From: Gibbula magus
Lineage: Eukaryota; Mollusca; Gastropoda; Trochida; Trochidae
Direction of reading: 5' to 3'
Assembly (NCBI GenBank): GCA_936450465.1
Contig: OW388304.1
Location: 40,982,914 to 41,046,913 of the forward strand
Length of the DNA: 64,000 nt
Positions 1 through 64,000 of the stretch are shown one piece after another. Each line of letters opens with the position of its first letter. The first letter of the stretch is position 1. The position numbers and the translations under genes are program-made. The notes beneath the pieces are model-generated. The model saw nothing but the letters and a program-made list of their open reading frames with translations, was not told where the DNA came from and did not search any database.

Positions 1-1300
1 AATAAATAGCGGAGTATCAAAACCAATAAAATTCACTAAATCTTTCTGTCAAACCATGATATTGGACTTGTGACCTGCTGGTTTCTGGCTAAGTAGACTA
101 ACCATTAAACCCTTGAAACCAATTGTTATGATAAAGAAATTGTTGTGATAAATTGACTGAATAAAAATTGTCAGTTGCATGTAATTCTTGAAAATTGTTT
201 AACTTTAAAGGGTGGTCAAAATGTCAACAACAATATTATTGACTTATTCAGTATAATTCACTATTGTGTTGCGTTTTGGGTCCACTCTTGCAATACCGAC
301 ATTGGCCGAACAGTCTATTGTATTAACTTGTACTTTTCAGCTAACTGCATGTGCAGCATGGCTCTATCAATCTTTTGTTAGCTACCTTATAGACATTGTT
401 TCTCTGATAGGGAGATGCATCACTGAAACACTATTATGTTTCAGAACAAAATAATTCTGTATGTGGTTTGATACTGCCAGTGTGTAAAATAGTTATTCAT
501 GATTCAGTAACTTGAACACCTCGGTCTCAATCAGTCTATTACTTACCATTGATATTGGTTGCTGCAAAATCTGCTGCATTGCATCTCGTAAATCTTCCCA
601 TTTTCAGGCTAATACAGGGATTTCTCCTTGATGATGGGAGACAACCTGAAAAGAATCTATTTGGTTATCAATACGGTAATGGACTAATTGTATAGTTTAT
701 CCTAAGTATCAGCATACTCAATATTGTTTTGTTCAACTTTTAGGAACAAATTGACTGGAGAAACTCATTTGATAACAAGAGCTTTAGTATTTCCCTCAGA
801 AGCTTAAAAAAATAAAACGCACATCTGTATAGTCCTTCAGGTTAAAGGGAAATTTCTATCAATGATCTATCGGCAGCATCCGCCATCTTGGATCCTTGAC
901 ATTTCGAAAAAACATGTTATATTTAACCCAATTTTAATTTTTTGTTATAATAAAACATATTCACTGATAGAATATTCACATAGTAAAACATAATGTATCA
1001 TAAAAGTAATAAGCAATAAGCTGTTAGGCCGTAGCAAAGTTTCCCCCACTCGCAGCGCCGATGAATGGCTTCAATTCTCATTGTTTTGATTTTTCAACAA
1101 ATGTGCGCTTGTCTTTATCAATTTGTCAAATGTAAAATCATCAAAGTATTAACATCATTAATATCTTTCAATTTGACTATAATCATATAGTAATAGCATA
1201 TATGTGTAAACAGGGATATCCTCTCGAATTTCGTTTCCACAAAAAATGCCCCGATAGAACCTTCTTTTAAGCCTAAGGTAAGATGCTGTAATTTTGGGTT
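1..1300. other. Unassigned AT-rich non-coding DNA
   Basis: I see no gene, RNA or recognisable repeat here. The short open frames are what AT-rich DNA gives by chance. Confidence 0.5.
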
Positions 1301-1309
1301 TCAGTTACA

Positions 1310-1720
1310 TCATGGCTACCAGTATTATTGCAAGGCCACAACACAATTGTGGCTATCGATGCGGGGAAACCACAAGCATTGGTCAGAATTAACCAACCAT
1401 GGGTGGAACTGCACTGAAATTCACAATTTGTAGTGGCAATGTGACACAATCATAATCTGAGTTTGGCTACACCTAGCCCTACAATTTGAAATGTTGAGAA
1501 AAAAATTAATACTTTCCATTGATAATCATTTCATCTGAGAAAATTTATAATAGAGGAATCAAAGCAAAATGTTCAGTAAGGTGAGGTGAGTTGGGGTTTA
1601 ACGGCGCTTTCAAGAGTATTTCACTTATATTGCGGCTGCTAGTATTATGGCAGGGAGAAAGACCGCAACGCCATGTGGCTATGCATTGCAGTGAAACTTG
1701 CGAGCAGCAGCTGGAACCAG
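1310..1720. repeat. Two degenerate SINE-core fragments
   Basis: Positions 1310-1440 and 1590-1720 resemble parts of the full SINE at 62231-62545: the GGGGTTTAACG block, the GTGGCTATGCATTGC block and the ACCATGGGTGG block. The tRNA-like head is missing from both. This is a family seen inside this window, not a database assignment. Confidence 0.6.
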
Positions 1721-2405
1721 CATGTTCAGTAAGAATGTGTTCAATAATTATTCACTATCCATTCATTGACAGAATCGTTTGATAAGCTCTTTGATAGTAT
1801 GGCACCTTTAAGTATTGTAATGAAACGATTTTGCCCAGAGGAATCCTGCTTAATCAGGATATTTGAATCCACAATCACCTGATTGTCCAATTAACTTTGT
1901 CGCATATTGCTGAAGGTTGGTAGTGATTTGAAATTTTACATTCTCTCACTGTATGTGCCGCATCATATTGTGATCGATTTGTTAGAATCAATATAAGGAT
2001 ATTGAAAATAATCATCCTTAGTTTTTGTACATTTCAAAATTGTGCCATTCGTTTAAACATTTTACTAATACATGAAGACCATATATTCCTATCAACGTTT
2101 CATCAATTTAGTCATTGTCGTTCATTATGTTAACACGTTTATTCGCATCTGTGAATAATGCCAAAATTCGACAAAGGCCTTTTTATTTCAATAGCCAAAT
2201 ATATATCTCAGTACGTCAAAGATTTACAAACATGCTGATACTGAGAGAAGAGGTTATATATCATCAAGGACGGGTCACTTTAGAGTAGTTTTTCGCGATA
2301 TTTGTAGCGATGTGACGTCATTGATGTGAAGGAGAGGGTCTCCGCTAGCCAAAAGAATAACATGCTTCGTGTGAAACTAAAGATTTGTAATATCATACAA
2401 ACTTC
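1721..2405. other. Non-coding stretch, nothing recognised
   Basis: No gene-like signal. One TGACGTCA octamer occurs at 2313-2320. Confidence 0.4.
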
Positions 2406-2410
2406 ACCTT

Positions 2411-2908
2411 TTAAAGGTGCATCCATTGTGTTTCATAAAATTTGATTCGACTTTAATACGTTCAAACACACCATATGTGCTGTTTACAATACCAAAAAAT
2501 TCACCAAGCTTGCATATTCATCCCCAATCGCCAAATATATCATAATTACTAGTTTCCAATTGAAATCGAGTAACATCATTATGCATGTGCAGAAACCGAA
2601 AGTGCATGTCCTATTTACACGCACAGTAGTTATATGACCTATTAAACATTATCAACCTAAATGTTTTAGTTTATCTGGTTTAAATAAGATTCCAAAATTA
2701 CGTTTGACTCATTGGCGCGCGCCACACGCGGTGCATTGTCCGGTTTTCGATCAGAAATCGACACTTTTACCTTCACATCGTCAATATACTAAGTCGGATA
2801 TCATCAAAATGGTAGTTTTCGGTAACAGTTGGTACTTCTCGATAAATTAAGACCATTTATAAAGTTTGGCATATTTGACCCCAAACAACACAATGGATGT
2901 ACCTTTAA
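2411..2908. mobile_element. 500-bp TIR element, family A (reference copy)
   Basis: A non-coding element that begins TTAAAGGTGCATCCATTGTG and ends with the near-perfect inverse, CACAATGGATGTACCTTTAA. Related copies lie at 13867-14878, 18850-19322, 44193-44702, 46841-47343, 57421-57808 and 61551-62230, with a fragment at 55327-55401, in both orientations. All share an internal GGCGCGCGCC block or a variant. The length, termini and lack of an ORF fit a non-autonomous DNA transposon. TTAA at both ends suggests a TTAA target; the superfamily is not established. Confidence 0.8.
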
Positions 2909-3125
2909 GAGTAAACACGTTGAGATAAAGCTCATATGCAAAAATAGGTGAAGTGTATATATTAAGTTTAAAACAAGTTTATTGTCGACATTGATTTGTT
3001 TAAGCGTCCGAAAACCAATCACTCGAGGTTAGCTACAGTTGGGCAGCTATGTCCAAACTTACCAGCTCACCAAAACCATATTATTGAGAAAGGAATATCA
3101 ATGAACAATGAATCTCTTGCCATAG

Positions 3126-3305
3126 GGTCAATGTTACAGTGTTGCCCGTTGTGTTGGACCTTACTGTTGGTCCAAGCTGAAATGTGAGAAGGTAAATTAG
3201 TTGATTGTTCAACAAGTAAAAGTAAAGAGTTTTAACCGGTGACCCCTTCTGGGCTTTTGTACATGTTTTATCTTTTTCTTTTCAGCAATGCAGCCGTAAC
3301 TGGAG
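3126..3305 (+). other. Possible pair of short Cys-rich exons
   Basis: A 22-codon open segment (3126-3191) follows an AG and stops at a GTAAAT donor-like site. It encodes six cysteines, including CYSVARC and CWSKLKCEK. About 95 bp later a strong polypyrimidine tract and CAG precede 20 nt (3286-3305) that end at GTAAAG. Joining them in phase continues a Cys-rich reading frame. I cannot assign a domain; a chance splice-site arrangement is quite possible. Confidence 0.18.
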
Positions 3306-3309
3306 GTAA

Positions 3310-4890
3310 AGATGAGCTTTCCTCAAATAGAACATTCATAAATGTAGAGAATGTATTGATTTAAATTATTGTTTCTTTTAGAAATTTGAGAAGAAATTGC
3401 ATTGTTTGTTGCAGGCGAAAGTTTTTAGAATGCTGTTTATTGACAAAAAACAGTGACAAAGTACTGAAATGTTAAAAAATCGCAAATGACAAGGTATCAT
3501 AAAACATTTTGCTCTCTCACACACCAAATGTCAAAGGAAACCAAAATAAATACCTCTAGTAGGGCTCTACTACCTTCAGTTCTTCTAGTCCTTTCATCAG
3601 CTTCTGAAAATACTTTAAAAATTTATAATTATTGTAAAAATTGGAAGTGCCTGCGTATCTTTAGCCTACACTTATATTGGCCCATGGAAATAGGGGGTAG
3701 TCATTTTATTACTTTTAGCGTCAATACACAAAGAACTTATACTTCAAATTTCTACATTAATGTGATTACTAAAAGTCTAAACTTTCAGCTTGAGATAGAT
3801 TTTCCACATGTGAAATATTTTACTGGTATAAATGGTCCGTTATCATATATCATTTTCATAATTAAAGTTTAAGTCAAATTGTTGTAAAATTTAACAAACA
3901 TCTTTGAAATCATGTTAGCTGTGCATCTATAATTTCGTTCATCTTTATGTGGATCACTCATCAAATGACAGCCGACTGAAGAACGTATATCATGTTCATG
4001 AACCAATGTCCCATTGGCCGCCATGTTAATTATTGACGTATGATGTATATGCTTTGCTTTTATGAAGATAACTTTCTTGACACTCAACGGAAACTAACAT
4101 GGAAATTATGTGTGTGTAACTGAAGTGATTTCCTATCTTTTGGTATATATTTGATAACCATTTTACATACAGTTTAATTATCAAAATTATTCTTGCAATG
4201 GTTAATTAACATGTAAGTCTATGTACAAGCCACTGTGATCGGATTGATTTTTCTGATTTAGATCGATCAAAACTGTGGCTACACATTATATAAACGTTCT
4301 TATCAAAATAAAACAATGGTTTAGTGTAACATAGTACCAACCTCACATAGATATCGTGCAGAGGCGACGTAGACCAACTCATAGTCCACTTCATCCAAAA
4401 TTGGCGGGGTTGGCACAGAACCGGAAGTATCAAATTGGTAAATGTTTCGGAAACGAAACGAGATGTGTGTGATGTGAATGCATTATGTTCTCATATTCCG
4501 TAACTTTTGAATTTACTCCCTTGATAAGAATCAAGGTAGGTATATTTCATTGAAACAAATACAAAATCAGAGTTAGTATGTTAAAATATTAAACTCTTTC
4601 AGTCTTACAATTCTATCAGTAGGTATTAATTCAATTAAATATTTTCGATATTTTAAATTTGTGTTATGTAGGTTGAAAAAGGCCATTGTAAAATAGGGTG
4701 TAGGTTTATGCGTAGACAAAGCAGGTTCGTCAATGTCAATATCGTTAGTTTCGTTGACGAATCTAATGTTGGTTTCGTAGACGTTCGTAGAATATGGAAT
4801 ACATTAATTATATTTCATTTATTATATTAATTATTTTTCATGAAAATAGGTCACCCCAAGAAGATTATAAACGTCAATTCATGTCGGAAA
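3310..4890. other. Non-coding stretch, nothing recognised
   Basis: AT-rich DNA with no supported gene. The open frame at 3486-3872 shows no domain, no repeats and no splice context. Confidence 0.4.
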
Positions 4891-4894
4891 AAAT

Positions 4895-4997
4895 ATAACC
4901 CGGCCTCCACAACCCGGGTCTCTAATAGAACCCGGGGGTAAGGGTGTACTGAATGAAATAGAACCCCGGGGTTGTATTAGAGGAAATACGGTATCTT
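4895..4997. repeat. CCCGGG-containing inverted repeat
   Basis: Copies of a CCCGGGTTCTATT-type block occur in opposite orientations, and the segment ends in GAGGAAATACGGTAT. The inverse of that ending, ATACCGTATTTCCTC, starts a related segment near 6684-6790. These look like remnants of one small transposon family. Confidence 0.45.
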
Positions 4998-4999
4998 TG

Positions 5000-6125
5000 G
5001 AATAACATAAAGGTTGTTTCTGATATATTTATTTAGCCTTTTGAAGGGCAGCACTGACTCCAAGTGATCGTCAACCTGTGTGAATCTAAGCTAGTTTCAA
5101 AACTCTTTTTTTTTCATAAATATATGATAAATTTGCAAAGGAAACTCCTGCTATTTTACTAGCGATTAGAACAACGTTTCCTAAGCGAGATTGTTTACGA
5201 GGTGGAAAGCTGGCAGTGCGTATATTTATTTATATTTATATTTGCGTAACTTTACCCGACACGGCACAATATAAAAAAAAAACCCATATAAAACAGTGGT
5301 ATCTTCATTTTTGCATTATAACATTCAAGTATTATAACATGGCTTTGGTCAATTCTTGAACTACCTACAGTGTCATAGAACCATAATCAGTCATACGTTA
5401 TAACCCAATCAACGTTGGGAATTAAAAAAAATAATGTAGATCAAATCAAGTAGGCAATCACTTTTGCAAAACCTTTGTCAACTAAATATAAGATTCAATT
5501 TGATATCACGTACGATTGTAAATTAATACGGGGGAAGTACTACATCTTGTCCGGATAACGCCGTCGGTAAGACGAATTTCCGATCTGGGAAAATAAAATG
5601 TATCTTATCTTATGAATGTTATGTAATCCGTGAGATATATTCAACGACCCGTGTTACAGGGTGAGGCAACACAATCCAGGCAACGTAGGATCCTTCATGT
5701 AACGCTATTTATGTATAGACAATCCAGCATTGAAAGACTGGATGTTACAGTGTTAGTAACACAGCGTCTTGCCTATGCCTGGATTGCGTATAATACTTTG
5801 TCCATCTATGCCTGGACGGCAGACGTATCGGGTGCCATGGACAAAACTAATAGTGTTGTTTTTAGAAACGGGGGAATTGTGGCTAAAAGAATAACTGGAC
5901 ATTTCACGGCAAACCAATGAAGGTTGACACTTAATACAAATATTTGGGCATTTTATTGTCAAGTCGACTTCGCTGGCATTTAAAACCCTTGCCGCACAAG
6001 ATAAAAAGGCACTTTTTCCCATTTTAAACTTTAGAAATAAGATTATTACTATTTTTATTGCCTGTTTGATTTTGTACGGCAAAATATAACCGATTTATTG
6101 CAGTAGGCAAATTTGCTTCAAATAA
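5000..6125. other. Non-coding DNA with a retroelement tail-like block
   Basis: Mostly unassigned. Positions 5530-5615 end in AATAAAATGTATCTTATCTT, which looks like a short repeat-tailed LINE or SINE 3' end. Around 5650-5830 several AATCCAG/CTGGATT words sit in inverted arrangement. Confidence 0.3.
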
Positions 6126-6144
6126 GGCCATACTTGGTGAAACA

Positions 6145-6362
6145 GGGCTCCGTTCCATAACAGCGAGCGCTTATAATCGCTCATTTATTGCTCAATGTAG
6201 CGCTCAAGTATAGCGCTCCTGAACGACACGGTGAAAACCTCAAAGTTCGCTCGTTTTGCTACGTAGCGCTACATTGAGCAATCGCATTCAAGAGAGGTTT
6301 AAAAGTAATCGCTAATTGAGCGATTACTTTGAAACCGTTCTTGAACACGGCCCTGTTTTCAC
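6145..6362. repeat. CGCTCAATGTAGCG repeat, copy 1
   Basis: A stretch dense in AGCGCT, GCTCAATGTAGCGCT and their inverses, ending TTGAACACGGCCCTG. A closely similar block lies at 51305-51490. The inverted words and shared ends suggest a small foldback or MITE family. Confidence 0.6.
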
Positions 6363-6945
6363 TTCGTTCGCGCATATGGAAAACTGGTCGTTCATCTCTG
6401 TTGCGCAACATATGTGCGCTAAACTTCACAAACTCTTGCCAGTCAGCCAGTCTCTGAACTAAGTTTAAATCTACCACATCTAAAATGTATCAAATAATTT
6501 TTAATAAGGAGGTATATCTGAACTGAGATAAAAAAAATTATCAAAAGTCAAAATTATGCCAGTCATAAAATGTCCGGTTAAACTTATAAGAATGCCGGAG
6601 TGCACATTACTTATCAATGTTATAAACTGTTACTATCTTACCGTTGGAAACACTCATAGGCTCAAAGCTGCCAATATAAGACATACCGTATTTCCTCTAA
6701 AAAGCACCCGGGCGCTTATTTTTTCAGCACCATTTGACAAAGTCACCTGAAAAAATCCTTTAAAGGAGGTCTGTGCGGGATAATTAAAACGATCCACGAG
6801 TAATTACCACCACAGCGTCCCGAGCCGGAAATCTCAATTAGCGTTCTCTCTACTCAGCGTAGTTTTGTCTGCGCAATCCTACGCGCTTCTAATCTTCTCG
6901 CGTCTGACCCCTCTCTCGCTTTACTCAACGGTGAAACGGAGTGTC
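6363..6945. other. Non-coding DNA with a transposon-end-like block
   Basis: Positions 6363-6440 match the arms of the element at 11170-11740 (GCGCAACATATGTGCGCTAA and relatives). Positions 6684-6790 begin ATACCGTATTTCCTC, the inverse of the ending near 4990. Confidence 0.4.
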
Positions 6946-6949
6946 TATA

Positions 6950-7420
6950 ATTCGAGCCAGTCTGATTAAAATCGACCTTGTTCCGAGGAATAAAATTTGC
7001 AAAATGTTGCATCTACCGGGATACGAACAGGTTCTGTAGATTCCTCGCCACAAGGTCTGAAAACACCCCATACAGGCGCGTGTTCGGAACCAGTTTAGCG
7101 CAGCCAAAGCCCAGTCAAATAGCTGACCAATCACATCATAGTATTTAAACGATCGCTGTTTTGAAAGCATTCGGAACAGACAAAAGGATAGCTGTTTGGA
7201 GTTATCTGCCCCTAGCTTCTCGCACCGAAAGCATTTGTTGGACGTCTTTTGATTGGCTAGCTGAATTGCGCTCGAACACGCTAGTGTACGCGGTGTTTTC
7301 AGACGGTTTAGCGTGGAAACCTCCGAACGATAGGTCACGAGTTCGTATCCCGGTAGATGCACTATTTTGCAATTTTTATTCCACGGAAAACCGTCCATTT
7401 TAATCAGACTGTAATTCGAG
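6950..7420. repeat. Imperfect foldback with about 200-bp arms
   Basis: The left arm (about 6950-7140) and right arm (about 7210-7420) are inverted copies: both carry the GTTCGTATCCCGGTAGATGC block, a GTGTTTTCAGAC block and the AATCAGACT end. A third copy is at 59039-59320. The GTTCGTATCC word resembles a tRNA B box, so a tRNA-derived origin is possible but unproven. Overlapping open frames on both strands come from the inverted arms, not from genes. Confidence 0.7.
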
Positions 7421-9985
7421 CTCGTAATAATAGCGTTATTTACCTTTTTGCGTTGTGTTCATAATAATAATAATTAGCCCATAATGAACCAAGTTCCAAT
7501 GTGGATATAGTGATATACTGATATGAGCTTATATTTATTACAATGCAGACCATTTCCCTTTTCTATTATTGATATCAAACTCATATGTGTATCGCAAAAT
7601 AAAAGAATTATATCAAATTGGTTCGCTTATCTGATATTTAACTACATTAAACCTATTTCACCCATAAAAGGTTTCAGACATAAAAGGTTAGAGTAGCGCA
7701 AACTGACCGAAGCTTGGACACTGATCCGATTCAAATATTATGAAAGACTGTATAATAAATAATAATCTTTAAAATGTCAATTTCAGCAAATCAAGATATT
7801 GGATAGAAAGAATTTTACTCGATTTTACATAGATATTTCAGAATTGCTTAAGATTAACCGAAAATAAAACGGTTAAAGTTGCGTATATCAGTTCGGACAA
7901 GATTGACCTTCCTTCGGACCCTACAACCCAAATGTTCTGGCATGCTTCAGTGGTTTAAACTATTCACCAAACTGATTCTTTATATCCTTAAACACATGGA
8001 TAATAGTCCAGGAACAATACATTATCCCTAGTTAAACTGCTTGAAGTAATTTGTCATTTATTGAGAGCATGCTTTCCTATTTAATTTCAGCAACTGCCGC
8101 AAACTTTGTTAGAATAAATGATGTCGCAATCATTTTCGCAGGTATGCTGCTGCATAAACGACGTGAGCGCTAAACTGATAATTAATTAACTTAATGTTGT
8201 TGTCATATGTGATAATGTAATATTTCTACATATTTCCATATTTTTTCCGCGGCCATTTAAAACTTCACAAGTGGTTACAAAGAAAATGTAATAGTGTCCA
8301 AATTATTTCATGAAACCGTTAATTGAACCTCACGCAATTGCTAGTTTTGATAAAACAAAAATATATCAAACTATCAATAATTCATAAAAATAAAATACAA
8401 ATAAAACATATTAAAAAGGAACATTTGGAAACAAACAGTTTGCATTTATTGCAGATATTATAGCGTCAGCTGGAAGTGAAAAGTCTCCGAAGTTCGGGCG
8501 ACTTCTACAGCTGGTGACTTCTTTCAGTTTGCCCTATGCGTAACTTATAAAAAATCAAATATTTAAAATGTGGTAGAAATGAAAATATCACCAAAAAGAC
8601 TTCATTACAGGGACATAGCAATGCTAATTGAATGCTAATTGAAAGGTATCTGACTCCGTGTAATGATGTGATCACAATCTGCGACGTTACATACTTGTGG
8701 TATTTGGTAGTGTCAGTGGAGACGACAACCGCTAATATACAGGAAATGCTGCTGACATAACAGACAATGTGTATTGAACACTGTTATTTGTACATAGATT
8801 CAAGTAGAACCCTGGGGATGAAACTTCAAAGCATTATATGTAAGCTTTCTATTGCCAAATCGCATTGCAATTGTCTCCAGTCTGGCTAGACAATTTGTCG
8901 ATTGCAAAGTTTCTCTGCACGTTGTATACACTACTGACTAGATAAATGACACACGACTTGCATGTCAATATATTGTACATTTAATTTGTTATAAGAAGGT
9001 TTATGTGAACAGTATTAACAATTCAATGACTGTTTAGCAATACATTTATAAAACATTATTCAACATTAAATATATATATAAATATTGTTTATATGTTCCT
9101 TCTGTCCATCTTGGAATTTTTGTATAAATTTTCTTTGAATTGTAAAGCTCATGTACCACCGTTGGTGGCGATTTTGAGAAATAAAGAATTTTAATTTGTC
9201 TTCTTACACACCGTACAAGGGAAAGGCATGGTGGTGAGTGACATCTAATCTGTAGGAGGAGTTTGAGTTTATCCACTCATCAATGAAGTCTTGTGAAAAC
9301 ATCCAAGCGAACAATGTTGTTTTAATCACAACACTGTCGGCGACTTCAATACACGGTAATACCATACTGTAATAATCACATTAATCACATGTAAGGATTA
9401 AAACGTAAATAAAAACAAACTAAATAATACTTTTATACTTTATTGCTCTATATAAAATTTATCGACGTTTTCGCCAGGCATTTCATCGACGTTTTCGTCA
9501 AATATTCGCCGTTTTCGCCTTTCGACGTTTTGGTTTATCGCCGTTTTGTCCCGTTCCCGGGATAATCTATGTCAAAACAAATTTGTATATTTATTGACAT
9601 TGACAGAGTATATTTATATGTCCAAGTTGGGGTTTATATATTTCAGGATTAAAACATCACTATCAATAAATATATCACTATGGAATAATTTCAAAATGCC
9701 ACTGTTTTGTCCAGTATGTATGATGTACATTCATAGAGACTGAGTGACATGAACAATGCTGGGGTTTTTTTTACAATATTGAAGTTGTTACCTACAAAAC
9801 TTGTTTTACATGTTTTATGAGTTAAAATACATCTTTTACATATATTTTACTACAATGGTTTCTTAAATTAAATATCTGTCATTCCTTACGAAAATAGTTT
9901 TGCTTTATGAAGAATACCAAATGAATTAATAGTAATACATGTTAGCATTTTTTTTTTATTGTAATCGTTTTCCCCCCAAACATCT
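7421..9985. other. Non-coding DNA; short degenerate CGACGTTTTCGCC repeats
   Basis: No supported gene. Positions about 9462-9545 repeat a degenerate CGACGTTTTCGCC word four to five times. A GC-richer stretch at 8455-8520 between AG and GT signals is open, but I see no recognisable protein. Confidence 0.4.
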
Positions 9986-9989
9986 ACAC

Positions 9990-10436
9990 ATCTAAAGTCC
10001 GATAAACCCAGTGTAGTGCCCTTGGGGATCAAGGAATCGATCCCGGATTTCCAGTAAAATCGTCTGTCCAAGACGTCCAAACCTCTGCAACACAATTAAA
10101 TCGTCTGTGGGATTGCTGTCTGTAGGCTGTGTTGTCTCGAACCTGGTCATGGACCATGAAATCGTTGTAGTTAGCGATGGCGGGGTCCAAAACAAGAACG
10201 AGAATGAAACAGCCAATCAACGATCGCCTGTGAAAAGGGGGAATCCCCTGTCAAAAACATGACCACATCGCTGGGTCTGCGCCCAGTCCGAGTCACGTGA
10301 CCATGTCACCAGCACGCAACACGTTCGCCATCAGCGGGCTCATTATCCCGCACAGTCCCCCTTTAATGTAAATCGAACTGTACTGTGGGCCACTTAGCTT
10401 TACGTGCTGAATAAACATATCTGTCTGTCTATGGAT
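9990..10436 (+). mobile_element. Retroelement 3' fragment (LINE-like tail)
   Basis: A segment less AT-rich than its surroundings that ends GCTGAATAAACATATCTGTC, followed by CTGTCTATGG. The AATAAA plus short TCTG-type tail matches, in inverse, the start of the minus-strand LINE fragment at 60206. No reverse transcriptase motif is visible, so this is a 5'-truncated or non-autonomous copy. Confidence 0.5.
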
Positions 10437-10567
10437 GGAATGTTTACAAAACAGTAACATCTATATCAATAATGGTGTAATTATATTTAAAAGCAAACAG
10501 TTTTCTCTTACGTTACTTGTTTGACTTTACTGGATGACTTGTTCAGCGTCATCAGCAAAATAATATT

Positions 10568-11062
10568 ATCATCCAAAACTGGCTCCCACAGTAGATATCG
10601 CTTGTGTGAGATCAAGCGATATCTACAAGCGATATCTACATTGTAGATATCGCTACAATCAAATCGTCATAATCCTATTACATCATCAGTTAATGACATC
10701 ACAAAGCTTTGGCATCACTTAGAACACTGGTGACAATGGTATGACGTCACAATGATGATGACGTAACAATGCTATGATGCCATAATGCTTATGACGTCAC
10801 AATGCTAAGACCTCACTGTGATCACTGCTGAAGAAGCTACATGGCAGTTTTGTGTTTCAGATATGTCAGTATTTGGCTAATATTCGTTGGAGAATGATTT
10901 TGAATGATAAATAAAATCTCACCCTCGTGTCTTCTGATATCAAATATATCAACACTCGTTGATTAAAGTAAAAATATCCTCGGCAAGCCTCGGATATTTG
11001 TAACTTTAATCAACTCGTGTTGATATATTTGATATCAGAAGACACTTGGGTGAGATTCTCTA
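10568..11062. mobile_element. TGACGTCA-rich foldback element, single arm
   Basis: This matches one arm of the palindrome at 15292-16258. It begins TTATCATCCAAAACTG, has GATATCGCTTGTGTGAGATC and inverse copies, two TGACGTCA octamers (10742 and 10792), and ends in a roughly 140-bp hairpin whose arms are the ATATCAACACTCGTTGAT block and its inverse. Confidence 0.8.
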
Positions 11063-11169
11063 TTTATGTTACATTGTCTTATTAAAATAACTTTTTCAGT
11101 GACATAATAAAATGACTTGCTTTTTTGATAATTAAAAGTATGTTTTTCAGTGCCATGTATCTTTTGTGT

Positions 11170-11740
11170 GACACAGATGACGTTTAGCGCAAATATGTTG
11201 CGCAACAGAGATGAGCGACCAGTTTTCCCTATTTGCGACGTCGTTCCTGGACCAGGCTTAGTTTAAACAAGTGTATCAGCGTACAGACAGGAAGACGCCA
11301 TCATCCCTCAAACTAGCTTCGATAAACATGTCATTTATATTATATAAGTATTTTTTGAAAATTATTTCAAAACATTGATTAATATTTTATTAGCTTCTAA
11401 TGCATTGTTTAAAATAAGCAGAAACATTTTAAAATAAATCAGTCAACTATTTAATTGTTCAAAGCAACTTCATAAACAAAATGGTTATTGAATGTCGCAA
11501 GTGTAACATTTGTCCGCCATTATACGCCGCCTTCGTCGGTCATTTCAAACCGGTCCATCCGGAGTACGCCTAAGGCGTGCGCCGGCTTCCAATCAAGTGA
11601 TTCGCCGGTTACGCCGCTTCCGGCGGCGTACGCCGGGTAGTGCGCCGGGTCCCGAATCAAGCAAAGCCATTGTTCGCGCATAGAGAAAACTGGTCATTAA
11701 TCTCTTTTGCGCAACATATTTGCTCTAAGTTTCACCTGTG
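11170..11740. mobile_element. Element with about 60-bp inverted ends
   Basis: The left end (about 11180-11240: GCGCAAATATGTTGCGCAAC, then ACCAGTTTTCCC) is inverted at about 11675-11735. The interior is CG-rich with GCGCCGG and GCGTACGCC words and no ORF. A related end lies at 6363-6440. Non-autonomous transposon by structure. Confidence 0.6.
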
Positions 11741-11929
11741 AGTGTGATATTTTAAATTGATTGTGTCATGATGACAAGGCAAATATTCTCATAGCGAGTC
11801 TCTGGGTAGGGTTAACTTTTCCAGGACTCCAGAGGTTCTCGCTTTTTTTTCGGTAAAAAGGACAGGAGGCTGCTTCCGTCCGTCCGTCAAATACTATTCT
11901 CAGGATTCTTTTCATATTTTTCTAAGGCT

Positions 11930-12361
11930 GTGCAATATTATTGCAATACAGAGTTGTGCAATACACGTATTGCAATACGATTGTCATATCGCAATATATT
12001 GCACCAAAAATAGTTAGTCAAATTTATTCATTTATCTTGTAAAAGGCACATTTACTGGCTTAACTTGTATTAAGAATATTATTTTGAAGTGCTAGAATTT
12101 GTGTTTGACTGTATAACAAATGATCATTCTAAAGATCTGAAAGTCATTTTATCAAATGTGTCATGTTTAAACTGCAAAAAGAAGTATTAAAGTGGAATGT
12201 AGAGTTCATTTAGCATATTGCAATATCATTGGCACTAGTTAAAAAGTTAAAATGTCTCATTATCAGAGGATCTTGCAATATATTGTGGTACGTATCGCAA
12301 TACATTATAGTTCAGCAATACGTATATTGCAAAACAAAATTTGAGGCAATACACAGCCCTA
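11930..12361. mobile_element. ATTGCAATAC element, hAT-like ends, copy 1
   Basis: Bounded by AAGGCTGTGCAATA and the inverse CAATACACAGCCCTA, with repeated ATTGCAATAC words near both ends. A homologous copy lies at 56536-56910. The GGCTGTGC-type ends recall hAT MITEs; no transposase and no clear 8-bp duplication were seen. Confidence 0.55.
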
Positions 12362-12734
12362 TATTTTGCATATGGGCACCGACAAGTCACAGGGTGAGTA
12401 ATGTTATGTTCCTACAGAGTTTTGTGACCTTGACCTTTATTTCAAGGTCACAACGAGACTTTACCCTTGTCAGCTTATTTCAAGGTCACAACGAGACTTT
12501 ACCCTTGTCAGCTGGAATACTCAATAACGATTTTGCTGATCTTTATTATTTTTCGTTATTTTTCAATTTTGAAGTATTACTTCGCGGCGGGGGATCACGT
12601 GACCTTAGTGACAACTGCTTGTTTTCTTTACAAGATGCATGTTTGCAACATTTCAATTTAAACATGTTTGTATGCCAAAATTATGCAATTACTTTATACA
12701 CCTACATACGCACTACTGATGTTCTGTCTTCCAG
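12362..12734. other. Probable intron sequence before the lectin exon
   Basis: It holds a duplicated CAAGGTCACAACGAGACTTT block (12444-12511). The exon that should encode the beginning of the lectin domain (disulphide Cys, CY and W..A positions) was not found here. Confidence 0.4.
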
Positions 12735-12816
12735 ACACTTTGCGTAGAGATGGGAGGATACCTTGCAAAAACTGACTCGACTGACGAAGATGCATTCATC
12801 CGATCTTTTGCAGAAC
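12735..12816 (+). CDS. C-type lectin-like domain, internal exon
   Basis: An 82-nt exon bounded by TCTGTCTTCCAG and a GTGAGT donor. It is open in one frame and encodes TLCVEMGGYLAKTDS followed by TDEDAFIRSFAE. Known of the family: this is the conserved first half of a C-type lectin-like domain, with a core Cys three residues in, the GGYLA strand and the E..FI helix. The exon ends after the first base of a codon and the exon at 52584 supplies the other two, giving FAERGSFWIGG across the junction, a normal lectin order. The upstream exon with the signal peptide and first Cys was not located. A relic of a duplicated gene is possible, since the adjacent intron is locally duplicated. Confidence 0.8.
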
Positions 12817-13110
12817 GTGAGTTCATAGCTTTTGTATACAGTTTAGACAGCTGCAATTTGTAGCTTCTATTGTGTGACCAGAATGATACCAGTGTCATTG
12901 GAGAGTCAAAGGACTTTACTGTGGTGTCCTCGATGGTTCTTGGGTATAACTAACACGATTCAAACATCACTTTGGACGCCATCGGACGTCTTGGTACACA
13001 TAAGGGGAGCTTCTTGGACAGAGTCGCACAAACAGTTTTGTGTACAGTTTAGACATGTGACATGTATACCTTCTATTATGTGCACGAATTGTTTCCGGGG
13101 CAGATCTCTA
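12817..13110. repeat. Intron block, copy 1 of a degenerate repeat
   Basis: Starting at the lectin donor, this block has a TTTTGTATACAGTTTAGACA word, AGTCAAAGGACTTTACTG, GTCCTCGATGGTTC and AACACGATTCAAACATCA. The same order recurs at 16360-16510, and at 16510-16575 continued at 50903-50990. It is the yardstick for the 34-kb insertion. Confidence 0.75.
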
Positions 13111-13491
13111 AAACTACCACACCAATCAAACCACTTTACTATGCTGCCTCCCCATATCGTGTAGATGTGCCTTTTTTTTGGGGGGGGGGGGGGGGGGGGA
13201 CTTTTTAATTAATTTTGTACAGTTTCATGGCAACAATTTTGACTTTGTACTTCTGAAGGGTAGGGTTTGTTCCCGGGACAGATCTCTAAAACTATGTGAC
13301 TGTCCTCGCCACATTTTGGTACACTACCTCCCAATATTATGTTTATGTGCCTTTTTGGTGTTTGAACTTTTTTAATTTAATTCTTTTCTGTTTCCATGGC
13401 AACAATTGGACTTTGTCTTTTAAAAAGGTAAGGGGGAGGGGATCAAGACAACTGTTTTTACGAGTAAAAACATCATCTAGTTTAAAGGGGC
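13111..13491. repeat. Poly-G run and ATGGCAACAATT repeat units
   Basis: A run of 20 G (13180-13199) is followed by two degenerate units carrying TTTC(C)ATGGCAACAATT and GGGACAGATCTCTAAAACTA. In inverse they resemble the tandem units at 20255-20892. The open frames here are low-complexity. Confidence 0.55.
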
Positions 13492-13828
13492 CAAATTTAT
13501 TTTTTCAAATTTCCCATTTATAATGATAGTTTATGTCATTTAAATTAACTTTAGAGGGTAAAACATCTTCTCACACAAAACAATTGTCCGTAGTGGTAAT
13601 AAAGATATTGCGTATAAAGCAAAAAGTGCATGGCGGCTATTTTATTGTGAACCCATTTTATTATTTTGAATCACAAAAACGATTCTCAGGGCTTTATCGA
13701 AACATGTACACTCATTTTAAAACTTGATTTTCCGAAGAGAGGAGGGTGTTTTCTTATTGGTGACATTATTTTTCAAATACATTTCACTGACTTATTTGAG
13801 CGAAAAAAACGTGCTACTGCCCCTTTAA
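13492..13828. mobile_element. GGGGCAG-ended TIR element, family B, copy 1
   Basis: About 337 bp, ending AAAAAACGTGCTACTGCCCC + TTTAA, with the other end the degenerate inverse (TTAAAGGGG). Internal landmarks are CAAATTTCCCATTTATAATG, GGCGGC-ATTTTATTGTGAAC and GGTGACATTATTTTTCAAAT. Copies are at 16576-16878 plus 50888-50902, 54189-54539 (inverted) and 56172-56539. Non-coding; this copy gives the uninterrupted sequence used to interpret the split copy. Confidence 0.8.
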
Positions 13829-14161
13829 GAGAGGTTTTTAACATGTGTATCTGTTATCGTGTGCCCAGGTACATCCATTGGGTTGTTTGGGGTCACATAT
13901 TCCAAACATACACTTTATCGAGAAGTACCGACTGTTACCGAAAACTAACCTTTTGATGACAGTAGACTTAGCATATTGACGATATGAAGGTAAAAGTAGT
14001 GATTTCTGATCGAAAACCGGACAATGCACAGCGTGTGGCGCTAGTCATTAGTCAAACGTAATTTTGGAATATTATTTATAACAGACAAACAGACAAATTT
14101 GAGTTGATAGTGTTAAAAAGGTCACATAACTACTGTGCATGTAAATGGGACGTGCAGTTTC

Positions 14162-14376
14162 TTTTTTCTATTTTTTTAATTCACTTTTTATTACAGAAAC
14201 CCTGTTACAATATGCGCTTCCCCCCAGGGAAGAGGAAGCCCAATAAAAGTTGTTGGTCAAGAACAGATTCCTGAATTTTGTTATTATTTACACACGCTAC
14301 AAAGACAAAACATTCATTCACTCATTCACACTATGTACATGTGATAAAAGGAATCAAAGTCGAACTATTCTCGAAT
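14162..14376 (-). mobile_element. Retrocopy fragment with A-tail and 10-bp duplication
   Basis: GTGCAGTTTC occurs directly before (14152-14161) and after (14377-14386) a 215-bp insert. Read on the minus strand, the insert ends AATAAAAAGTGAATTAAAAA and more A, a polyadenylation signal followed by an A-rich tail. Target-primed reverse transcription of an mRNA 3' end or SINE explains this. The parent transcript is not identified. Confidence 0.75.
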
Positions 14377-14480
14377 GTGCAGTTTCGGTTTCTGCACATG
14401 GATAATGATGTTATTCAATTTTAATTGGATCCTAGTAATTATGATATATTTTGCGATTGGGGATAAATAAGCAAGCTGAG

Positions 14481-14785
14481 TTTTGAACATTTTGCTCCTA
14501 ACATATGGAACTCTCTTCCCTAAAATCTGAAACTATCTCCAACATTTGAATCATTCAAATCAAGTCTAAAAGCCTATCTTTTTGTTCAGTTCTATGGTAC
14601 ATAAGGACTTTCACAATCGCAACAATTATATACATGGATTTGTTATTGCTGTTTGTGTGAACTGAGCACATTCAAATGTGCATGCCTATTATTATTTATT
14701 AGCATTATATGTTTAGCGCCTTGGGCATGCTTTCGAGCGTGGATGTGTGCGCTTTATAAATATGCACTATTATTATTATTAGTAG
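14481..14785 (+). pseudogene. LINE 3' end, 5'-truncated, copy 1
   Basis: The segment encodes WNSLP.NLKLSPTFESFKSS followed by LKAYLF, in one frame with a frame break. Known of the family: the WNSLP...FK..LK.YLF signature lies at the extreme C-terminus of CR1/L2-like non-LTR reverse transcriptases. It ends in GCGCTTTATAAATATGCAC and a (TAT)n tail. A second copy, truncated at almost the same base, is at 57889-58196. Confidence 0.7.
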
Positions 14786-14924
14786 TTAATTTATGTATAT
14801 TGTAGACAGCACATGTGGTGAGTTGGAACGAATTAAAGCCAAATAAAATTTTATGAAACACAATGGATGCACCTTTAATGTCTTTGGAGAGGAGTTTACT
14901 GTACAACAACGCAAGATTGAAACA

Positions 14925-15250
14925 TAATTTCACCATGTCTCTAAAAGCAAACTCACTTTGTCTGTAAATTTTTAAACATTATCTGTTCATAATTCTGAAA
15001 AACACGGCTTTTTAAAAATCGTCGTTATAGAATCTCCTTAACCAGGCGAGGAAGGGGAGTGAAATATGGCTTTCAGACTTGTTTTTTGACGTCCTACAGC
15101 AACGATGCGTCATTGATTTAAAGTCAAAGGAAGTACATTATGTCGATACCATCTTGTACTAACATAATTTCCATATTTCATAAAAGTTTGCCGTAAATAC
15201 CCAGAATTAGTTCCTAAAACACCCTTTGAAATAGCTATTTCAGCACCCCA
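14925..15250. repeat. Intron block duplicated at 51225-51720
   Basis: From TTTTCACCATGTCT to ATTTCAGCACCCCA this resembles 51225-51720 in order and spacing, although divergent. It supports an old tandem duplication within the lectin intron or of the gene itself. A (GA)n run follows at 15273-15291. Confidence 0.55.
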
Positions 15251-15291
15251 AGTGTGTTTGAAGATATATATAGAGAGAGAGAGAGAGAGAG

Positions 15292-16258
15292 TCTCACCCA
15301 AGTGTCTTCTGATATGAAATATATCAACACGAGTTGATTAAAGTTACAAATATCCGAGGCTTGCCGAGGATATTTTTACTTTTATCAACGAGTGTTGATA
15401 TATTTGATATCAGAAGACACGAGGGTGAGATTCTATTTATCATCCAAAATCATTCTTAATTACGTTTCACTGAGAAAGTGTACATCTCTGAGCACAACTC
15501 TGCTGGTTGACTTCAAATGCGCGGATTTCATAGCATTGTGACGACATCATGTTTATGACGTCATAGCAGTGTGATGTCATTACTCGATGATGTAAAAGCA
15601 CTGTGATGTCATGTAGTTGACGGTGACAGGGCATTGTTCAAAATCTACTGTCAAAACGATATCTCCTAGGAGATATTGTTTGATCTCACACAAGCGATAT
15701 CTCCTGTGGAACACAGTTTTGGATGATAAATATATATATATATATATAATCTTCAGATTGTGAACTTTATGTGTGTGTGTATATATATATATATATATTG
15801 TGTTTATCTCTTAACGAGATTTATCATCCAAAACTGTGTTCCACAGGAGATATCGCTTGTGTGAGATCAAGCGATATCTCCTAGGAGATATCTTTTTGGC
15901 AGTAGATTTTGCACAATGCCCTGTCGCCGTCAGCTACATGACATCACAATGCTTTTACATCATCGAGTAATGACGTCACAATGTTATGACGTCATAAACA
16001 CGATGACGTCACAATGCTATGACCTCACTGCACTGGAAGTAAAACGACAGAGATGTGCTCAGAGATGTACACTATTTTCACTTAAACGTAATAAGAATGA
16101 TTTTGGATGATAAATAGAATCTCACTCTCGTGTCTTCTGATATCAAATATATCAACACTCTTTGATAAAAGTAAAAATATCCTCGGCAAGCCTCGGATAA
16201 TTGTAACTTTAATCAACTCGTGTTGATATATTTGATATCAGAAGACACTTGGTTGAGA
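15292..16258. mobile_element. 967-bp near-perfect palindrome (foldback element)
   Basis: Two arms of about 440 bp (15292-15730 and 15820-16258) are inverse copies around a (TA)n/(TG)n spacer centred at 15775. Each arm begins with its own roughly 140-bp hairpin (15292-15433; 16119-16258), so hairpins are nested inside a larger hairpin. The arms hold GATATCTCCTAGGAGATATC-type blocks and TGACGTCA octamers at 15556, 15971, 15987 and 16004. No convincing ORF. The single-arm copy at 10568-11062 shows it is a family. Confidence 0.9.
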
Positions 16259-16289
16259 TTCTCTATATATCCTCATCACAAACATTCAA

Positions 16290-16575
16290 AACCGAGTTTA
16301 TCCGGCAGAAATATTTTGTGTTTGACTCTGTTGAAAGGAAGATATACTTTCTTTTGCCCGTGAGTGTATTATATCTCTTGTATACATTTACAAAGGTGAC
16401 AATTCCAATGTGTGGCGAGGATTGCATAAAGGTCTTTGTAGAGTCAAAGAAGTTTACTATGGCGTCCTCGATGGTTCCGGTTTGAACTAACACGATTCAA
16501 ACATCAAAGCTTTTGTATACATTTTGGACAAGTGACATTTTAATCTTCCACTGTGTGACCAGAAAGTCAAAGAAG
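16290..16575. repeat. Lectin intron blocks, copies 2 and 3 (part)
   Basis: Contains GAGTCAAAGAAGTTTACTAT, GGCGTCCTCGATGGTTCC and AACTAACACGATTCAAACAT in the order seen at 12870-12970. It then restarts with TTTTGTATACATTTTGGACA and runs to GTCAAAGAAGTT, where family B copy 2 is inserted. The open frame at 16249-16485 lies in this intronic block and matches a similar stretch near 51815-51885. Confidence 0.65.
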
Positions 16576-16878
16576 TTAAAGGGGCAGAAGCATGTTTTTT
16601 GCAAATTTTATTTTTCAAATTTCCCATTTACATTTGTCATTTATATTTATTTTACAGACAAATTAATTATCCGTAGTGGTAATAACGGTGTTGCGTGGCG
16701 GCCATTTTATTGTGAACACATTTAATTATTTTGTATGACAAAAACGATTCCCATGGCTTTACTGAACCATGTACATTCATTATTTAACTTGATTTTCTGA
16801 AGTAATAAGGATGTTTTATCATTGGTGACATTATTTTTCAAATACATTTCATCGACTTATTTGAGCAAAAAACGTGCT
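16576..16878. mobile_element. Family B element, left 303 bp, split at 16878
   Basis: Begins TTAAAGGGGCAGAAGCATG and runs in register with copy 1 up to AAAAAACGTGCT, where CCCAGCAAACAA starts. The missing CTACTGCCCCTTTAA is found at 50888-50902, directly after the inverted CCCAGC end. The two parts total 318 bp, a normal family length. Confidence 0.85.
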
Positions 16879-18110
16879 CCCAGCAAACAATTTTACGTTG
16901 TCACAACGTTGTGACAACGTTGTCAGAAGGTGTCAGTAACGTTGTTTGCAACGTTGTTTGGACGTTATTTGTAGATTCCTTTTTACGTAATTATAACGTT
17001 ATTTTGTAACGTTACAAAACCAACGTCGTGGCAACGTTAGTTTTAAAACGTTACAAAAACCAACGTCCTGGCAACGTTAGTTTTGTAACGTTATTTGGAC
17101 GTTATTTGTAGATTCCTTTTTACGTAATTATAACGTTATTTTGTAACGTTACAAAACCAACGTCCTGGCAACGTTAGTTTTGAAACATTACAAAACCAAC
17201 GTCCTGCCAACGTTAGTTTTGTAACGTTATTTGGACGTTATTTGTAGATTCCTTTTTACGTAATTCTAACGTTATTTTGTAACGTTACAAAACCAACGTC
17301 CTGGCAACGTTAGTTTTGAAACATTACAAAAACCAACGTCCTGGCAACGTTAGTTTTGTAACGTTATTTGGACGTTATTTGTAGATTCCTTTTTACGTAA
17401 TTATAACGTTATTTTGTAACGTTACAAAACCAACGTCCTGGCAACGTTAGTTTTGAAACATTACAAAACCAACGTCCTGCCAACGTTAGTTTTGTAACGT
17501 TATTTGGACGTTATTTGTAGATTCCTTTTTACGTAATTCTAACGTTATTTTGTAACGTTACAAAACCAACGTCCTGGCAACGTTAGTTTTGAAACATTAC
17601 AAAACCAACGTCCTGCCAACGTTAGTTTTGTAACGTTATTTGGACGTTATTTGTAGATTCCTTTTTACGTAATTCTAACGTTAGTTTTGTAACGTTACAA
17701 AATCAAAGTTCTAGCAACGTTGTAAAACAACGTTCTCTCAACGTCGGAAACCAACATCCCAACAACGTTGGGAACCAACATTTCCTGAACGTTGAAAACC
17801 AACGTCCTCTCAACGTTGTAAACCAACGTCCCCTGAACGTTGTAAAACAACGTTCTCTCAACGTCGGAAACCAACATCCCAACAACGTTAGAAACCAACG
17901 TCCCCTGAACGTTGGAAGCCAACATCCACTCAACGTTGTAAACCAACGTCCCCTGAACGTTGTAGACCAACGTTTTCTCAATGTCGGAAACCAACATCGC
18001 CACAACGTCAGAAACCAACGTCCCCTGAACATCGGAAAACAATGTTTCTTTGGAACCGAACATGCCCTGAAAATAGAAAACCTACATCCCATTAATGTCA
18101 GAAACTAACT
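16879..18110. repeat. Left subterminal ACGTT array
   Basis: After the terminal CCCAGC come degenerate AACGTTGT words, then about five units of roughly 137 bp (landmark ACGTTATTTGGACGTTATTT starting near 17086, 17223, 17360, 17497 and 17634). A zone of shorter units of the type AACGTTGTAAACCAACGTCC follows to about 18060, where the pattern decays. The core AACGTT is self-complementary. Open frames on the minus strand (17695-18092) are periodic by-products. Confidence 0.85.
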
Positions 18111-18849
18111 CCCCTGAACACAGGAAACCTTTAAACTTGTATGAAATGTTTGCTTGCTGAAGTTTTGTTTTTGTAACATGTAACCTCATACATGTTTGTT
18201 TATCTACGATATTCAGTGCATGTTTTGGTACTTATTCGACCATGTATTTTTCATTGACAATTGCCTCTTAGAATCCTACTTAAGGAATTGTTTAGTTAGC
18301 AATCTTGAACATTAGATTCTCTGAAGGATCAATTAAATGTCAGCGGTTTCTAATAGACAATTTGTAAATGAAAAACAAACCCAGTTGGGGCTATTTCACA
18401 AAAGTTTGATTTTCAAATTTCTTCAAACATAACATCAGTATTTAACGATCACCTAAGTTTGATTTGTGAAAAGAGGACAATGGGCACTAGGATAATTTAA
18501 CTTCCAACTCATGCAAAAGAGACATGACAAGTCAGAACCAAAAGTTTATTGCATCGCAGTGTAAATACATATTGTGCACATTAATTTTTCATTTATAAGC
18601 TTGACATGTTAGGTCGCAATTTTGTTAACTGCATGCTTCTTTTCTCCACTAAACAAAGCAGCAGTACGGGACTGGAAGGTTTACAGTTGAATCACCATTT
18701 GGATCTTCATAATACCTGAAATTAGAACAGAAATATAAATATTTCATCTATTAGCAATCAACCATTTGTGATGCGAATCTAAATCTAAAAAATAATTTGA
18801 AGTACTGACACAGGACAAAGGTGTAATAATGCCCGTGGCCTCCGATATC
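18111..18849. other. Non-coding stretch, nothing recognised
   Basis: AT-rich DNA inside the putative giant element; no gene or repeat identified. Confidence 0.4.
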
Positions 18850-19322
18850 AAAGGGTACATCCATTGTGTTGTTGGCCATGGGGGTCAAACATGCCAAACG
18901 TTATAAATAGTCTTATTTTATCGAGCAGTACCAACTGTTATCGAAAACTACCATTTGATTGTACTCGACTTAGTATATTGACGATATGAAGGTAAAGGTA
19001 TCGATTTCTGATCGAAAACTGGACAATGCACAGCGTTTGGCGCGCGCCAATGAGTCAAACGTAATTTTGGAATCTTTTTAAAACTAGACAAAATTTGGTT
19101 GATAATGTTCAATAGGTCATATAACTTCTGTGCATGTAAATACGACGTGCACTTTCGGTTTCTGCACATGCATATTAATGATGTTAATCGATTTTAATTG
19201 GAAACTAGTAAATATGATATGTTTGCCAATTGGGGATGAATATGCAATTTGTTTGTATTGTAAACAGCACATATGGCACATAATTGTGTTTTGGGACGTA
19301 TTGAAGCCAAATAAAATGATGT
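18850..19322. mobile_element. Family A TIR element, inverted copy
   Basis: Starts AAAGGGTACATCCATTGTGT, contains TTGGCGCGCGCCAATGAGTC and CGGTTTCTGCACATGCATA, and loses its right end near 19322. Confidence 0.7.
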
Positions 19323-19679
19323 TCCCTGCTCCAACTTTCAATCCAACCTTATTACCTTACCCGAATTTACCACTTACGCCAAACCAAAAGAAGAAAATCC
19401 AAAAAGGTTAATCTATTACAAATGTAGAAGAAATGAACCTGTTTCCGTATTTGGGGTTCGTTTCATAGCCTCTTAGTTCAAATTATTTTACTTGTCTGAC
19501 CTCTTCGTTCAAAATATTTCAATGGAAAGCAGAACATAATAGTGCCATAAGCAGATTCACTTGTAATATCAAATGGTCACCTTCTGCATCATCTGTCTCA
19601 TCTATTTCGTCGTCTGTATACTTCGGATCTGCATATTCAAGCCTAATATTGCTTAGTAATTCAGTAAATAGAGAATACT

Positions 19680-19790
19680 ACACGAGGTCTCATTATATAC
19701 GAATTATACGAAACGAGTGTCCTTCCGATGGTATCTGATCGAGCGAAAGCGAGGTCAGATACCATAGGAAGGTCACGAGTTTCAGTGTAG
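19680..19790. repeat. Small foldback with GAGCGAAAGCGAG loop
   Basis: Inverted arms ACGAGTGTCCTTCCGATGGT.. and ..ACCATAGGAAGGTCACGAGT surround a GAGCGAAAGCGAGG loop. Similar loops occur near 42760 and 54090 in other foldbacks. Confidence 0.55.
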
Positions 19791-20254
19791 GTGCACAATT
19801 GCTGCACATTTTCTGCACGGTCCTTTCGATCTTTCTAATTCAAATGGTGTAGACTAAAATCCCCATATCATGACAGAAAATAGTAAAAAAATAAGTGATA
19901 TTTGTTCTCTTCTTCTATAGTTATTTCATAGTTATATATAGCATACTTAAGGGGGTTCTTTACCATTGCTTCTGAGCATCCTCAGTTGTCAGATTAAGAT
20001 AGACCTTGTAGTCACATGCACATGAAAAAAATCATTGTATTATAATTGTGAAACATAGTATTTGTTTTGTCATAAAGAGATATATTTTGTTATTTTACTC
20101 TGTAATCTAGGTGGTTTGTAACAATTGCTCACGTTCATCTTCAATTGTCAGATTTTCGCTCTCAGAACTTAATAGCATTCGTCAATGTTTCATCAACAGT
20201 GTGTTGTAAGAAACATTGAAAACTAGAAATATGTGCATGTGATGCACTGTGATG
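19791..20254. other. Non-coding stretch, nothing recognised
   Basis: No gene, RNA or named repeat seen. Confidence 0.4.
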
Positions 20255-20892
20255 TCCCCCGCTCCAACTTTCAATCCAACCTAGTCATATTACCCTTATT
20301 TTTCACTTACGCTAAGCACAAAGTTCAATACTGCATTAATAACGAGAAATAAAAAATTCAGAATAGCCAAAGTAGCAAAAAGCACCACTCTATCACTAGG
20401 TCTCTGCAAATACAAAGTTTGGTGAAACAATATTGAACGGTTTTGGAGATAGAGACCGGAAAAGGTCCCTACCCCCAAAATGCACTAAGTTCAAATTGTT
20501 TCCATGGAAACCAGAACAACAAAAATTCAGAATAACCAAAGTAGCAAAAGGCACCACTCCACCACTAGGTCTAACCATATACCAAGTTTCGTAAAGAAAT
20601 ACTAGATAGATTTTGAAATAGAGGCCGGAAAAGGTCCCTACCCCCAATTTGCACTAAGTTCAAATTGTTTCCATGGAAACCAGAAAAAATAAAAAATTCA
20701 GAAAAACCAAAAAAGCAAAAGGCACCACTCCACCACTAGGTCTAACCACATACCAAGTTTCGTGAAAAAATATTGAACGGTTTTTGAGATATGGCCCGGA
20801 AAAGAGAGCATTTCGGAATGACGGAATAACGGAATGACGGACGGAGGCGAAAACATTATGTCTCCCGAAAAAATTTTCGGGGGACATAATCA
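20255..20892. repeat. Three tandem units of about 180 bp with a hairpin end
   Basis: Each unit has GCACTAAGTTCAAATTGTTT, CCATGGAAACCAGAA, GGCACCACTCCACCACTAGG and a GAACGGTTTTGAGAT-like block followed by CCGGAAAAGGTCCCTACCCC. The array ends in a GACGGA-rich stretch and the hairpin TCCCGAAAAAATTTTCGGGG. The minus-strand frames share a repeated peptide only because the units repeat. Confidence 0.75.
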
Positions 20893-21530
20893 AATTGCCT
20901 TTTGAATACTAATAAAGAAAGGTAATGGCATTATGGTTGTGTGAAATAGTTTATGTTTTATGGTAAAACAAAATTCTGCTCTTCAACCTTATATAACTTA
21001 ATAATGTAAAGATTAGTTGTCCACCGAAGAGTTACCTCCCTTTGTCAATACTTTTCATAAAAATTCATTTTCAGCATTAAATTACTCATAACGTAGGTCC
21101 GTGACATATATTTTTTATCTTCTGTTATTCTTCAGTGGCGAGTTTTCCACAAGTTATATCATGTTTGAATTATTTTTCATTTATTTTGATTCTTGAACAG
21201 GACTTTTGAAGTTATTTCTACAGAATCCATTGTTGACATTATAGTTTATCATATAAAGGTTAATGAAAAAAAAAACATACAAATTTTAGAAATCACTGTT
21301 CTATTCCAATAACATTCCATTCATGAAAGAAAACAACAATATAGCTCTGAATGAGTGTCATTATTTTTAAAAAGTGACTTTAACAAAATAAAACAAGTTT
21401 GCCATTTTTTTTTAGACATTACCACAAAAAAAACATCATTTTGCACCAAAAAAGGTCCGTAACATGCACTTTTTCTTTTTGAATCTCGAATAAAACATAT
21501 TCCGCTTGCATCATGCCAATTTTAGGGTTG
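20893..21530. other. Non-coding stretch, nothing recognised
   Basis: AT-rich with several A or T runs; no supported feature. Confidence 0.4.
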
Positions 21531-21531
21531 G

Positions 21532-22034
21532 GTACCACGAACATTTCAATACCGCGGTATACCTATTTTTTTGTCCTAGTACCACAGTATTTACCACGAT
21601 ATACCGTGCTTGAAATGAATAGGATCTGGTTATGTATAATATACAGGTAAAATTGTTCCAGATGTCTTTTTATTCAGAACTCAGTATAATAGAACACCAA
21701 AGATGAAGAATTCAAAATAAAATAAAATAATAACTATCATTTCAAGTTTTTCTTAAGGAATATCAGCAGATCAACATGCAACCAATCAGTAAGCAAATTG
21801 CAGACACTTTCATTAGAGATGCATTACATTCAAACTACATGAGATAACAGTTTAAAGAACCATTTAAAGAATAGTTGCTTTTATTAGTAAGATCTTAACT
21901 TTTTCTGACAAAAATCATTCTGAAAAAGGTAAAAAAAAAATTAATTATAAAAACCCCGGTTTTCTCCAACATACCGCGGTACGTACCACTTGATTGAAAA
22001 ACCACGTTATACCGGTAAAACCACCCATCTCTAG
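21532..22034. mobile_element. Element with TAGGGTTGGGTACC / ACCCATCTCTA ends
   Basis: Inverted subterminal blocks ACCGCGGTATAC and ATACCGCGGTACGTACC, with ends of the type TAGGGTTGGGT and ACCCATCTCTA. The arrangement resembles hAT-type MITEs; non-coding. Confidence 0.5.
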
Positions 22035-22309
22035 CCAATTTACAGCATTTTTTCATGTATTTTGATTATTGTTGGGAACCTCTTTAAGGGGAAACGATCG
22101 TGCATATATTATATATATATTATAAGAGTTATCTCCCTTGCAAGTTAAAATTGCCAATTTCTCAAGGTTTAAAAAAATTATTATTCAAGTTAGCCTTGAA
22201 ACATATGCTTTTGGTTAAAATTTGTTGTTGAAATATATTTTTATCAAACAGTGATATATTCCCCAAGCAAATCTAAATCTTGTGATTATTTGACATACAT
22301 ATTAATGAG
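22035..22309. other. Non-coding stretch, nothing recognised
   Basis: AT-rich with a short (TA) run near 22105-22122. Confidence 0.35.
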
Positions 22310-22354
22310 AACAGGAGGATTTTCTGGATAACAACTTCTTAAATGTGAAAAAAC

Positions 22355-22393
22355 ACGACGTTTCGGAGTACATACTCACTCCTTCATCAGGTG
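22355..22393 (-). ncRNA. Hammerhead ribozyme motif (minus-strand arm)
   Basis: On the minus strand: CAC + CTGATGA, an extra A, stem II GGAGT/ACTCC with an 8-nt loop, then GAAAC + GTC + GTG. CAC and GTG can pair as a short helix I. The core sits between 22358 and 22390. Known of the family: minimal hammerheads with a tiny helix III occur in Penelope-like elements. Activity is inferred, not shown. Confidence 0.65.
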
Positions 22394-22926
22394 GAATGTA
22401 AGGAAAGCCCATGTGCTTGGGATTCACTCATCTAGAACTTCTATCTCCTGTCGGAGGAAATATCCGAGGAGAACCGAACCAACCAAATCCAAGTATCCCT
22501 ACCTTCCATCCACTCCTGTCGGAGCAAATAATCCGAGGAGTCCCCACCAATCAACACCTATCAGCTCCAATCACCATGCAAAAACTTCAAAGCCACCCAC
22601 ATCAACAATTGGCCTCTCTTCCAATCAACTGTAATTATTATTTGTTCAACAATTTCAATAAAGCCAACTGGCCTCCCTCGTCTCATCATGTGTGTTTATT
22701 TACATCTTCAATAAAGCCTACAGGCCATTGTTTATCTACTTACTCCCCCCTCATGTTTGTATTGCAAATCCTCATTGTATATACCATTCGCATGCTTCAC
22801 CCCCATCATGTTTGTATAAGAAATCCCCATTGTATACCATTCTCATGCATGTTAATCTCCCTGATTGAGTTTCCTCACTAATGTTTTTGTTTGCTATATA
22901 AATGTACCATATATTTCCTTACATTC

Positions 22927-22966
22927 CACCTGATGAAGGAGTGAGTATGTACTCCGAAACGTCGTG
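22927..22966 (+). ncRNA. Hammerhead ribozyme motif (plus-strand arm)
   Basis: The same motif in the opposite orientation: CTGATGA at 22930-22936, stem II GGAGT/ACTCC closing GAGTATGT, GAAA at 22956-22959, then CGTC and GTG pairing with the CAC at 22927-22929. The conserved core bases are all present. The predicted cut follows the GTC near 22963. Confidence 0.65.
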
Positions 22967-23013
22967 TAATTTCACATTAAAGAAGTTGTTATCCAGAAAA
23001 TCTTCTTGTTCTT

Positions 23014-24060
23014 ATGTATACCATTTCTAAATGCCCTTCAAAGACCTGATACATATTCATGTTTAACAGAAAGCAATAAAATTTGTAAAATTCCAATTTT
23101 AAGTGTTAAAAGCTTGAAAATAACGATCAAATTGTATTTTTGTTTTGCAAAAACGTGTTATCATAACCTTTAATGAAATTAAGGCCCTCTACATTTGAAA
23201 CTCATATATATATATAGCTTTCGGCGAACTAGTCGTTTAAAGGTTTTAGTGAACATGCCTGCCCGCCCATATTTAAGGGGACGTCAAGACCAAATAGACA
23301 AACTTTGATCCACAAACTGCAAGTTACCTCCCCACAAAACTTCAGCTTTGGGGTGCAGTGGTTCTGGGGGACAAGTCGAAAATGTGAAAGGTTTGCGGAC
23401 GATGACCCATGATGTATGTCTATTTTGAATGATGAGCTAAACATCCTTAGTAGATTGTTTCATCTAAATGACTAATATGTAAATTAGAAAATGCAATATG
23501 TGGAATTAAATAAATACATATGACTCAATTTATGTTTAAATTGACAATATACTGTTCCAAACAGTTTTGTGCTCACTAAAGTTCACCCATTAACTGTCGG
23601 TGTAAATCTTACATTTTCTGTCCCGTGTCCACTTGCTTCAAAGATGTTTTCTTGAAACTTGGGCCAAACAAGCGATAGCCTCATGATATTTATTGACGCC
23701 ATCCATCAACAGTGTGTCCATAATGCCTATGGTTGTATTTGAATCAAGTCTTTAAAAGTCTGCTAGCAACTGAAATATAAATTGAAGTTGTTGCAAATCT
23801 GATTGTATGATTGGAAACAAATCACCTTAGTGTTAATGTGTCTTGTAAATCAAAGAAATAAATTGAAAATATTCTAGAAATTGGCACTGTAGAAATATAA
23901 AGGTTTTAGGTCATGATCCCCGACACCCACATTTGGGGTCAGACATACGCAATCTACAATTTTGAATCCCAATTGGCCAAGGAATTTCAGCTTTCTAGAG
24001 CTTTTTTTTGTACTGGAGAAGAAGATGAAAATAGGTTTTTAGGTCATGATCCCTATATAT
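23014..24060. repeat. Decayed GGTCATGATCCC / GGCCAAG repeat units
   Basis: Positions about 23230-23400 and 23890-24050 carry units with TTAGGTCATGATCCC, AATCCCAATTGGCCAAGGA and CTGGAGAAGAAGATGAAAAT. In inverse these match the tandem units at 63180-63640. A (TA)n run ends the stretch. Confidence 0.5.
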
Positions 24061-26155
24061 ATATATATTAATCAATATATTTAATCAATTTAAAACAATG
24101 GTAAGAAATTGCAGATGGTTTTGATGAATATTACTCCAAAATGATAATATAAAGTGTAATCTGTTTGCCAAAACAAATGATTTATTTATTATGAGTTATT
24201 TTACATATGATTTTATTATGTCTGTACAGGCATGTATCTAGCATATATCATCAGCATGTATCTAGTCAATGTTACATGATAAAATTTGCCTCATGCTGTG
24301 ACAAACAGTAGCCAAGGATCAAACTTAAATTACCCTCATTTGGTGAAGAGACCTGTAGTCACAATGCTAGGCAATCATATGGAAATGTAGTCACGATCCC
24401 GCTTGCATCCATCAGATCCCCATAATTATCTGAAGTATACATTATAGACATAAATAGTTAAACAATATCCAACACTTGCCAGTATTTTAATTTATGCAAC
24501 TTAATTAAAACTTATTGTTGAACATATTTCTAAGATAAGATAATGAACTTATTTGATCAATATCACTGAAATCCTAGAATTAGCATCAAAAGGAGGAATT
24601 AATTTGTTACTTAATGAACTTTATAATATACTACATTGGATATGTTCTCTATTCGCCTACAGTCATATAATTGTAACTGGTTTGTTGATTACCCATTATG
24701 CGTAGTCTTAAGATAAACTGGCATCACTCCTATGATGTCAACGTGGATTATATCTAGAAGAAACAAAACAATAGAGGTCGGGTTTTATTTTGATGAATTA
24801 ATTAACATTTTTTTGTAACTTTTAATTCCTGAAATTCCTGACATTACGGCAAATACTCTTCACATATCCATTACACATATGTTAATCATGTTACATTCAT
24901 ATCATTCTATGTCAGAGGTGTTAATGATGTTGCAAGTAGTTCTCACAGCCAAAATATGAAATATGTACAGTATTACAGTACAGTATGTGTATCCTGAAAA
25001 TAGTTGTATTAAATATATGTTTTCTTTTCTTTTCTTCTTTGATAAATCCATATCTGGTTCATGACCAACCAAACTGACTGAAGAGAAAAAGCTCAACAAA
25101 CATACAACAACTTTTTTATTTTGTTGCAAACAAATGTCTGATTAAACATATAAAAGTGGCGACTCCGATAGGTTAAAGCCCGCTTCAGTAAAAGTAAAAG
25201 TTTTTTTCACAGACGTTTGTACAATGTGTCCAAAAACTGCCTTACATCACGTCACGCTTTGCAAGATCCTTGCGTGTCTCTTAATTTCATCAACAGGGAG
25301 TTCATCCTGATTCTAGGAAACGACTCACGGTGTTCTGAGACAAAAACAAACATGGTTTCATACCAAAATACAATATTTTTTTTAGCCATTTACAGGTTAA
25401 CACTCTCAGGCTCGGTGTACACCATGAACCATAACGTAAACATGTAGGGAACTTCATGAACCGTGGGCGCAGCCATCTTGGATTATACGACACCTAGCGG
25501 ACATGGGAGACAACTAGAGTTTAAAATTCCAAATAATTTTGCTTTCAAAATAAGAAATAAATCGATAAAACTTTTATTACACTGAATATTTTTCACGGCC
25601 TTCTTCATTTGTATAAAACATATATACGATGACAGTAATTGCTATATTTATAAAATAAAACAAAAATACTGACAAGGTCATGATCGGTCTCGTTGTCCGT
25701 GAAACCCGTCAAGCTAGCACTCACCCTGTTCACTTTATCTTTTGACTGTAGATCTACATATGACTACAACAGAACGACATTATGTAAATGTGATCTTGAG
25801 AATACAATCTGGTTGAGGAAATTATATTTATGTTGTTTACTATACCTGAAAGGAACAATCTACACTGAAACATGCCCAGCTGTCTTGTGTAAAACACTCC
25901 GAAAACAGCGTGGCTCCTGAAGTGAAATGTGTAACCCCCATCGGAAACTTTACCTTAGAGTTATCCCCCTTAGAGTGATTTTCGATTGTATCTAAGAATG
26001 ATAGATTTGTGTAAATCAAGTGGTCAAATAAAATCCTGATAAATCAAATAAAATTATGTATTACATGACGAACAATGAAATACAGGAATTTATCAGTGAA
26101 ATAAACTGTCTATCAAGCTACAGTGAAAATAACTTATATTCTACTGTGACCAGTG
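24061..26155. other. Non-coding stretch, nothing recognised
   Basis: AT-rich DNA with no supported gene, RNA or repeat. Short open frames at 24902-25129, 25217-25447 and 25693-25920 carry no recognisable domain. Confidence 0.4.
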
Positions 26156-26159
26156 ACTG

Positions 26160-26520
26160 ACATACATGTAATTATTTATTACTTGCCCGTTGAAGATATC
26201 GCAGTTTAATAAATCTACTATGTTATTACACATTGTGTAATAACATTGCGTGCTGCCGATTGACATATGACATCATAATAGCATAAATATGACGTCACAA
26301 TGTTAGCGCTGCTGTCACAGTGTGTCCCATTTATCGACGATTTTGTAGAATTAAGTGACATTTAAATCAATGAGTAATAACTAAAATACTAAACTCGTCC
26401 CCGTTTAATGACACATTTATGAAACCCGATCGCTAAATACAAACCACTCCTTTTTTTCATAAATATAAAATTATGTTATTACACGGGATGTCGTTTATTA
26501 TTCTCTATATATATTATATA
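26160..26520. mobile_element. Foldback element, family 2, copy 1
   Basis: Carries GATATCGCAGTTTAATAAATC, GTTATTACACATTGTGTAATAAC (a perfect hairpin), TGACGTCA at 26290, CCCATTTATCGACGA and TTTATGAAACCCGATCG. The inverse copy, interrupted by a family B element, is at 54030-54720. Confidence 0.65.
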
Positions 26521-26683
26521 ATACGTCATAAAACAATGGTTTGATGTAGCGAATTGGCTTATTATGTCAAATTGTTTCTGTTGTGACCGGATGTTCCAAG
26601 CGGTCGCTCAACATGAAGGCGTATTAGGATAACATAAAAAAATAAATAGTACGTTTTTGATTAAACGTAATTATTTATACTTA

Positions 26684-26847
26684 CCTGTTGACTAGACCTA
26701 CTTTGCCTTACCTCCCAGGGGTAATGCTATTTCAACCTTAATACAGACGAACTTGAAGAATGGATGAGGGGTGCGTAAAATCCCTTATCCAAGGGCCGGT
26801 AAGTCTAGATGGTCTCGTGACGTCACTACCGGTTCATATCACTCTCC
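26684..26847. repeat. DIRS inverted terminal repeat, 3' side
   Basis: About 164 bp, from TGTTGACTAGACCTAC to ATATCACTCTCC; the inverse, almost base for base, is at 33559-33723. It includes TGACGTCA at 26818-26825. The outer 39 bp (26645-26683) is unique to this end and, on the minus strand, contains CAG|GTAAGT (26687-26679), a consensus splice donor. Confidence 0.93.
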
Positions 26848-26900
26848 GAAAGTCCCAAAGGCAAGACAGACCAAGTGGGGAGGATGGGAGGGCCTAGAGC

Positions 26901-26994
26901 GTAGGTCTAGTCAACAGGTAAGTATAAATAATTACGTTTAATCAAAAACGTACTATTATTTAAATACCTATCTGTTGACTAGACCTACTTTGCC
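26901..26994. repeat. DIRS internal complementary region (ICR)
   Basis: The left half (GTAGGTCTAGTCAACAGGTA, then AGTATAAATAATTACG) is the inverse of the outer left terminus (26645-26700). The right half (TATTTAAATACCTATCTGTT, then GACTAGACCTAC) is the inverse of the outer right terminus (33700-33740). The halves meet at CTATT, shared by both ends. This is the head-to-tail junction expected of a DIRS circle and the bridging template in the accepted model. Confidence 0.92.
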
Positions 26995-27300
26995 TAGAAT
27001 CCCACCGCAAGGAGGCGGGTCAGTAGATACATGGTAGTGACGAGACCAGCGACTAGCCCTGAGTGTAAGCTAACCTACGAGTCCTCCACCCTGTGGTGAG
27101 GACAAGGCACAGCCCGGGAGATACCATCTCTACCGCTAAGCGGATCGAAGAGACAACCCTGCCACTCAACTTCCGATCAACATACCGCCCCCCAAACCCC
27201 AACAGGGAGGGGGGGGTCAAAACGAAGTTAAAGAAAAAACCAACAGACACGAGAGTAAGCAATGTAAACCCTGTTTATTTACAATAAGTCCCAAACGCGT
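26995..27300. other. DIRS 3' untranslated region (minus strand)
   Basis: Lies between the recombinase stop and the ICR. It holds CCCCCC/GGGGGG tracts near 27186-27218 and no further domain. The two short frames here are antisense or shadow frames. Confidence 0.6.
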
Positions 27301-30297
27301 CTAAGAAGGATGACCCCTTCTTGGTCTGGTTGGGGGGACCACCTTCGTCTGCGCGAAGACCTGTGGACCCAGCCTAGAGATGCCTTCAAGATCAGCAGTG
27401 GAGACATCTCGCAGGTAATGGTTGGCGAAAACCTCTGATGAACGCCAAAAACACCCTGCCATGACATCCGAAACCGCGATGTTGCAGAGATACGCCATCG
27501 TGGCTGAAACTGCGCGGATCTCATGAGGATTGGAACGCGACGGCGGAGGCAAATCAGCGGCCTTGTACGCATCAATTACCGCCGATCTTAGATACACCCC
27601 CAACGCTCGCTTGTCTAGTTCCTTGGTGCTCCTGGGTGAGTGAGGCAAGAACAGACGACGCCTGCCATCCCTCAGCCTGCGGGTACGCTGCGTGTACACC
27701 CTTAAGGCTCTTACTGGACACAAAGAGAGATCCACCTCATCTGAGTCCGAACCCAGAGCTGGGATAGAGAACGTACGTCCCGCTTCATCCGCTGCTTGGT
27801 TCTTACAGACAAAATCAGGAGCCAACCCCAGCGAGGCGGAGCCCCCCTCCCTGACCTCAAAACGTAGCAGGTCCGCCTGCAACGCATGGATCTCTGAAAT
27901 CCGCGCCGCAGAGGCCATGGCCACCAGAAAAATGACCTTGATGGTGAGAGGGAGGAGAGGCACGTCGGAGAGCGGTTCATACCTATCGGAGCGCAGGTGG
28001 TTGAGCACAATGGCTAAGTCCCATTCAGGTGGGCGAAGCCTGGACCTGCCGTCCACCGAACGGAAGGTCTTAATTAGGCCCTTGAGGACCGACACATCCA
28101 ATCCTGGCGATCTCTTCCTGAGAACCGACAGGATGGCCGACATGTTGGTGTTAATTGACGACGCCTTAAGATGTCTAGTGTTGCGAAGGTACACCAAGTA
28201 CTCCGCAACCTGAGGCACTGAAGCCTCTGCCGGAATGAAATCCCTCTGAGCACAGAACGAGGCGAAGGCCTGCCACTGGAAATCATAGAGCTTCCTAGTG
28301 GTTTTCCTATGCGAGGTAGCTATTGCGTTGGCGACGCACTTAGAGTATCCACTACTCCTTAGCCCTCTTTTAATACAAGCCAAGCGTGAAGGGAGAACAC
28401 CTGAGGGTTCTCGTGTAACCTTCCGCTTGGCCTGCTGATGAGCAGATCCCTCCGTATCTGAATCGGAACCGGTTCCTGCCGACAGAGCCGACGGAGAGGA
28501 ACGAACCACGGCCGGGCTGGCCACCAAGGGGCGACCAGCAGGAGACGAAGAATCCGAGTTTCCCCTATCTTGGCTACAACTTGGGAGAGGATGGCCGGCG
28601 GCGGAAAAGCATAGGCGTCCATCCCCTCCCACCCTAATGAGAGCGCGTCTAAGCCCATCGCTAGCGGGTCTGGCACTGGGGAGATGTAAGTTTGCAATTG
28701 GTGGTTGAGACACGTCGCGAACAGATCTATCAGCGGGGTGCCGAACTGGAGACACAACCCCCTGAAAACCACCGGATTCAGTTGCCACTCCGTTGGGGGA
28801 GGGGCATCCGGACGTGACAACACGTCCGCCAAGACGTTCTTGGCACCTGGAATGTGGACCGCTCGAATGTCCAGGTCCACCTCGTCCACCAACTCGAAGA
28901 GCTGGAGTGACACGCGTAGCAGAGACTGTGCCTTGGTGGACCCCTGCTTGTTTATCGACCAAGCAGCCGCCGAACTGTCCGTGTGTACTAGCAGGCACTG
29001 GCCCCTCAAGGGGACCTGCCAGTGCTGAATGGCAAGACGTACTGCGTCCAACTCGAGGACGTTGATGTGTAGGTTCCGCTCTGATGGGGACCAAACTCCC
29101 GCCACCTGTTCGTGACTCATGTGCGCTCCCCACCCTTGGGTGGAGGCGTCTACAAACAGGTGAGCTGAGGGGGGGCGAGGACGAAGTGGAACGCCTGCGA
29201 ACACACTCTCGTCTACCCGCCACCAAGCTAGGAACCGATGTAGGTCTGGGGTTAAGACTATGTCGTGACGACAACGCGTCTCCCTGATGTGGGGATTCAG
29301 GAACACCTGTAACGGGCGAAGGAACAACCTCCCCCTGCGGGTCAGGTCCTGAGCTGACGTTAATAACCCCAACACTCTTTGCCACTGACGTAGGGAGAGC
29401 GAGGCATCGAGCGCGCGATCCATAAGGCGATCGTAACGAGCCATCCGCTCCCTCGTGACGAAACCGCGGAACAGCCGGGTGTCTAGGATAGCCCCTAGGA
29501 ACTTCAGACGCGTTGCCGGAACCAAGTCCGACTTCTCTAAGTTCACTAGCCACCCCAGACGACGGAACAGGTCCATCGTGAACCTGAGCTGCGCCTCGAG
29601 AACGACCGGGGAGCGGTCGTGAGCGATCCCATCGTCCAAGTACATTAGGAACTGAATGTCGCATTGGTGAAGGAATTGGACGATGGGCTGAGTCACCCGT
29701 GTGAATAACCAGGGGGCGGACGAGATCCCGAACGGGAGCACGCACCACTGAAAATGTCTGCCGTCCAGGATGAAGCGGAGGTACCTGCGGTCCCGATAGT
29801 GAATCGGCACGTGCAGGTACGCATCCTGTAGATCGAGAGACACCATGCAGTCTGAGCGCTCCAAGGACCGCATCACTGAGGGAAGCGTCAAGAGTCGAAA
29901 ATATGGCGGCCGAACGAGGAAGGAGCGGTTGAACACCTTCAAATCGTGAATTAGCCGCCATTTTTTCGAGTTCCTTTTGGGTATTACGAACACTGGGGAG
30001 TAAAACCCCGGCGTTAGATGCGGGGTCAGGACCTCCTGCACCGCCCGTTTGGAGATTAATATCTCCACCTGTTCCAATGTCAATTTGAGCCGGTCCCCTG
30101 CTAAGGGACGCTCCATTGGAGTACAGGTGAGGGGCGGCGGAGACGAGACGGGAATGCGGAACCCCTGACCCAGAATCCGACACACGTAAGGGTCTAACAC
30201 TAACTGTACCCAGTTGCTGACAAAGTCTTGGAGGCGACCCCCCACCAAGCCCTCCGACACCGGAACGAGTGGAGGAGGGAGCAGCGGGGGTGACCAC
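27301..30297 (-). CDS. DIRS tyrosine recombinase ORF (long overlapping frame)
   Basis: A 998-codon open frame of which only about the last 350 codons are recognisable. They hold a core-binding region (TSHRKTTRKLYDFQWQAF, near residue 670) and the catalytic domain with R799 (AARISEIHAL), H925-x-x-R928 (HEIRAV), W951 and the nucleophile Y961 (NHYLRDVS). Known of the family: tyrosine recombinases cut and rejoin DNA through a 3'-phosphotyrosine, and DIRS elements use one in place of a DDE integrase. The first 646 codons lie over the RT ORF in another frame and are Pro/Ser/Arg-rich with no domain. The frame begins with GTG, and is in frame with Gag immediately after a single TGA (30301-30303). Read-through, splicing or internal initiation could express it; the true N-terminus is unknown. 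Confidence 0.9.
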   Translation of the reverse strand: MVTPAAPSSTRSGVGGLGGGSPPRLCQQLGTVSVRPLRVSDSGSGVPHSRLVSAAPHLYSNGASLSRGPAQIDIGTGGDINLQTGGAGGPDPASNAGVLLPSVRNTQKELEKMAANSRFEGVQPLLPRSAAIFSTLDASLSDAVLGALRLHGVSRSTGCVPARADSLSGPQVPPLHPGRQTFSVVRAPVRDLVRPLVIHTGDSAHRPIPSPMRHSVPNVLGRWDRSRPLPGRSRGAAQVHDGPVPSSGVASELREVGLGSGNASEVPRGYPRHPAVPRFRHEGADGSLRSPYGSRARCLALPTSVAKSVGVINVSSGPDPQGEVVPSPVTGVPESPHQGDALSSRHSLNPRPTSVPSLVAGRRECVRRRSTSSSPPLSSPVCRRLHPRVGSAHESRTGGGSLVPIRAEPTHQRPRVGRSTSCHSALAGPLEGPVPASTHGQFGGCLVDKQAGVHQGTVSATRVTPALRVGGRGGPGHSSGPHSRCQERLGGRVVTSGCPSPNGVATESGGFQGVVSPVRHPADRSVRDVSQPPIANLHLPSARPASDGLRRALIRVGGDGRLCFSAAGHPLPSCSQDRGNSDSSSPAGRPLVASPAVVRSSPSALSAGTGSDSDTEGSAHQQAKRKVTREPSGVLPSRLACIKRGLRSSGYSKCVANAIATSHRKTTRKLYDFQWQAFASFCAQRDFIPAEASVPQVAEYLVYLRNTRHLKASSINTNMSAILSVLRKRSPGLDVSVLKGLIKTFRSVDGRSRLRPPEWDLAIVLNHLRSDRYEPLSDVPLLPLTIKVIFLVAMASAARISEIHALQADLLRFEVREGGSASLGLAPDFVCKNQAADEAGRTFSIPALGSDSDEVDLSLCPVRALRVYTQRTRRLRDGRRRLFLPHSPRSTKELDKRALGVYLRSAVIDAYKAADLPPPSRSNPHEIRAVSATMAYLCNIAVSDVMAGCFWRSSEVFANHYLRDVSTADLEGISRLGPQVFAQTKVVPPTRPRRGHPS

Positions 30298-30437
30298 GAG
30301 TCACTTCCTCCACTTCTTTTGCGGGGTACGACCTCCGGCGCCAGGCCGGGGGGACTTGGGGGACTGACCCGTGGATCCACGGCCACGACCTCCCCGCCGA
30401 AAGTCCGTTTTCGCTTTCTTGGGGGAAGGTTGGCCAC
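28359..30437 (-). CDS. DIRS reverse transcriptase - RNase H ORF
   Basis: 692 codons counted from a GTG; the frame is open from about 30548 and has no ATG until 30116. Reverse transcriptase spans about residues 145-330: PVFVIPKR, the first catalytic Asp in SLDLQDAY (D202), WCVLPFGISSAPWLF and YLDD at 266-269. RNase H spans about 425-545: D430 (LFVDAS), E462 (LELDA), D487 (VHTDSSAA) and D538 (ADVLSR). Residues 565-650 (PLIDLFAT, DAYAFPP, APWWPARPWF) match the conserved tail of DIRS RT proteins, where a Dam-like methyltransferase region is reported; its NPP-type motif here reads FPPP, so activity is doubtful. The frame is +1 relative to Gag and overlaps it by up to 248 nt, so frameshifting or re-initiation is needed. 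Confidence 0.95.
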   Translation of the reverse strand: MANLPPRKRKRTFGGEVVAVDPRVSPPSPPGLAPEVVPRKRSGGSDSWSPPLLPPPLVPVSEGLVGGRLQDFVSNWVQLVLDPYVCRILGQGFRIPVSSPPPLTCTPMERPLAGDRLKLTLEQVEILISKRAVQEVLTPHLTPGFYSPVFVIPKRNSKKWRLIHDLKVFNRSFLVRPPYFRLLTLPSVMRSLERSDCMVSLDLQDAYLHVPIHYRDRRYLRFILDGRHFQWCVLPFGISSAPWLFTRVTQPIVQFLHQCDIQFLMYLDDGIAHDRSPVVLEAQLRFTMDLFRRLGWLVNLEKSDLVPATRLKFLGAILDTRLFRGFVTRERMARYDRLMDRALDASLSLRQWQRVLGLLTSAQDLTRRGRLFLRPLQVFLNPHIRETRCRHDIVLTPDLHRFLAWWRVDESVFAGVPLRPRPPSAHLFVDASTQGWGAHMSHEQVAGVWSPSERNLHINVLELDAVRLAIQHWQVPLRGQCLLVHTDSSAAAWSINKQGSTKAQSLLRVSLQLFELVDEVDLDIRAVHIPGAKNVLADVLSRPDAPPPTEWQLNPVVFRGLCLQFGTPLIDLFATCLNHQLQTYISPVPDPLAMGLDALSLGWEGMDAYAFPPPAILSQVVAKIGETRILRLLLVAPWWPARPWFVPLRRLCRQEPVPIQIRRDLLISRPSGRLHENPQVFSLHAWLVLKEG

Positions 30438-32094
30438 TGCCCTGCCCTTGCCCCTGACGAAAATTGGTCTGCGGACGCTTTGGTGTCGTTTGCCTCTGCG
30501 TGACGAGCCGATTAGTGAGGTCTTGCTGTTGGGCCTCCTGTCGTGCTCTCAAAACCTCCGGGATACGACCACCAAACAGAGTTTCAGCGTGAGCAGGGGC
30601 ATGTCGAAGGAAGTTCTTATGATCTGGGTTGAGACCTGACCGGTAGAGGAAATTGTCTCTGCGAAGCACTGTTATACTCGATGAAATCCGCGACGCTGAT
30701 AACATGATCTGCGCAAGGTCCGCAGCCACATCACCAAACGCTTTGAACAACACCGGGTCCCCCGCCTCCATGCCCGCCTGCTTAGCACAAGCCAGCATCG
30801 CCTGACATGTGAAAGCCACGTTGTTCCCCAAGCCTAACACCGAACGCGCCTCCCTGTCAAGATGAGAGAACTGTGCCTCAGACACGCGGTGAAGCAGGTT
30901 GGTGGTAAACAACCGGGACGCCCCCTGATCAAGGGGAGGCGGAACAAGCTGAAAAGGGACCGGATACAAGGGCAGACGCCGTCTGCGCTTGTCCGGCACC
31001 ACCAAAGGCGGAAGCAAACGATTGGGCATCGCAGATGATACGACTTGCTCCATATCCTCGGTGGCCTCCAAAAGAAGCCTATGAGGTGGAAGGGCAAGAC
31101 GCGCGGGAGGTACCTCGCCATCGGGGCCAAAGGAAGCCCTCCTGGCCGCCGACGTGCGCGGACCCGTCACGCTGACTTGGCTAAGTGGAACGTCCGCGAA
31201 CGAAGCCACTTCGGATAGCATAGCTATTGCGTCAACCACTGGAGGATCCTCCGACGATCCCGTACCCTCCGCCTCCGTTTCTATACTGATGAACGGAGGG
31301 TTCGACACGTCCACGTAACGGGTGTCACGTTCCGGTGAGTCCGGCGAGGAGTCACGTAAGGGTGACATCACCGTGACACGCCGCTCCGGGGTGCGAGGGG
31401 TACGCGAAGGAGTCGCGGGTGCGGAGGCCCTAGCGGACGAGGAACGCGCACCCTGAGGTACGTCATCCGCATAGGGCTCACACGATCGCGTAGTCGTAGT
31501 GTGAGTAGGTAAGTTCCGCGGACCCAAACGCGCATCGAGCAAGGAAGAGACCATATCCTTGACGGATGCCAGAAGGAGGGAAGGATCGACCTTGTCGAAC
31601 CTAGCCTTCTTGGACTTCTTCTTCTTGCTCTTGGGCGTAGCAGGTCCGCCCACCTTAAGTCTAAGCGGAGACAACCGTTGGTCCGGCGAAGGAGGGGACA
31701 ACGGGTGAGTCCGCGAACGAGAACCGGAACACGACGGCGGAGGGGGGGAGCGTAACTTCGACCCCCCAGCGGGTTCGGACAGGTCCGATTCCCTGTCGAA
31801 TTCATCCGCCCGTTCCGTGAGGACAATGTCAACATCCTCCACCGGAGACGGATGACGAATGGGAGACACCTCCCTACGTTGAGCTGACGACGTACGCTTC
31901 TGTGACGCAGCCCTATCGGCCACCGACTTGCGTATGGCGGAAACGTACGCGAGGAACTCCGATTCGGAGAGAGGAGCGCACTCGTCGCAACGGTAATCCT
32001 CTTCGCAAAGGTCCTTGCACTTTCTGCATAACAAGTGCGGATCCTTAGAGGCGGACTTCCTGCCTCCGCAGTTCGTGCAGAAGGCGGAGTACAT
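30301..32094 (-). CDS. DIRS ORF1, Gag-like protein
   Basis: 597 residues from the ATG at 32094; an upstream GTG would add 19 residues without a domain, so I prefer the ATG. The N-terminus has a compact Cys cluster, C6-x2-C9, C23-x2-C26, C30 and C36-x2-C39, probably zinc-binding. A long Ser/Pro/Arg-rich linker follows, with a basic patch PKSKKKKSKKARF (possible nuclear signal). A hydrophobic helical region (about 440-500: LGLGNNVAFTCQAMLACAKQ and following) may mediate assembly. The C-terminus is Gln/Gly/Arg-rich with RRGGRGRGS, as in nucleic-acid-binding tails. It ends WRK then TGA followed by CTC, directly in frame with the recombinase ORF. The name Gag-like rests on position and composition. 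Confidence 0.85.
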   Translation of the reverse strand: MYSAFCTNCGGRKSASKDPHLLCRKCKDLCEEDYRCDECAPLSESEFLAYVSAIRKSVADRAASQKRTSSAQRREVSPIRHPSPVEDVDIVLTERADEFDRESDLSEPAGGSKLRSPPPPSCSGSRSRTHPLSPPSPDQRLSPLRLKVGGPATPKSKKKKSKKARFDKVDPSLLLASVKDMVSSLLDARLGPRNLPTHTTTTRSCEPYADDVPQGARSSSARASAPATPSRTPRTPERRVTVMSPLRDSSPDSPERDTRYVDVSNPPFISIETEAEGTGSSEDPPVVDAIAMLSEVASFADVPLSQVSVTGPRTSAARRASFGPDGEVPPARLALPPHRLLLEATEDMEQVVSSAMPNRLLPPLVVPDKRRRRLPLYPVPFQLVPPPLDQGASRLFTTNLLHRVSEAQFSHLDREARSVLGLGNNVAFTCQAMLACAKQAGMEAGDPVLFKAFGDVAADLAQIMLSASRISSSITVLRRDNFLYRSGLNPDHKNFLRHAPAHAETLFGGRIPEVLRARQEAQQQDLTNRLVTQRQTTPKRPQTNFRQGQGQGSGQPSPKKAKTDFRRGGRGRGSTGQSPKSPRPGAGGRTPQKKWRK

Positions 32095-32310
32095 GGCGAA
32101 CGGTAACGATAAAACGCGTAACGTAAGCGAAGGTAGAGACAGTCGAGTCACCTACACGGCGTCGCAACAAAAACTCTGAACTCGAAGAGCACAAAGTCAA
32201 AATCAAGTAACCACCCGCCAAGGTAAACAAAGACGAACAAGCCAAACCAAAAAATAGGCTAAACACTAACAAGATAATTCAATCTTTATTCACATAACAT
32301 TCGTGCGTGA
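32095..32310 (-). promoter_or_regulatory. DIRS leader immediately upstream of Gag
   Basis: Untranslated leader on the minus strand between the tandem repeats and the Gag ATG. No TATA box is obvious here; the best TATA-like word of the element is TATTTAAATA at its extreme 5' end (33727-33737). Confidence 0.4.
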
Positions 32311-32314
32311 ACCA

Positions 32315-32578
32315 AACCTTAAGTGACTGGCGTAGCGAGTCACTTGAACCAAAGTGAGTCACCCTAAGGGTGAGTCACGTATAATCGACCTAAGTCGAAC
32401 CAAACCCTAAGCGACTGGCGTAGCGAGTCACTTGAACCAAAGTGAGTCACCCTAAGGGTGAGTCACGTATAATCGACCTAAATCGAACCAAACCCTAAGT
32501 GACTGGCGTAGCGAGTCACTTGAACCAAAGTGAATCACCCTAAGGGTGAGTCACGTAGAATCCACCTAAGGCGAATGG
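32315..32578. repeat. 88-bp tandem repeat in DIRS leader, three units
   Basis: The GTGACTGGCGTAGCGAGTCA landmark begins at 32323, 32411 and 32499. Each unit carries AAAGTGAGTCACC and GGGTGAGTCACG, so five TGAGTCA words remain intact across the array (one is mutated in unit 3). TGAGTCA is the AP-1/bZIP consensus; an enhancer-like role is inference. Confidence 0.85.
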
Positions 32579-32599
32579 TAGGCGAAAGCTAGCAACGGG

Positions 32600-33295
32600 C
32601 AACGCGAGTCACTGACGAGGAGTGTATCCACTGCTCCTTAACCAAGCTAGTGACTCACCTAAGGCGAACAACTAGCGAGCCAGTGACAGGCGAGGCGAGA
32701 AGCCAAGCGAGACGCGAAGCACTTGAGTACGGACCGCAGGCGAATGACAAGCGACAAGCGAATGACAAGCGAGGCGAGTCACCCGCGTAGGAGAGATACC
32801 ACTGCTCCTTTACCTTACGCAAGTCAAACCCACAGTTTCCTAAGGTACAGACCGATAAGCGTAAGCCAAGCGAGAGCGAATGACAAACGAAGCAAGCCAA
32901 ACGAATTAGGAGAGATACCACTACTCCTCTACGATACGCAAGACAAACACTTAACAGTTAGCACTAGAGTACAACCGACAGGCGTATGACAAGCGAATTA
33001 GGAGTGATTCCACTAGCTCCTTTACCGTACGCAAGTCAACAACCCACAGTTAACACTAAAGTACAGACCGAAAGCGCGTGACAAGCGAAAGCGAATGGCC
33101 AGCGAAGCGAGTCAAACGATTAGGAGAGATGCCACTACTCCTCTACCAGACGCAAGACAAACACCTAACAGTCAGCACTCGGAACGAATGGCGAATGACC
33201 AAGCGAAAGCGGATGACAAGCAAGCGAGTCACCCGCGTAGGAGAGATACCACTGCTCCTTTACCCTACGCAAGTCAAACACCCAACAGTCAGGTG
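32600..33295. repeat. About 120-bp repeats in DIRS leader, five units
   Basis: Units are marked by AGGAGAGATACCACTGCTCC near 32788, 32907, 32999 (variant), 33121 and 33239, with a partial copy near 32615. Spacing is 92-122 bp. The landmark is itself an AGGAG/CTCCT hairpin. Between landmarks run degenerate GCGAATGACAAGCGA words. Open frames on both strands here are low-complexity shadows. Confidence 0.8.
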
Positions 33296-33558
33296 AGAGA
33301 AAACAAAGAATCACGAGCTGCACGTGCGGCGCATGCAATCCACCTACTCCGGATGGTCGCTAGCTAGCACATGTCAACAAGGCCCCTTGAAATCTAACAC
33401 CTACTTGAAAAACAGATTGTAAACACAACCTGCACTAACGAAGAACAACGTTGATGATATCTCTTGAACTAACAAGAGAAAAATAGCAAGTTAGCAACCC
33501 AAGTCGCTAAAACCCCAGTCACAGAACAAAACACGTCTGCCTTGCTCTGCAACTTTTA

Positions 33559-33723
33559 GGAGAGTGATATGAACCGGTAGTGACGTCACGAGACCATCTA
33601 GACTTACCGGCCCTTGGATAAGGGATTTTACGCACCCCTCATCCATTCTTCAAGTTCGTCTGTATTAAGGTTGAAATAGCATTACCCCTGGGAGGTAAGG
33701 CAAAGTAGGTCTAGTCAACAGAT
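33559..33723. repeat. DIRS inverted terminal repeat, 5' side
   Basis: The inverse of 26684-26847. It contains TGACGTCA at 33581-33588. The outer 17 bp (33724-33740) differs from the other end and holds TATTTAAATA, a TATA-like word placed to start minus-strand transcription into the element. Confidence 0.92.
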
Positions 33724-33740
33724 AGGTATTTAAATAATAG

Positions 33741-34466
33741 AATATATGTCAATTCTTGACAAACAACATGCATATTTATCTCATCTCGTGAAAATATATA
33801 CTTTCTACCTCAGTCGATGAGGTAAACGTGGTATTAGTCAAGAAAAGACGGACGAAAAAAAGTATAGTTTGTTGATGACGTAACAAATTGAACGACGTTC
33901 CGGCTGTTCCATGCCTCCCCCTCGTAATCAAGTGTGCCCATGGTAACGGGTCAGGGAAAATCTTAACACGTGAAGGCTGATATCCCAGGATGCACTGCTA
34001 TGTCTTTACTCGCGCGTATAAATCGCGAATATCGATGAGATAACGTTGTTTAAGTGTCACAGGACCCGAAAACCTCTTGAAATATGTCTTTAGTCCTACT
34101 CTTAGTTATGAGTTTTGACAATTTTTTGTCATGTTGTCTTTTTAAACTTTATGCACTAAATTCGAGACATTGCGTATCACCATGCACGGACTTAGTTAAA
34201 TAAATACTGTAATTGAAGTCCGTGGTATCACATATCACGTTTTTTTTTATCAATTATATATTTATAACCAATAAAGTTTTACAGATTAAAAGTAGTATAA
34301 CGATATTTATGGTTTCATCCTGATCGAGATTATTCATTATTGTTTTGCTTACATGAAATGAGAAAAACGCTACTATATATAGTATTATGTCTCAACTTCA
34401 TTGTGTTTTATTCCTGTATTAACATATAGGAATTAGATATAATTAGATATAACAAATTTTGTTAAT
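33741..34466. other. Non-coding DNA beside the DIRS insertion
   Basis: Positions 33900-34000 (GTTACCATGGGCACAC inverse, TCTTAACACGTGAAGGCTGA) are an inverted relative of 37337-37400. No gene. Confidence 0.4.
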
Positions 34467-34568
34467 TCCTTACATTCCACCTGATGAAGAATTGAGTATA
34501 CACTCTGAGACATCGCGTATTTTCAGATTAAAGAAGTTATTATCCAGAAAATCTTCCTGTTCTTACAT
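34467..34568 (+). repeat. Decayed Penelope hammerhead arm
   Basis: Matches the right arm at 22915-23013 (TACATTCCACCTGATGAAG, then AGAAGTTATTATCCAGAAAA), but the ribozyme core reads GAGACATC where GAAACGTC is needed and stem II is mismatched. Probably inactive. Confidence 0.65.
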
Positions 34569-37300
34569 ACCACCTGGTGACCATGCAAACTGTACACACT
34601 TGTCAAACGTGATGTGTTTTTCAGTTACACCTATATGTGAACAGGATACAGAGCACAGGCTGACCACATTATTTCATTTCATTATGATATTTCCCTTATT
34701 GAATATTAAAAATAAAAGTTTTCAACCAGCTTTTCAATAGATCACCAATAACTTGAAACATGGACAAAGTAGCAAACTGTAAACTCCATTGTACACACAT
34801 ATCTTAATCAATAGGCCAACTCATAAATTTCCATTTTGATTTGACGTTTGTCATGTTGACTTTTTTTAAAAACTTTTCGCACTAAAGTCGAGATGATAAC
34901 CTAATATATGTCATACTGGAATGATAGCGAGTAAATTTTAATTTGAAATTAAGCGAATGCATAACAATGTCGTGGAATTGATTGTTTGTATGTTCAGAAT
35001 CACCGTGCATGTGGCGATCTTTCAATATGTATACAAGAGGGCAGACGTGCATCAGTCCGTGTGAAATTATTATTTATGGTTGCGAAGTTGCCTCAATTGT
35101 TATAAGTATTGCAGTGAATTACAGTTTTCTCCTGACCTATTATTAGCTAAATAGTTGCATTTGTACATTTTGCTGTTCTTTGTTTCATCGTTATTCAACA
35201 TCATGACAGCAATTCTATTAACTCAGGAACTAATGTCATAGGATATCGTCTGTAAACTTTTACATTTCGACTTCTCCTCCAGAACTGCATGCTGTACTTC
35301 CAAAGCGAGAATATAATGGGAGGGAACCTTTATCGGAGCAGCATTTACATCAGCAACTTTTGCTTGTTTTCCAATCCCGATTTTCATTTTCATGGAAAAA
35401 AATATGTTCAAACCAAATATAAGGGCGTGACAAGGGCTAGATGTCAAAGAAGTGTATCGATTTAAGTGAGTGAGTGAGTTAGTGAGTTATTGTTTAACGC
35501 CGCTTCCATATCGATTTAAGGACAATGGTGAAATATTCAATGCAATGATCATATTGTTATGATAAACAGCATTCAAACGAGCCCAAAATCAAGTCTGTAA
35601 ATCCAATATTAAGGGAAATAGAGCAATACAATAAATATTATCCAATGATCTATCTCGCCACTATTTATTTGAGTAACTGATGTCACAGTGATGTGTGAAG
35701 ACCAATGCTGACCTATGTGTAATGCCTGAGTTACACCAATATGGTTCTCACTACGTTCTACTCAATCCAAAACTTATTGTAAAACGATCTCGAACGGGAC
35801 AGAAACGGGAAACTTTTGTACATAATTTTCCAGTACGATCCAGTACGTTTACAGTCAGTTCTCAGGAAGTCCATCTAGTCTTTATACCCCGTCCAGTTGG
35901 TACCACGTTTAGATGGGATAGTGTTGCTCGTTTATTACGTTTTCAATCATTTCAATCCCGTTATCAGTCAATTTATATCAGTTCTCAACTAGACCTATCT
36001 CCACATCATACACGTTGCGAGAAGAATCATTCATGTTGACAGTTTAGGTTATTTTTATTGAAAACTGTTGTCGACACATGTTCAAATGGTAGACCCACGG
36101 GAAGCAGAGTGAATATTTTAAGTTTAATCCCTTTGATCTCTGGAAATGTGATTTCAAGGGATTAAAATAGTGGGTAATAGGAAAAGTTGGAATTCGAAGT
36201 GAATAAAGGTTTCAGATTTTTAGTTTCAAGTGTATTTGGATGGATCGAATAATACATATAGGCCTATTATCAATAAACTATCAGAAAGAACTTTTATATA
36301 ACAATATGCATATTATCAGTAGTATGTAGGATGAGATGAGTTGTGGTCATGGTGAAACTTGTTTGAACTCAAATAAGAAAGCAGGTTGGTACATGTCGTA
36401 TTGTTTGGTTTTTGTTTAATGATTTGAAAAGTCTAAACTTTCTACTTACTTACAACCGTTGGGGAAAACAATTCACTGACCGCATGCATGCTCAATCACT
36501 TTATTGTAGTTGCAATTGAGAAGTATTTAATTCTGCGCTTGTGCTATTTCTAGGACTGGTGAAAGTTTTTCTCACTGGTATTTGTTGGGAAATTTCGTTG
36601 CATGCCACAATAATGTTCCGGCATTCGGTAAACGTTATACTTTTTGAAAGAACTAAGCCTTCATTTTCATGTAATGCTTTCAGCACACGTAGCACTAAAG
36701 TACTTTAAAAAATTCTAGACAATTTTTATCGACATCAAATAAGTCTAATCAATATATCGAGATAAAGAAATATATGTCAACTCGTCCAACATCTAACTAA
36801 TCTACTCTGTCGTGAATTGCACTGTTATATCACAAGAAACGTCTTTCTACAGTTAAAAATACTAAAATTCAACTACTTACCTCTTAATCTTAGTGTCAGA
36901 GAATTATTTTCGGTAGGATCGGCAACAATTCAGTTAATGTAATTGTATTGTTTCCAAACTAATTAATTGTATTGATATATTCAAAATGTGTGTTAATGAT
37001 TTTGTTGATATCACTGTTTGTAAAAGGTTTTATAGCATTCTATCAATGGTATATGTTTCAATGCATAACATTTTATTATTCACTTTCTGCAATTGAAGCC
37101 TATACTAGTTTAATTTAATTTACTTATAAATAGTTTGTGTTCAATTCCAGCAAGGAATTAAATCCCTATCCTGACTTCAAATTTAAATTTCTCTGTGATC
37201 AAACACGTGATACACAAATAGATTAATAAGTGCAAAGAACAAAACAGACCGTTTCAGAACTAATTAATAGGGCGCAGCGCAACGCAGCGCAACGCAGCGT
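34569..37300. other. Mostly unassigned AT-rich DNA
   Basis: One SINE-core scrap occurs at 35467-35515 (GAGTGAGTGAG, GTTTAACGCCGCTTCC). The 114-codon open frame at 35695-36039 has no recognisable domain. Positions 37262-37300 repeat GCAGCGCAAC. Confidence 0.4.
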
Positions 37301-39960
37301 ATTGCTATAGCTTGTACTTTCAGAAATAACGAACCCAGTTTGGAATCAGCCTTCACGTGTTAAGATTTGCCCCGACCCCATGGTAACGTCGATTCGCGTC
37401 AACCGCGTCGCCCCCACTCCTATTCTTGGTGTGCATCTCTTACAGAAAAATTGCAAAATTACCTTGGTACAATGAACTTTTATGATAGCAGCACAAATTA
37501 AATTTAGGCTAATGTAGACGCTTCGCCACCACACTTAGACTTGATCAAGCGTTAAACATAATTCTATTTGGAATGGTAGTCACGTGATTAACAATATCAT
37601 ATGGATAGGAAGTGATCGCGCAACCTGTGCCAATGTAGCGCAGCATAGCGCAGCGTAACTAGCCCAGGGAACCAGGTTGGTGATCGCGGGACGTGAATGT
37701 TTTTTTTAACCAGCCGTGTTTTCCAAAATTATCGAGGATGAGCAAGATTCAACAAAGTTGCATATGCATGTAAAATTGTAAGACCTACGACATTAAAGGG
37801 TCAACCTTCATACCCCTTTTCGACCGCATATATCCCAATTTAATCACAAAGTACATGTAGGCCTAGTAAGTGTGGATATAGGAAAACAACTTACCTTTCC
37901 TGTAATGTCTGTTTTTATCCTGATTAAGTGGCTCCTTCTTCTCAGGACAGAATGGAATTTGGCTCAAGATAATTTTACTTGCCCTTTATTACCATATTTA
38001 AATATAACATCGATAAAAATTACATTTTGTTTGTATCTAGTGATTTCAGTTTTGAGATTTTCTTCACGTACTTCAGTACTGCTTGCGCTTTTTTTTGGAC
38101 GAAACGAGTGACACAATGCAGAGAAGATCGGTCGCAGTGTAAATTCAGCCTTTCAATGAAAATCACCTCTCAGATGTTTGCAAGCTTAGCAAACTTTAAA
38201 AACCCAAAATGCGTGAACAATGTATCTTTCTGTTTAAAACATAGTTGTCGTTTTCTGATTTCATCTTGCTGCCCATTTCTTCAGTATGACGTTGCAACAA
38301 TGTTGAACTAATTTGTAAATAACTCTCACTCAGAGCAGCCATGTGCATGTTCATATGTTACATAAAACTTGGCTTCAGTTGAATATAGAATATTATAATG
38401 CCTGAACACCTTCCCATTTTATTCTTACATTTTCGTTATTTTTACAAACGATTGTTTAAACGTGTTTGTTTTATTTTCATTATATCATCTCGAGATGAAT
38501 AGTTATATATAGACGCCTTTTTCTGGAAGTCTAAGATGGCTAGACTATAACTTACGACATAGCCTAGACTACAATTAAGTCTCTGAAATGATATATAGGC
38601 TCTTACGGAGAGATGGACGATGAAATGAAATATTTTAGAATTCGCTTATTTTTTCAGATACTACTTTATCACATACATGTATGCGGATACAAAGCAAGTT
38701 TAAATTTTGAAAGTTAATGACACTAGTACTGTTAAATGTAATAAAATGAGATTAAGCAGTTTTTAAATAAAAATGGCATTTTATCATCGTTTTTCGCATA
38801 TTCAACAGGATTTCTCACTGACACACATATTTTAGATATTGCTAAAACGTTAACATGGTGTGCGCAGTTGTATAAGCAAACAAATTCAGAAATAATAATA
38901 GGGGGTCACAGAACGTTTTTCATCACTTAAACCTCATTTTTTAAATCACCTACATAAACGTAAAAACCTTACGTCACGGCAGTTTTGATAATTTCAAATG
39001 TAACTTTGACGGCCTATTGTGTAATTATTATCGAATATACTATCAATATACGAGTGCTTAATGGAACAACAACTACCAGTTTATTATACAAGGCGATTTA
39101 TATTCATCACTTACTGGAGATATGTACGTAATTGAAATAACACACATGGTCACATATATAGCTGCGAATATAGGTGATGGCAACGACATGCGGCATGTCG
39201 TAAAGTTGCCGTTAAAAAGGCGTTGCAGCAATGCAATGTTAAGCGCTTTCCGTTAGTTAATTGATCTATGCTTAAACAAATGTAATGCATATATTTTAAG
39301 ATTCATTTACAACAATAGATTGTTTCGCAAAATGTTACCGTAAGTGAATTCAATTTCTTCGTCCCATCTCTAGACATAAGCTACCAAAAGCGTATTTTTA
39401 GATTTTGTCTGTAAATAAGCGTAAAAATGAGTGTATTGATTTAAAAAGAATCAAATATAAATTGGTTTAGTAACCATGTGCTCGTTTTTAAGTTAAACAA
39501 TTAAAATTAGAATTGGTGTTACGTAATAGTTTAATTAAGTTTCTTCATTAATGAAAACGACAAGTAACATGTAACCACCTTTACATGAATCAACAGATCG
39601 CTTACTTTGCCTTTTATAATAATGTATGTTATATTTAAACTTAAAAGTCTTTGCCCTATAAAAGCTAATGAATGAAAGAGCGATAATAATGTACCAACAG
39701 TGCACAGTGCCTTTATATAAAATAACTTGTAGTTTGTTTTTGGTCGCAATTGCTAAGTTACCTGTATATAATAGTAACACAATTTTGACACGGTAACGAG
39801 ATCTGGAACAATGTTCCTGATTCGTAGCTGTGTGCTGTGTTTTACATAGAACCGGTATAAAAGCGCTCCAATATGTTGATTTGAATTGATTCCTTTTTAC
39901 TCCTTTGTTTGTAGCATAGAACATTAGAATTATCAATCACACCTCGATACATGATCAATT
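37301..39960. other. Unassigned AT-rich DNA
   Basis: Positions 37337-37400 are the inverse relative of 33900-34000, so an unrecognised element may span about 33.9-37.4 kb. Nothing else is supported; short frames at 37872-38311 and 39531-39936 have no domain. Confidence 0.35.
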
Positions 39961-39964
39961 ATAA

Positions 39965-42072
39965 GAAAAATAGGTGCTTTTGTTAAATGTCCGGGTTTCA
40001 TTGTAATTCAACACTCGCAAATTTGGTTTATTACTCAACCGTGGTGAGATCACTCATTTATAAGATAAATAGTTGCGTTTGTAAAATTTCCGGGATTCAT
40101 TGCTATTCAACACCCGCAAATTTAGTTTAAAACCGACGGCGTTAGCCGGAGGTTTTAAACGCTGAAATTTGCGGGTGTTGAATAGCAATGAATCCCGGAA
40201 ATTTTACAAACGCAACTATTTATCGATATTGTAACATTACCGTTAGTTATCAGGCGTTTTGAAACGAACTCTCTTTTTGCGTACCTATCTCTGAGTGGAA
40301 AGGACTTTGCGACTGTTCCATTTTTGTCAGAGGTGTGGTCAGGTCAAAACAAATGTAAATACTCGGCGTAATATGTACATTAGCAACAATTTACACATAA
40401 GCTCGAACAGTGTCGCTCGACTATGTTCACTTCACAATATTCACGTATCCTTTTAGATGGCGATGAACATTTATCTACGACATCAACACAGTAAAATACC
40501 TAGGAACAAAAATCTTAAACTTGCCCTAACCCATTGTGACAATGACGCTAGCATTGTGACGTCCAAACGGTTGATCACTATGACGTCATGCCATGGCAAC
40601 GGCATTCGGTAAACACAACCGCATGGAAGAAGGCGTCAAACTTGGAGAAATCTTACTAGTTGAAAACATTTTATTTACTTGAAATTGATTATGTTTGAGA
40701 GTTATTTGTTACCTATACTGCTATACACAAGTTAGAAAATGACAATGCCACCTGTCAAATTTGAGTAAGGGGCACATATTAAGAGAAATAGAAGAATTAA
40801 ATTTTGAGTCGGGCCGAATCTTGTGAACACGATGTATATGTTCGCGGTGATTCGCCCCAAGTAATTTGCGGGTATTCATTGTAATTCAACATAGGCAAAT
40901 CAACCAATCAGAATCAAGGATACACCAAAACCATGTTACAATAGATAACAATGAGTTGGTTACACACATGTGTGATACCACCGCGTGCTGCCGTAACGTC
41001 ATAATCGGCGCGTGACGTCATAGTCGTTTTATGTTGACGTCACAATGTTAGCCGCGCGACTGCAATAGCGGGTGACCTATTTGCAAGTAAGTGTCACTAA
41101 AAACGATTTTCTTGCAATTCAGCGCTATTTACATCATTAAGTAATAAATAAAATAATAAACTCAGTCCCGTTTGATAACATGTTTATGAAACTCGTGAAT
41201 GGCCGTCGGATTTAAACTAAATTTGCGGGTGTTGAATAGCAATGAATCCCGGAAATTTTACAAACGCAACTATTTATCTTATAAATGCCAAACCATTCAC
41301 TAGTTTCATAAACATGTTATCAAACGGGACATCGTTTAGTTTTTTATATTAAACGTTAAAGCCGGACGTTTTAAACGCTGAAATTTGCAGGTGTTCAATA
41401 ACAATGGATCACGGAAATTTTACAAACGCAACTCTTAATCGATATTGTAACATGACCGATAGTTATCAGGCGTTTTGAAGCGAACTCTCGTTTTGTGTAG
41501 GCCTACCTAACTCTGAGTGGAGAAGACTTTGCGACTCTTCCATTTTGTAAGAGATGTGGTCAGGTCACTTAAAATATTCACGTATCCTTTTAGATGGCGA
41601 TAAACATTTATCGACGTTATTAAAAAATACCTAGGAACAAACATCTAAACAATTGTGACAATGACGCTAGCATTGTGACTTCAAAACGGTTGATCAATAT
41701 TGCGTCATGCAATGGCAACAGTATTCTGTGAAAAAAGCCGCATAAAAGATGGCGCCAAACTTAGACAAATTTAACTATAGTTGAAAACATTTAAGTTACT
41801 TGAAAAAAAAGTTACTTCATATTGAGAGTTATTTGTGACCAATACGGTATTATATACACATGTAAGATAATGAATTTGACACATGTCAAACATAAGTAAG
41901 GCCCACACATATCAGAGAAATAGAAAAGTTAAATCTTGAGTCGAACTAAATCCAGAAAACATGATGTATCAGTTCGCGGTGATTCGCCGCATGTAATTTG
42001 AGGGTATTCATTGTCATTCAACATAAGGAAATCAATCAATCATTATCAAGGATACACTGAAGTCATGTTACA
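39965..42072. repeat. Foldback hairpin and two direct 0.7-kb copies
   Basis: 40063-40130 and 40155-40224 are near-perfect inverse arms (AAATAGTTGCGTTTGTAAAA, CCGGGATTCATTGCTATTCA). Positions about 40130-40942 recur as a direct copy at about 41350-42072, with AGGCGTTTTGAA-CGAACTCTC, GATGGCGAT-AACATTTATC and AAGGATACAC-AA-CATGTTACAATA in order. A further arm lies at 41212-41285. TGACGTCA sits at 41013 and 41035. No coding content. Confidence 0.75.
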
Positions 42073-44190
42073 ATAACCTCAGAATGTGAACATAGCTGAC
42101 AAAGCCATGACGTCTCAGAGTTGATGACGTAATAGGCCTAAGTCTTTCACGACATGATGTCGATGATGTCACAATGCTGTGGCATCACTTAGGTAAATAC
42201 TGAATAGACCTAATAGACAATAACTAACGAGAAACGGAGAATGACAAATCGAGGGCTTGGAGCAGAAAGTACCAAGTTTTCACTTTCATTTTCACTTTTT
42301 TTTTAGAAATTATTGATTGCTTCAATAATCTTCATGTTGTGTTAAAATGTTGAGACTCTATCTTCAGTAATCACTAAAATATTTAATTATGTAAAAAGGT
42401 ACCGAGTGAATAACTCAGAAATATATTGTGCAGAAAGGAACCAAGTGTCACTTGGTACCTTACAGCACTGTGATTCACAATGAAACAGTTGGGAAATGTG
42501 AGTGCAGAAAGACCTTTCTGCCCCAAAGTAATTGAACAAAACGGCGGTACCATCTGCAATAATTAACAAATTATAAATTATGGCTGCCAGAGACAATAAG
42601 GCATACTATACTTCAAAGCCGCCTTCATTTAAAATCCTTGAAGTGATATAGGCCTATCAACATTATCAGTGCCAGAGATATGAACATTAGAAACTAAAAA
42701 TGCGATTTTCTCGAACCCTCGAAATTATCTTGGGGAGAGAATTACACATTTGATATAACGAGCGAAAGATAATCTCTCATTCTCCGTCACGAGTTGGTTA
42801 TTGTTTATATTACCCATATAAAAAATAAAATAAAAACGCGAATATTAAAAGCCAACAGTTTCCCTAAAAGGACCCGAGAAAGAGGGGGATCTCCATATCC
42901 ATACGTTAGTGACGTGGGTTCACTACTTGCGTACCTATCCTTGTTTACTACGCGCGATTAAAATGTCCCCTGCGAAAATGTATTTCACAATAAAACATAG
43001 ATGTGGTTTTATCTGAAAGTGTTGTATTTCTGCCCAATACTATCAATCCATGATTATACGATATAAGTTATTACAAATTTCATATCAAGAGATTTGAGAA
43101 GCCCAAAAGCACGTGGGCGCAAACCGAAAACCTCTATGACGTTACAATCAACACTGTGACATCATAACCACTCACACCTATGACGTCATTGCTTTCGAAC
43201 GATAGCCGTCGCTCTTGAAGCTTCCGTGGTTATATATATAGTAAATTAGTAATCGCTAATTTTAAATTTTATAACAATTTAATTGTTTCGTCCGACATTT
43301 GATGCGTAGGCACATGTAAGAACATTCTAATTTCAACTACGAGAAACAAATAAACCATGTTTAAATGCAGTAGATGGATTCTACAGTTAACAGTCGGGAC
43401 AATTTAGAAGATGAATGAAATAGTTCCGGCAACCAATGGAAAAAATATTTATTTTGTAACAACCAATCAACAGGTAGAAAAAGGTGTAACTACCATGTGA
43501 CTTACATGTACAGGAACAATATACTAACACTAATTTGCATTTTTGGCTCAGGGAATGAGGGTATTGTAGTAGGATATAAAACATTTGGAAATAATTGTAT
43601 CTTTTTAGCTAGGTTTGTCGTCCGGATATCGAGTATCGTTCATATCCTTGGCCAACCGATCCAAGTGTCTCTATTATTAGTGTTATTATATATAAGTGAG
43701 TAACTGTTTAAGGGCATCCCGTGTTTCATGCTCCCTGTTATGTTTTATTCAACGATAAAGAACACCAACTCGTCTTCTATTTCTTAAATAAAAATACCCT
43801 TATGTTTATTGACAGGCGCGTATTTCGTTCATTGCTTAAAGTGAAAAGATAGCAAATACAAAGATATATTGTAGGATTCTTATGAACATAAACGATAAAT
43901 ATATTATCTAAAATTAGTGCACGTCATTGTCGAAATTCTGATGAAAAGAATTACAAATGCATGCATTCAAGACAATAAACTGATGTCAAACCCTTTCCGA
44001 CTTAGAGACTTCATTATACAATACAGTATGCCCGGTGATGCCGACAGTCTTTTATATAGATTTATATTATTTACATTAAACAGTTTTGTCACATAAAGTT
44101 TTAAGTTGTTCATAAGTGTACTATCATGGCTGGACAGTTTAGTTGAATGAACTTGTTGGATACTTGTGATAATAAAGTGGAACAATTATC
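42073..44190. other. Unassigned DNA with foldback-type scraps
   Basis: GAACGATAG, TGACGTCA (43181) and CGAGCGAAAGATAATC words recall the foldback families, but no boundaries can be set. No supported gene. Confidence 0.35.
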
Positions 44191-44192
44191 CC

Positions 44193-44702
44193 TTAAAGGT
44201 GCATCCATTGTGTTTCATAAAATTTTATTTGGCTTTAATTAATACGTTCCAACACATCATATGTGTTGTTTACAATACAAACACATTCACTCGGCTTGAA
44301 TATTCATCCCCAATCGCCAAACATATCATAATTACTAGTTTCCAATTAAAATCGAGTAACATCATTATGCATGTGCAGAAACCGAAAGTGCACGTTCTAT
44401 TTACATGCAAAGTAGTTATATGACCTATTGGACATTATCAACCCAAATTTGTTATGTTGTCTGGTTTAAATAAGATTCCAAAATTACGTTTGAGTCATTG
44501 GCGCGCGCCACAAGCTGTGCATTGTCCGGTTTTCGATCAGAAATTGATACTTTTACCTTCATATCGTCAATATACTAAGTCGAGTATCATTAAAATGGTA
44601 GTTTTCGGTAACAGTTGGTACTTCTCGATGAAATTATTAATAAGACCATATATAACGTTTGCCATGTTTTACCCCAAACAACACAATGGATGTACCTTTA
44701 AA
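44193..44702. mobile_element. Family A TIR element, direct copy
   Basis: Complete: begins TTAAAGGTGCATCCATTGTG and ends ACACAATGGATGTACCTTTA + A, with GGCGCGCGCC inside. One of the best-preserved copies beside that at 2411-2908. Confidence 0.85.
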
Positions 44703-46840
44703 AGTGTGTTTAATATATCTATAAATTCAATTCAATTTGGTATGCATGTATTCATTTTCAAGATCACCCCCACAAAATGGGCAATTAGCCTCAATGATTG
44801 TACTCGAACTAGAGCGTCGATGTGATAATATTTTAGTTTGGAAGAAGTACATCTGAATTGGAAAGGAAGCGACGCAGTTTGGCTGACTTTCTTTGATTTA
44901 TAAATGGCTCCATCCGAAGGGTCGTCTAAAAGGTACAGTAAGATGGTAAAGTAGAAGATGCATGCAATGGACGGACCATGCAGTCTCGCATCCACACATC
45001 TTTCGCACTCGATTTAAATATACTAAACACTTGTTCACATCACCAACATCTTGAGTTTGCCAAACATATATGAAAATAGTACAAATCGGACACATATACG
45101 TTGCCCTTGGTAATCGAATATGAATAACGACGTTTTACCGACCGATTTTCTAACGTTCTAATAATGTTAAATACGTTAACTTTAATCGACCGTTTATTTA
45201 CTAACACTAATTACTGCGCATTAAACATTAAAAAATCGGTTTATTTTAAGAACATATTTACAAAACGTAATGTGAACTATATATATTTTTATTTATAAAT
45301 AAAACACACCCGTAACATTTTCGTTCCAATCGAAAACTCCGAAAATAAGTCACTGTATTTACTGGTAAATTCTGGAAACAACTGAACATATTAAGAACAG
45401 GCGCTAAAGGTTTATTTCATTGTTTTGCCAGAGTATCTTGGCATGCTTTTGAACAACAATATTTCTGCAGGAAAAGACTATATACCCAAATATTTAAAAT
45501 AAGTAACTAATTCAATTCGCTCACCGTTTTTAAAAATTTAAAGGAAGAATTAAATCTAAGCACAACCCCAAAATCCAAATCTACCACAATAAGTCAATGA
45601 AAACATGTTTCACCATGTTGATGAATTCATTGGAAAGAGTCAGCGGTTCAATTAAAACATATTCATACATATAATGTACTTGTCATAGCAATGATATTTG
45701 TCATTGTATAATGCGTTAATGATTTATATGACATGTTTACCAACTAAAACTATGCCTTTCCTTCATTTGTAGAGTTTTAAATTCTCTTCTGCATGTGTTA
45801 TGTATGTTAGCCTTGTCAATTGATTTGTCGATTATGTTGAGAGGGCTTCTATAAGTTTTATAACTTTTACCTAATTCGTTTCTTAAATGAATAAAATATG
45901 TTTCAATCAATCAATTGTCAGCAAACAAAGGGAAATATTATTCTTGATATATCATAATAAATATTCCAAGTGTATCTTTGGGCAATGGTATGAACTAACT
46001 CATTAATGTACATGATTATGCCAAAACTAACTTATTTATGTGTAAGTCTTACCCGGTAATGTGAAAATTTAAATACATAATAGAGAACTACCATTGTTAA
46101 TATTTCATCATGTCCTTCCATTATTTCAGCTACAATCAGCTATAGACTATTAGTGTTCCTAAACCAGCACAATTATAAACTCAATATGCATGTAAATTTC
46201 CTAATCCTTAGTAATGATAATAATTAAGGTCGATTCAGAATAACCGATTAGATTACATTAGAATGTACAAAGAGTAGGTAAATAATAATTGGTATAGTTG
46301 AAAGTATTTGAATGTATTTCTTTAGCTTGAAACAGGTGCATTTTTAAGACTTTCAATATATTTGTGAACGTAGTATATTTCGATAGCATACACGATGAAA
46401 GTAATATTTTCTCCAGTGTTTAAACTAAATCATATACCAACAATAATGTAAGCGCGACAGCATTCGTATTTTTGTGATAGTTGAAAGTCCGTTTTAAAAA
46501 CCATTGATTAAGTTAGGCTTCATGAAATGCAGTAAGCACAATGTATGTATAGTGAGACAGTATTTAGTCAAAAGATAGGAAATGATTTGACTTGAGATGA
46601 TTTGAGTTTTAATTAACGTCGCTTTCAAAAGTTTGGCACAGACAAGTCATGCATAGGCCTACATGTGATACAACGGGCATTTTAATAGTGTGTTGAGTTC
46701 ATCCTTTGTTTCATGAATGCAATTAAAACATTATTTATCCATTAATTTAACGTTTGCAAAGCGATCTGTTTTAATCTTCAATGTGTTAACTCCAAACCGA
46801 AATTTAGCGAGGGCACCGTGTGTACGAGGCATAGGACATT
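44703..46840. other. Unassigned DNA ending in a LINE-type tail
   Basis: Positions about 45700-45915 end AATAAAATATGTTTCAATCA followed by ATCAAT, a polyadenylation signal plus an (ATCA)n-like tail as at LINE 3' ends. Upstream coding sequence is not recognisable. The rest is unassigned. Confidence 0.35.
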
Positions 46841-47343
46841 TAAAGGTTCATCCATTGTGTTGTTGCGGTCACAAATTATTCCAAACGAATAAATGGTGTT
46901 ATTGTATCGGGAAGCTATGACTGTTATCAAAAACTAATTTTGTTTACAATAGTCGACTTTGTACATTGACGATATGAAGGTAAAAGTAGTTTTTTTGGGG
47001 TTTTTTTATTATTGGAAACCGCGCACTGCACCGCGATTGACGCGCGCCATGTCAATTAGTCAAATCTAATTTTGGAATCTTATTTCCCACAAACAAAAAG
47101 GCAAATATGAGTTAATAATGTTGAAAAGATCATATAACTATTGCGCCTGTAAATGGCCGGAAGTGTAGTTTCGATTTCTGCACATGCATAATTATGTTGC
47201 TAAATATTAATTGGACACTAGTAAATATGTCATATTTGCGATTGGGATGAAGATGCAAGGTGAGTGAAAATAATTGTACATAAACAGCACATATGGTGAG
47301 TTGCAACAAATAAAATGTTATGAAACACATCGATGCATGTTTA
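46841..47343. mobile_element. Family A TIR element, inverted copy
   Basis: Starts TTAAAGGTTCATCCATTGTG and ends GAAACACATCGATGCATGTT + TAA; internal TTGACGCGCGCCATGTC. Divergent but full length. Confidence 0.75.
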
Positions 47344-48829
47344 AGGTAATCCTCAGTGAGATAATCACTGTTAAAATGCCTATATTGACGCAACTTGTTT
47401 CTCCCATTTTGTGTAGTTTCAAACTGAACATGGTTACCCCACTCAGCTTTCTGAACAGTTCCAGAAAGAAGGCGTATTTCAATATAACTTTCTAGATTAT
47501 ACATGTGATAGACTGTGCTTATTCATAAACGCTGCAATCATGTTGGTCCGAGTTGCGTTAACATGTTGTAGGAGTCCATGTGAAAACAGTCAAAACACGT
47601 CTCTTGATACGATTACAGTGATTATTCTTGAAACGGGTCCTTTCCCCGTCATTATAACGTCATGTCCATGCTGTATTGTTATTGTTACGGTTTAAATGTA
47701 AATTGGGAAAGTTAACGTGGTTTCAATATAGATTGATAAATTTGAAATGATACGTTTGTTTAAAACAAACCTCAATAATGTTGCTGTTTCGCGATACAAA
47801 GGCATAGTGTTGCTTAGTTATGACATTATAATAAATACATACAATTAATGTGTACCTTATTACTTTTACAATAAAATGCTTATGTGCAAACCTACGGGAA
47901 ACGTCAACGGAATTGTCAAAGGGGCGATAATTTTGATATTTTAACGCGCTTCACTAAATAGGTTAACAATGAAACATCTCTGAAGATATCTCTGACTGCA
48001 TATTTTAACGGTCATACAGCATCCAAAAAATTAAATTAAATATATTCGGATGTACTTTTGTCTGAATATATACATTGAAAATTAGACATTGACATTTTAG
48101 TACAACATTCATTTTATGAATTCATGGTCATGTTTTCTTTTCAGTCAACATTATATAAACCTGATTTAGTTTGAGCACAATCCACTATTTATTCTTTTAA
48201 AATAATCTTAACAGTAGTTGATATTTACTTTATATTTATGTTCAGGGAACGATTTTTCATTTGCCAAAATATCGTTTTATGTCACCTGATGTCACATTAT
48301 GAATGGACAAATCAAGGGTTGCACATGATCTGTGTCGGAAAGCAAACAGAGGATATAAAAGACATTGCGTGATTTTTGTCTAAAAGCTGCATATAGTTAT
48401 TTTTCATGATTTATTATTAATAAAATATTTTTAAAAAATACTTAGTTAATCTACTTTTAGCTTTGTTTATGTGAAACGTACATGTGAGCGTGTAGCCCGG
48501 TCCGTATTTGTAAAATAAGCCTCCAATTAAAGTCTGTTTGATTTTATCAATTATTTAAACACAATATAATATCTAAACTGAATATGTAAACTTGTAAACA
48601 CCGTGAGAAGAGAAATACAAGCCAGTCGTATAGGATATATGCCAGGAGAGAAATGAAACATTAGTTAGCAATGAGCATTCATTAGAATACATACATAAAC
48701 ATATGGTTAGGGCTAGATAAGAAAGGTTGACTTATCAACACGTGTACTTTGTTCATAACTCTTAATCTAACGAATTTAATATAAAACGCTCTTATGACGT
48801 TGTGCTAAACTTAACCTAACCTAATATAA
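47344..48829. other. Non-coding stretch, nothing recognised
   Basis: AT-rich DNA leading into the right satellite array; no gene or known repeat. Confidence 0.4.
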
Positions 48830-50887
48830 CCAATGCACAACGTTGGATTGACGTTTGAATTTGTCATTGGAATACAACGTCCTTCTGACGTTGTAGGAAC
48901 GTCGGCTTTAATCCTGACCATTCACAACGTTTTCTTGACGTTGACGTTTGTGTTTCAACGTTGTATTCACGTCCTCATGACGTTGTAAGAGCGTTGGTTT
49001 TTAACCCTGACCAATTCACAGCGTTGTAAATACGTTGTATTTTAACGTTGTATTTACGTTAGAATTAGACGTTATAATACAACGTACTTATGACGTTGTT
49101 AGTACGTTGGTTTTTAACCTAACCAATGTACAACGTTGTATTGACGTTGTGTTTCAACGTTGTAATGACGTTTTAATAAGACGTTCATATGACGTTGTAG
49201 TAGCGTTGGTTTTTAAACTTACCAATCAACAACGTTGTAATGACGTTGTGTTTCAACGTTGTATTGACGTTAGAATGCAACGTAAGAATACAACGTTCTA
49301 ATGACGTTGTAGGAACGTTGGGTTTTAACCTAACCAATGTACAACGTTGTATTGACGTTGTGTTTCAACTTTGTAATGACGTTTTAATAAGACGTTCATA
49401 TGACGTTGTAGGAGCATTGGTTTTTAAACTTACCAATCAACAACGTTGTAATGACGTTGTGTTTCAACGTTGTATTGACGTTAGAATGCAACGTAAGAAT
49501 ACAACGTTCTAATGACGTTGTAGGAACGTTGGGTTTTAACCTAACCAATGTACAACGTTGTATTGACGTTGTGTTTCAACGTTGTAATGACGTTTTAATA
49601 AGACGTTCATATGACGTTGTAGGAGCGTTGGTTTTTTAACTTACCAATCAACAACGTTGTAATGACGTTGTGTTTCAACGTTGTATTGACGTTAGAATGC
49701 AACGTAAGAATACAACGTTCTAATGACGTTGTAGGAACGTTGGGTTTTAACCTAACCAATGTACAACGTTGTATTGACGTTGTGTTTCAACGTTGTAATG
49801 ACGTTTTAATAAGACGTTCATATGACGTTGTAGGAGCGTTGGTTTTTAAACTTACCAATCAACAACGTTGTAATGACGTTGTGTTTCAACGTTGTATTGA
49901 CGTTAGAAGGCAACGTAAGAATACAACGTTCTAATGACGTTGTAGGAACGTTGGGTTTTAACCTAACCAATGTACAACGTTGTATTGACGTTGTGTTTCA
50001 ACGTTGTAATGACGTATTAATAAGACGTTCATATGACGTTGTAGGAGCGTTGGTTTTTAAAATAACCAATCAACAACGTTGTAATGACGTTGTGTTTCAA
50101 CGTTGTATTGACGTTAGAATGCAACGTAAGAATACAACGTTCTAATGACGTTGTAGGAACGTTGGGTTTTAACCTAACCAATGTACAACGTTGTATTGAC
50201 GTTGTGTTTCAACGTTGTAATGACGTTTTAATAAGACGTTCATATGACGTTGTAGGCACGTTGGTTTTTAACCTAACCAAACAACAACGTTGTAATGACG
50301 TTGTGTTTCAACGTTGTATTGACGTTAGAATGCAACGTAAGAATACAACGTTCTCATGACGTTGTAGGAACGTTGGTTTTTAACTGAACCTATTCACAAC
50401 GTTGTATTGACGTTGTGTTTCAACGTTTTATTGACGTTAGAATTGGACGTTAGTATACAACGTCCTAATTACGTTGTAAGAACGTTGGTTCTTAACCTAA
50501 CCAATTCACAACGTTGTATTGACGTTGTGTTTCAACGTTGTTTTGACGTTAGAATAAGACGTTAGAATACAACGTCCTTCTGACGTTGTAGGAACGTTGG
50601 TTTTTAACCTAACAAATTTACAACGTTGTAATGACGTTGTGTTTTAACGTTATATCGACGTTACAATACAACGTTAGAATACAACGTCCATATGACGTTG
50701 TAGGAACGTTGGTTTTTTACCTAACCAAGTAACAACGTTCTATTAACGTTATTTTGTGACGTTGTCTGGACGTTACATGAAAACGTTGGCTCTCCAACGT
50801 TGTAGCAACGTCATAATAACGTTAGAATAAAACGTAACCAAACCATAACGTTGCTATAACGTTGTTCAACGTTGTTTGTTTGCTGGG
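48780..50887. repeat. Right subterminal ACGTT array (211-bp units)
   Basis: Degenerate AACGTTGTATTGACGTTGTG words start near 48830. From about 49140 to 50360 they form five higher-order units of 211 bp (ATGACGTTGTGTTTCAACGT landmark at 49240, 49451, 49662, 49873 and 50084), 97-99 percent alike by eye in places. Order then decays and the array ends AACGTTGTTTGTTTGCTGGG. The near-identical plus-strand frames of 88-91 codons are by-products of the period. Confidence 0.9.
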
Positions 50888-51224
50888 CTACTGCCCCTTT
50901 AAGGTGTTTCGATGTTCCTGGATGGAACTGACACGATTCGGAGAGATATCGTGTCAGACTTCGGATGTTTTGGTCAGGGTAATCTTTCGTTGAGTAGTAA
51001 ACATATATGAAGTTAAAATATATATGGTCTTTGTCGTAGGTGGGTTATCAAGCTTATTCTGATTTACAAAGGTACACCATCGAGTCACCTTTCTGTCATC
51101 CTCGAGGGATGCCCAATTACTCCATTTTTTTGTTTTTTTTTATCTTTAAAAGTGTACACTCAACCGCAAAAGAAACGTCACCATATAAATACAAGATATT
51201 TCAACCCACACGTGATAAATATGA
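50888..51224. other. Remainder of split family B element, then lectin intron
   Basis: 50888-50902 (CTACTGCCCCTTTAA) completes the element broken at 16878. It is followed by GGTGTTTCGATGTTCCTGGA and GAACTGACACGATTC, the continuation of intron block copy 3 that stopped at 16575. Confidence 0.8.
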
Positions 51225-52583
51225 CTGAAGCAGATTTTCACCATGTCTTTAGAAGCCAGCTAAACTATTTTTTAAATTTTAAAACATTATCTGCCGGCGG
51301 TTCAACAAAATGAAGCGCTTCGTAGCGCTCATTGATCGCTCAATGTAGCGTTCAATGAGCGCTTCTTCACTCTTGAACGACACAGTGCAAATTCCTCGAA
51401 GTTTGCTCGCCTTGCTACGTAGCGCTACATTGAGCAATCGCGTTCATTGAGCGATTACTTTGAAACCTATCTTGAACACGGCCCTGTTCATATTTCTTAA
51501 AGACAATTGTTTAAGTAATCGTTGTTTTGGAATATTATTATCTAGACAAGAAAGGAGATTCAAAAAAGATTTTTGAATGTTTTATGACGTCATATTGTAC
51601 GTCAATATATTAAAGTCCAAGAAGGTTGTTTATGTCGGGCAGCATCTTTACTAATTACATTTCTTCAAGGTTCCGGACAAATGTCGTTGTTGAAAATGGG
51701 ATTTCAGCACCCCAGGTGTATTGTACAGACAGAATAAGAACAGCAGCATTCTGTGATTTATGAAATTGAGAGTATATATTCACACAACATAAACCTTTTC
51801 AAGACACCCACAATCGACATTCTTCAACAGAAGTACTACGTGTATACTCTGTCCACGTTTCTGTTGCGGTTGAGTGTAACCACCGAATGTCCAACTTGCT
51901 TAGTTTTGATTACCAATACACTGGTCGCATCCCCGTGTAAAGATAGTAGCCTATCCGTAGTTTTATATGAGACCAGTCTATCGGTCTTTTCAAGTATGGT
52001 TAACATGTGAAAGATTGCATATTTATGTATGAACAAAAACAATAGCATGTTGTAATGCTCAACACGCCAGTGTATTGAACCTTAAGAATCGGATATTTTT
52101 TAAAAGACAAATTTTAAAGATGCTTACTGACGAAATCCGTGACTGACTAAAATTGTTACTGATATTTCATGCTGTTTCAAACTTTTAAATTTTCACAGAT
52201 CCATTACTCTTTAATAGGTGAAGATAAATATTCATGATTTTTAGAAATAACATTAAAATTATTGATCAGCCTCGGTGCCAAGAGACGTTAGTAGATCATT
52301 TGAAACTGTAATAGGACAATGGCCTGTGGCCTGCAGCAGTCTGAATCCCTTCATAAAATTATCGGTCAATCTCATTAAAATCATATCTCTGATTCGTTCC
52401 CAAGGTTAAACGTTAGCAATTTAGCTTGTCACTCATCCAAGAGATAAGTGATAACCCAAATAGGTCTAGCCTTAGGAACGAATCAAATTTATGATTTTAA
52501 TGAGATTGATTATCGGTATACATAAGCTGAGACAATAAAACAATACAAGATCTTCTATCAAAGGATCCATGTTGCACTTGCAG
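51225..52583. other. Lectin intron: duplicated block and repeat
   Basis: 51225-51720 is homologous to 14925-15250, broken by a CGCTCAATGTAGCG repeat (51305-51490, the second copy of the one at 6145). TGACGTCA occurs at 51595. No additional lectin exon is apparent between 51720 and 52583. Confidence 0.5.
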
Positions 52584-52771
52584 GCGGGTCGTTCTGGATC
52601 GGAGGAGAGAAAGGACCAGATGGCAAATGGACGTGGCAAGATGGCAGCACTTTGGGCACCATGTGGGCACGGGGTCAGCCTGATGGGGACGGGGCTTGTC
52701 TTGCACAGCGGGACTCTGGTTGGAATGATGGCCATTGTAGAAAACGTTTGAAATCACTCTGCGAAAAGTGA
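52584..52771 (+). CDS. C-type lectin-like domain, terminal exon
   Basis: Starts after TTGCACTTGCAG and ends at TGA (52769-52771). With the phase-1 base from the exon at 12735 it encodes GSFWIGGEKGPDGKWTWQDG, then STLGTMWARGQPDGDGACLA, then QRDSGWNDGHCRKRLKSLCE-K. This is the second half of a C-type lectin-like domain: WIGG core strand, the long loop with QPDG (the QPD motif, in characterised lectins linked to Ca-dependent galactose binding), WND on the following strand, and the last conserved cysteines. The domain closes three residues before the stop, so no transmembrane tail follows and a secreted lectin is likely. A possible ATTAAA signal overlaps the stop. An out-of-frame 60-codon ORF over this exon is a shadow. 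Confidence 0.9.
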
Positions 52772-53740
52772 TTAAAGTCATTATACTTGAGAAGATGAAA
52801 TTCACGTGGCTCTGAATGTCAGCTGATCTAGTTTATGGACATCAGAACTGGAATTTTCTAGATAACAACTTCTTCCTCGAAACTTGTATGCTAGAAATGT
52901 CAATTATGCAATTGAAACAAATGATCAATTCATGGACTGCGGGCCAGGATGTGAGACCTGCAATGACTCAAATTGTAATTCCTCGTATATAACGTATTTT
53001 ATGCTTATCAAGCTAACCAATTGTCACTTACCAATCAATCAAGTCTATAAGCTAATACACCTATATATTCGGCATGTTGAAAATATCCACACTGTTGAAA
53101 AGACTTGTAAACAAGTCGAAATGCGACGCATCCAGTCATCATTAAAATAATATCTTCAACACGTGTTGTAGTATTATATTTCTATACATTTACTTCACGT
53201 GATATATGTATATAATATTCTTCATATATAGTTAAAACTTACCATATTGTTGTAAATATCCTTCAAATGAAAAGTGTATCTCCCTTATTTAAGCCACCCA
53301 CAAACTTTTTATTAAAATTGTAAAATCAAATTAAAGGTCCACCGTGTGACTCATTTTGATTACAAACAATAATCTATTTGTATGAATTATAAATATAGAT
53401 AAAAGATTAACTGAAAAAAACTATTAAATCTATTTGTATCAAAGCATATAACATTTATCCAAGCTCCTTGATTTTAAAATAACAAGTTCCTGACTGCTGC
53501 TATGGAGATTACGAAGCACGGCTGAATTCTGTATAGCCCGAGCAAAAACGAGAGTCATACATAAATTTGCCAAGTGTCGTAAATGTCGTTTGACATACAT
53601 GCGAGTGTAGTTATTATATTACTATCCACTTCATTTAGGTTTTTCAGAATAATAAACACGATATGCTGTAATATTCTGTTTAGTGATGAAGCGTCACGGT
53701 TCATTGCACATGCAGATCTTGCAATCCCGAAAGTCAAGTT
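52772..53740. other. 3' flank of the lectin gene
   Basis: TTTCTAGATAACAACTTCTT at 52855 is a scrap of the Penelope-derived arm. At 52931-52984 a short frame encodes MDCGPGCETCNDSNCNS, a Cys-rich run like those of secreted or scavenger-type proteins, with possible but weak splice signals. Nothing else is assignable. Confidence 0.3.
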
Positions 53741-53754
53741 CGTAAATTAAGCGC

Positions 53755-53880
53755 AGAACACCCAATTCGATTTTCTGCCATTCCCTTCCCACAGTGGCTA
53801 CTCCCTTCAAATTTCCGATCATAGAAAATTTGAAGGGAGTTATCTATGTGGGAAGAGAATGCGATAATTGAATAGATAAC
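53755..53880. repeat. Hairpin with GAAGGGAGT / ACTCCCTTC arms
   Basis: ATTCCCTTCCCACAGTGGCT, ACTCCCTTCAAATTT and their inverse face each other across GATCATAG. One arm recurs at 55785-55830. Confidence 0.6.
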
Positions 53881-54029
53881 TGTTATATTTATATTATTTA
53901 TTTTTAACGGGTTTTTTTTGGTGGGGCGGGGGTTTATTTTTTTTATTCCCTTCATTTGGATACAATCACCGTTTTACAGTATAAATAGACAGATTGAATT
54001 AATACATCATGACAGTTGACATATAGAGA
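53881..54029. other. Short unassigned spacer
   Basis: Contains a G/T-rich tract (53910-53945) and nothing else recognisable. Confidence 0.3.
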
Positions 54030-54720
54030 ATACTAAACGACATTCCGTTAATAACATATTTATGAAACGAGTGAGTGGTTTGTATTTAACGAGCGAAAGC
54101 GAAATACCATCTCACGAGTTTCATAAATATGTTATTAAACGGAAACGAGTTTAGTATTTTATTTATAAATCACTGATTTAAATGCCACTTAAAGGGGCAG
54201 AAGCACGTTTTTTCGCTTAAATAAGTCGATGAAATGTATTTGAAAAATAATTTCACCAACCGTAAAACACACTTCTCTCTTCGGAAAATCAAGTTAAAAA
54301 TGAGTGAACATATGCTCAGTAAAGCGTCATTCTAAATAATAAAATGTGTTCACAATAAAATGGCCGCCATGCAATTTTTGTTTTATACGCAACACAGTTC
54401 TTACTACTACGGATAATTGGTTTGTGTAATAAGATGTTTTACCCTCTAAAGTAAAATTAAATGGCACAAACTACATTATAAATAGGAAATTTGAAAAATT
54501 AAATTTTGCCAAAAAACGTGCTACTGCCCCTTTATTTAACTCGTCGATAAATGGGACACATTCCATTGCGACCGCGGCGCTGACATTGTGACGTCATATT
54601 TTTGCCATTATGACGTCACGTCAATCGAAAGCACGCGATGTTATTACACTAAGTGTAATAACACGGTAGATTTATTAAACCGCGATATCTTCAACGGGTG
54701 AGTAATAAATAGTTTTACTA
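54030..54720. mobile_element. Foldback family 2, copy 2, with nested family B element
   Basis: The inverse of 26160-26520: AACATATTTATGAAACGAGT and its inverse around a GAGCGAAAGCGAAAT loop, then the right part with TGACGTCA at 54589 and 54611, a TTATTACACTAAGTGTAATA hairpin and CGCGATATCTTCAACGGG. A family B element (54189-54539) sits inside; the interrupted sequence resumes with CTCGTCGATAAATGGG. Confidence 0.75.
54189..54539. mobile_element. Family B TIR element, inverted, nested
   Basis: TTAAAGGGGCAGAAGCACGT to ACGTGCTACTGCCCCTTTAT + TTAA, 351 bp. Flanking CACTTAA and TTTAACTCG against the uninterrupted foldback copy suggest a TTAA duplication. Confidence 0.8.
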
Positions 54721-55326
54721 TCACCAGTGGGAACAGAGTAAATGGACAGATCTTGACGAAACTTAAATCAAACGCAAACAAAAGTTCTTGAATGCAGAAG
54801 GGAAAATTGCACGTGCAGATCATGCGTCTGAGGAATGTTGTGACAGCTGAAATTAATCAATTGGTGAATTAAGCACAGTCACAAGAATAGTCATTTGTAT
54901 TATTGTCCGTATTGATATTATGTATTTAGTAATATTCTGTCCTATGGATTATAAATATCTTTCGTGATGGTGATGCTTATTTCGACATGTAATGTAAATG
55001 GTCACATATGTTCAAACACAAATGTGGGACTTAGCATAAATAAATGACACAACCCGCCCATCGATTGACACCTTCTATGTAGGTACATTATAATATAGGT
55101 GGCTAAAAGTGAGTCATCAATTATGTTTAAATGCGCTGTAGTACGCCGTTCTTACTGAAATAAAGTGCTCTCACAGAAAGGTAAATAAGTGTTACCAATG
55201 GCTGAATAATACTCCTGAAACAATAAAAAGAGTTCTAAAATGAACAGTGGCGGATCCATGAATTTTGAAAAGGGGGGTCCACAATTTTTTTCCTAATGCA
55301 AAAAAAATTTAAAGCACCACCCGAGT
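54721..55326. other. Non-coding stretch, nothing recognised
   Basis: No gene, RNA or named repeat seen. Confidence 0.4.
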
Positions 55327-55595
55327 ACTTCACGATAACATAACACAATTTATAACGTTTAGCATAAGTGACCCCAAACAACATAATGGATGTACCTTTA
55401 AGCAATTCGAGTCTTTTTTCCATCGAGCGGCCATTTTAAGGTGTTCACATTAAAAACTGTTGTCTATGAATACGGCTTATCGGGTCGAATAATGACTTCT
55501 TTTACCCTCCAACGTAACAATATACTGTATAAACTTCAATAGTAGATGCCACATTTGGGGAAATATAATTTGCAAAAAATGTGCTACTGGGCCTT
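55327..55595. repeat. Fragments of TIR families A and B
   Basis: 55327-55401 is the right end of a family A copy (ACCCCAAACAACATAATGGA, TGTACCTTTAA). 55420-55595 is a decayed family B piece that ends AAAAAATGTGCTACTGGGCC. Boundaries are approximate. Confidence 0.6.
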
Positions 55596-56171
55596 TGATA
55601 GCATTTTATTTGTCTTTGATACCGGTTAATTAAATTCGTTTAAATACTTTTGTCTTACCCCATTTACTAAATATTTCATAATTACTATACAATGAAAATC
55701 GAGCAACATCATTATACATGCATAATATGCATATGTGCAGAAAGGGTGATTGAAATGCATGCGATGTAGAACAGAGGTTAGGAGCGGAAATCTGAAGGGA
55801 GTAACCTCTGTGGGAAGAGAATGTAGAAAACGATGTCGCATATAAAACAAATATTGCGGTCAATGTACGAACATTTTATTAACACCAATAATTTGAGGAT
55901 GGGAATTGATGGGAATGGATGGGAATGGATGGGAATGGATGGGAATGGGTCAGTGTTGCTTAGCCATTCGGTTTAACTCTGTGCATTGAGTATTATTCAA
56001 TATTGTTTTGCAATTGTCTCATTTCTATTCCCGTTTGTGAGCTATCTTTAAGACAGACAGAATTTATTCAGTTTCTTTTAGCCGTACGGTCCATACAACA
56101 TAGCCAACATTTAAACAATTCGAATAGTAATGTTTAAATAGATATGTAGTTGTATAATATACATACACATA
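55596..56171. other. Non-coding DNA with decamer tandem repeat
   Basis: GGGAATGGAT is repeated about five times at 55899-55950. Otherwise unassigned, apart from a lone hairpin arm near 55785-55830. Confidence 0.6.
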
Positions 56172-56539
56172 TTAAAGGGGCAGTAGCACGTGGTTTTTTT
56201 TCAAATTTAATTTTACAAATTTCCCATTTATAATGAAAGTTTATGTCATTCATATTTACTTTAGAGGGTAAAAATACTATTACACAAACCAATTTTCCGT
56301 AGTGTTAAAAACAGTGCTGCATATAAAGCAAACGTTGCATGGCGGTCATTTTATTGTGAACACATTTTATTATTTCGAAAAACAGAAAGGATTCCCATGG
56401 CTTTCACGGAACCATGTACACTCTTTTTTTAACTTGATTTTCCGAAGAGGGAAGGGTGTTTTACTACAATGGTGACATTATTTTTAAAATATATTTCATC
56501 GACTTATTTCACCGAAAAAACGTGCTACTGCTCCTTTAA
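56172..56539. mobile_element. Family B TIR element, direct copy
   Basis: TTAAAGGGGCAGTAGCACGT to AAAAAACGTGCTACTGCTCC + TTTAA, 368 bp, with both ends well kept. It abuts the ATTGCAATAC element that follows. Confidence 0.82.
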
Positions 56540-56910
56540 GGCTGAGCAATATCATCGCAATACCAATATATTGCAATACGAATTTTCATATCCCAATATA
56601 TCGCACCACAATTTGTTTGTGAAATTTATCCATACATATTGTTTTTAGGCATAACTACCAGCTTAACTTGTTACACAATTCTTTTGGGGTGCAAGAATAT
56701 GTGTTGAACTGTATTACATATGTTTCTAAATATATGACATCAAAATTAACATTTTGACTAATGGTCCATTTTTCGAAAGATTTGAAAGTCTTTTTACTCA
56801 ATGTGTAATGTTTAAACTGCAAACAGAAGTATATAAAAGTTGAATGTAGAGTTCACTCAATATATTGCAATGCGTATTGCAATACAGGTTGTATGTATTG
56901 CAATATATAG
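56536..56910. mobile_element. ATTGCAATAC element, copy 2
   Basis: Starts GGCTGAGCAATATC and is homologous over its length to 11930-12361 (TCATATCCCAATATATCGCACCA; AACTGCAAACAGAAGTATA). Its right end is less clear than that of copy 1. Confidence 0.55.
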
Positions 56911-57420
56911 CAATACGAGACTGACACTTTGAAACTACTGTTATCTGGATCCGGTGATATTTTCCGTCTTGGAAGAGATCAACCGTTACTCGGCTGAGAA
57001 ACCAGACCTGCCTTCAGACAGTTTCATTAAAATCAGACCTTCATTAGTCACGCGTGTGTTGTGTAATGTTGTGCAACCGATAACGGTCTGATTTTAATAT
57101 CATCAATTATATCATGATACTGAAAACAGCGCAGAGTTTATGCAAAAAAATATACTTGAGCATGTCTGTCACTACCGGTGGCACATGGCACATGACACAT
57201 GATTCGAAAACGATATTAAAAGTCCTATTTATCAAATCCATTATCTGTTAAAACCATATTTTGCATGCTTTGTATTCTCAAATTTGCCATTTGTTATTAA
57301 AGTTTATACAATGTTTTGGTTTGTTAATGGGTAAAACCTTTCTTTACATGACCCGATAAGCCATATCCACAAAAAACGGTTATCCGTATTGGAATAAATG
57401 GTAGGAATAATATGGAATTC
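56911..57420. other. Non-coding stretch, nothing recognised
   Basis: Unassigned; 57270-57400 faintly resembles decayed family B sequence. Confidence 0.3.
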
Positions 57421-57808
57421 TTAAAGGTACATGCATTGTGTTGTTGGGGGTCACATATTCCAAACGTTTTAAATGTTGTTTCTTTATCGAGAAGTACCGA
57501 CTGTTACCGAAAACTACCATACTAAGTATATTGACGATATGAATGTTAAAGTAGTTATTTCTGATCGAAAGCGGACAATGCATCGCGATTGACGCGCGCC
57601 AATGAGTCAAACGTAATTTTGGAATCGTATTTATAACACACAAAATGACAAATTTGAGTTGATAATGTTTTATAGGTCATATAACTACTATGCATGTAAA
57701 TGGAACGTACAGTTTCGGTTTCTGCACATGCATAATGATGTTACTCGATGTTAAATTGAAACTAGTAAGTATATGATATATTTGGCGATTGGGGATGAAT
57801 ATGCAAGC
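57421..57808. mobile_element. Family A TIR element, inverted, 3' part replaced
   Basis: Starts TTAAAGGTACATGCATTGTG and stops at GGGATGAATATGCAAGCT, where unrelated sequence and a LINE 3' end follow. The copy at 13867 is also broken within a few bases of this site. Confidence 0.75.
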
Positions 57809-57888
57809 TCCCAGCACGGGAGCTTAGATCACAACATCAGAATCTATTGACAGTGCCGAAGTGTAATCTCAAATGCTTTGGTCAGAGA

Positions 57889-58196
57889 TGTTTTGAGCAT
57901 TTTGCTCCTAACATGTGAAACTCTCTTCCCAAAAATCTGAAACTATCTCCAACATTTGAATCATTCAAATCAAGTCTAAAAGCCTATCTTTTTGTTAAGT
58001 TCGATGGTATATAAGGACTTTCACAATCGCAACAATTATATACATGGATTTGTTATTGCTGTTTGTGTGAACTGAGCACATTCAAATGTGCATGACTATT
58101 ATTATTTATTAGCATTATATGTTTAGCGCCTTGAGCATGCTTGCGAGCGTGGATATGTGCGCTTTATAAATATGCACTATTATTATTATTATTATT
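57889..58196 (+). pseudogene. LINE 3' end, 5'-truncated, copy 2
   Basis: More than 90 percent alike by eye to 14481-14785, with the same WNSLP-type coding end (ETLFPKNLKLSPTFESFKSS region, one frame break) and a longer (TAT)n tail. Preceded by about 80 bp not shared with copy 1 (57809-57888: CCCAGCACGGGAG...). Confidence 0.7.
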
Positions 58197-59038
58197 AAAA
58201 TGGCCGATCGATGGGAAATGGACTCGCATGGCTTAACCGCACTACACCATAATTATTTGTTTTAGAACTCTTTTTATTGATTCAGGAGTATTATTTAACC
58301 ATTGGTAACACTTACATATATTTTCTGAGAGCAGTTTATAAGTATTTCAGTTAGAAAAAACGTGTTACAGCGCCTTTAAGGCCTAGACTATATAATAGAT
58401 GTTTATCCATTATTTTATGCGTCCAAGCGTACTCGTATATATTACCTGCAGAAAAGTTGTCTATTGCGTCCGAAAGTACTTAGTATAAATTACTTGCACG
58501 GTATTATTTATTGTGCACATTAGTACCTTGTATAAACTATTTCCAGAACACCATTTGTTGCGTACATGTGTACTTAGTTCAGTAAACGACCCTCATCGGG
58601 TTTGTGGAGTGTGAATGTTTAAAACATTGACTAAATGCAACATGTTGCATTTATATCATAACGCCGTACGTCAATGACATATATTAAAAATTCAGACCTT
58701 TGTCCAATAAACTAAACTGACGGGCCAAAGAAAGTATAAAACTCACTTGTTTTCGATTAATTCAATATTATAAAGAAATGAGATGCATTTGATTATTGCA
58801 TGATAAATTAACACCTTTCGGCAGTAGATTGACTTCATTTGTGACTGTTTTATTTTAAAACTAAAATATCATTATGCACAGGGGAAAGAAATGAAATTTA
58901 GACCAACATGGCCCCTACCATGTTTAGAATGTTGTAAATGTGTGCAAGACGAGGCACATTGATTGAGCAACAAGAAAAGTCATGAATTTACCTAGGAAGA
59001 GGGCCACAGGTCCAAAAGTCACAAGTAACCAGTCTTGA
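58197..59038. other. Unassigned, with a family B end fragment
   Basis: Positions about 58197-58380 look like decayed family B sequence ending AAAAAACGTGTTACAGCGCC + TTTAAGG. The rest is unassigned. Confidence 0.4.
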
Positions 59039-59320
59039 TTAAAATCGACCCTTTTCAGAGGAATAAAATTTCAAATTAGTGCATCTCATATCGTTCAGAG
59101 GTTTCCACGCCAAACCGTCTGATAACAGCCCGTAGGCTCGCATGTTCTGACGCTTTTCAGGTAGCCAATCACATAACGTCCAACAAAAGCTTTCGGTACG
59201 AGAAACTAGGGGCAAGTAACTCGATATACTTTCGTTGGTTTCCGCAACATGAGAACGAGCTTGCAAATGATTCCGTATGCTTTCAAAACGGCGACCGTTA
59301 AAAACCATGATGTGATTGGT
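59039..59320. repeat. Third copy of the 6950-7420 repeat
   Basis: Inverse relative of the right arm at 7160-7420: GATTAAAATCGACC, GGTTTCCACGCCAAACCGTC, CCAATCACATAACGTCCAAC and TTTCGGTACGAGAA-CTAGGGGC. The 89-codon minus frame is the same shadow as the frame seen in the first copy. Confidence 0.65.
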
Positions 59321-59732
59321 CAGCTATCTGACTGGGTTTTGTCTCCTTGAATAATCGCCTGCCTCGGATAATCTCCTGCTCTGAGCCCACGTTGAAATAG
59401 ATAATCCCCTGCCTAAACAATCGCGGGTTAACTTTACTAAATGTAAACAAACTTTGGGATATCGCTTTTCTTTAAAAAAGATAGAATCATGTTTTTGTTT
59501 GAATTCATAAAAAATTGTACGCATAAATAATGGTTTCGAAAAAAAAACAGGATCTGACTTGAACAATCGGCGGGCAAAATCAGCGTTTGAAATTATTGAT
59601 AGTCGAGCGATTGTTCAAGGATTTACGGTAATAACAGCTACGAATTGTCATCGACTTTGATCTTCGGTCTTTAAGGCTAGAGTCGACGTCATTGTTTACC
59701 AAACAATACGCCACATGCCGCAAAAGTGGTTT
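59321..59732. other. Non-coding stretch with GATAATC-CCTGC words
   Basis: AATAATCGCCTGCC, GATAATCTCCTGC and GATAATCCCCTGCC recur at 59351-59422. No gene. Confidence 0.4.
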
Positions 59733-59827
59733 GATTGGTCGAGCAGAATGGAGCGCGTGCTTGAATGTATAAATATTGGACTCGTTCTAAGGATCGCGAT
59801 ATCTCGGAATCGCCCCATCGTGTAAGT
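59733..59827 (+). promoter_or_regulatory. Candidate Pol II promoter and leader exon
   Basis: GATTGG (inverse CCAAT box) at 59733-59738, TATAAATA at 59768-59775, and a GTAAGT donor at 59822 about 25 bp beyond the expected start. The spacing suits a TATA promoter with a short untranslated first exon. It might serve the signal-peptide exon at 63864, which follows TTTCAG at 63859; this link is inference. Confidence 0.35.
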
Positions 59828-59902
59828 ATATAGGTTATGACTATTTATGTAATTTCTTGAAGAATTGAAAATACGTATGACTCTTGTAGTCTCGTTGCTG
59901 TA

Positions 59903-60148
59903 TGATATTAAGCAACTTCCAAACGCAAGGCATAACTCTTGCCAGTCTGCTTTACTGGCTGATTTAACCCTTGCGGTATTTCCCTCGCTTTGTTGTGTCA
60001 AGACAGTGAATCGCTGCACCAGAAATGCATTGCGGGTCTGGATTTCTAAACACAGATTTCTTAAGGAAATACTGCAAGGCCTCAATCAGCCAGTAATGGA
60101 GACTGGCAAGAGTTATGCCTTGCATTGGGAAGTTGGATATTAAGATGA
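59903..60148. repeat. Foldback with 85-bp arms
   Basis: GCAAGGCATAACTCTTGCCA with flanks (59905-59990) is inverted at 60064-60146, around an 75-bp loop. Each arm contains its own GCAAGGCATAACTCTTGC imperfect palindrome. The open frames on both strands come from the arms. Confidence 0.8.
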
Positions 60149-60205
60149 ATAACGTTTTTGCAGATAGTGTAACAATTAATGTTGATATCAGGAATACGTC
60201 ACGTC

Positions 60206-60229
60206 ACGACAGACAGACAGACAGACAGA

Positions 60230-60278
<49 letters not shown>

Positions 60279-60740
60279 TACGTTTATTTTTGCTCACATG
60301 TTTTTACAATCAATCGTTCAGCGATTTATGAGAGACACTTATACAAAGTAAAATACATATAAAGTAAAAATAAATGTACAAAATATTACATATATTATTT
60401 GTATCAAATATAACGACGTATACGGAAAGTATTATTGCAGGCCCTGGCACTATCAAAGGTTGAAACGGGATCGTTGAGTAAATAATAAAACTGTACGTTG
60501 GACGATAACATACTAAAACCCGCTAGCTTATTAAAACAAGAAGCAAATCGTTCCTCTCTAACATCATGGTTATATAAAGGACAACACAGTAAAAGTGCAT
60601 TTCATCTTCTATAGTGTCTATTAAAACAATGAACATGTTATACCTTAAACAGTATATATGTGTATCAATACCAACGATTCTTTTCTTTGTGTCTGTCCGG
60701 CCTACCTCGATTTGAGATAAATGTATATTAAACAATATTA
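60206..60740 (-). pseudogene. LINE 3' end with (TCTG)n tail
   Basis: On the minus strand a 70-codon frame (60523-60735) ends IEDEMHFYCVVLYITMMLER. Known of the family: an IEDE.HF...C..Y...R signature ends many invertebrate non-LTR retrotransposon proteins. Downstream comes an AT-rich UTR with AATAAACGTATCTGTCTG and then the (CAGA/TCTG)n array at 60208-60279. 5'-truncated. Confidence 0.65.
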
Positions 60741-61350
60741 CTTAATCATAATATCCATAAATTCATATCTTTACTAAGATGTTCTAGCAAAATACATGTT
60801 TAAAATATATTAATGTTTCTATATCATGCCTTTAGATTTAGAAAAAGTGCACTCTCTACTGCCTTATAATGTGTCTGTAAATAAATCTACTATAGGCCCG
60901 TGGCCTTGTTAAGTGCAATAAACTTTGATTGATTAAACCAACGATTCCGTCCTTAAAATTTTTGTCCGACCGATTTCTAAAAAGTCGTTCATCCGATTCT
61001 CTTCAATTTTTACAAACTTATTTTACACTACTATAGGAGGATGGAGTTCTTGTTTTCATTTTATTTTATAGATTTAAACCAATTTTTTTTAGTATGATGT
61101 ACTGAGTCGTCTGTCCGAGCTATTGCAGAAAAACTTTTTTATCATTGCTTCATAATCCCAATTAGCTAAAAGAGAGCCTGCATACACGAATTCGGCTTCA
61201 TATGGTATTTCGTTATGGATAATAAGGTGAAAATATACATTGGAATAATATATAGAAGCCACATTGAATCATGCATGCCAAACTTATTTTGAAATGATCC
61301 ATAGAAATTAGAAATATTTGCCATTTAGATAGTGAAGAAATATAATATAT
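60741..61350. other. Unassigned, with a plus-strand LINE tail
   Basis: 60840-60945 runs TGTCTGTAAATAAATCTACT to AATAAACTTTGATTGATT, a retroelement 3' tail facing the opposite way to the previous one. No coding part is visible. Confidence 0.4.
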
Positions 61351-61465
61351 AATATGGTCGAGGCGAAATGGTCGTGTGGTAAGCTGTTGGTACAGTCAAT
61401 GCTGGCGATAGTTGCCCTACTCTAAGGGCGTGGGTTCGAATCCCGCATGGGACTCGGCCCGAAAA
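61351..61465 (+). repeat. tRNA-like SINE head
   Basis: ATGGTCGTGTGGTAAGC (A-box-like) is followed about 60 nt later by GTGGGTTCGAATCCCGC, a good T arm with a B box. GGTCGAG and CTCGGCC could pair, but spacing to the T arm is wrong for a true acceptor stem. A SINE head or tRNA pseudogene fits better than a working tRNA. Confidence 0.5.
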
Positions 61466-61550
61466 AGTACAAGAATTTGTACTATTGAAGTTAGTGTTAT
61501 CCCAAATATAACCATAGAAATGTTCTCCAGATATCAGCTCACGGGTTGAA

Positions 61551-62230
61551 TTAAAGGTGCGTCCATTGTGTTGTTCGAGGTCACATATGTCAGACGTTAT
61601 GAATGGTGTTATTTTATCGAGAAGTACTGACTGTTGCCAACAATTAACATTTTGATAATAGTTGAATTCTGATCGAAAACCGGACAATGCACCGCGATTG
61701 ACGCGAGTCAGTTAAACGCAATTTCGGAAACTTATTTACAACAGACAAAAAGTCAAATTAGAGTTGTTAATGTTTAATAGGTAATATAACTACTGTTCAT
61801 TTAAATGGGACGCTCAGTTTCGGTTATAATTATGTTACTCGATTTTAATTGGAAACTAGCAATTATTTTTGACGATGGGGATAAATAAGATTAAGATTAA
61901 GAAGAGAGTTTCTCTCTATTTTGTTACATTAGTTTTACCAATTTCAGCGTACTTGGTACCCACTTTTCGGAGATTGAAATCTGCCCGACCTATTGCATAA
62001 ACACTAGGCCTATTCGTCATTATAATAATAATGATAACGATGTATACCAGGAGAGATGCAGTCCAGAATGACAGTGATTCTGGGATATTATATGGTATTT
62101 TGTGTTTGGACGTTGTGGCCCGTAGTAAGAGTTCAAATAGTCAAATTATTTTAAGTGAATCAGCAATGTGGTAGTTTGGCATGTGTTAAAGCCAAACAAA
62201 ATGCCATGGAACAATGGATGCATCTTGAAA
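61551..62230. mobile_element. Family A TIR element, interrupted
   Basis: Left part 61551-61889 (TTAAAGGTGCGTCCATTGTG) and a right-end remnant at about 62176-62227 (AACAATGGATGCATCTTGAA). About 290 bp of unrelated sequence separates them. Confidence 0.6.
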
Positions 62231-62550
62231 GAGTGAGTGAGTGAATGAGTGAGTTGGGGTTTAACGCCGCTTTCAAGAGTATTTCACGGCTGCTAGTATT
62301 ACGACAGGGAGAAAGCCCGCAACACCATGTGGCTATGCATTGCGCTGAAACCTGCGAGCATCGGATTGAACTAGCGAACCATGGGTGGTACTACTCTGAA
62401 ATTCAGTGTAGCATTGCACCCAAACCTTACTGCGTGTAGAACAGTTCTCTACTGCAGACAAAGTTGCCGTGCACCTGCCGGGATTCGAACCCCGGACCTC
62501 TTGATCCGAAGCCGACCGCGCTAACCACTGCGCTAACATTGCTGCAATGC
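62231..62550 (-). mobile_element. Full-length tRNA-derived SINE
   Basis: On the minus strand it starts with a tRNA-like head: A box TTAGCGCAGTGG (62536-62525), loop CTTCGGA as in tRNA-Arg(TCG), and B box GGTTCGAATCC (62491-62481). The body has ACCCATGGTTCGC and GCATAGCCACATGG, then GGCGTTAAACCCC and a (CACT)n tail at 62231. Mismatched anticodon stem, so not a working tRNA. Fragments lie at 1310-1720 and 35467. Confidence 0.8.
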
Positions 62551-63179
62551 GTCGAGAACAACAATTATATAACACGCTAAGATAATCACAGATCACATTA
62601 ACCCTTTTCTGTACCCTAATACATGTACCATCGGATTATAAATGAAACTATTTGTCCAATCAAAAAGCTTGATACAGAATAGCTCTAAATACCTCACTGG
62701 GTACTTACATAAAGGAATCGGACCTTCTTGCCCGTATCTAACAACAAATCAAAACAAAATCTAAAACAAAACGACGGCCGGCACCACTTCCTTCTCCTCT
62801 TAACTTAGCTTAATTCATTCCAAATTTAAAATTTCAAAAATTCTTTCTCCCTTCCAGTTTCGTATTTGTTTCAAACTTTCCCCCATTTTTTCAATGGAAC
62901 CCAAGTGCAAGTTCATGGCAATACACCGGTTTGATATTGAGCTGAAAATAAAGTGAGAACGAGACTTCAAAGATGCAATCGACAATTAATTTGACAAAGT
63001 CCCTGGTCAATACAAGAATTTGTAATGGATCTTACGAAAATTAAAGTCATTGACAAAGTCGACATATACGTTATAAGATAAACAATTTACCAGTTACAGT
63101 AGTTACATGTATGTAGTTTTCAGCTACACAATTTACATGGCAAATGTTTATTAGCTCAACATGCTTATGACATGGCATG
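62551..63179. other. Non-coding stretch, nothing recognised
   Basis: No gene, RNA or named repeat seen. Confidence 0.4.
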
Positions 63180-63640
63180 GCGTCCGTTCGTCCACCGTCC
63201 GTCCATCCGTAAACTTTTCGCTTTTACGACTTCTTCTCCAGAACCAATGACTCAACAGATCTGACATTTATGTGCAGACTCCTTGGCCAATGGGGATTCC
63301 ATATTGTAGATTTCGTGACCCCATGACCCCAAAGTGGGTCACAGGGGTCACATCTTTAAAAACCTATTTTCATCTTCTTCTCCAGTTCCAAAAGGTCTAG
63401 AGAGGTGAAAAGTTGTCTGTAGACTCCTTGGCCAATGGGGATTCTTAATTGTAGATTTTGTGACCCCATGACCCCAAATAGGGTCACAGGGGTCACGACC
63501 TTAAAAACCTATTTTCATCTTCTTCTCCAGTACCAAAATGACTTAAAAGCTGAAATATTGTGTGCAGACTCCTTGGCCAATGGACTAAACAGGTTCACAA
63601 GGGTCACAACTTTAAAAACTATTTTTTGCTTGTTAATAAT
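63180..63640. repeat. Tandem repeat with GGGTCACAGGGGTCAC, about 130 bp
   Basis: Two full units and a partial third carry GACTCCTTGGCCAATGGGGA, GTGACCCCATGACCCCAAA, GGGTCACAGGGGTCAC and CCTATTTTCATCTTCTTCTC. The array is preceded by GTCCGTTCGTCCACCGTCCG. The inverse family is at 23014-24060. Confidence 0.8.
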
Positions 63641-63863
63641 GTACTGGTATTTCTTGAGATAACTGCGCAATGATACCGTGTGAAGTGGTCCTGCAGGTAA
63701 TTTTGTATAAACGTCAGAGTAGGAAGGTTTCAGCTGTCAATTCTCGTGTTTATGAGAATGTATACCGGTCACATGACCTTGTTTAATCCAATCAGCAGAG
63801 GGCATATCGCTAAAATTTTAAAGTCTGAATTTATCTGGATGTATAATACTATGTTTCAGTATC

Positions 63864-63924
63864 ATGAGGGGTTCTGTGTTAACATGGTGGGTGCTGCTCG
63901 CCGCCCTTGTCGCAACCACAGATG
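63864..63924 (+). CDS. Possible first coding exon with signal peptide
   Basis: ATG opens MRGSVLTWWVLLAALVATTD, a textbook secretory signal: a basic residue, a hydrophobic core WWVLLAALVA and a small-residue end. It stops at a GTAAAC donor after one base of the next codon (phase 1); an alternative donor at 63937 (GTATTT) is also phase 1. Upstream lie TTTCAG (63854-63859), a CCAATCAGC at 63788 and a TATAATA word. The following exons are outside the window, so the protein is unknown; a lectin paralogue is conceivable but unsupported. Confidence 0.5.
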
Positions 63925-64000
63925 GTAAACGCAGAGGTATTTTTTTTTAATTTCTTCTTCTTCTTTCAACAAGACGTAACTCTCCCATGTTAAACATAAC
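63925..64000. other. Start of presumed intron
   Basis: T-rich sequence after the donor; the reading frame meets a stop within about 25 bp, consistent with an intron. Confidence 0.4.

What the first reader, a model, noticed from the sequence alone, without database searches (positions are those of the whole stretch)
16879..50887. One 34-kb insertion with CCCAGCAAACAA ends splits a lectin intron
The two inverted 12-bp ends are flanked by complementary halves of one family B element: AACGTGCT on the left and CTACTGCCCC on the right, with CT (or GCT) duplicated. Beyond it the intron sequence continues where it stopped: GTCAAAGAAGTT at 16575 and GGTGTTTCGATGTTCC at 50903 are consecutive in the homologous blocks at 12900 and 16450. 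This is direct evidence for a single giant transposon-like unit with satellite arrays inside both ends and no recognised transposase. I know of no described family with this combination.
Basis: partly seen in the sequence, partly recalled or inferred. Interest (0 to 1): 0.9.

Follow-up and report, generated by a model that had tools for sequence, protein, structure and literature searches.

The report
Giant gene-less transposon with satellite ends
A roughly 22-kilobase piece of DNA with no detectable gene, bounded by matching ends and long repeat arrays, sits at dozens of places in this genome with the small target duplications of a jumping element, and is likely moved by an enzyme encoded elsewhere that would have to handle far larger cargo than such elements usually carry.

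Summary
The 34,009-bp unit at 16879-50887 has inverted CCCAGCAAACAA ends, a CT target duplication, and splits the 3' repeat of a small 'B' element that is uninterrupted in three other window copies. The right-end sequence occurs 84 times in the genome (reversed control 0). On contigs C1-C6, 27 of 32 right ends face an exact CCCAGCAAACAA within 50 kb (wrong-strand control 0). All 40 scored hits (of 242 candidates) of an internal piece lie correctly oriented to 40 different right ends. Six copies read in full share the core, with indels; five differ from the window copy by 1.0-1.4%, one by 2.8%. The unit is about 22.5 kb; four further insertions, one a DIRS retrotransposon, inflate the window copy. 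Nineteen of 21 copies have exact 2-bp duplications. Six-frame Pfam scans of one copy's core found no significant domain; codon positions show no constraint. A gene-less 3.7-kb family shares the ends and duplications. I conclude this is a giant non-autonomous DNA transposon whose AACGTT arrays likely serve as multiple transposase-binding sites. No helper was found; the superfamily is open.

The parts
16877..16878 (.). left copy of the 2-bp target-site duplication (CT)
50888..50889 (.). right copy of the 2-bp target-site duplication (CT)
16879..16890 (+). left terminal inverted repeat CCCAGCAAACAA (L-type end, followed by TTTTACGTTGTCACAACG)
50876..50887 (-). right terminal inverted repeat CCCAGCAAACAA (R-type end; other copies mostly read CCCAGCAAACAGACAACG)
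16879..18050 (+). left satellite array: 44 AACGTT in 1,172 bp; 787-1,308 bp long in six other copies
48900..50887 (-). right satellite array (211-bp higher-order unit): 56 AACGTT in 1,988 bp; 1,454-1,975 bp in five other copies and about 2.6 kb in copy A, where the inner boundary was set more loosely. Array-like repeats start near 48830
18051..48899 (+). core of the giant element, interrupted by further insertions; shared with all six fully read copies, with indels (five at 1.0-1.4% divergence, one at 2.8%). 40059-40938 differs locally between copies, and about 1 kb present in copies B, C, E and F is missing near 23210 in the window copy and D
21523..22033 (.). 511-bp insertion with 8-bp duplication GCCAATTT; absent from the six copies
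26650..33731 (-). nested DIRS-like retrotransposon (RT and RNase H; a weak integrase-type SAM match below its cut-off; 175-bp inverted repeats); absent from the six copies
33949..37376 (.). 3,428-bp insertion with 11-12 bp duplication and imperfect inverted ends; no Pfam domain; absent from the six copies
44202..44694 (.). insertion of a roughly 500-bp inverted-repeat element common in the window; absent at this place from the six copies
16576..16878 (+). left part of the split B element (small inverted-repeat element with TTAA ends)
50888..50902 (+). right remnant of the same B element, CTACTGCCCCTTTAA
52580..52768 (+). C-type lectin domain exon downstream of the insertion
   Evidence: Pfam PF00059 E 1.2e-6, profile 38-107 (translation)

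Best explanation
This is one copy of a family of about 22-kb DNA transposons that have short inverted ends, satellite arrays inside both ends and no detectable gene, and that are likely cut and pasted in trans by a transposase, not yet identified, which would bind the arrays. Shown: the ends, the arrays, exact 2-bp target duplications in 19 of 21 copies, the empty site, at least 40 copies holding a core piece at the right orientation to an R end, absence of detectable coding, and a second gene-less 3.7-kb family with the same ends and duplications. Inferred: a DDE-type enzyme making a 2-bp staggered cut; recognition of the AACGTT repeats as many weak binding sites that help bring ends 22 kb apart together; copying of the whole unit by gap repair or replication-timed jumps. 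The window copy landed in the end of a B element beside a C-type lectin exon and was likely hit afterwards by a DIRS-like retrotransposon and three other insertions.
For: Empty site and CT duplication, with right-flank alignments above all 2,000 shuffles on both blocks. The end-plus-AACGTTG pattern gives 104+245 matches against 0+2 for the reversed control (one end can give several matches). R end at 84 places, control 0. 27 of 32 R ends on C1-C6 have a facing exact CCCAGCAAACAA within 50 kb, 14 of 27 at 21.0-22.8 kb; wrong-strand control 0, random placement mean 0.13, maximum 3. 40 of 40 scored core hits (242 candidates) are correctly oriented to 40 distinct R ends, 24 of them at 13.9-15.2 kb. 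Six copies read in full, chosen for lengths of 21.1-22.7 kb, have the same core order. Variants shared by sister copies (43 for B+F, 21 for window+D; other pairings shown at most 4) run along the whole core, so the unit is copied whole. Exact 2-bp duplications in 19 of 21 giant copies against 0-2 of 21 at six shifted offsets, and 9 of 9 scorable small-family copies. In 18 frames of one copy's core the best Pfam match has E 0.035 and none reaches its curated cut-off, while the same method finds RVT_1 in the nested DIRS-like element. Variable sites by codon position 180/174/174 in 45 ORFs. AACGTT sites: 44 left, 57 right, 10 elsewhere in the window copy; 3-4 at one end and 8-9 at the other in two 3.7-kb copies. 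A 13.9-kb copy lacks about 11 kb internally but keeps both ends and a TA duplication, as interrupted gap repair would give, although a deletion after insertion is also possible.
Against: No helper transposase was found: two long relatives of the 3.7-kb family carry unrelated extra sequence in the parts read, and a search for ends reading CCCAGCAAA[not C] found one place, not examined further. Five of 32 R ends on C1-C6 lack an exact partner. Two of 21 copies do not show the 2-bp duplication: one has TTAT (4 bp), one has no matching 2 bp. Only 40 of 242 candidates for the core piece were scored. The copies are not identical in layout: indels occur, including about 1 kb present in B, C, E and F but not in the window copy or D. 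The genome-wide L-end count did not complete. The role of the arrays is untested.
Confidence: 0.8

Rival explanations
1. The giant element is autonomous: its core encodes a divergent transposase in many short exons that Pfam and ORF length do not reveal.
For: Roughly 19 kb of core is kept across copies; introns would hide ORFs; a new superfamily could lack a Pfam model.
Against: The longest non-satellite ORF in six copies is 170 aa, ORFs across fetch borders being cut. No significant domain in six frames of one copy. Variable sites in 45 ORFs fall evenly on the three codon positions. The 3.7-kb family with the same ends is gene-less too (five of six frames).
Confidence: 0.12
2. It spreads by a replicative route (copy-out, or self-synthesis as in Polintons) rather than cut and paste, with replication supplied in trans.
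For: A 22-kb unit copied whole to dozens of sites is unexpected for cut and paste, whose efficiency falls above about 6 kb (review PMC6431247, passages read).
Against: Short inverted ends with a near-constant 2-bp duplication are typical of DDE cut-and-paste elements; Polintons make 6-bp duplications (PMC10045372, passages read) and encode PolB and integrase, neither detected here. An internally deleted copy with intact ends fits gap repair.
Confidence: 0.15
3. The two ends belong to two separate insertions, or the copies are segmental duplications, and the 34 kb between them is ordinary host DNA.
For: Parts of the interval resemble repeats found outside it in the window, such as B-like pieces and the 500-bp family.
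Against: Exact rejoining of one B element; different flanks with 2-bp duplications in 19 of 21 copies; conserved collinear core with ends at a recurring distance.
Confidence: 0.02
4. Assembly artefact: repeats collapsed or mis-joined.
For: No reads were available; tandem arrays are prone to error.
Against: Twenty-one loci on several long contigs have their own flanks, 19 with a 2-bp duplication, and the seven copies compared have private substitutions.
Confidence: 0.01

Closest known systems
Galileo / Foldback-type elements (P superfamily, Drosophila)
   Same: Long, internally repetitive ends that vary in length between copies; non-autonomous copies common. In Galileo the tandem repeats hold further binding sites for the transposase's THAP domain (PMC3688188 abstract; PMC3573991 passages).
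   Different: Galileo TIRs are up to about 1.25 kb and mostly flanked by 7-bp duplications; here duplications are 2 bp, the two arrays are not clean inverted copies of each other (local score 63 against 57 in the other orientation), and the core is about 19 kb without detectable coding.
MITEs and other non-autonomous TIR transposons
   Same: Inverted ends, target duplications, no gene, presumed movement in trans.
   Different: Those are typically under a few kb (recalled); here the unit is about 22 kb.
Pack-MULEs
   Same: Non-autonomous cargo between TIRs moved in trans.
   Different: Reported Pack-MULEs did not exceed 7 kb (PMC6431247, passage); MULE duplications are 8-11 bp (recalled).
Polinton/Maverick and Teratorn
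   Same: Giant TIR DNA elements of the same or larger size (PMC6431247).
   Different: They encode PolB, integrase and virus-type genes, or a piggyBac transposase plus herpesvirus genes; here no coding was detected and the duplication is 2 bp.
Helentron-type satellite carriers of oysters (Cg_HINE)
   Same: Short satellite arrays dispersed by a non-autonomous mobile element.
   Different: HINEs show no target duplication and insert at T-rich sites (PMC7492417 passages); here there are inverted ends and 2-bp duplications, with arrays at both termini.
ISL2EU / PHIS superfamily
   Same: 2-bp duplications occur (ISL2EU, AT).
   Different: ISL2EU uses A|AT|T (PMC4482050 passages); here duplications are TA, AT, AA, TT, CT, TG, CA, CG and AC.

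Membership tests
non-autonomous TIR DNA transposon (class II) | inverted terminal repeats at both ends | tested here: met
   12-bp inverted ends in the window copy; ends face each other in 27 of 32 R-end cases on C1-C6
non-autonomous TIR DNA transposon (class II) | constant-length target-site duplication | tested here: met
   2 bp in 19 of 21 giants and in 9 of 9 scorable small copies
non-autonomous TIR DNA transposon (class II) | empty site | tested here: met
   three uninterrupted B elements in the window; these are paralogous, not orthologous, sites
non-autonomous TIR DNA transposon (class II) | no transposase of its own | tested here: met
   no significant Pfam domain in 18 frames of one copy's core; codon positions even. 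An unmodelled spliced gene is not excluded
non-autonomous TIR DNA transposon (class II) | autonomous partner with the same ends | tested here: inconclusive
   none found; the search is incomplete because many genome searches did not complete
Polinton/Maverick | PolB and retroviral-type integrase genes | tested here: not met
Polinton/Maverick | 6-bp duplication | tested here: not met
   2 bp; the 6-bp rule is from PMC10045372
Helitron/Helentron | no target duplication, no TIR | tested here: not met
   both are present
Tc1/mariner | TA duplication | tested here: not met
   TA in 6 of 19 2-bp duplications
ISL2EU | AT duplication within A|AT|T | tested here: not met
   AT in 3 of 19; rule from PMC4482050
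piggyBac | TTAA duplication | tested here: not met
   none of 21 copies has it
P superfamily (Galileo) | 7-8 bp duplication | tested here: not met
   the 7-bp figure for Galileo is, 8 bp recalled
CMC (CACTA/Mirage/Chapaev) | 2-4 bp duplication | tested here: met
   2 bp; range quoted in PMC4482050
CMC (CACTA/Mirage/Chapaev) | CAC... termini (recalled) | tested here: not met
   termini are CCCAGC

The most novel reading that the evidence does not exclude
The ends belong to an undescribed superfamily of DNA transposons with 2-bp, sequence-tolerant target duplications, in which satellite arrays act as long-range synapsis platforms, so that 20-kb gene-less cargo is moved and amplified as efficiently as a short element: a natural escape from the cargo-size limit of cut-and-paste transposition, and a machine that seeds satellite arrays across a genome.
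Probability: 0.35. Interest if true: 0.85.

Novelty: new variant of a known kind. Interest (0 to 1): 0.72.

Why it matters
Cut-and-paste transposition is reported to lose efficiency above about 6 kb of cargo, and reported Pack-MULEs stay within 7 kb (PMC6431247, passages). A gene-less unit of about 22 kb with 84 right ends in the genome, and 0.75-1.40% divergence between six of the seven copies compared, shows that a eukaryotic genome can amplify giant non-coding DNA between TIRs. The contrast with the 3.7-kb sibling family, which has the same kind of ends but about 8-9 times fewer AACGTT sites near them, makes the idea that end arrays permit long cargo directly testable. The family also gives a clear route by which satellite-type arrays are scattered through a genome.

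Tried and rejected
Autonomous helper: two long relatives of the 3.7-kb family (C7:60.45 Mb and C7:9.12 Mb) were partly read (L080, L081; about 1.6 kb of the extra part of the second was not fetched). The parts read are unrelated to each other and begin at slightly different places of the small element; L080 holds gypsy-like RT/integrase coding (judged by eye), L081 no ORF over 185 aa. Ends reading CCCAGCAAA[not C] with AACGTTG arrays: one place, not examined further. The same ends in IMG/VR and in GTDB genomes: none. End sequences in papers: 379 papers hold one of four 10-mers; by title none of the 40 listed is about these ends. AACGTTGT-type words gave no relevant title (15 of 705 listed). 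Six phrases for giant non-autonomous DNA transposons: 0 papers; a broader combination: 0. One search listed one review on transposons becoming tandem repeats, not opened. These searches cover open-licence PubMed Central only; Repbase and Dfam could not be searched.

First-reader duplication 'CT (or GCT)': GCT rejected. Two-insertion and segmental-duplication readings rejected. CCCAGCAAACAA pairs 1,955 bp apart at C1:50.27 Mb and C4:2.24 Mb point outwards; the C1 pair has no AACGTT array within 1.5 kb (L004 and L005), so it is not a pair of ends. The C4 pair was not opened.

My one search printed a list of 20 duplications that wrongly counted C3:22.8 Mb as AT; one search supersedes it. In one search two R ends (C2:73133598 and C2:73141202) share one partner, so its 27 pairs use 26 distinct partners. 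Two of the pairs (C2:73.14 Mb, C5:65.58 Mb) were left out of the duplication count because a call takes 20 regions.
Full report
Observation. The window lies in an unnamed assembly of 1.47 Gb in 140 contigs, a eukaryote by its gene and repeat content. The two 12-bp ends at 16879 and 50887 are the only exact copies in the window; with 2 mismatches allowed the count (7) is at chance level, so the argument rests on the junctions. Removing the 34,009 bp between them, plus one CT, restores the 3' terminal repeat of a B element; three other B elements in the window are uninterrupted at that point. Beyond the B element, the right flank aligns to two homologous blocks with scores above all of 2,000 shuffles each; on the first block it starts 39 bp after the scored left-flank alignment ends. 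A C-type lectin exon lies downstream at about 52580-52768. Scans of 12000-16878 and 59000-63980 found no domain, so the upstream exon was not located; 1-12000 and 56000-59000 were not scanned.

A family in the genome. CCCAGCAAACAA occurs 129+118 times against 38+43 for the reversed pattern. CCCAGCAAAC with AACGTTG within 30 bases gives 104+245 matches against 0+2 (one end can give several matches). Two end types recur: L, CCCAGCAAACAATTTTACGTTG, and R, CCCAGCAAACAGACAACGTTG. The R end with up to 3 mismatches occurs 84 times, control 0. On C1-C6, where both printed lists are complete, 27 of 32 R ends have a facing exact CCCAGCAAACAA within 50 kb (26 distinct partners). Spans run from 13.9 to 37.5 kb, 14 of 27 between 21.0 and 22.8 kb. 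The wrong-strand control gives 0 and random placement a mean of 0.13, at most 3. A 1.57-kb internal piece matched 40 scored places out of 242 candidates. Each of the 40 lies in the right orientation to a different R end, 8-37 kb away, 24 of them at 13.9-15.2 kb.

The unit is about 22.5 kb. I read six copies, chosen for lengths of 21.1-22.7 kb, stretch by stretch. All carry the window copy's core in the same order, with indels. Four window segments are absent from all six: 21523-22033 (8-bp duplication), 26650-33731 (a DIRS-like retrotransposon), 33949-37376 (11-12 bp duplication) and 44202-44694. Together they are 11.5 kb. Conversely about 1 kb is present in copies B, C, E and F but not, near 23210, in the window copy or D. 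Substitution divergence from the window copy is 1.0-1.4% for five copies and 2.8% for copy A. Shared variants group B with F (43 sites) and the window copy with D (21 sites); the other pairings shown have at most four each. Both sets run from one end of the core to the other. So each copy descends as one long molecule. A 13.9-kb copy, read in part, lacks about 11 kb of core but has both ends and a TA duplication.

Target duplications. Of 21 giant copies examined, 19 have exact 2-bp duplications: TA 6, AT 3, AA 3, TT 2, and one each of CT, TG, CA, CG and AC. One copy has TTAT and one has no matching 2 bp. The same test at six shifted offsets gives 0-2 of 21. The base after the duplication on the right side of the element is G in 13 of 19, a mild preference.

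No gene. The longest non-satellite ORF in six copies is 170 aa (ORFs across fetch borders are cut). In six-frame translations of one copy's core, stops read as X, the best Pfam match has E 0.035 and none reaches its curated cut-off; the same procedure finds RVT_1 at about 1e-23 in the nested DIRS-like element. Twenty conserved ORFs gave only matches below cut-off, the best at E 0.012. Variable sites fall 180/174/174 on the three codon positions of 45 ORFs. Rfam at gathering thresholds finds only a tRNA at 62470, outside the element.

A sibling family. Elements of 3.7 kb with CCCAGCAAACACACAACGTTG and CCCAGCAAACAAAATAACGTTG ends are also gene-less (five of six frames of one copy were scanned). 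Among 40 scored of 440 candidates, 14 are full-length at 94-100% identity and four shorter ones are at about 76% over most of their length. Nine of nine scorable copies have 2-bp duplications; a tenth was dropped because one end reads CCCAAC, and its flanks also read TA/TA. The two families share little besides the ends, as expected if one enzyme serves both. Two small copies have 3-4 AACGTT at one end and 8-9 at the other; the window giant has 44 and 57, with 10 between.

Mechanism. Inverted ends, near-constant 2-bp duplications and whole-unit copying point to a DDE-type transposase acting in trans. That step is inferred: no helper was found. The arrays likely hold many binding sites. The precedent is Galileo, where tandem repeats inside the long TIRs carry further binding sites for the transposase's THAP domain (PMC3688188, abstract). 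I propose that these arrays let ends 22 kb apart find each other. This would explain why the giant family has arrays of 0.8-2.6 kb while its small sibling does not. It is untested.

Comparison. A review of giant eukaryotic transposons (PMC6431247; passages) says that DNA transposition loses efficiency above about 6 kb of cargo, that reported Pack-MULEs do not exceed 7 kb, and describes giant DNA elements (Polintons, Teratorn, enlarged CACTA) that carry several to many genes. Polinton, Helitron, Tc1/mariner, ISL2EU, piggyBac and P-type membership each fail on the duplication or the genes; CMC fits on duplication length but not on termini (membership table). Ten paper searches listed no paper that, by title or the passages I read, describes such an element; most listed papers were not opened. 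Repbase and Dfam were not available.

Verdict. It is a copy of a family of giant, gene-less, probably trans-mobilised DNA transposons of unassigned superfamily, which I did not find described.

Noticed in passing
window 26650-33731: Nested DIRS-like retrotransposon with GC 49-60% over most of its length against about 35% around it, 175-bp inverted repeats at 98% and long open frames; absent from six other copies of the host element.
   Followed up: partly
window 33949-37376: 3.4-kb insertion with an 11-12 bp duplication (CCATGGTAACG) and imperfect inverted ends containing AAATCTTAACACGTGAAGGCTGAT; no Pfam domain in six frames; possibly a Mutator-like element.
   Followed up: partly
window 13489-13829, 54188-54534, 56172-56540: B elements: roughly 340-bp inverted-repeat elements with TTAA ends and a 25-bp terminal repeat.
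   Followed up: partly
window 2411-2912, 13867-14161, 18851-19317, 44193-44705, 46840-47346, 57419-57809, 61551-61887: A roughly 500-bp repeat family recurs seven times in the window at about 70-90% identity, inside and outside the giant element.
   Followed up: no
G000 C6:62.87 Mb and C11:50.92 Mb (L096-L097, L100-L101): Two 3.7-kb elements sit in opposite relative orientation at nearly the same TATA-rich site of what looks like one repeat family, a possible insertion hot spot.
   Followed up: no
G000 C3:22837120-22858903: Giant copy with a variant L end (AATTTAACG) and a 4-bp TTAT duplication instead of 2 bp.
   Followed up: no
window 15279-16271 and 10891-11061: Inverted repeats left of the insertion: arm pairs of 255 nt (90%) and 180 nt (95%), and a 171-nt arm matching at 97% some 4.2 kb upstream.
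   Followed up: no
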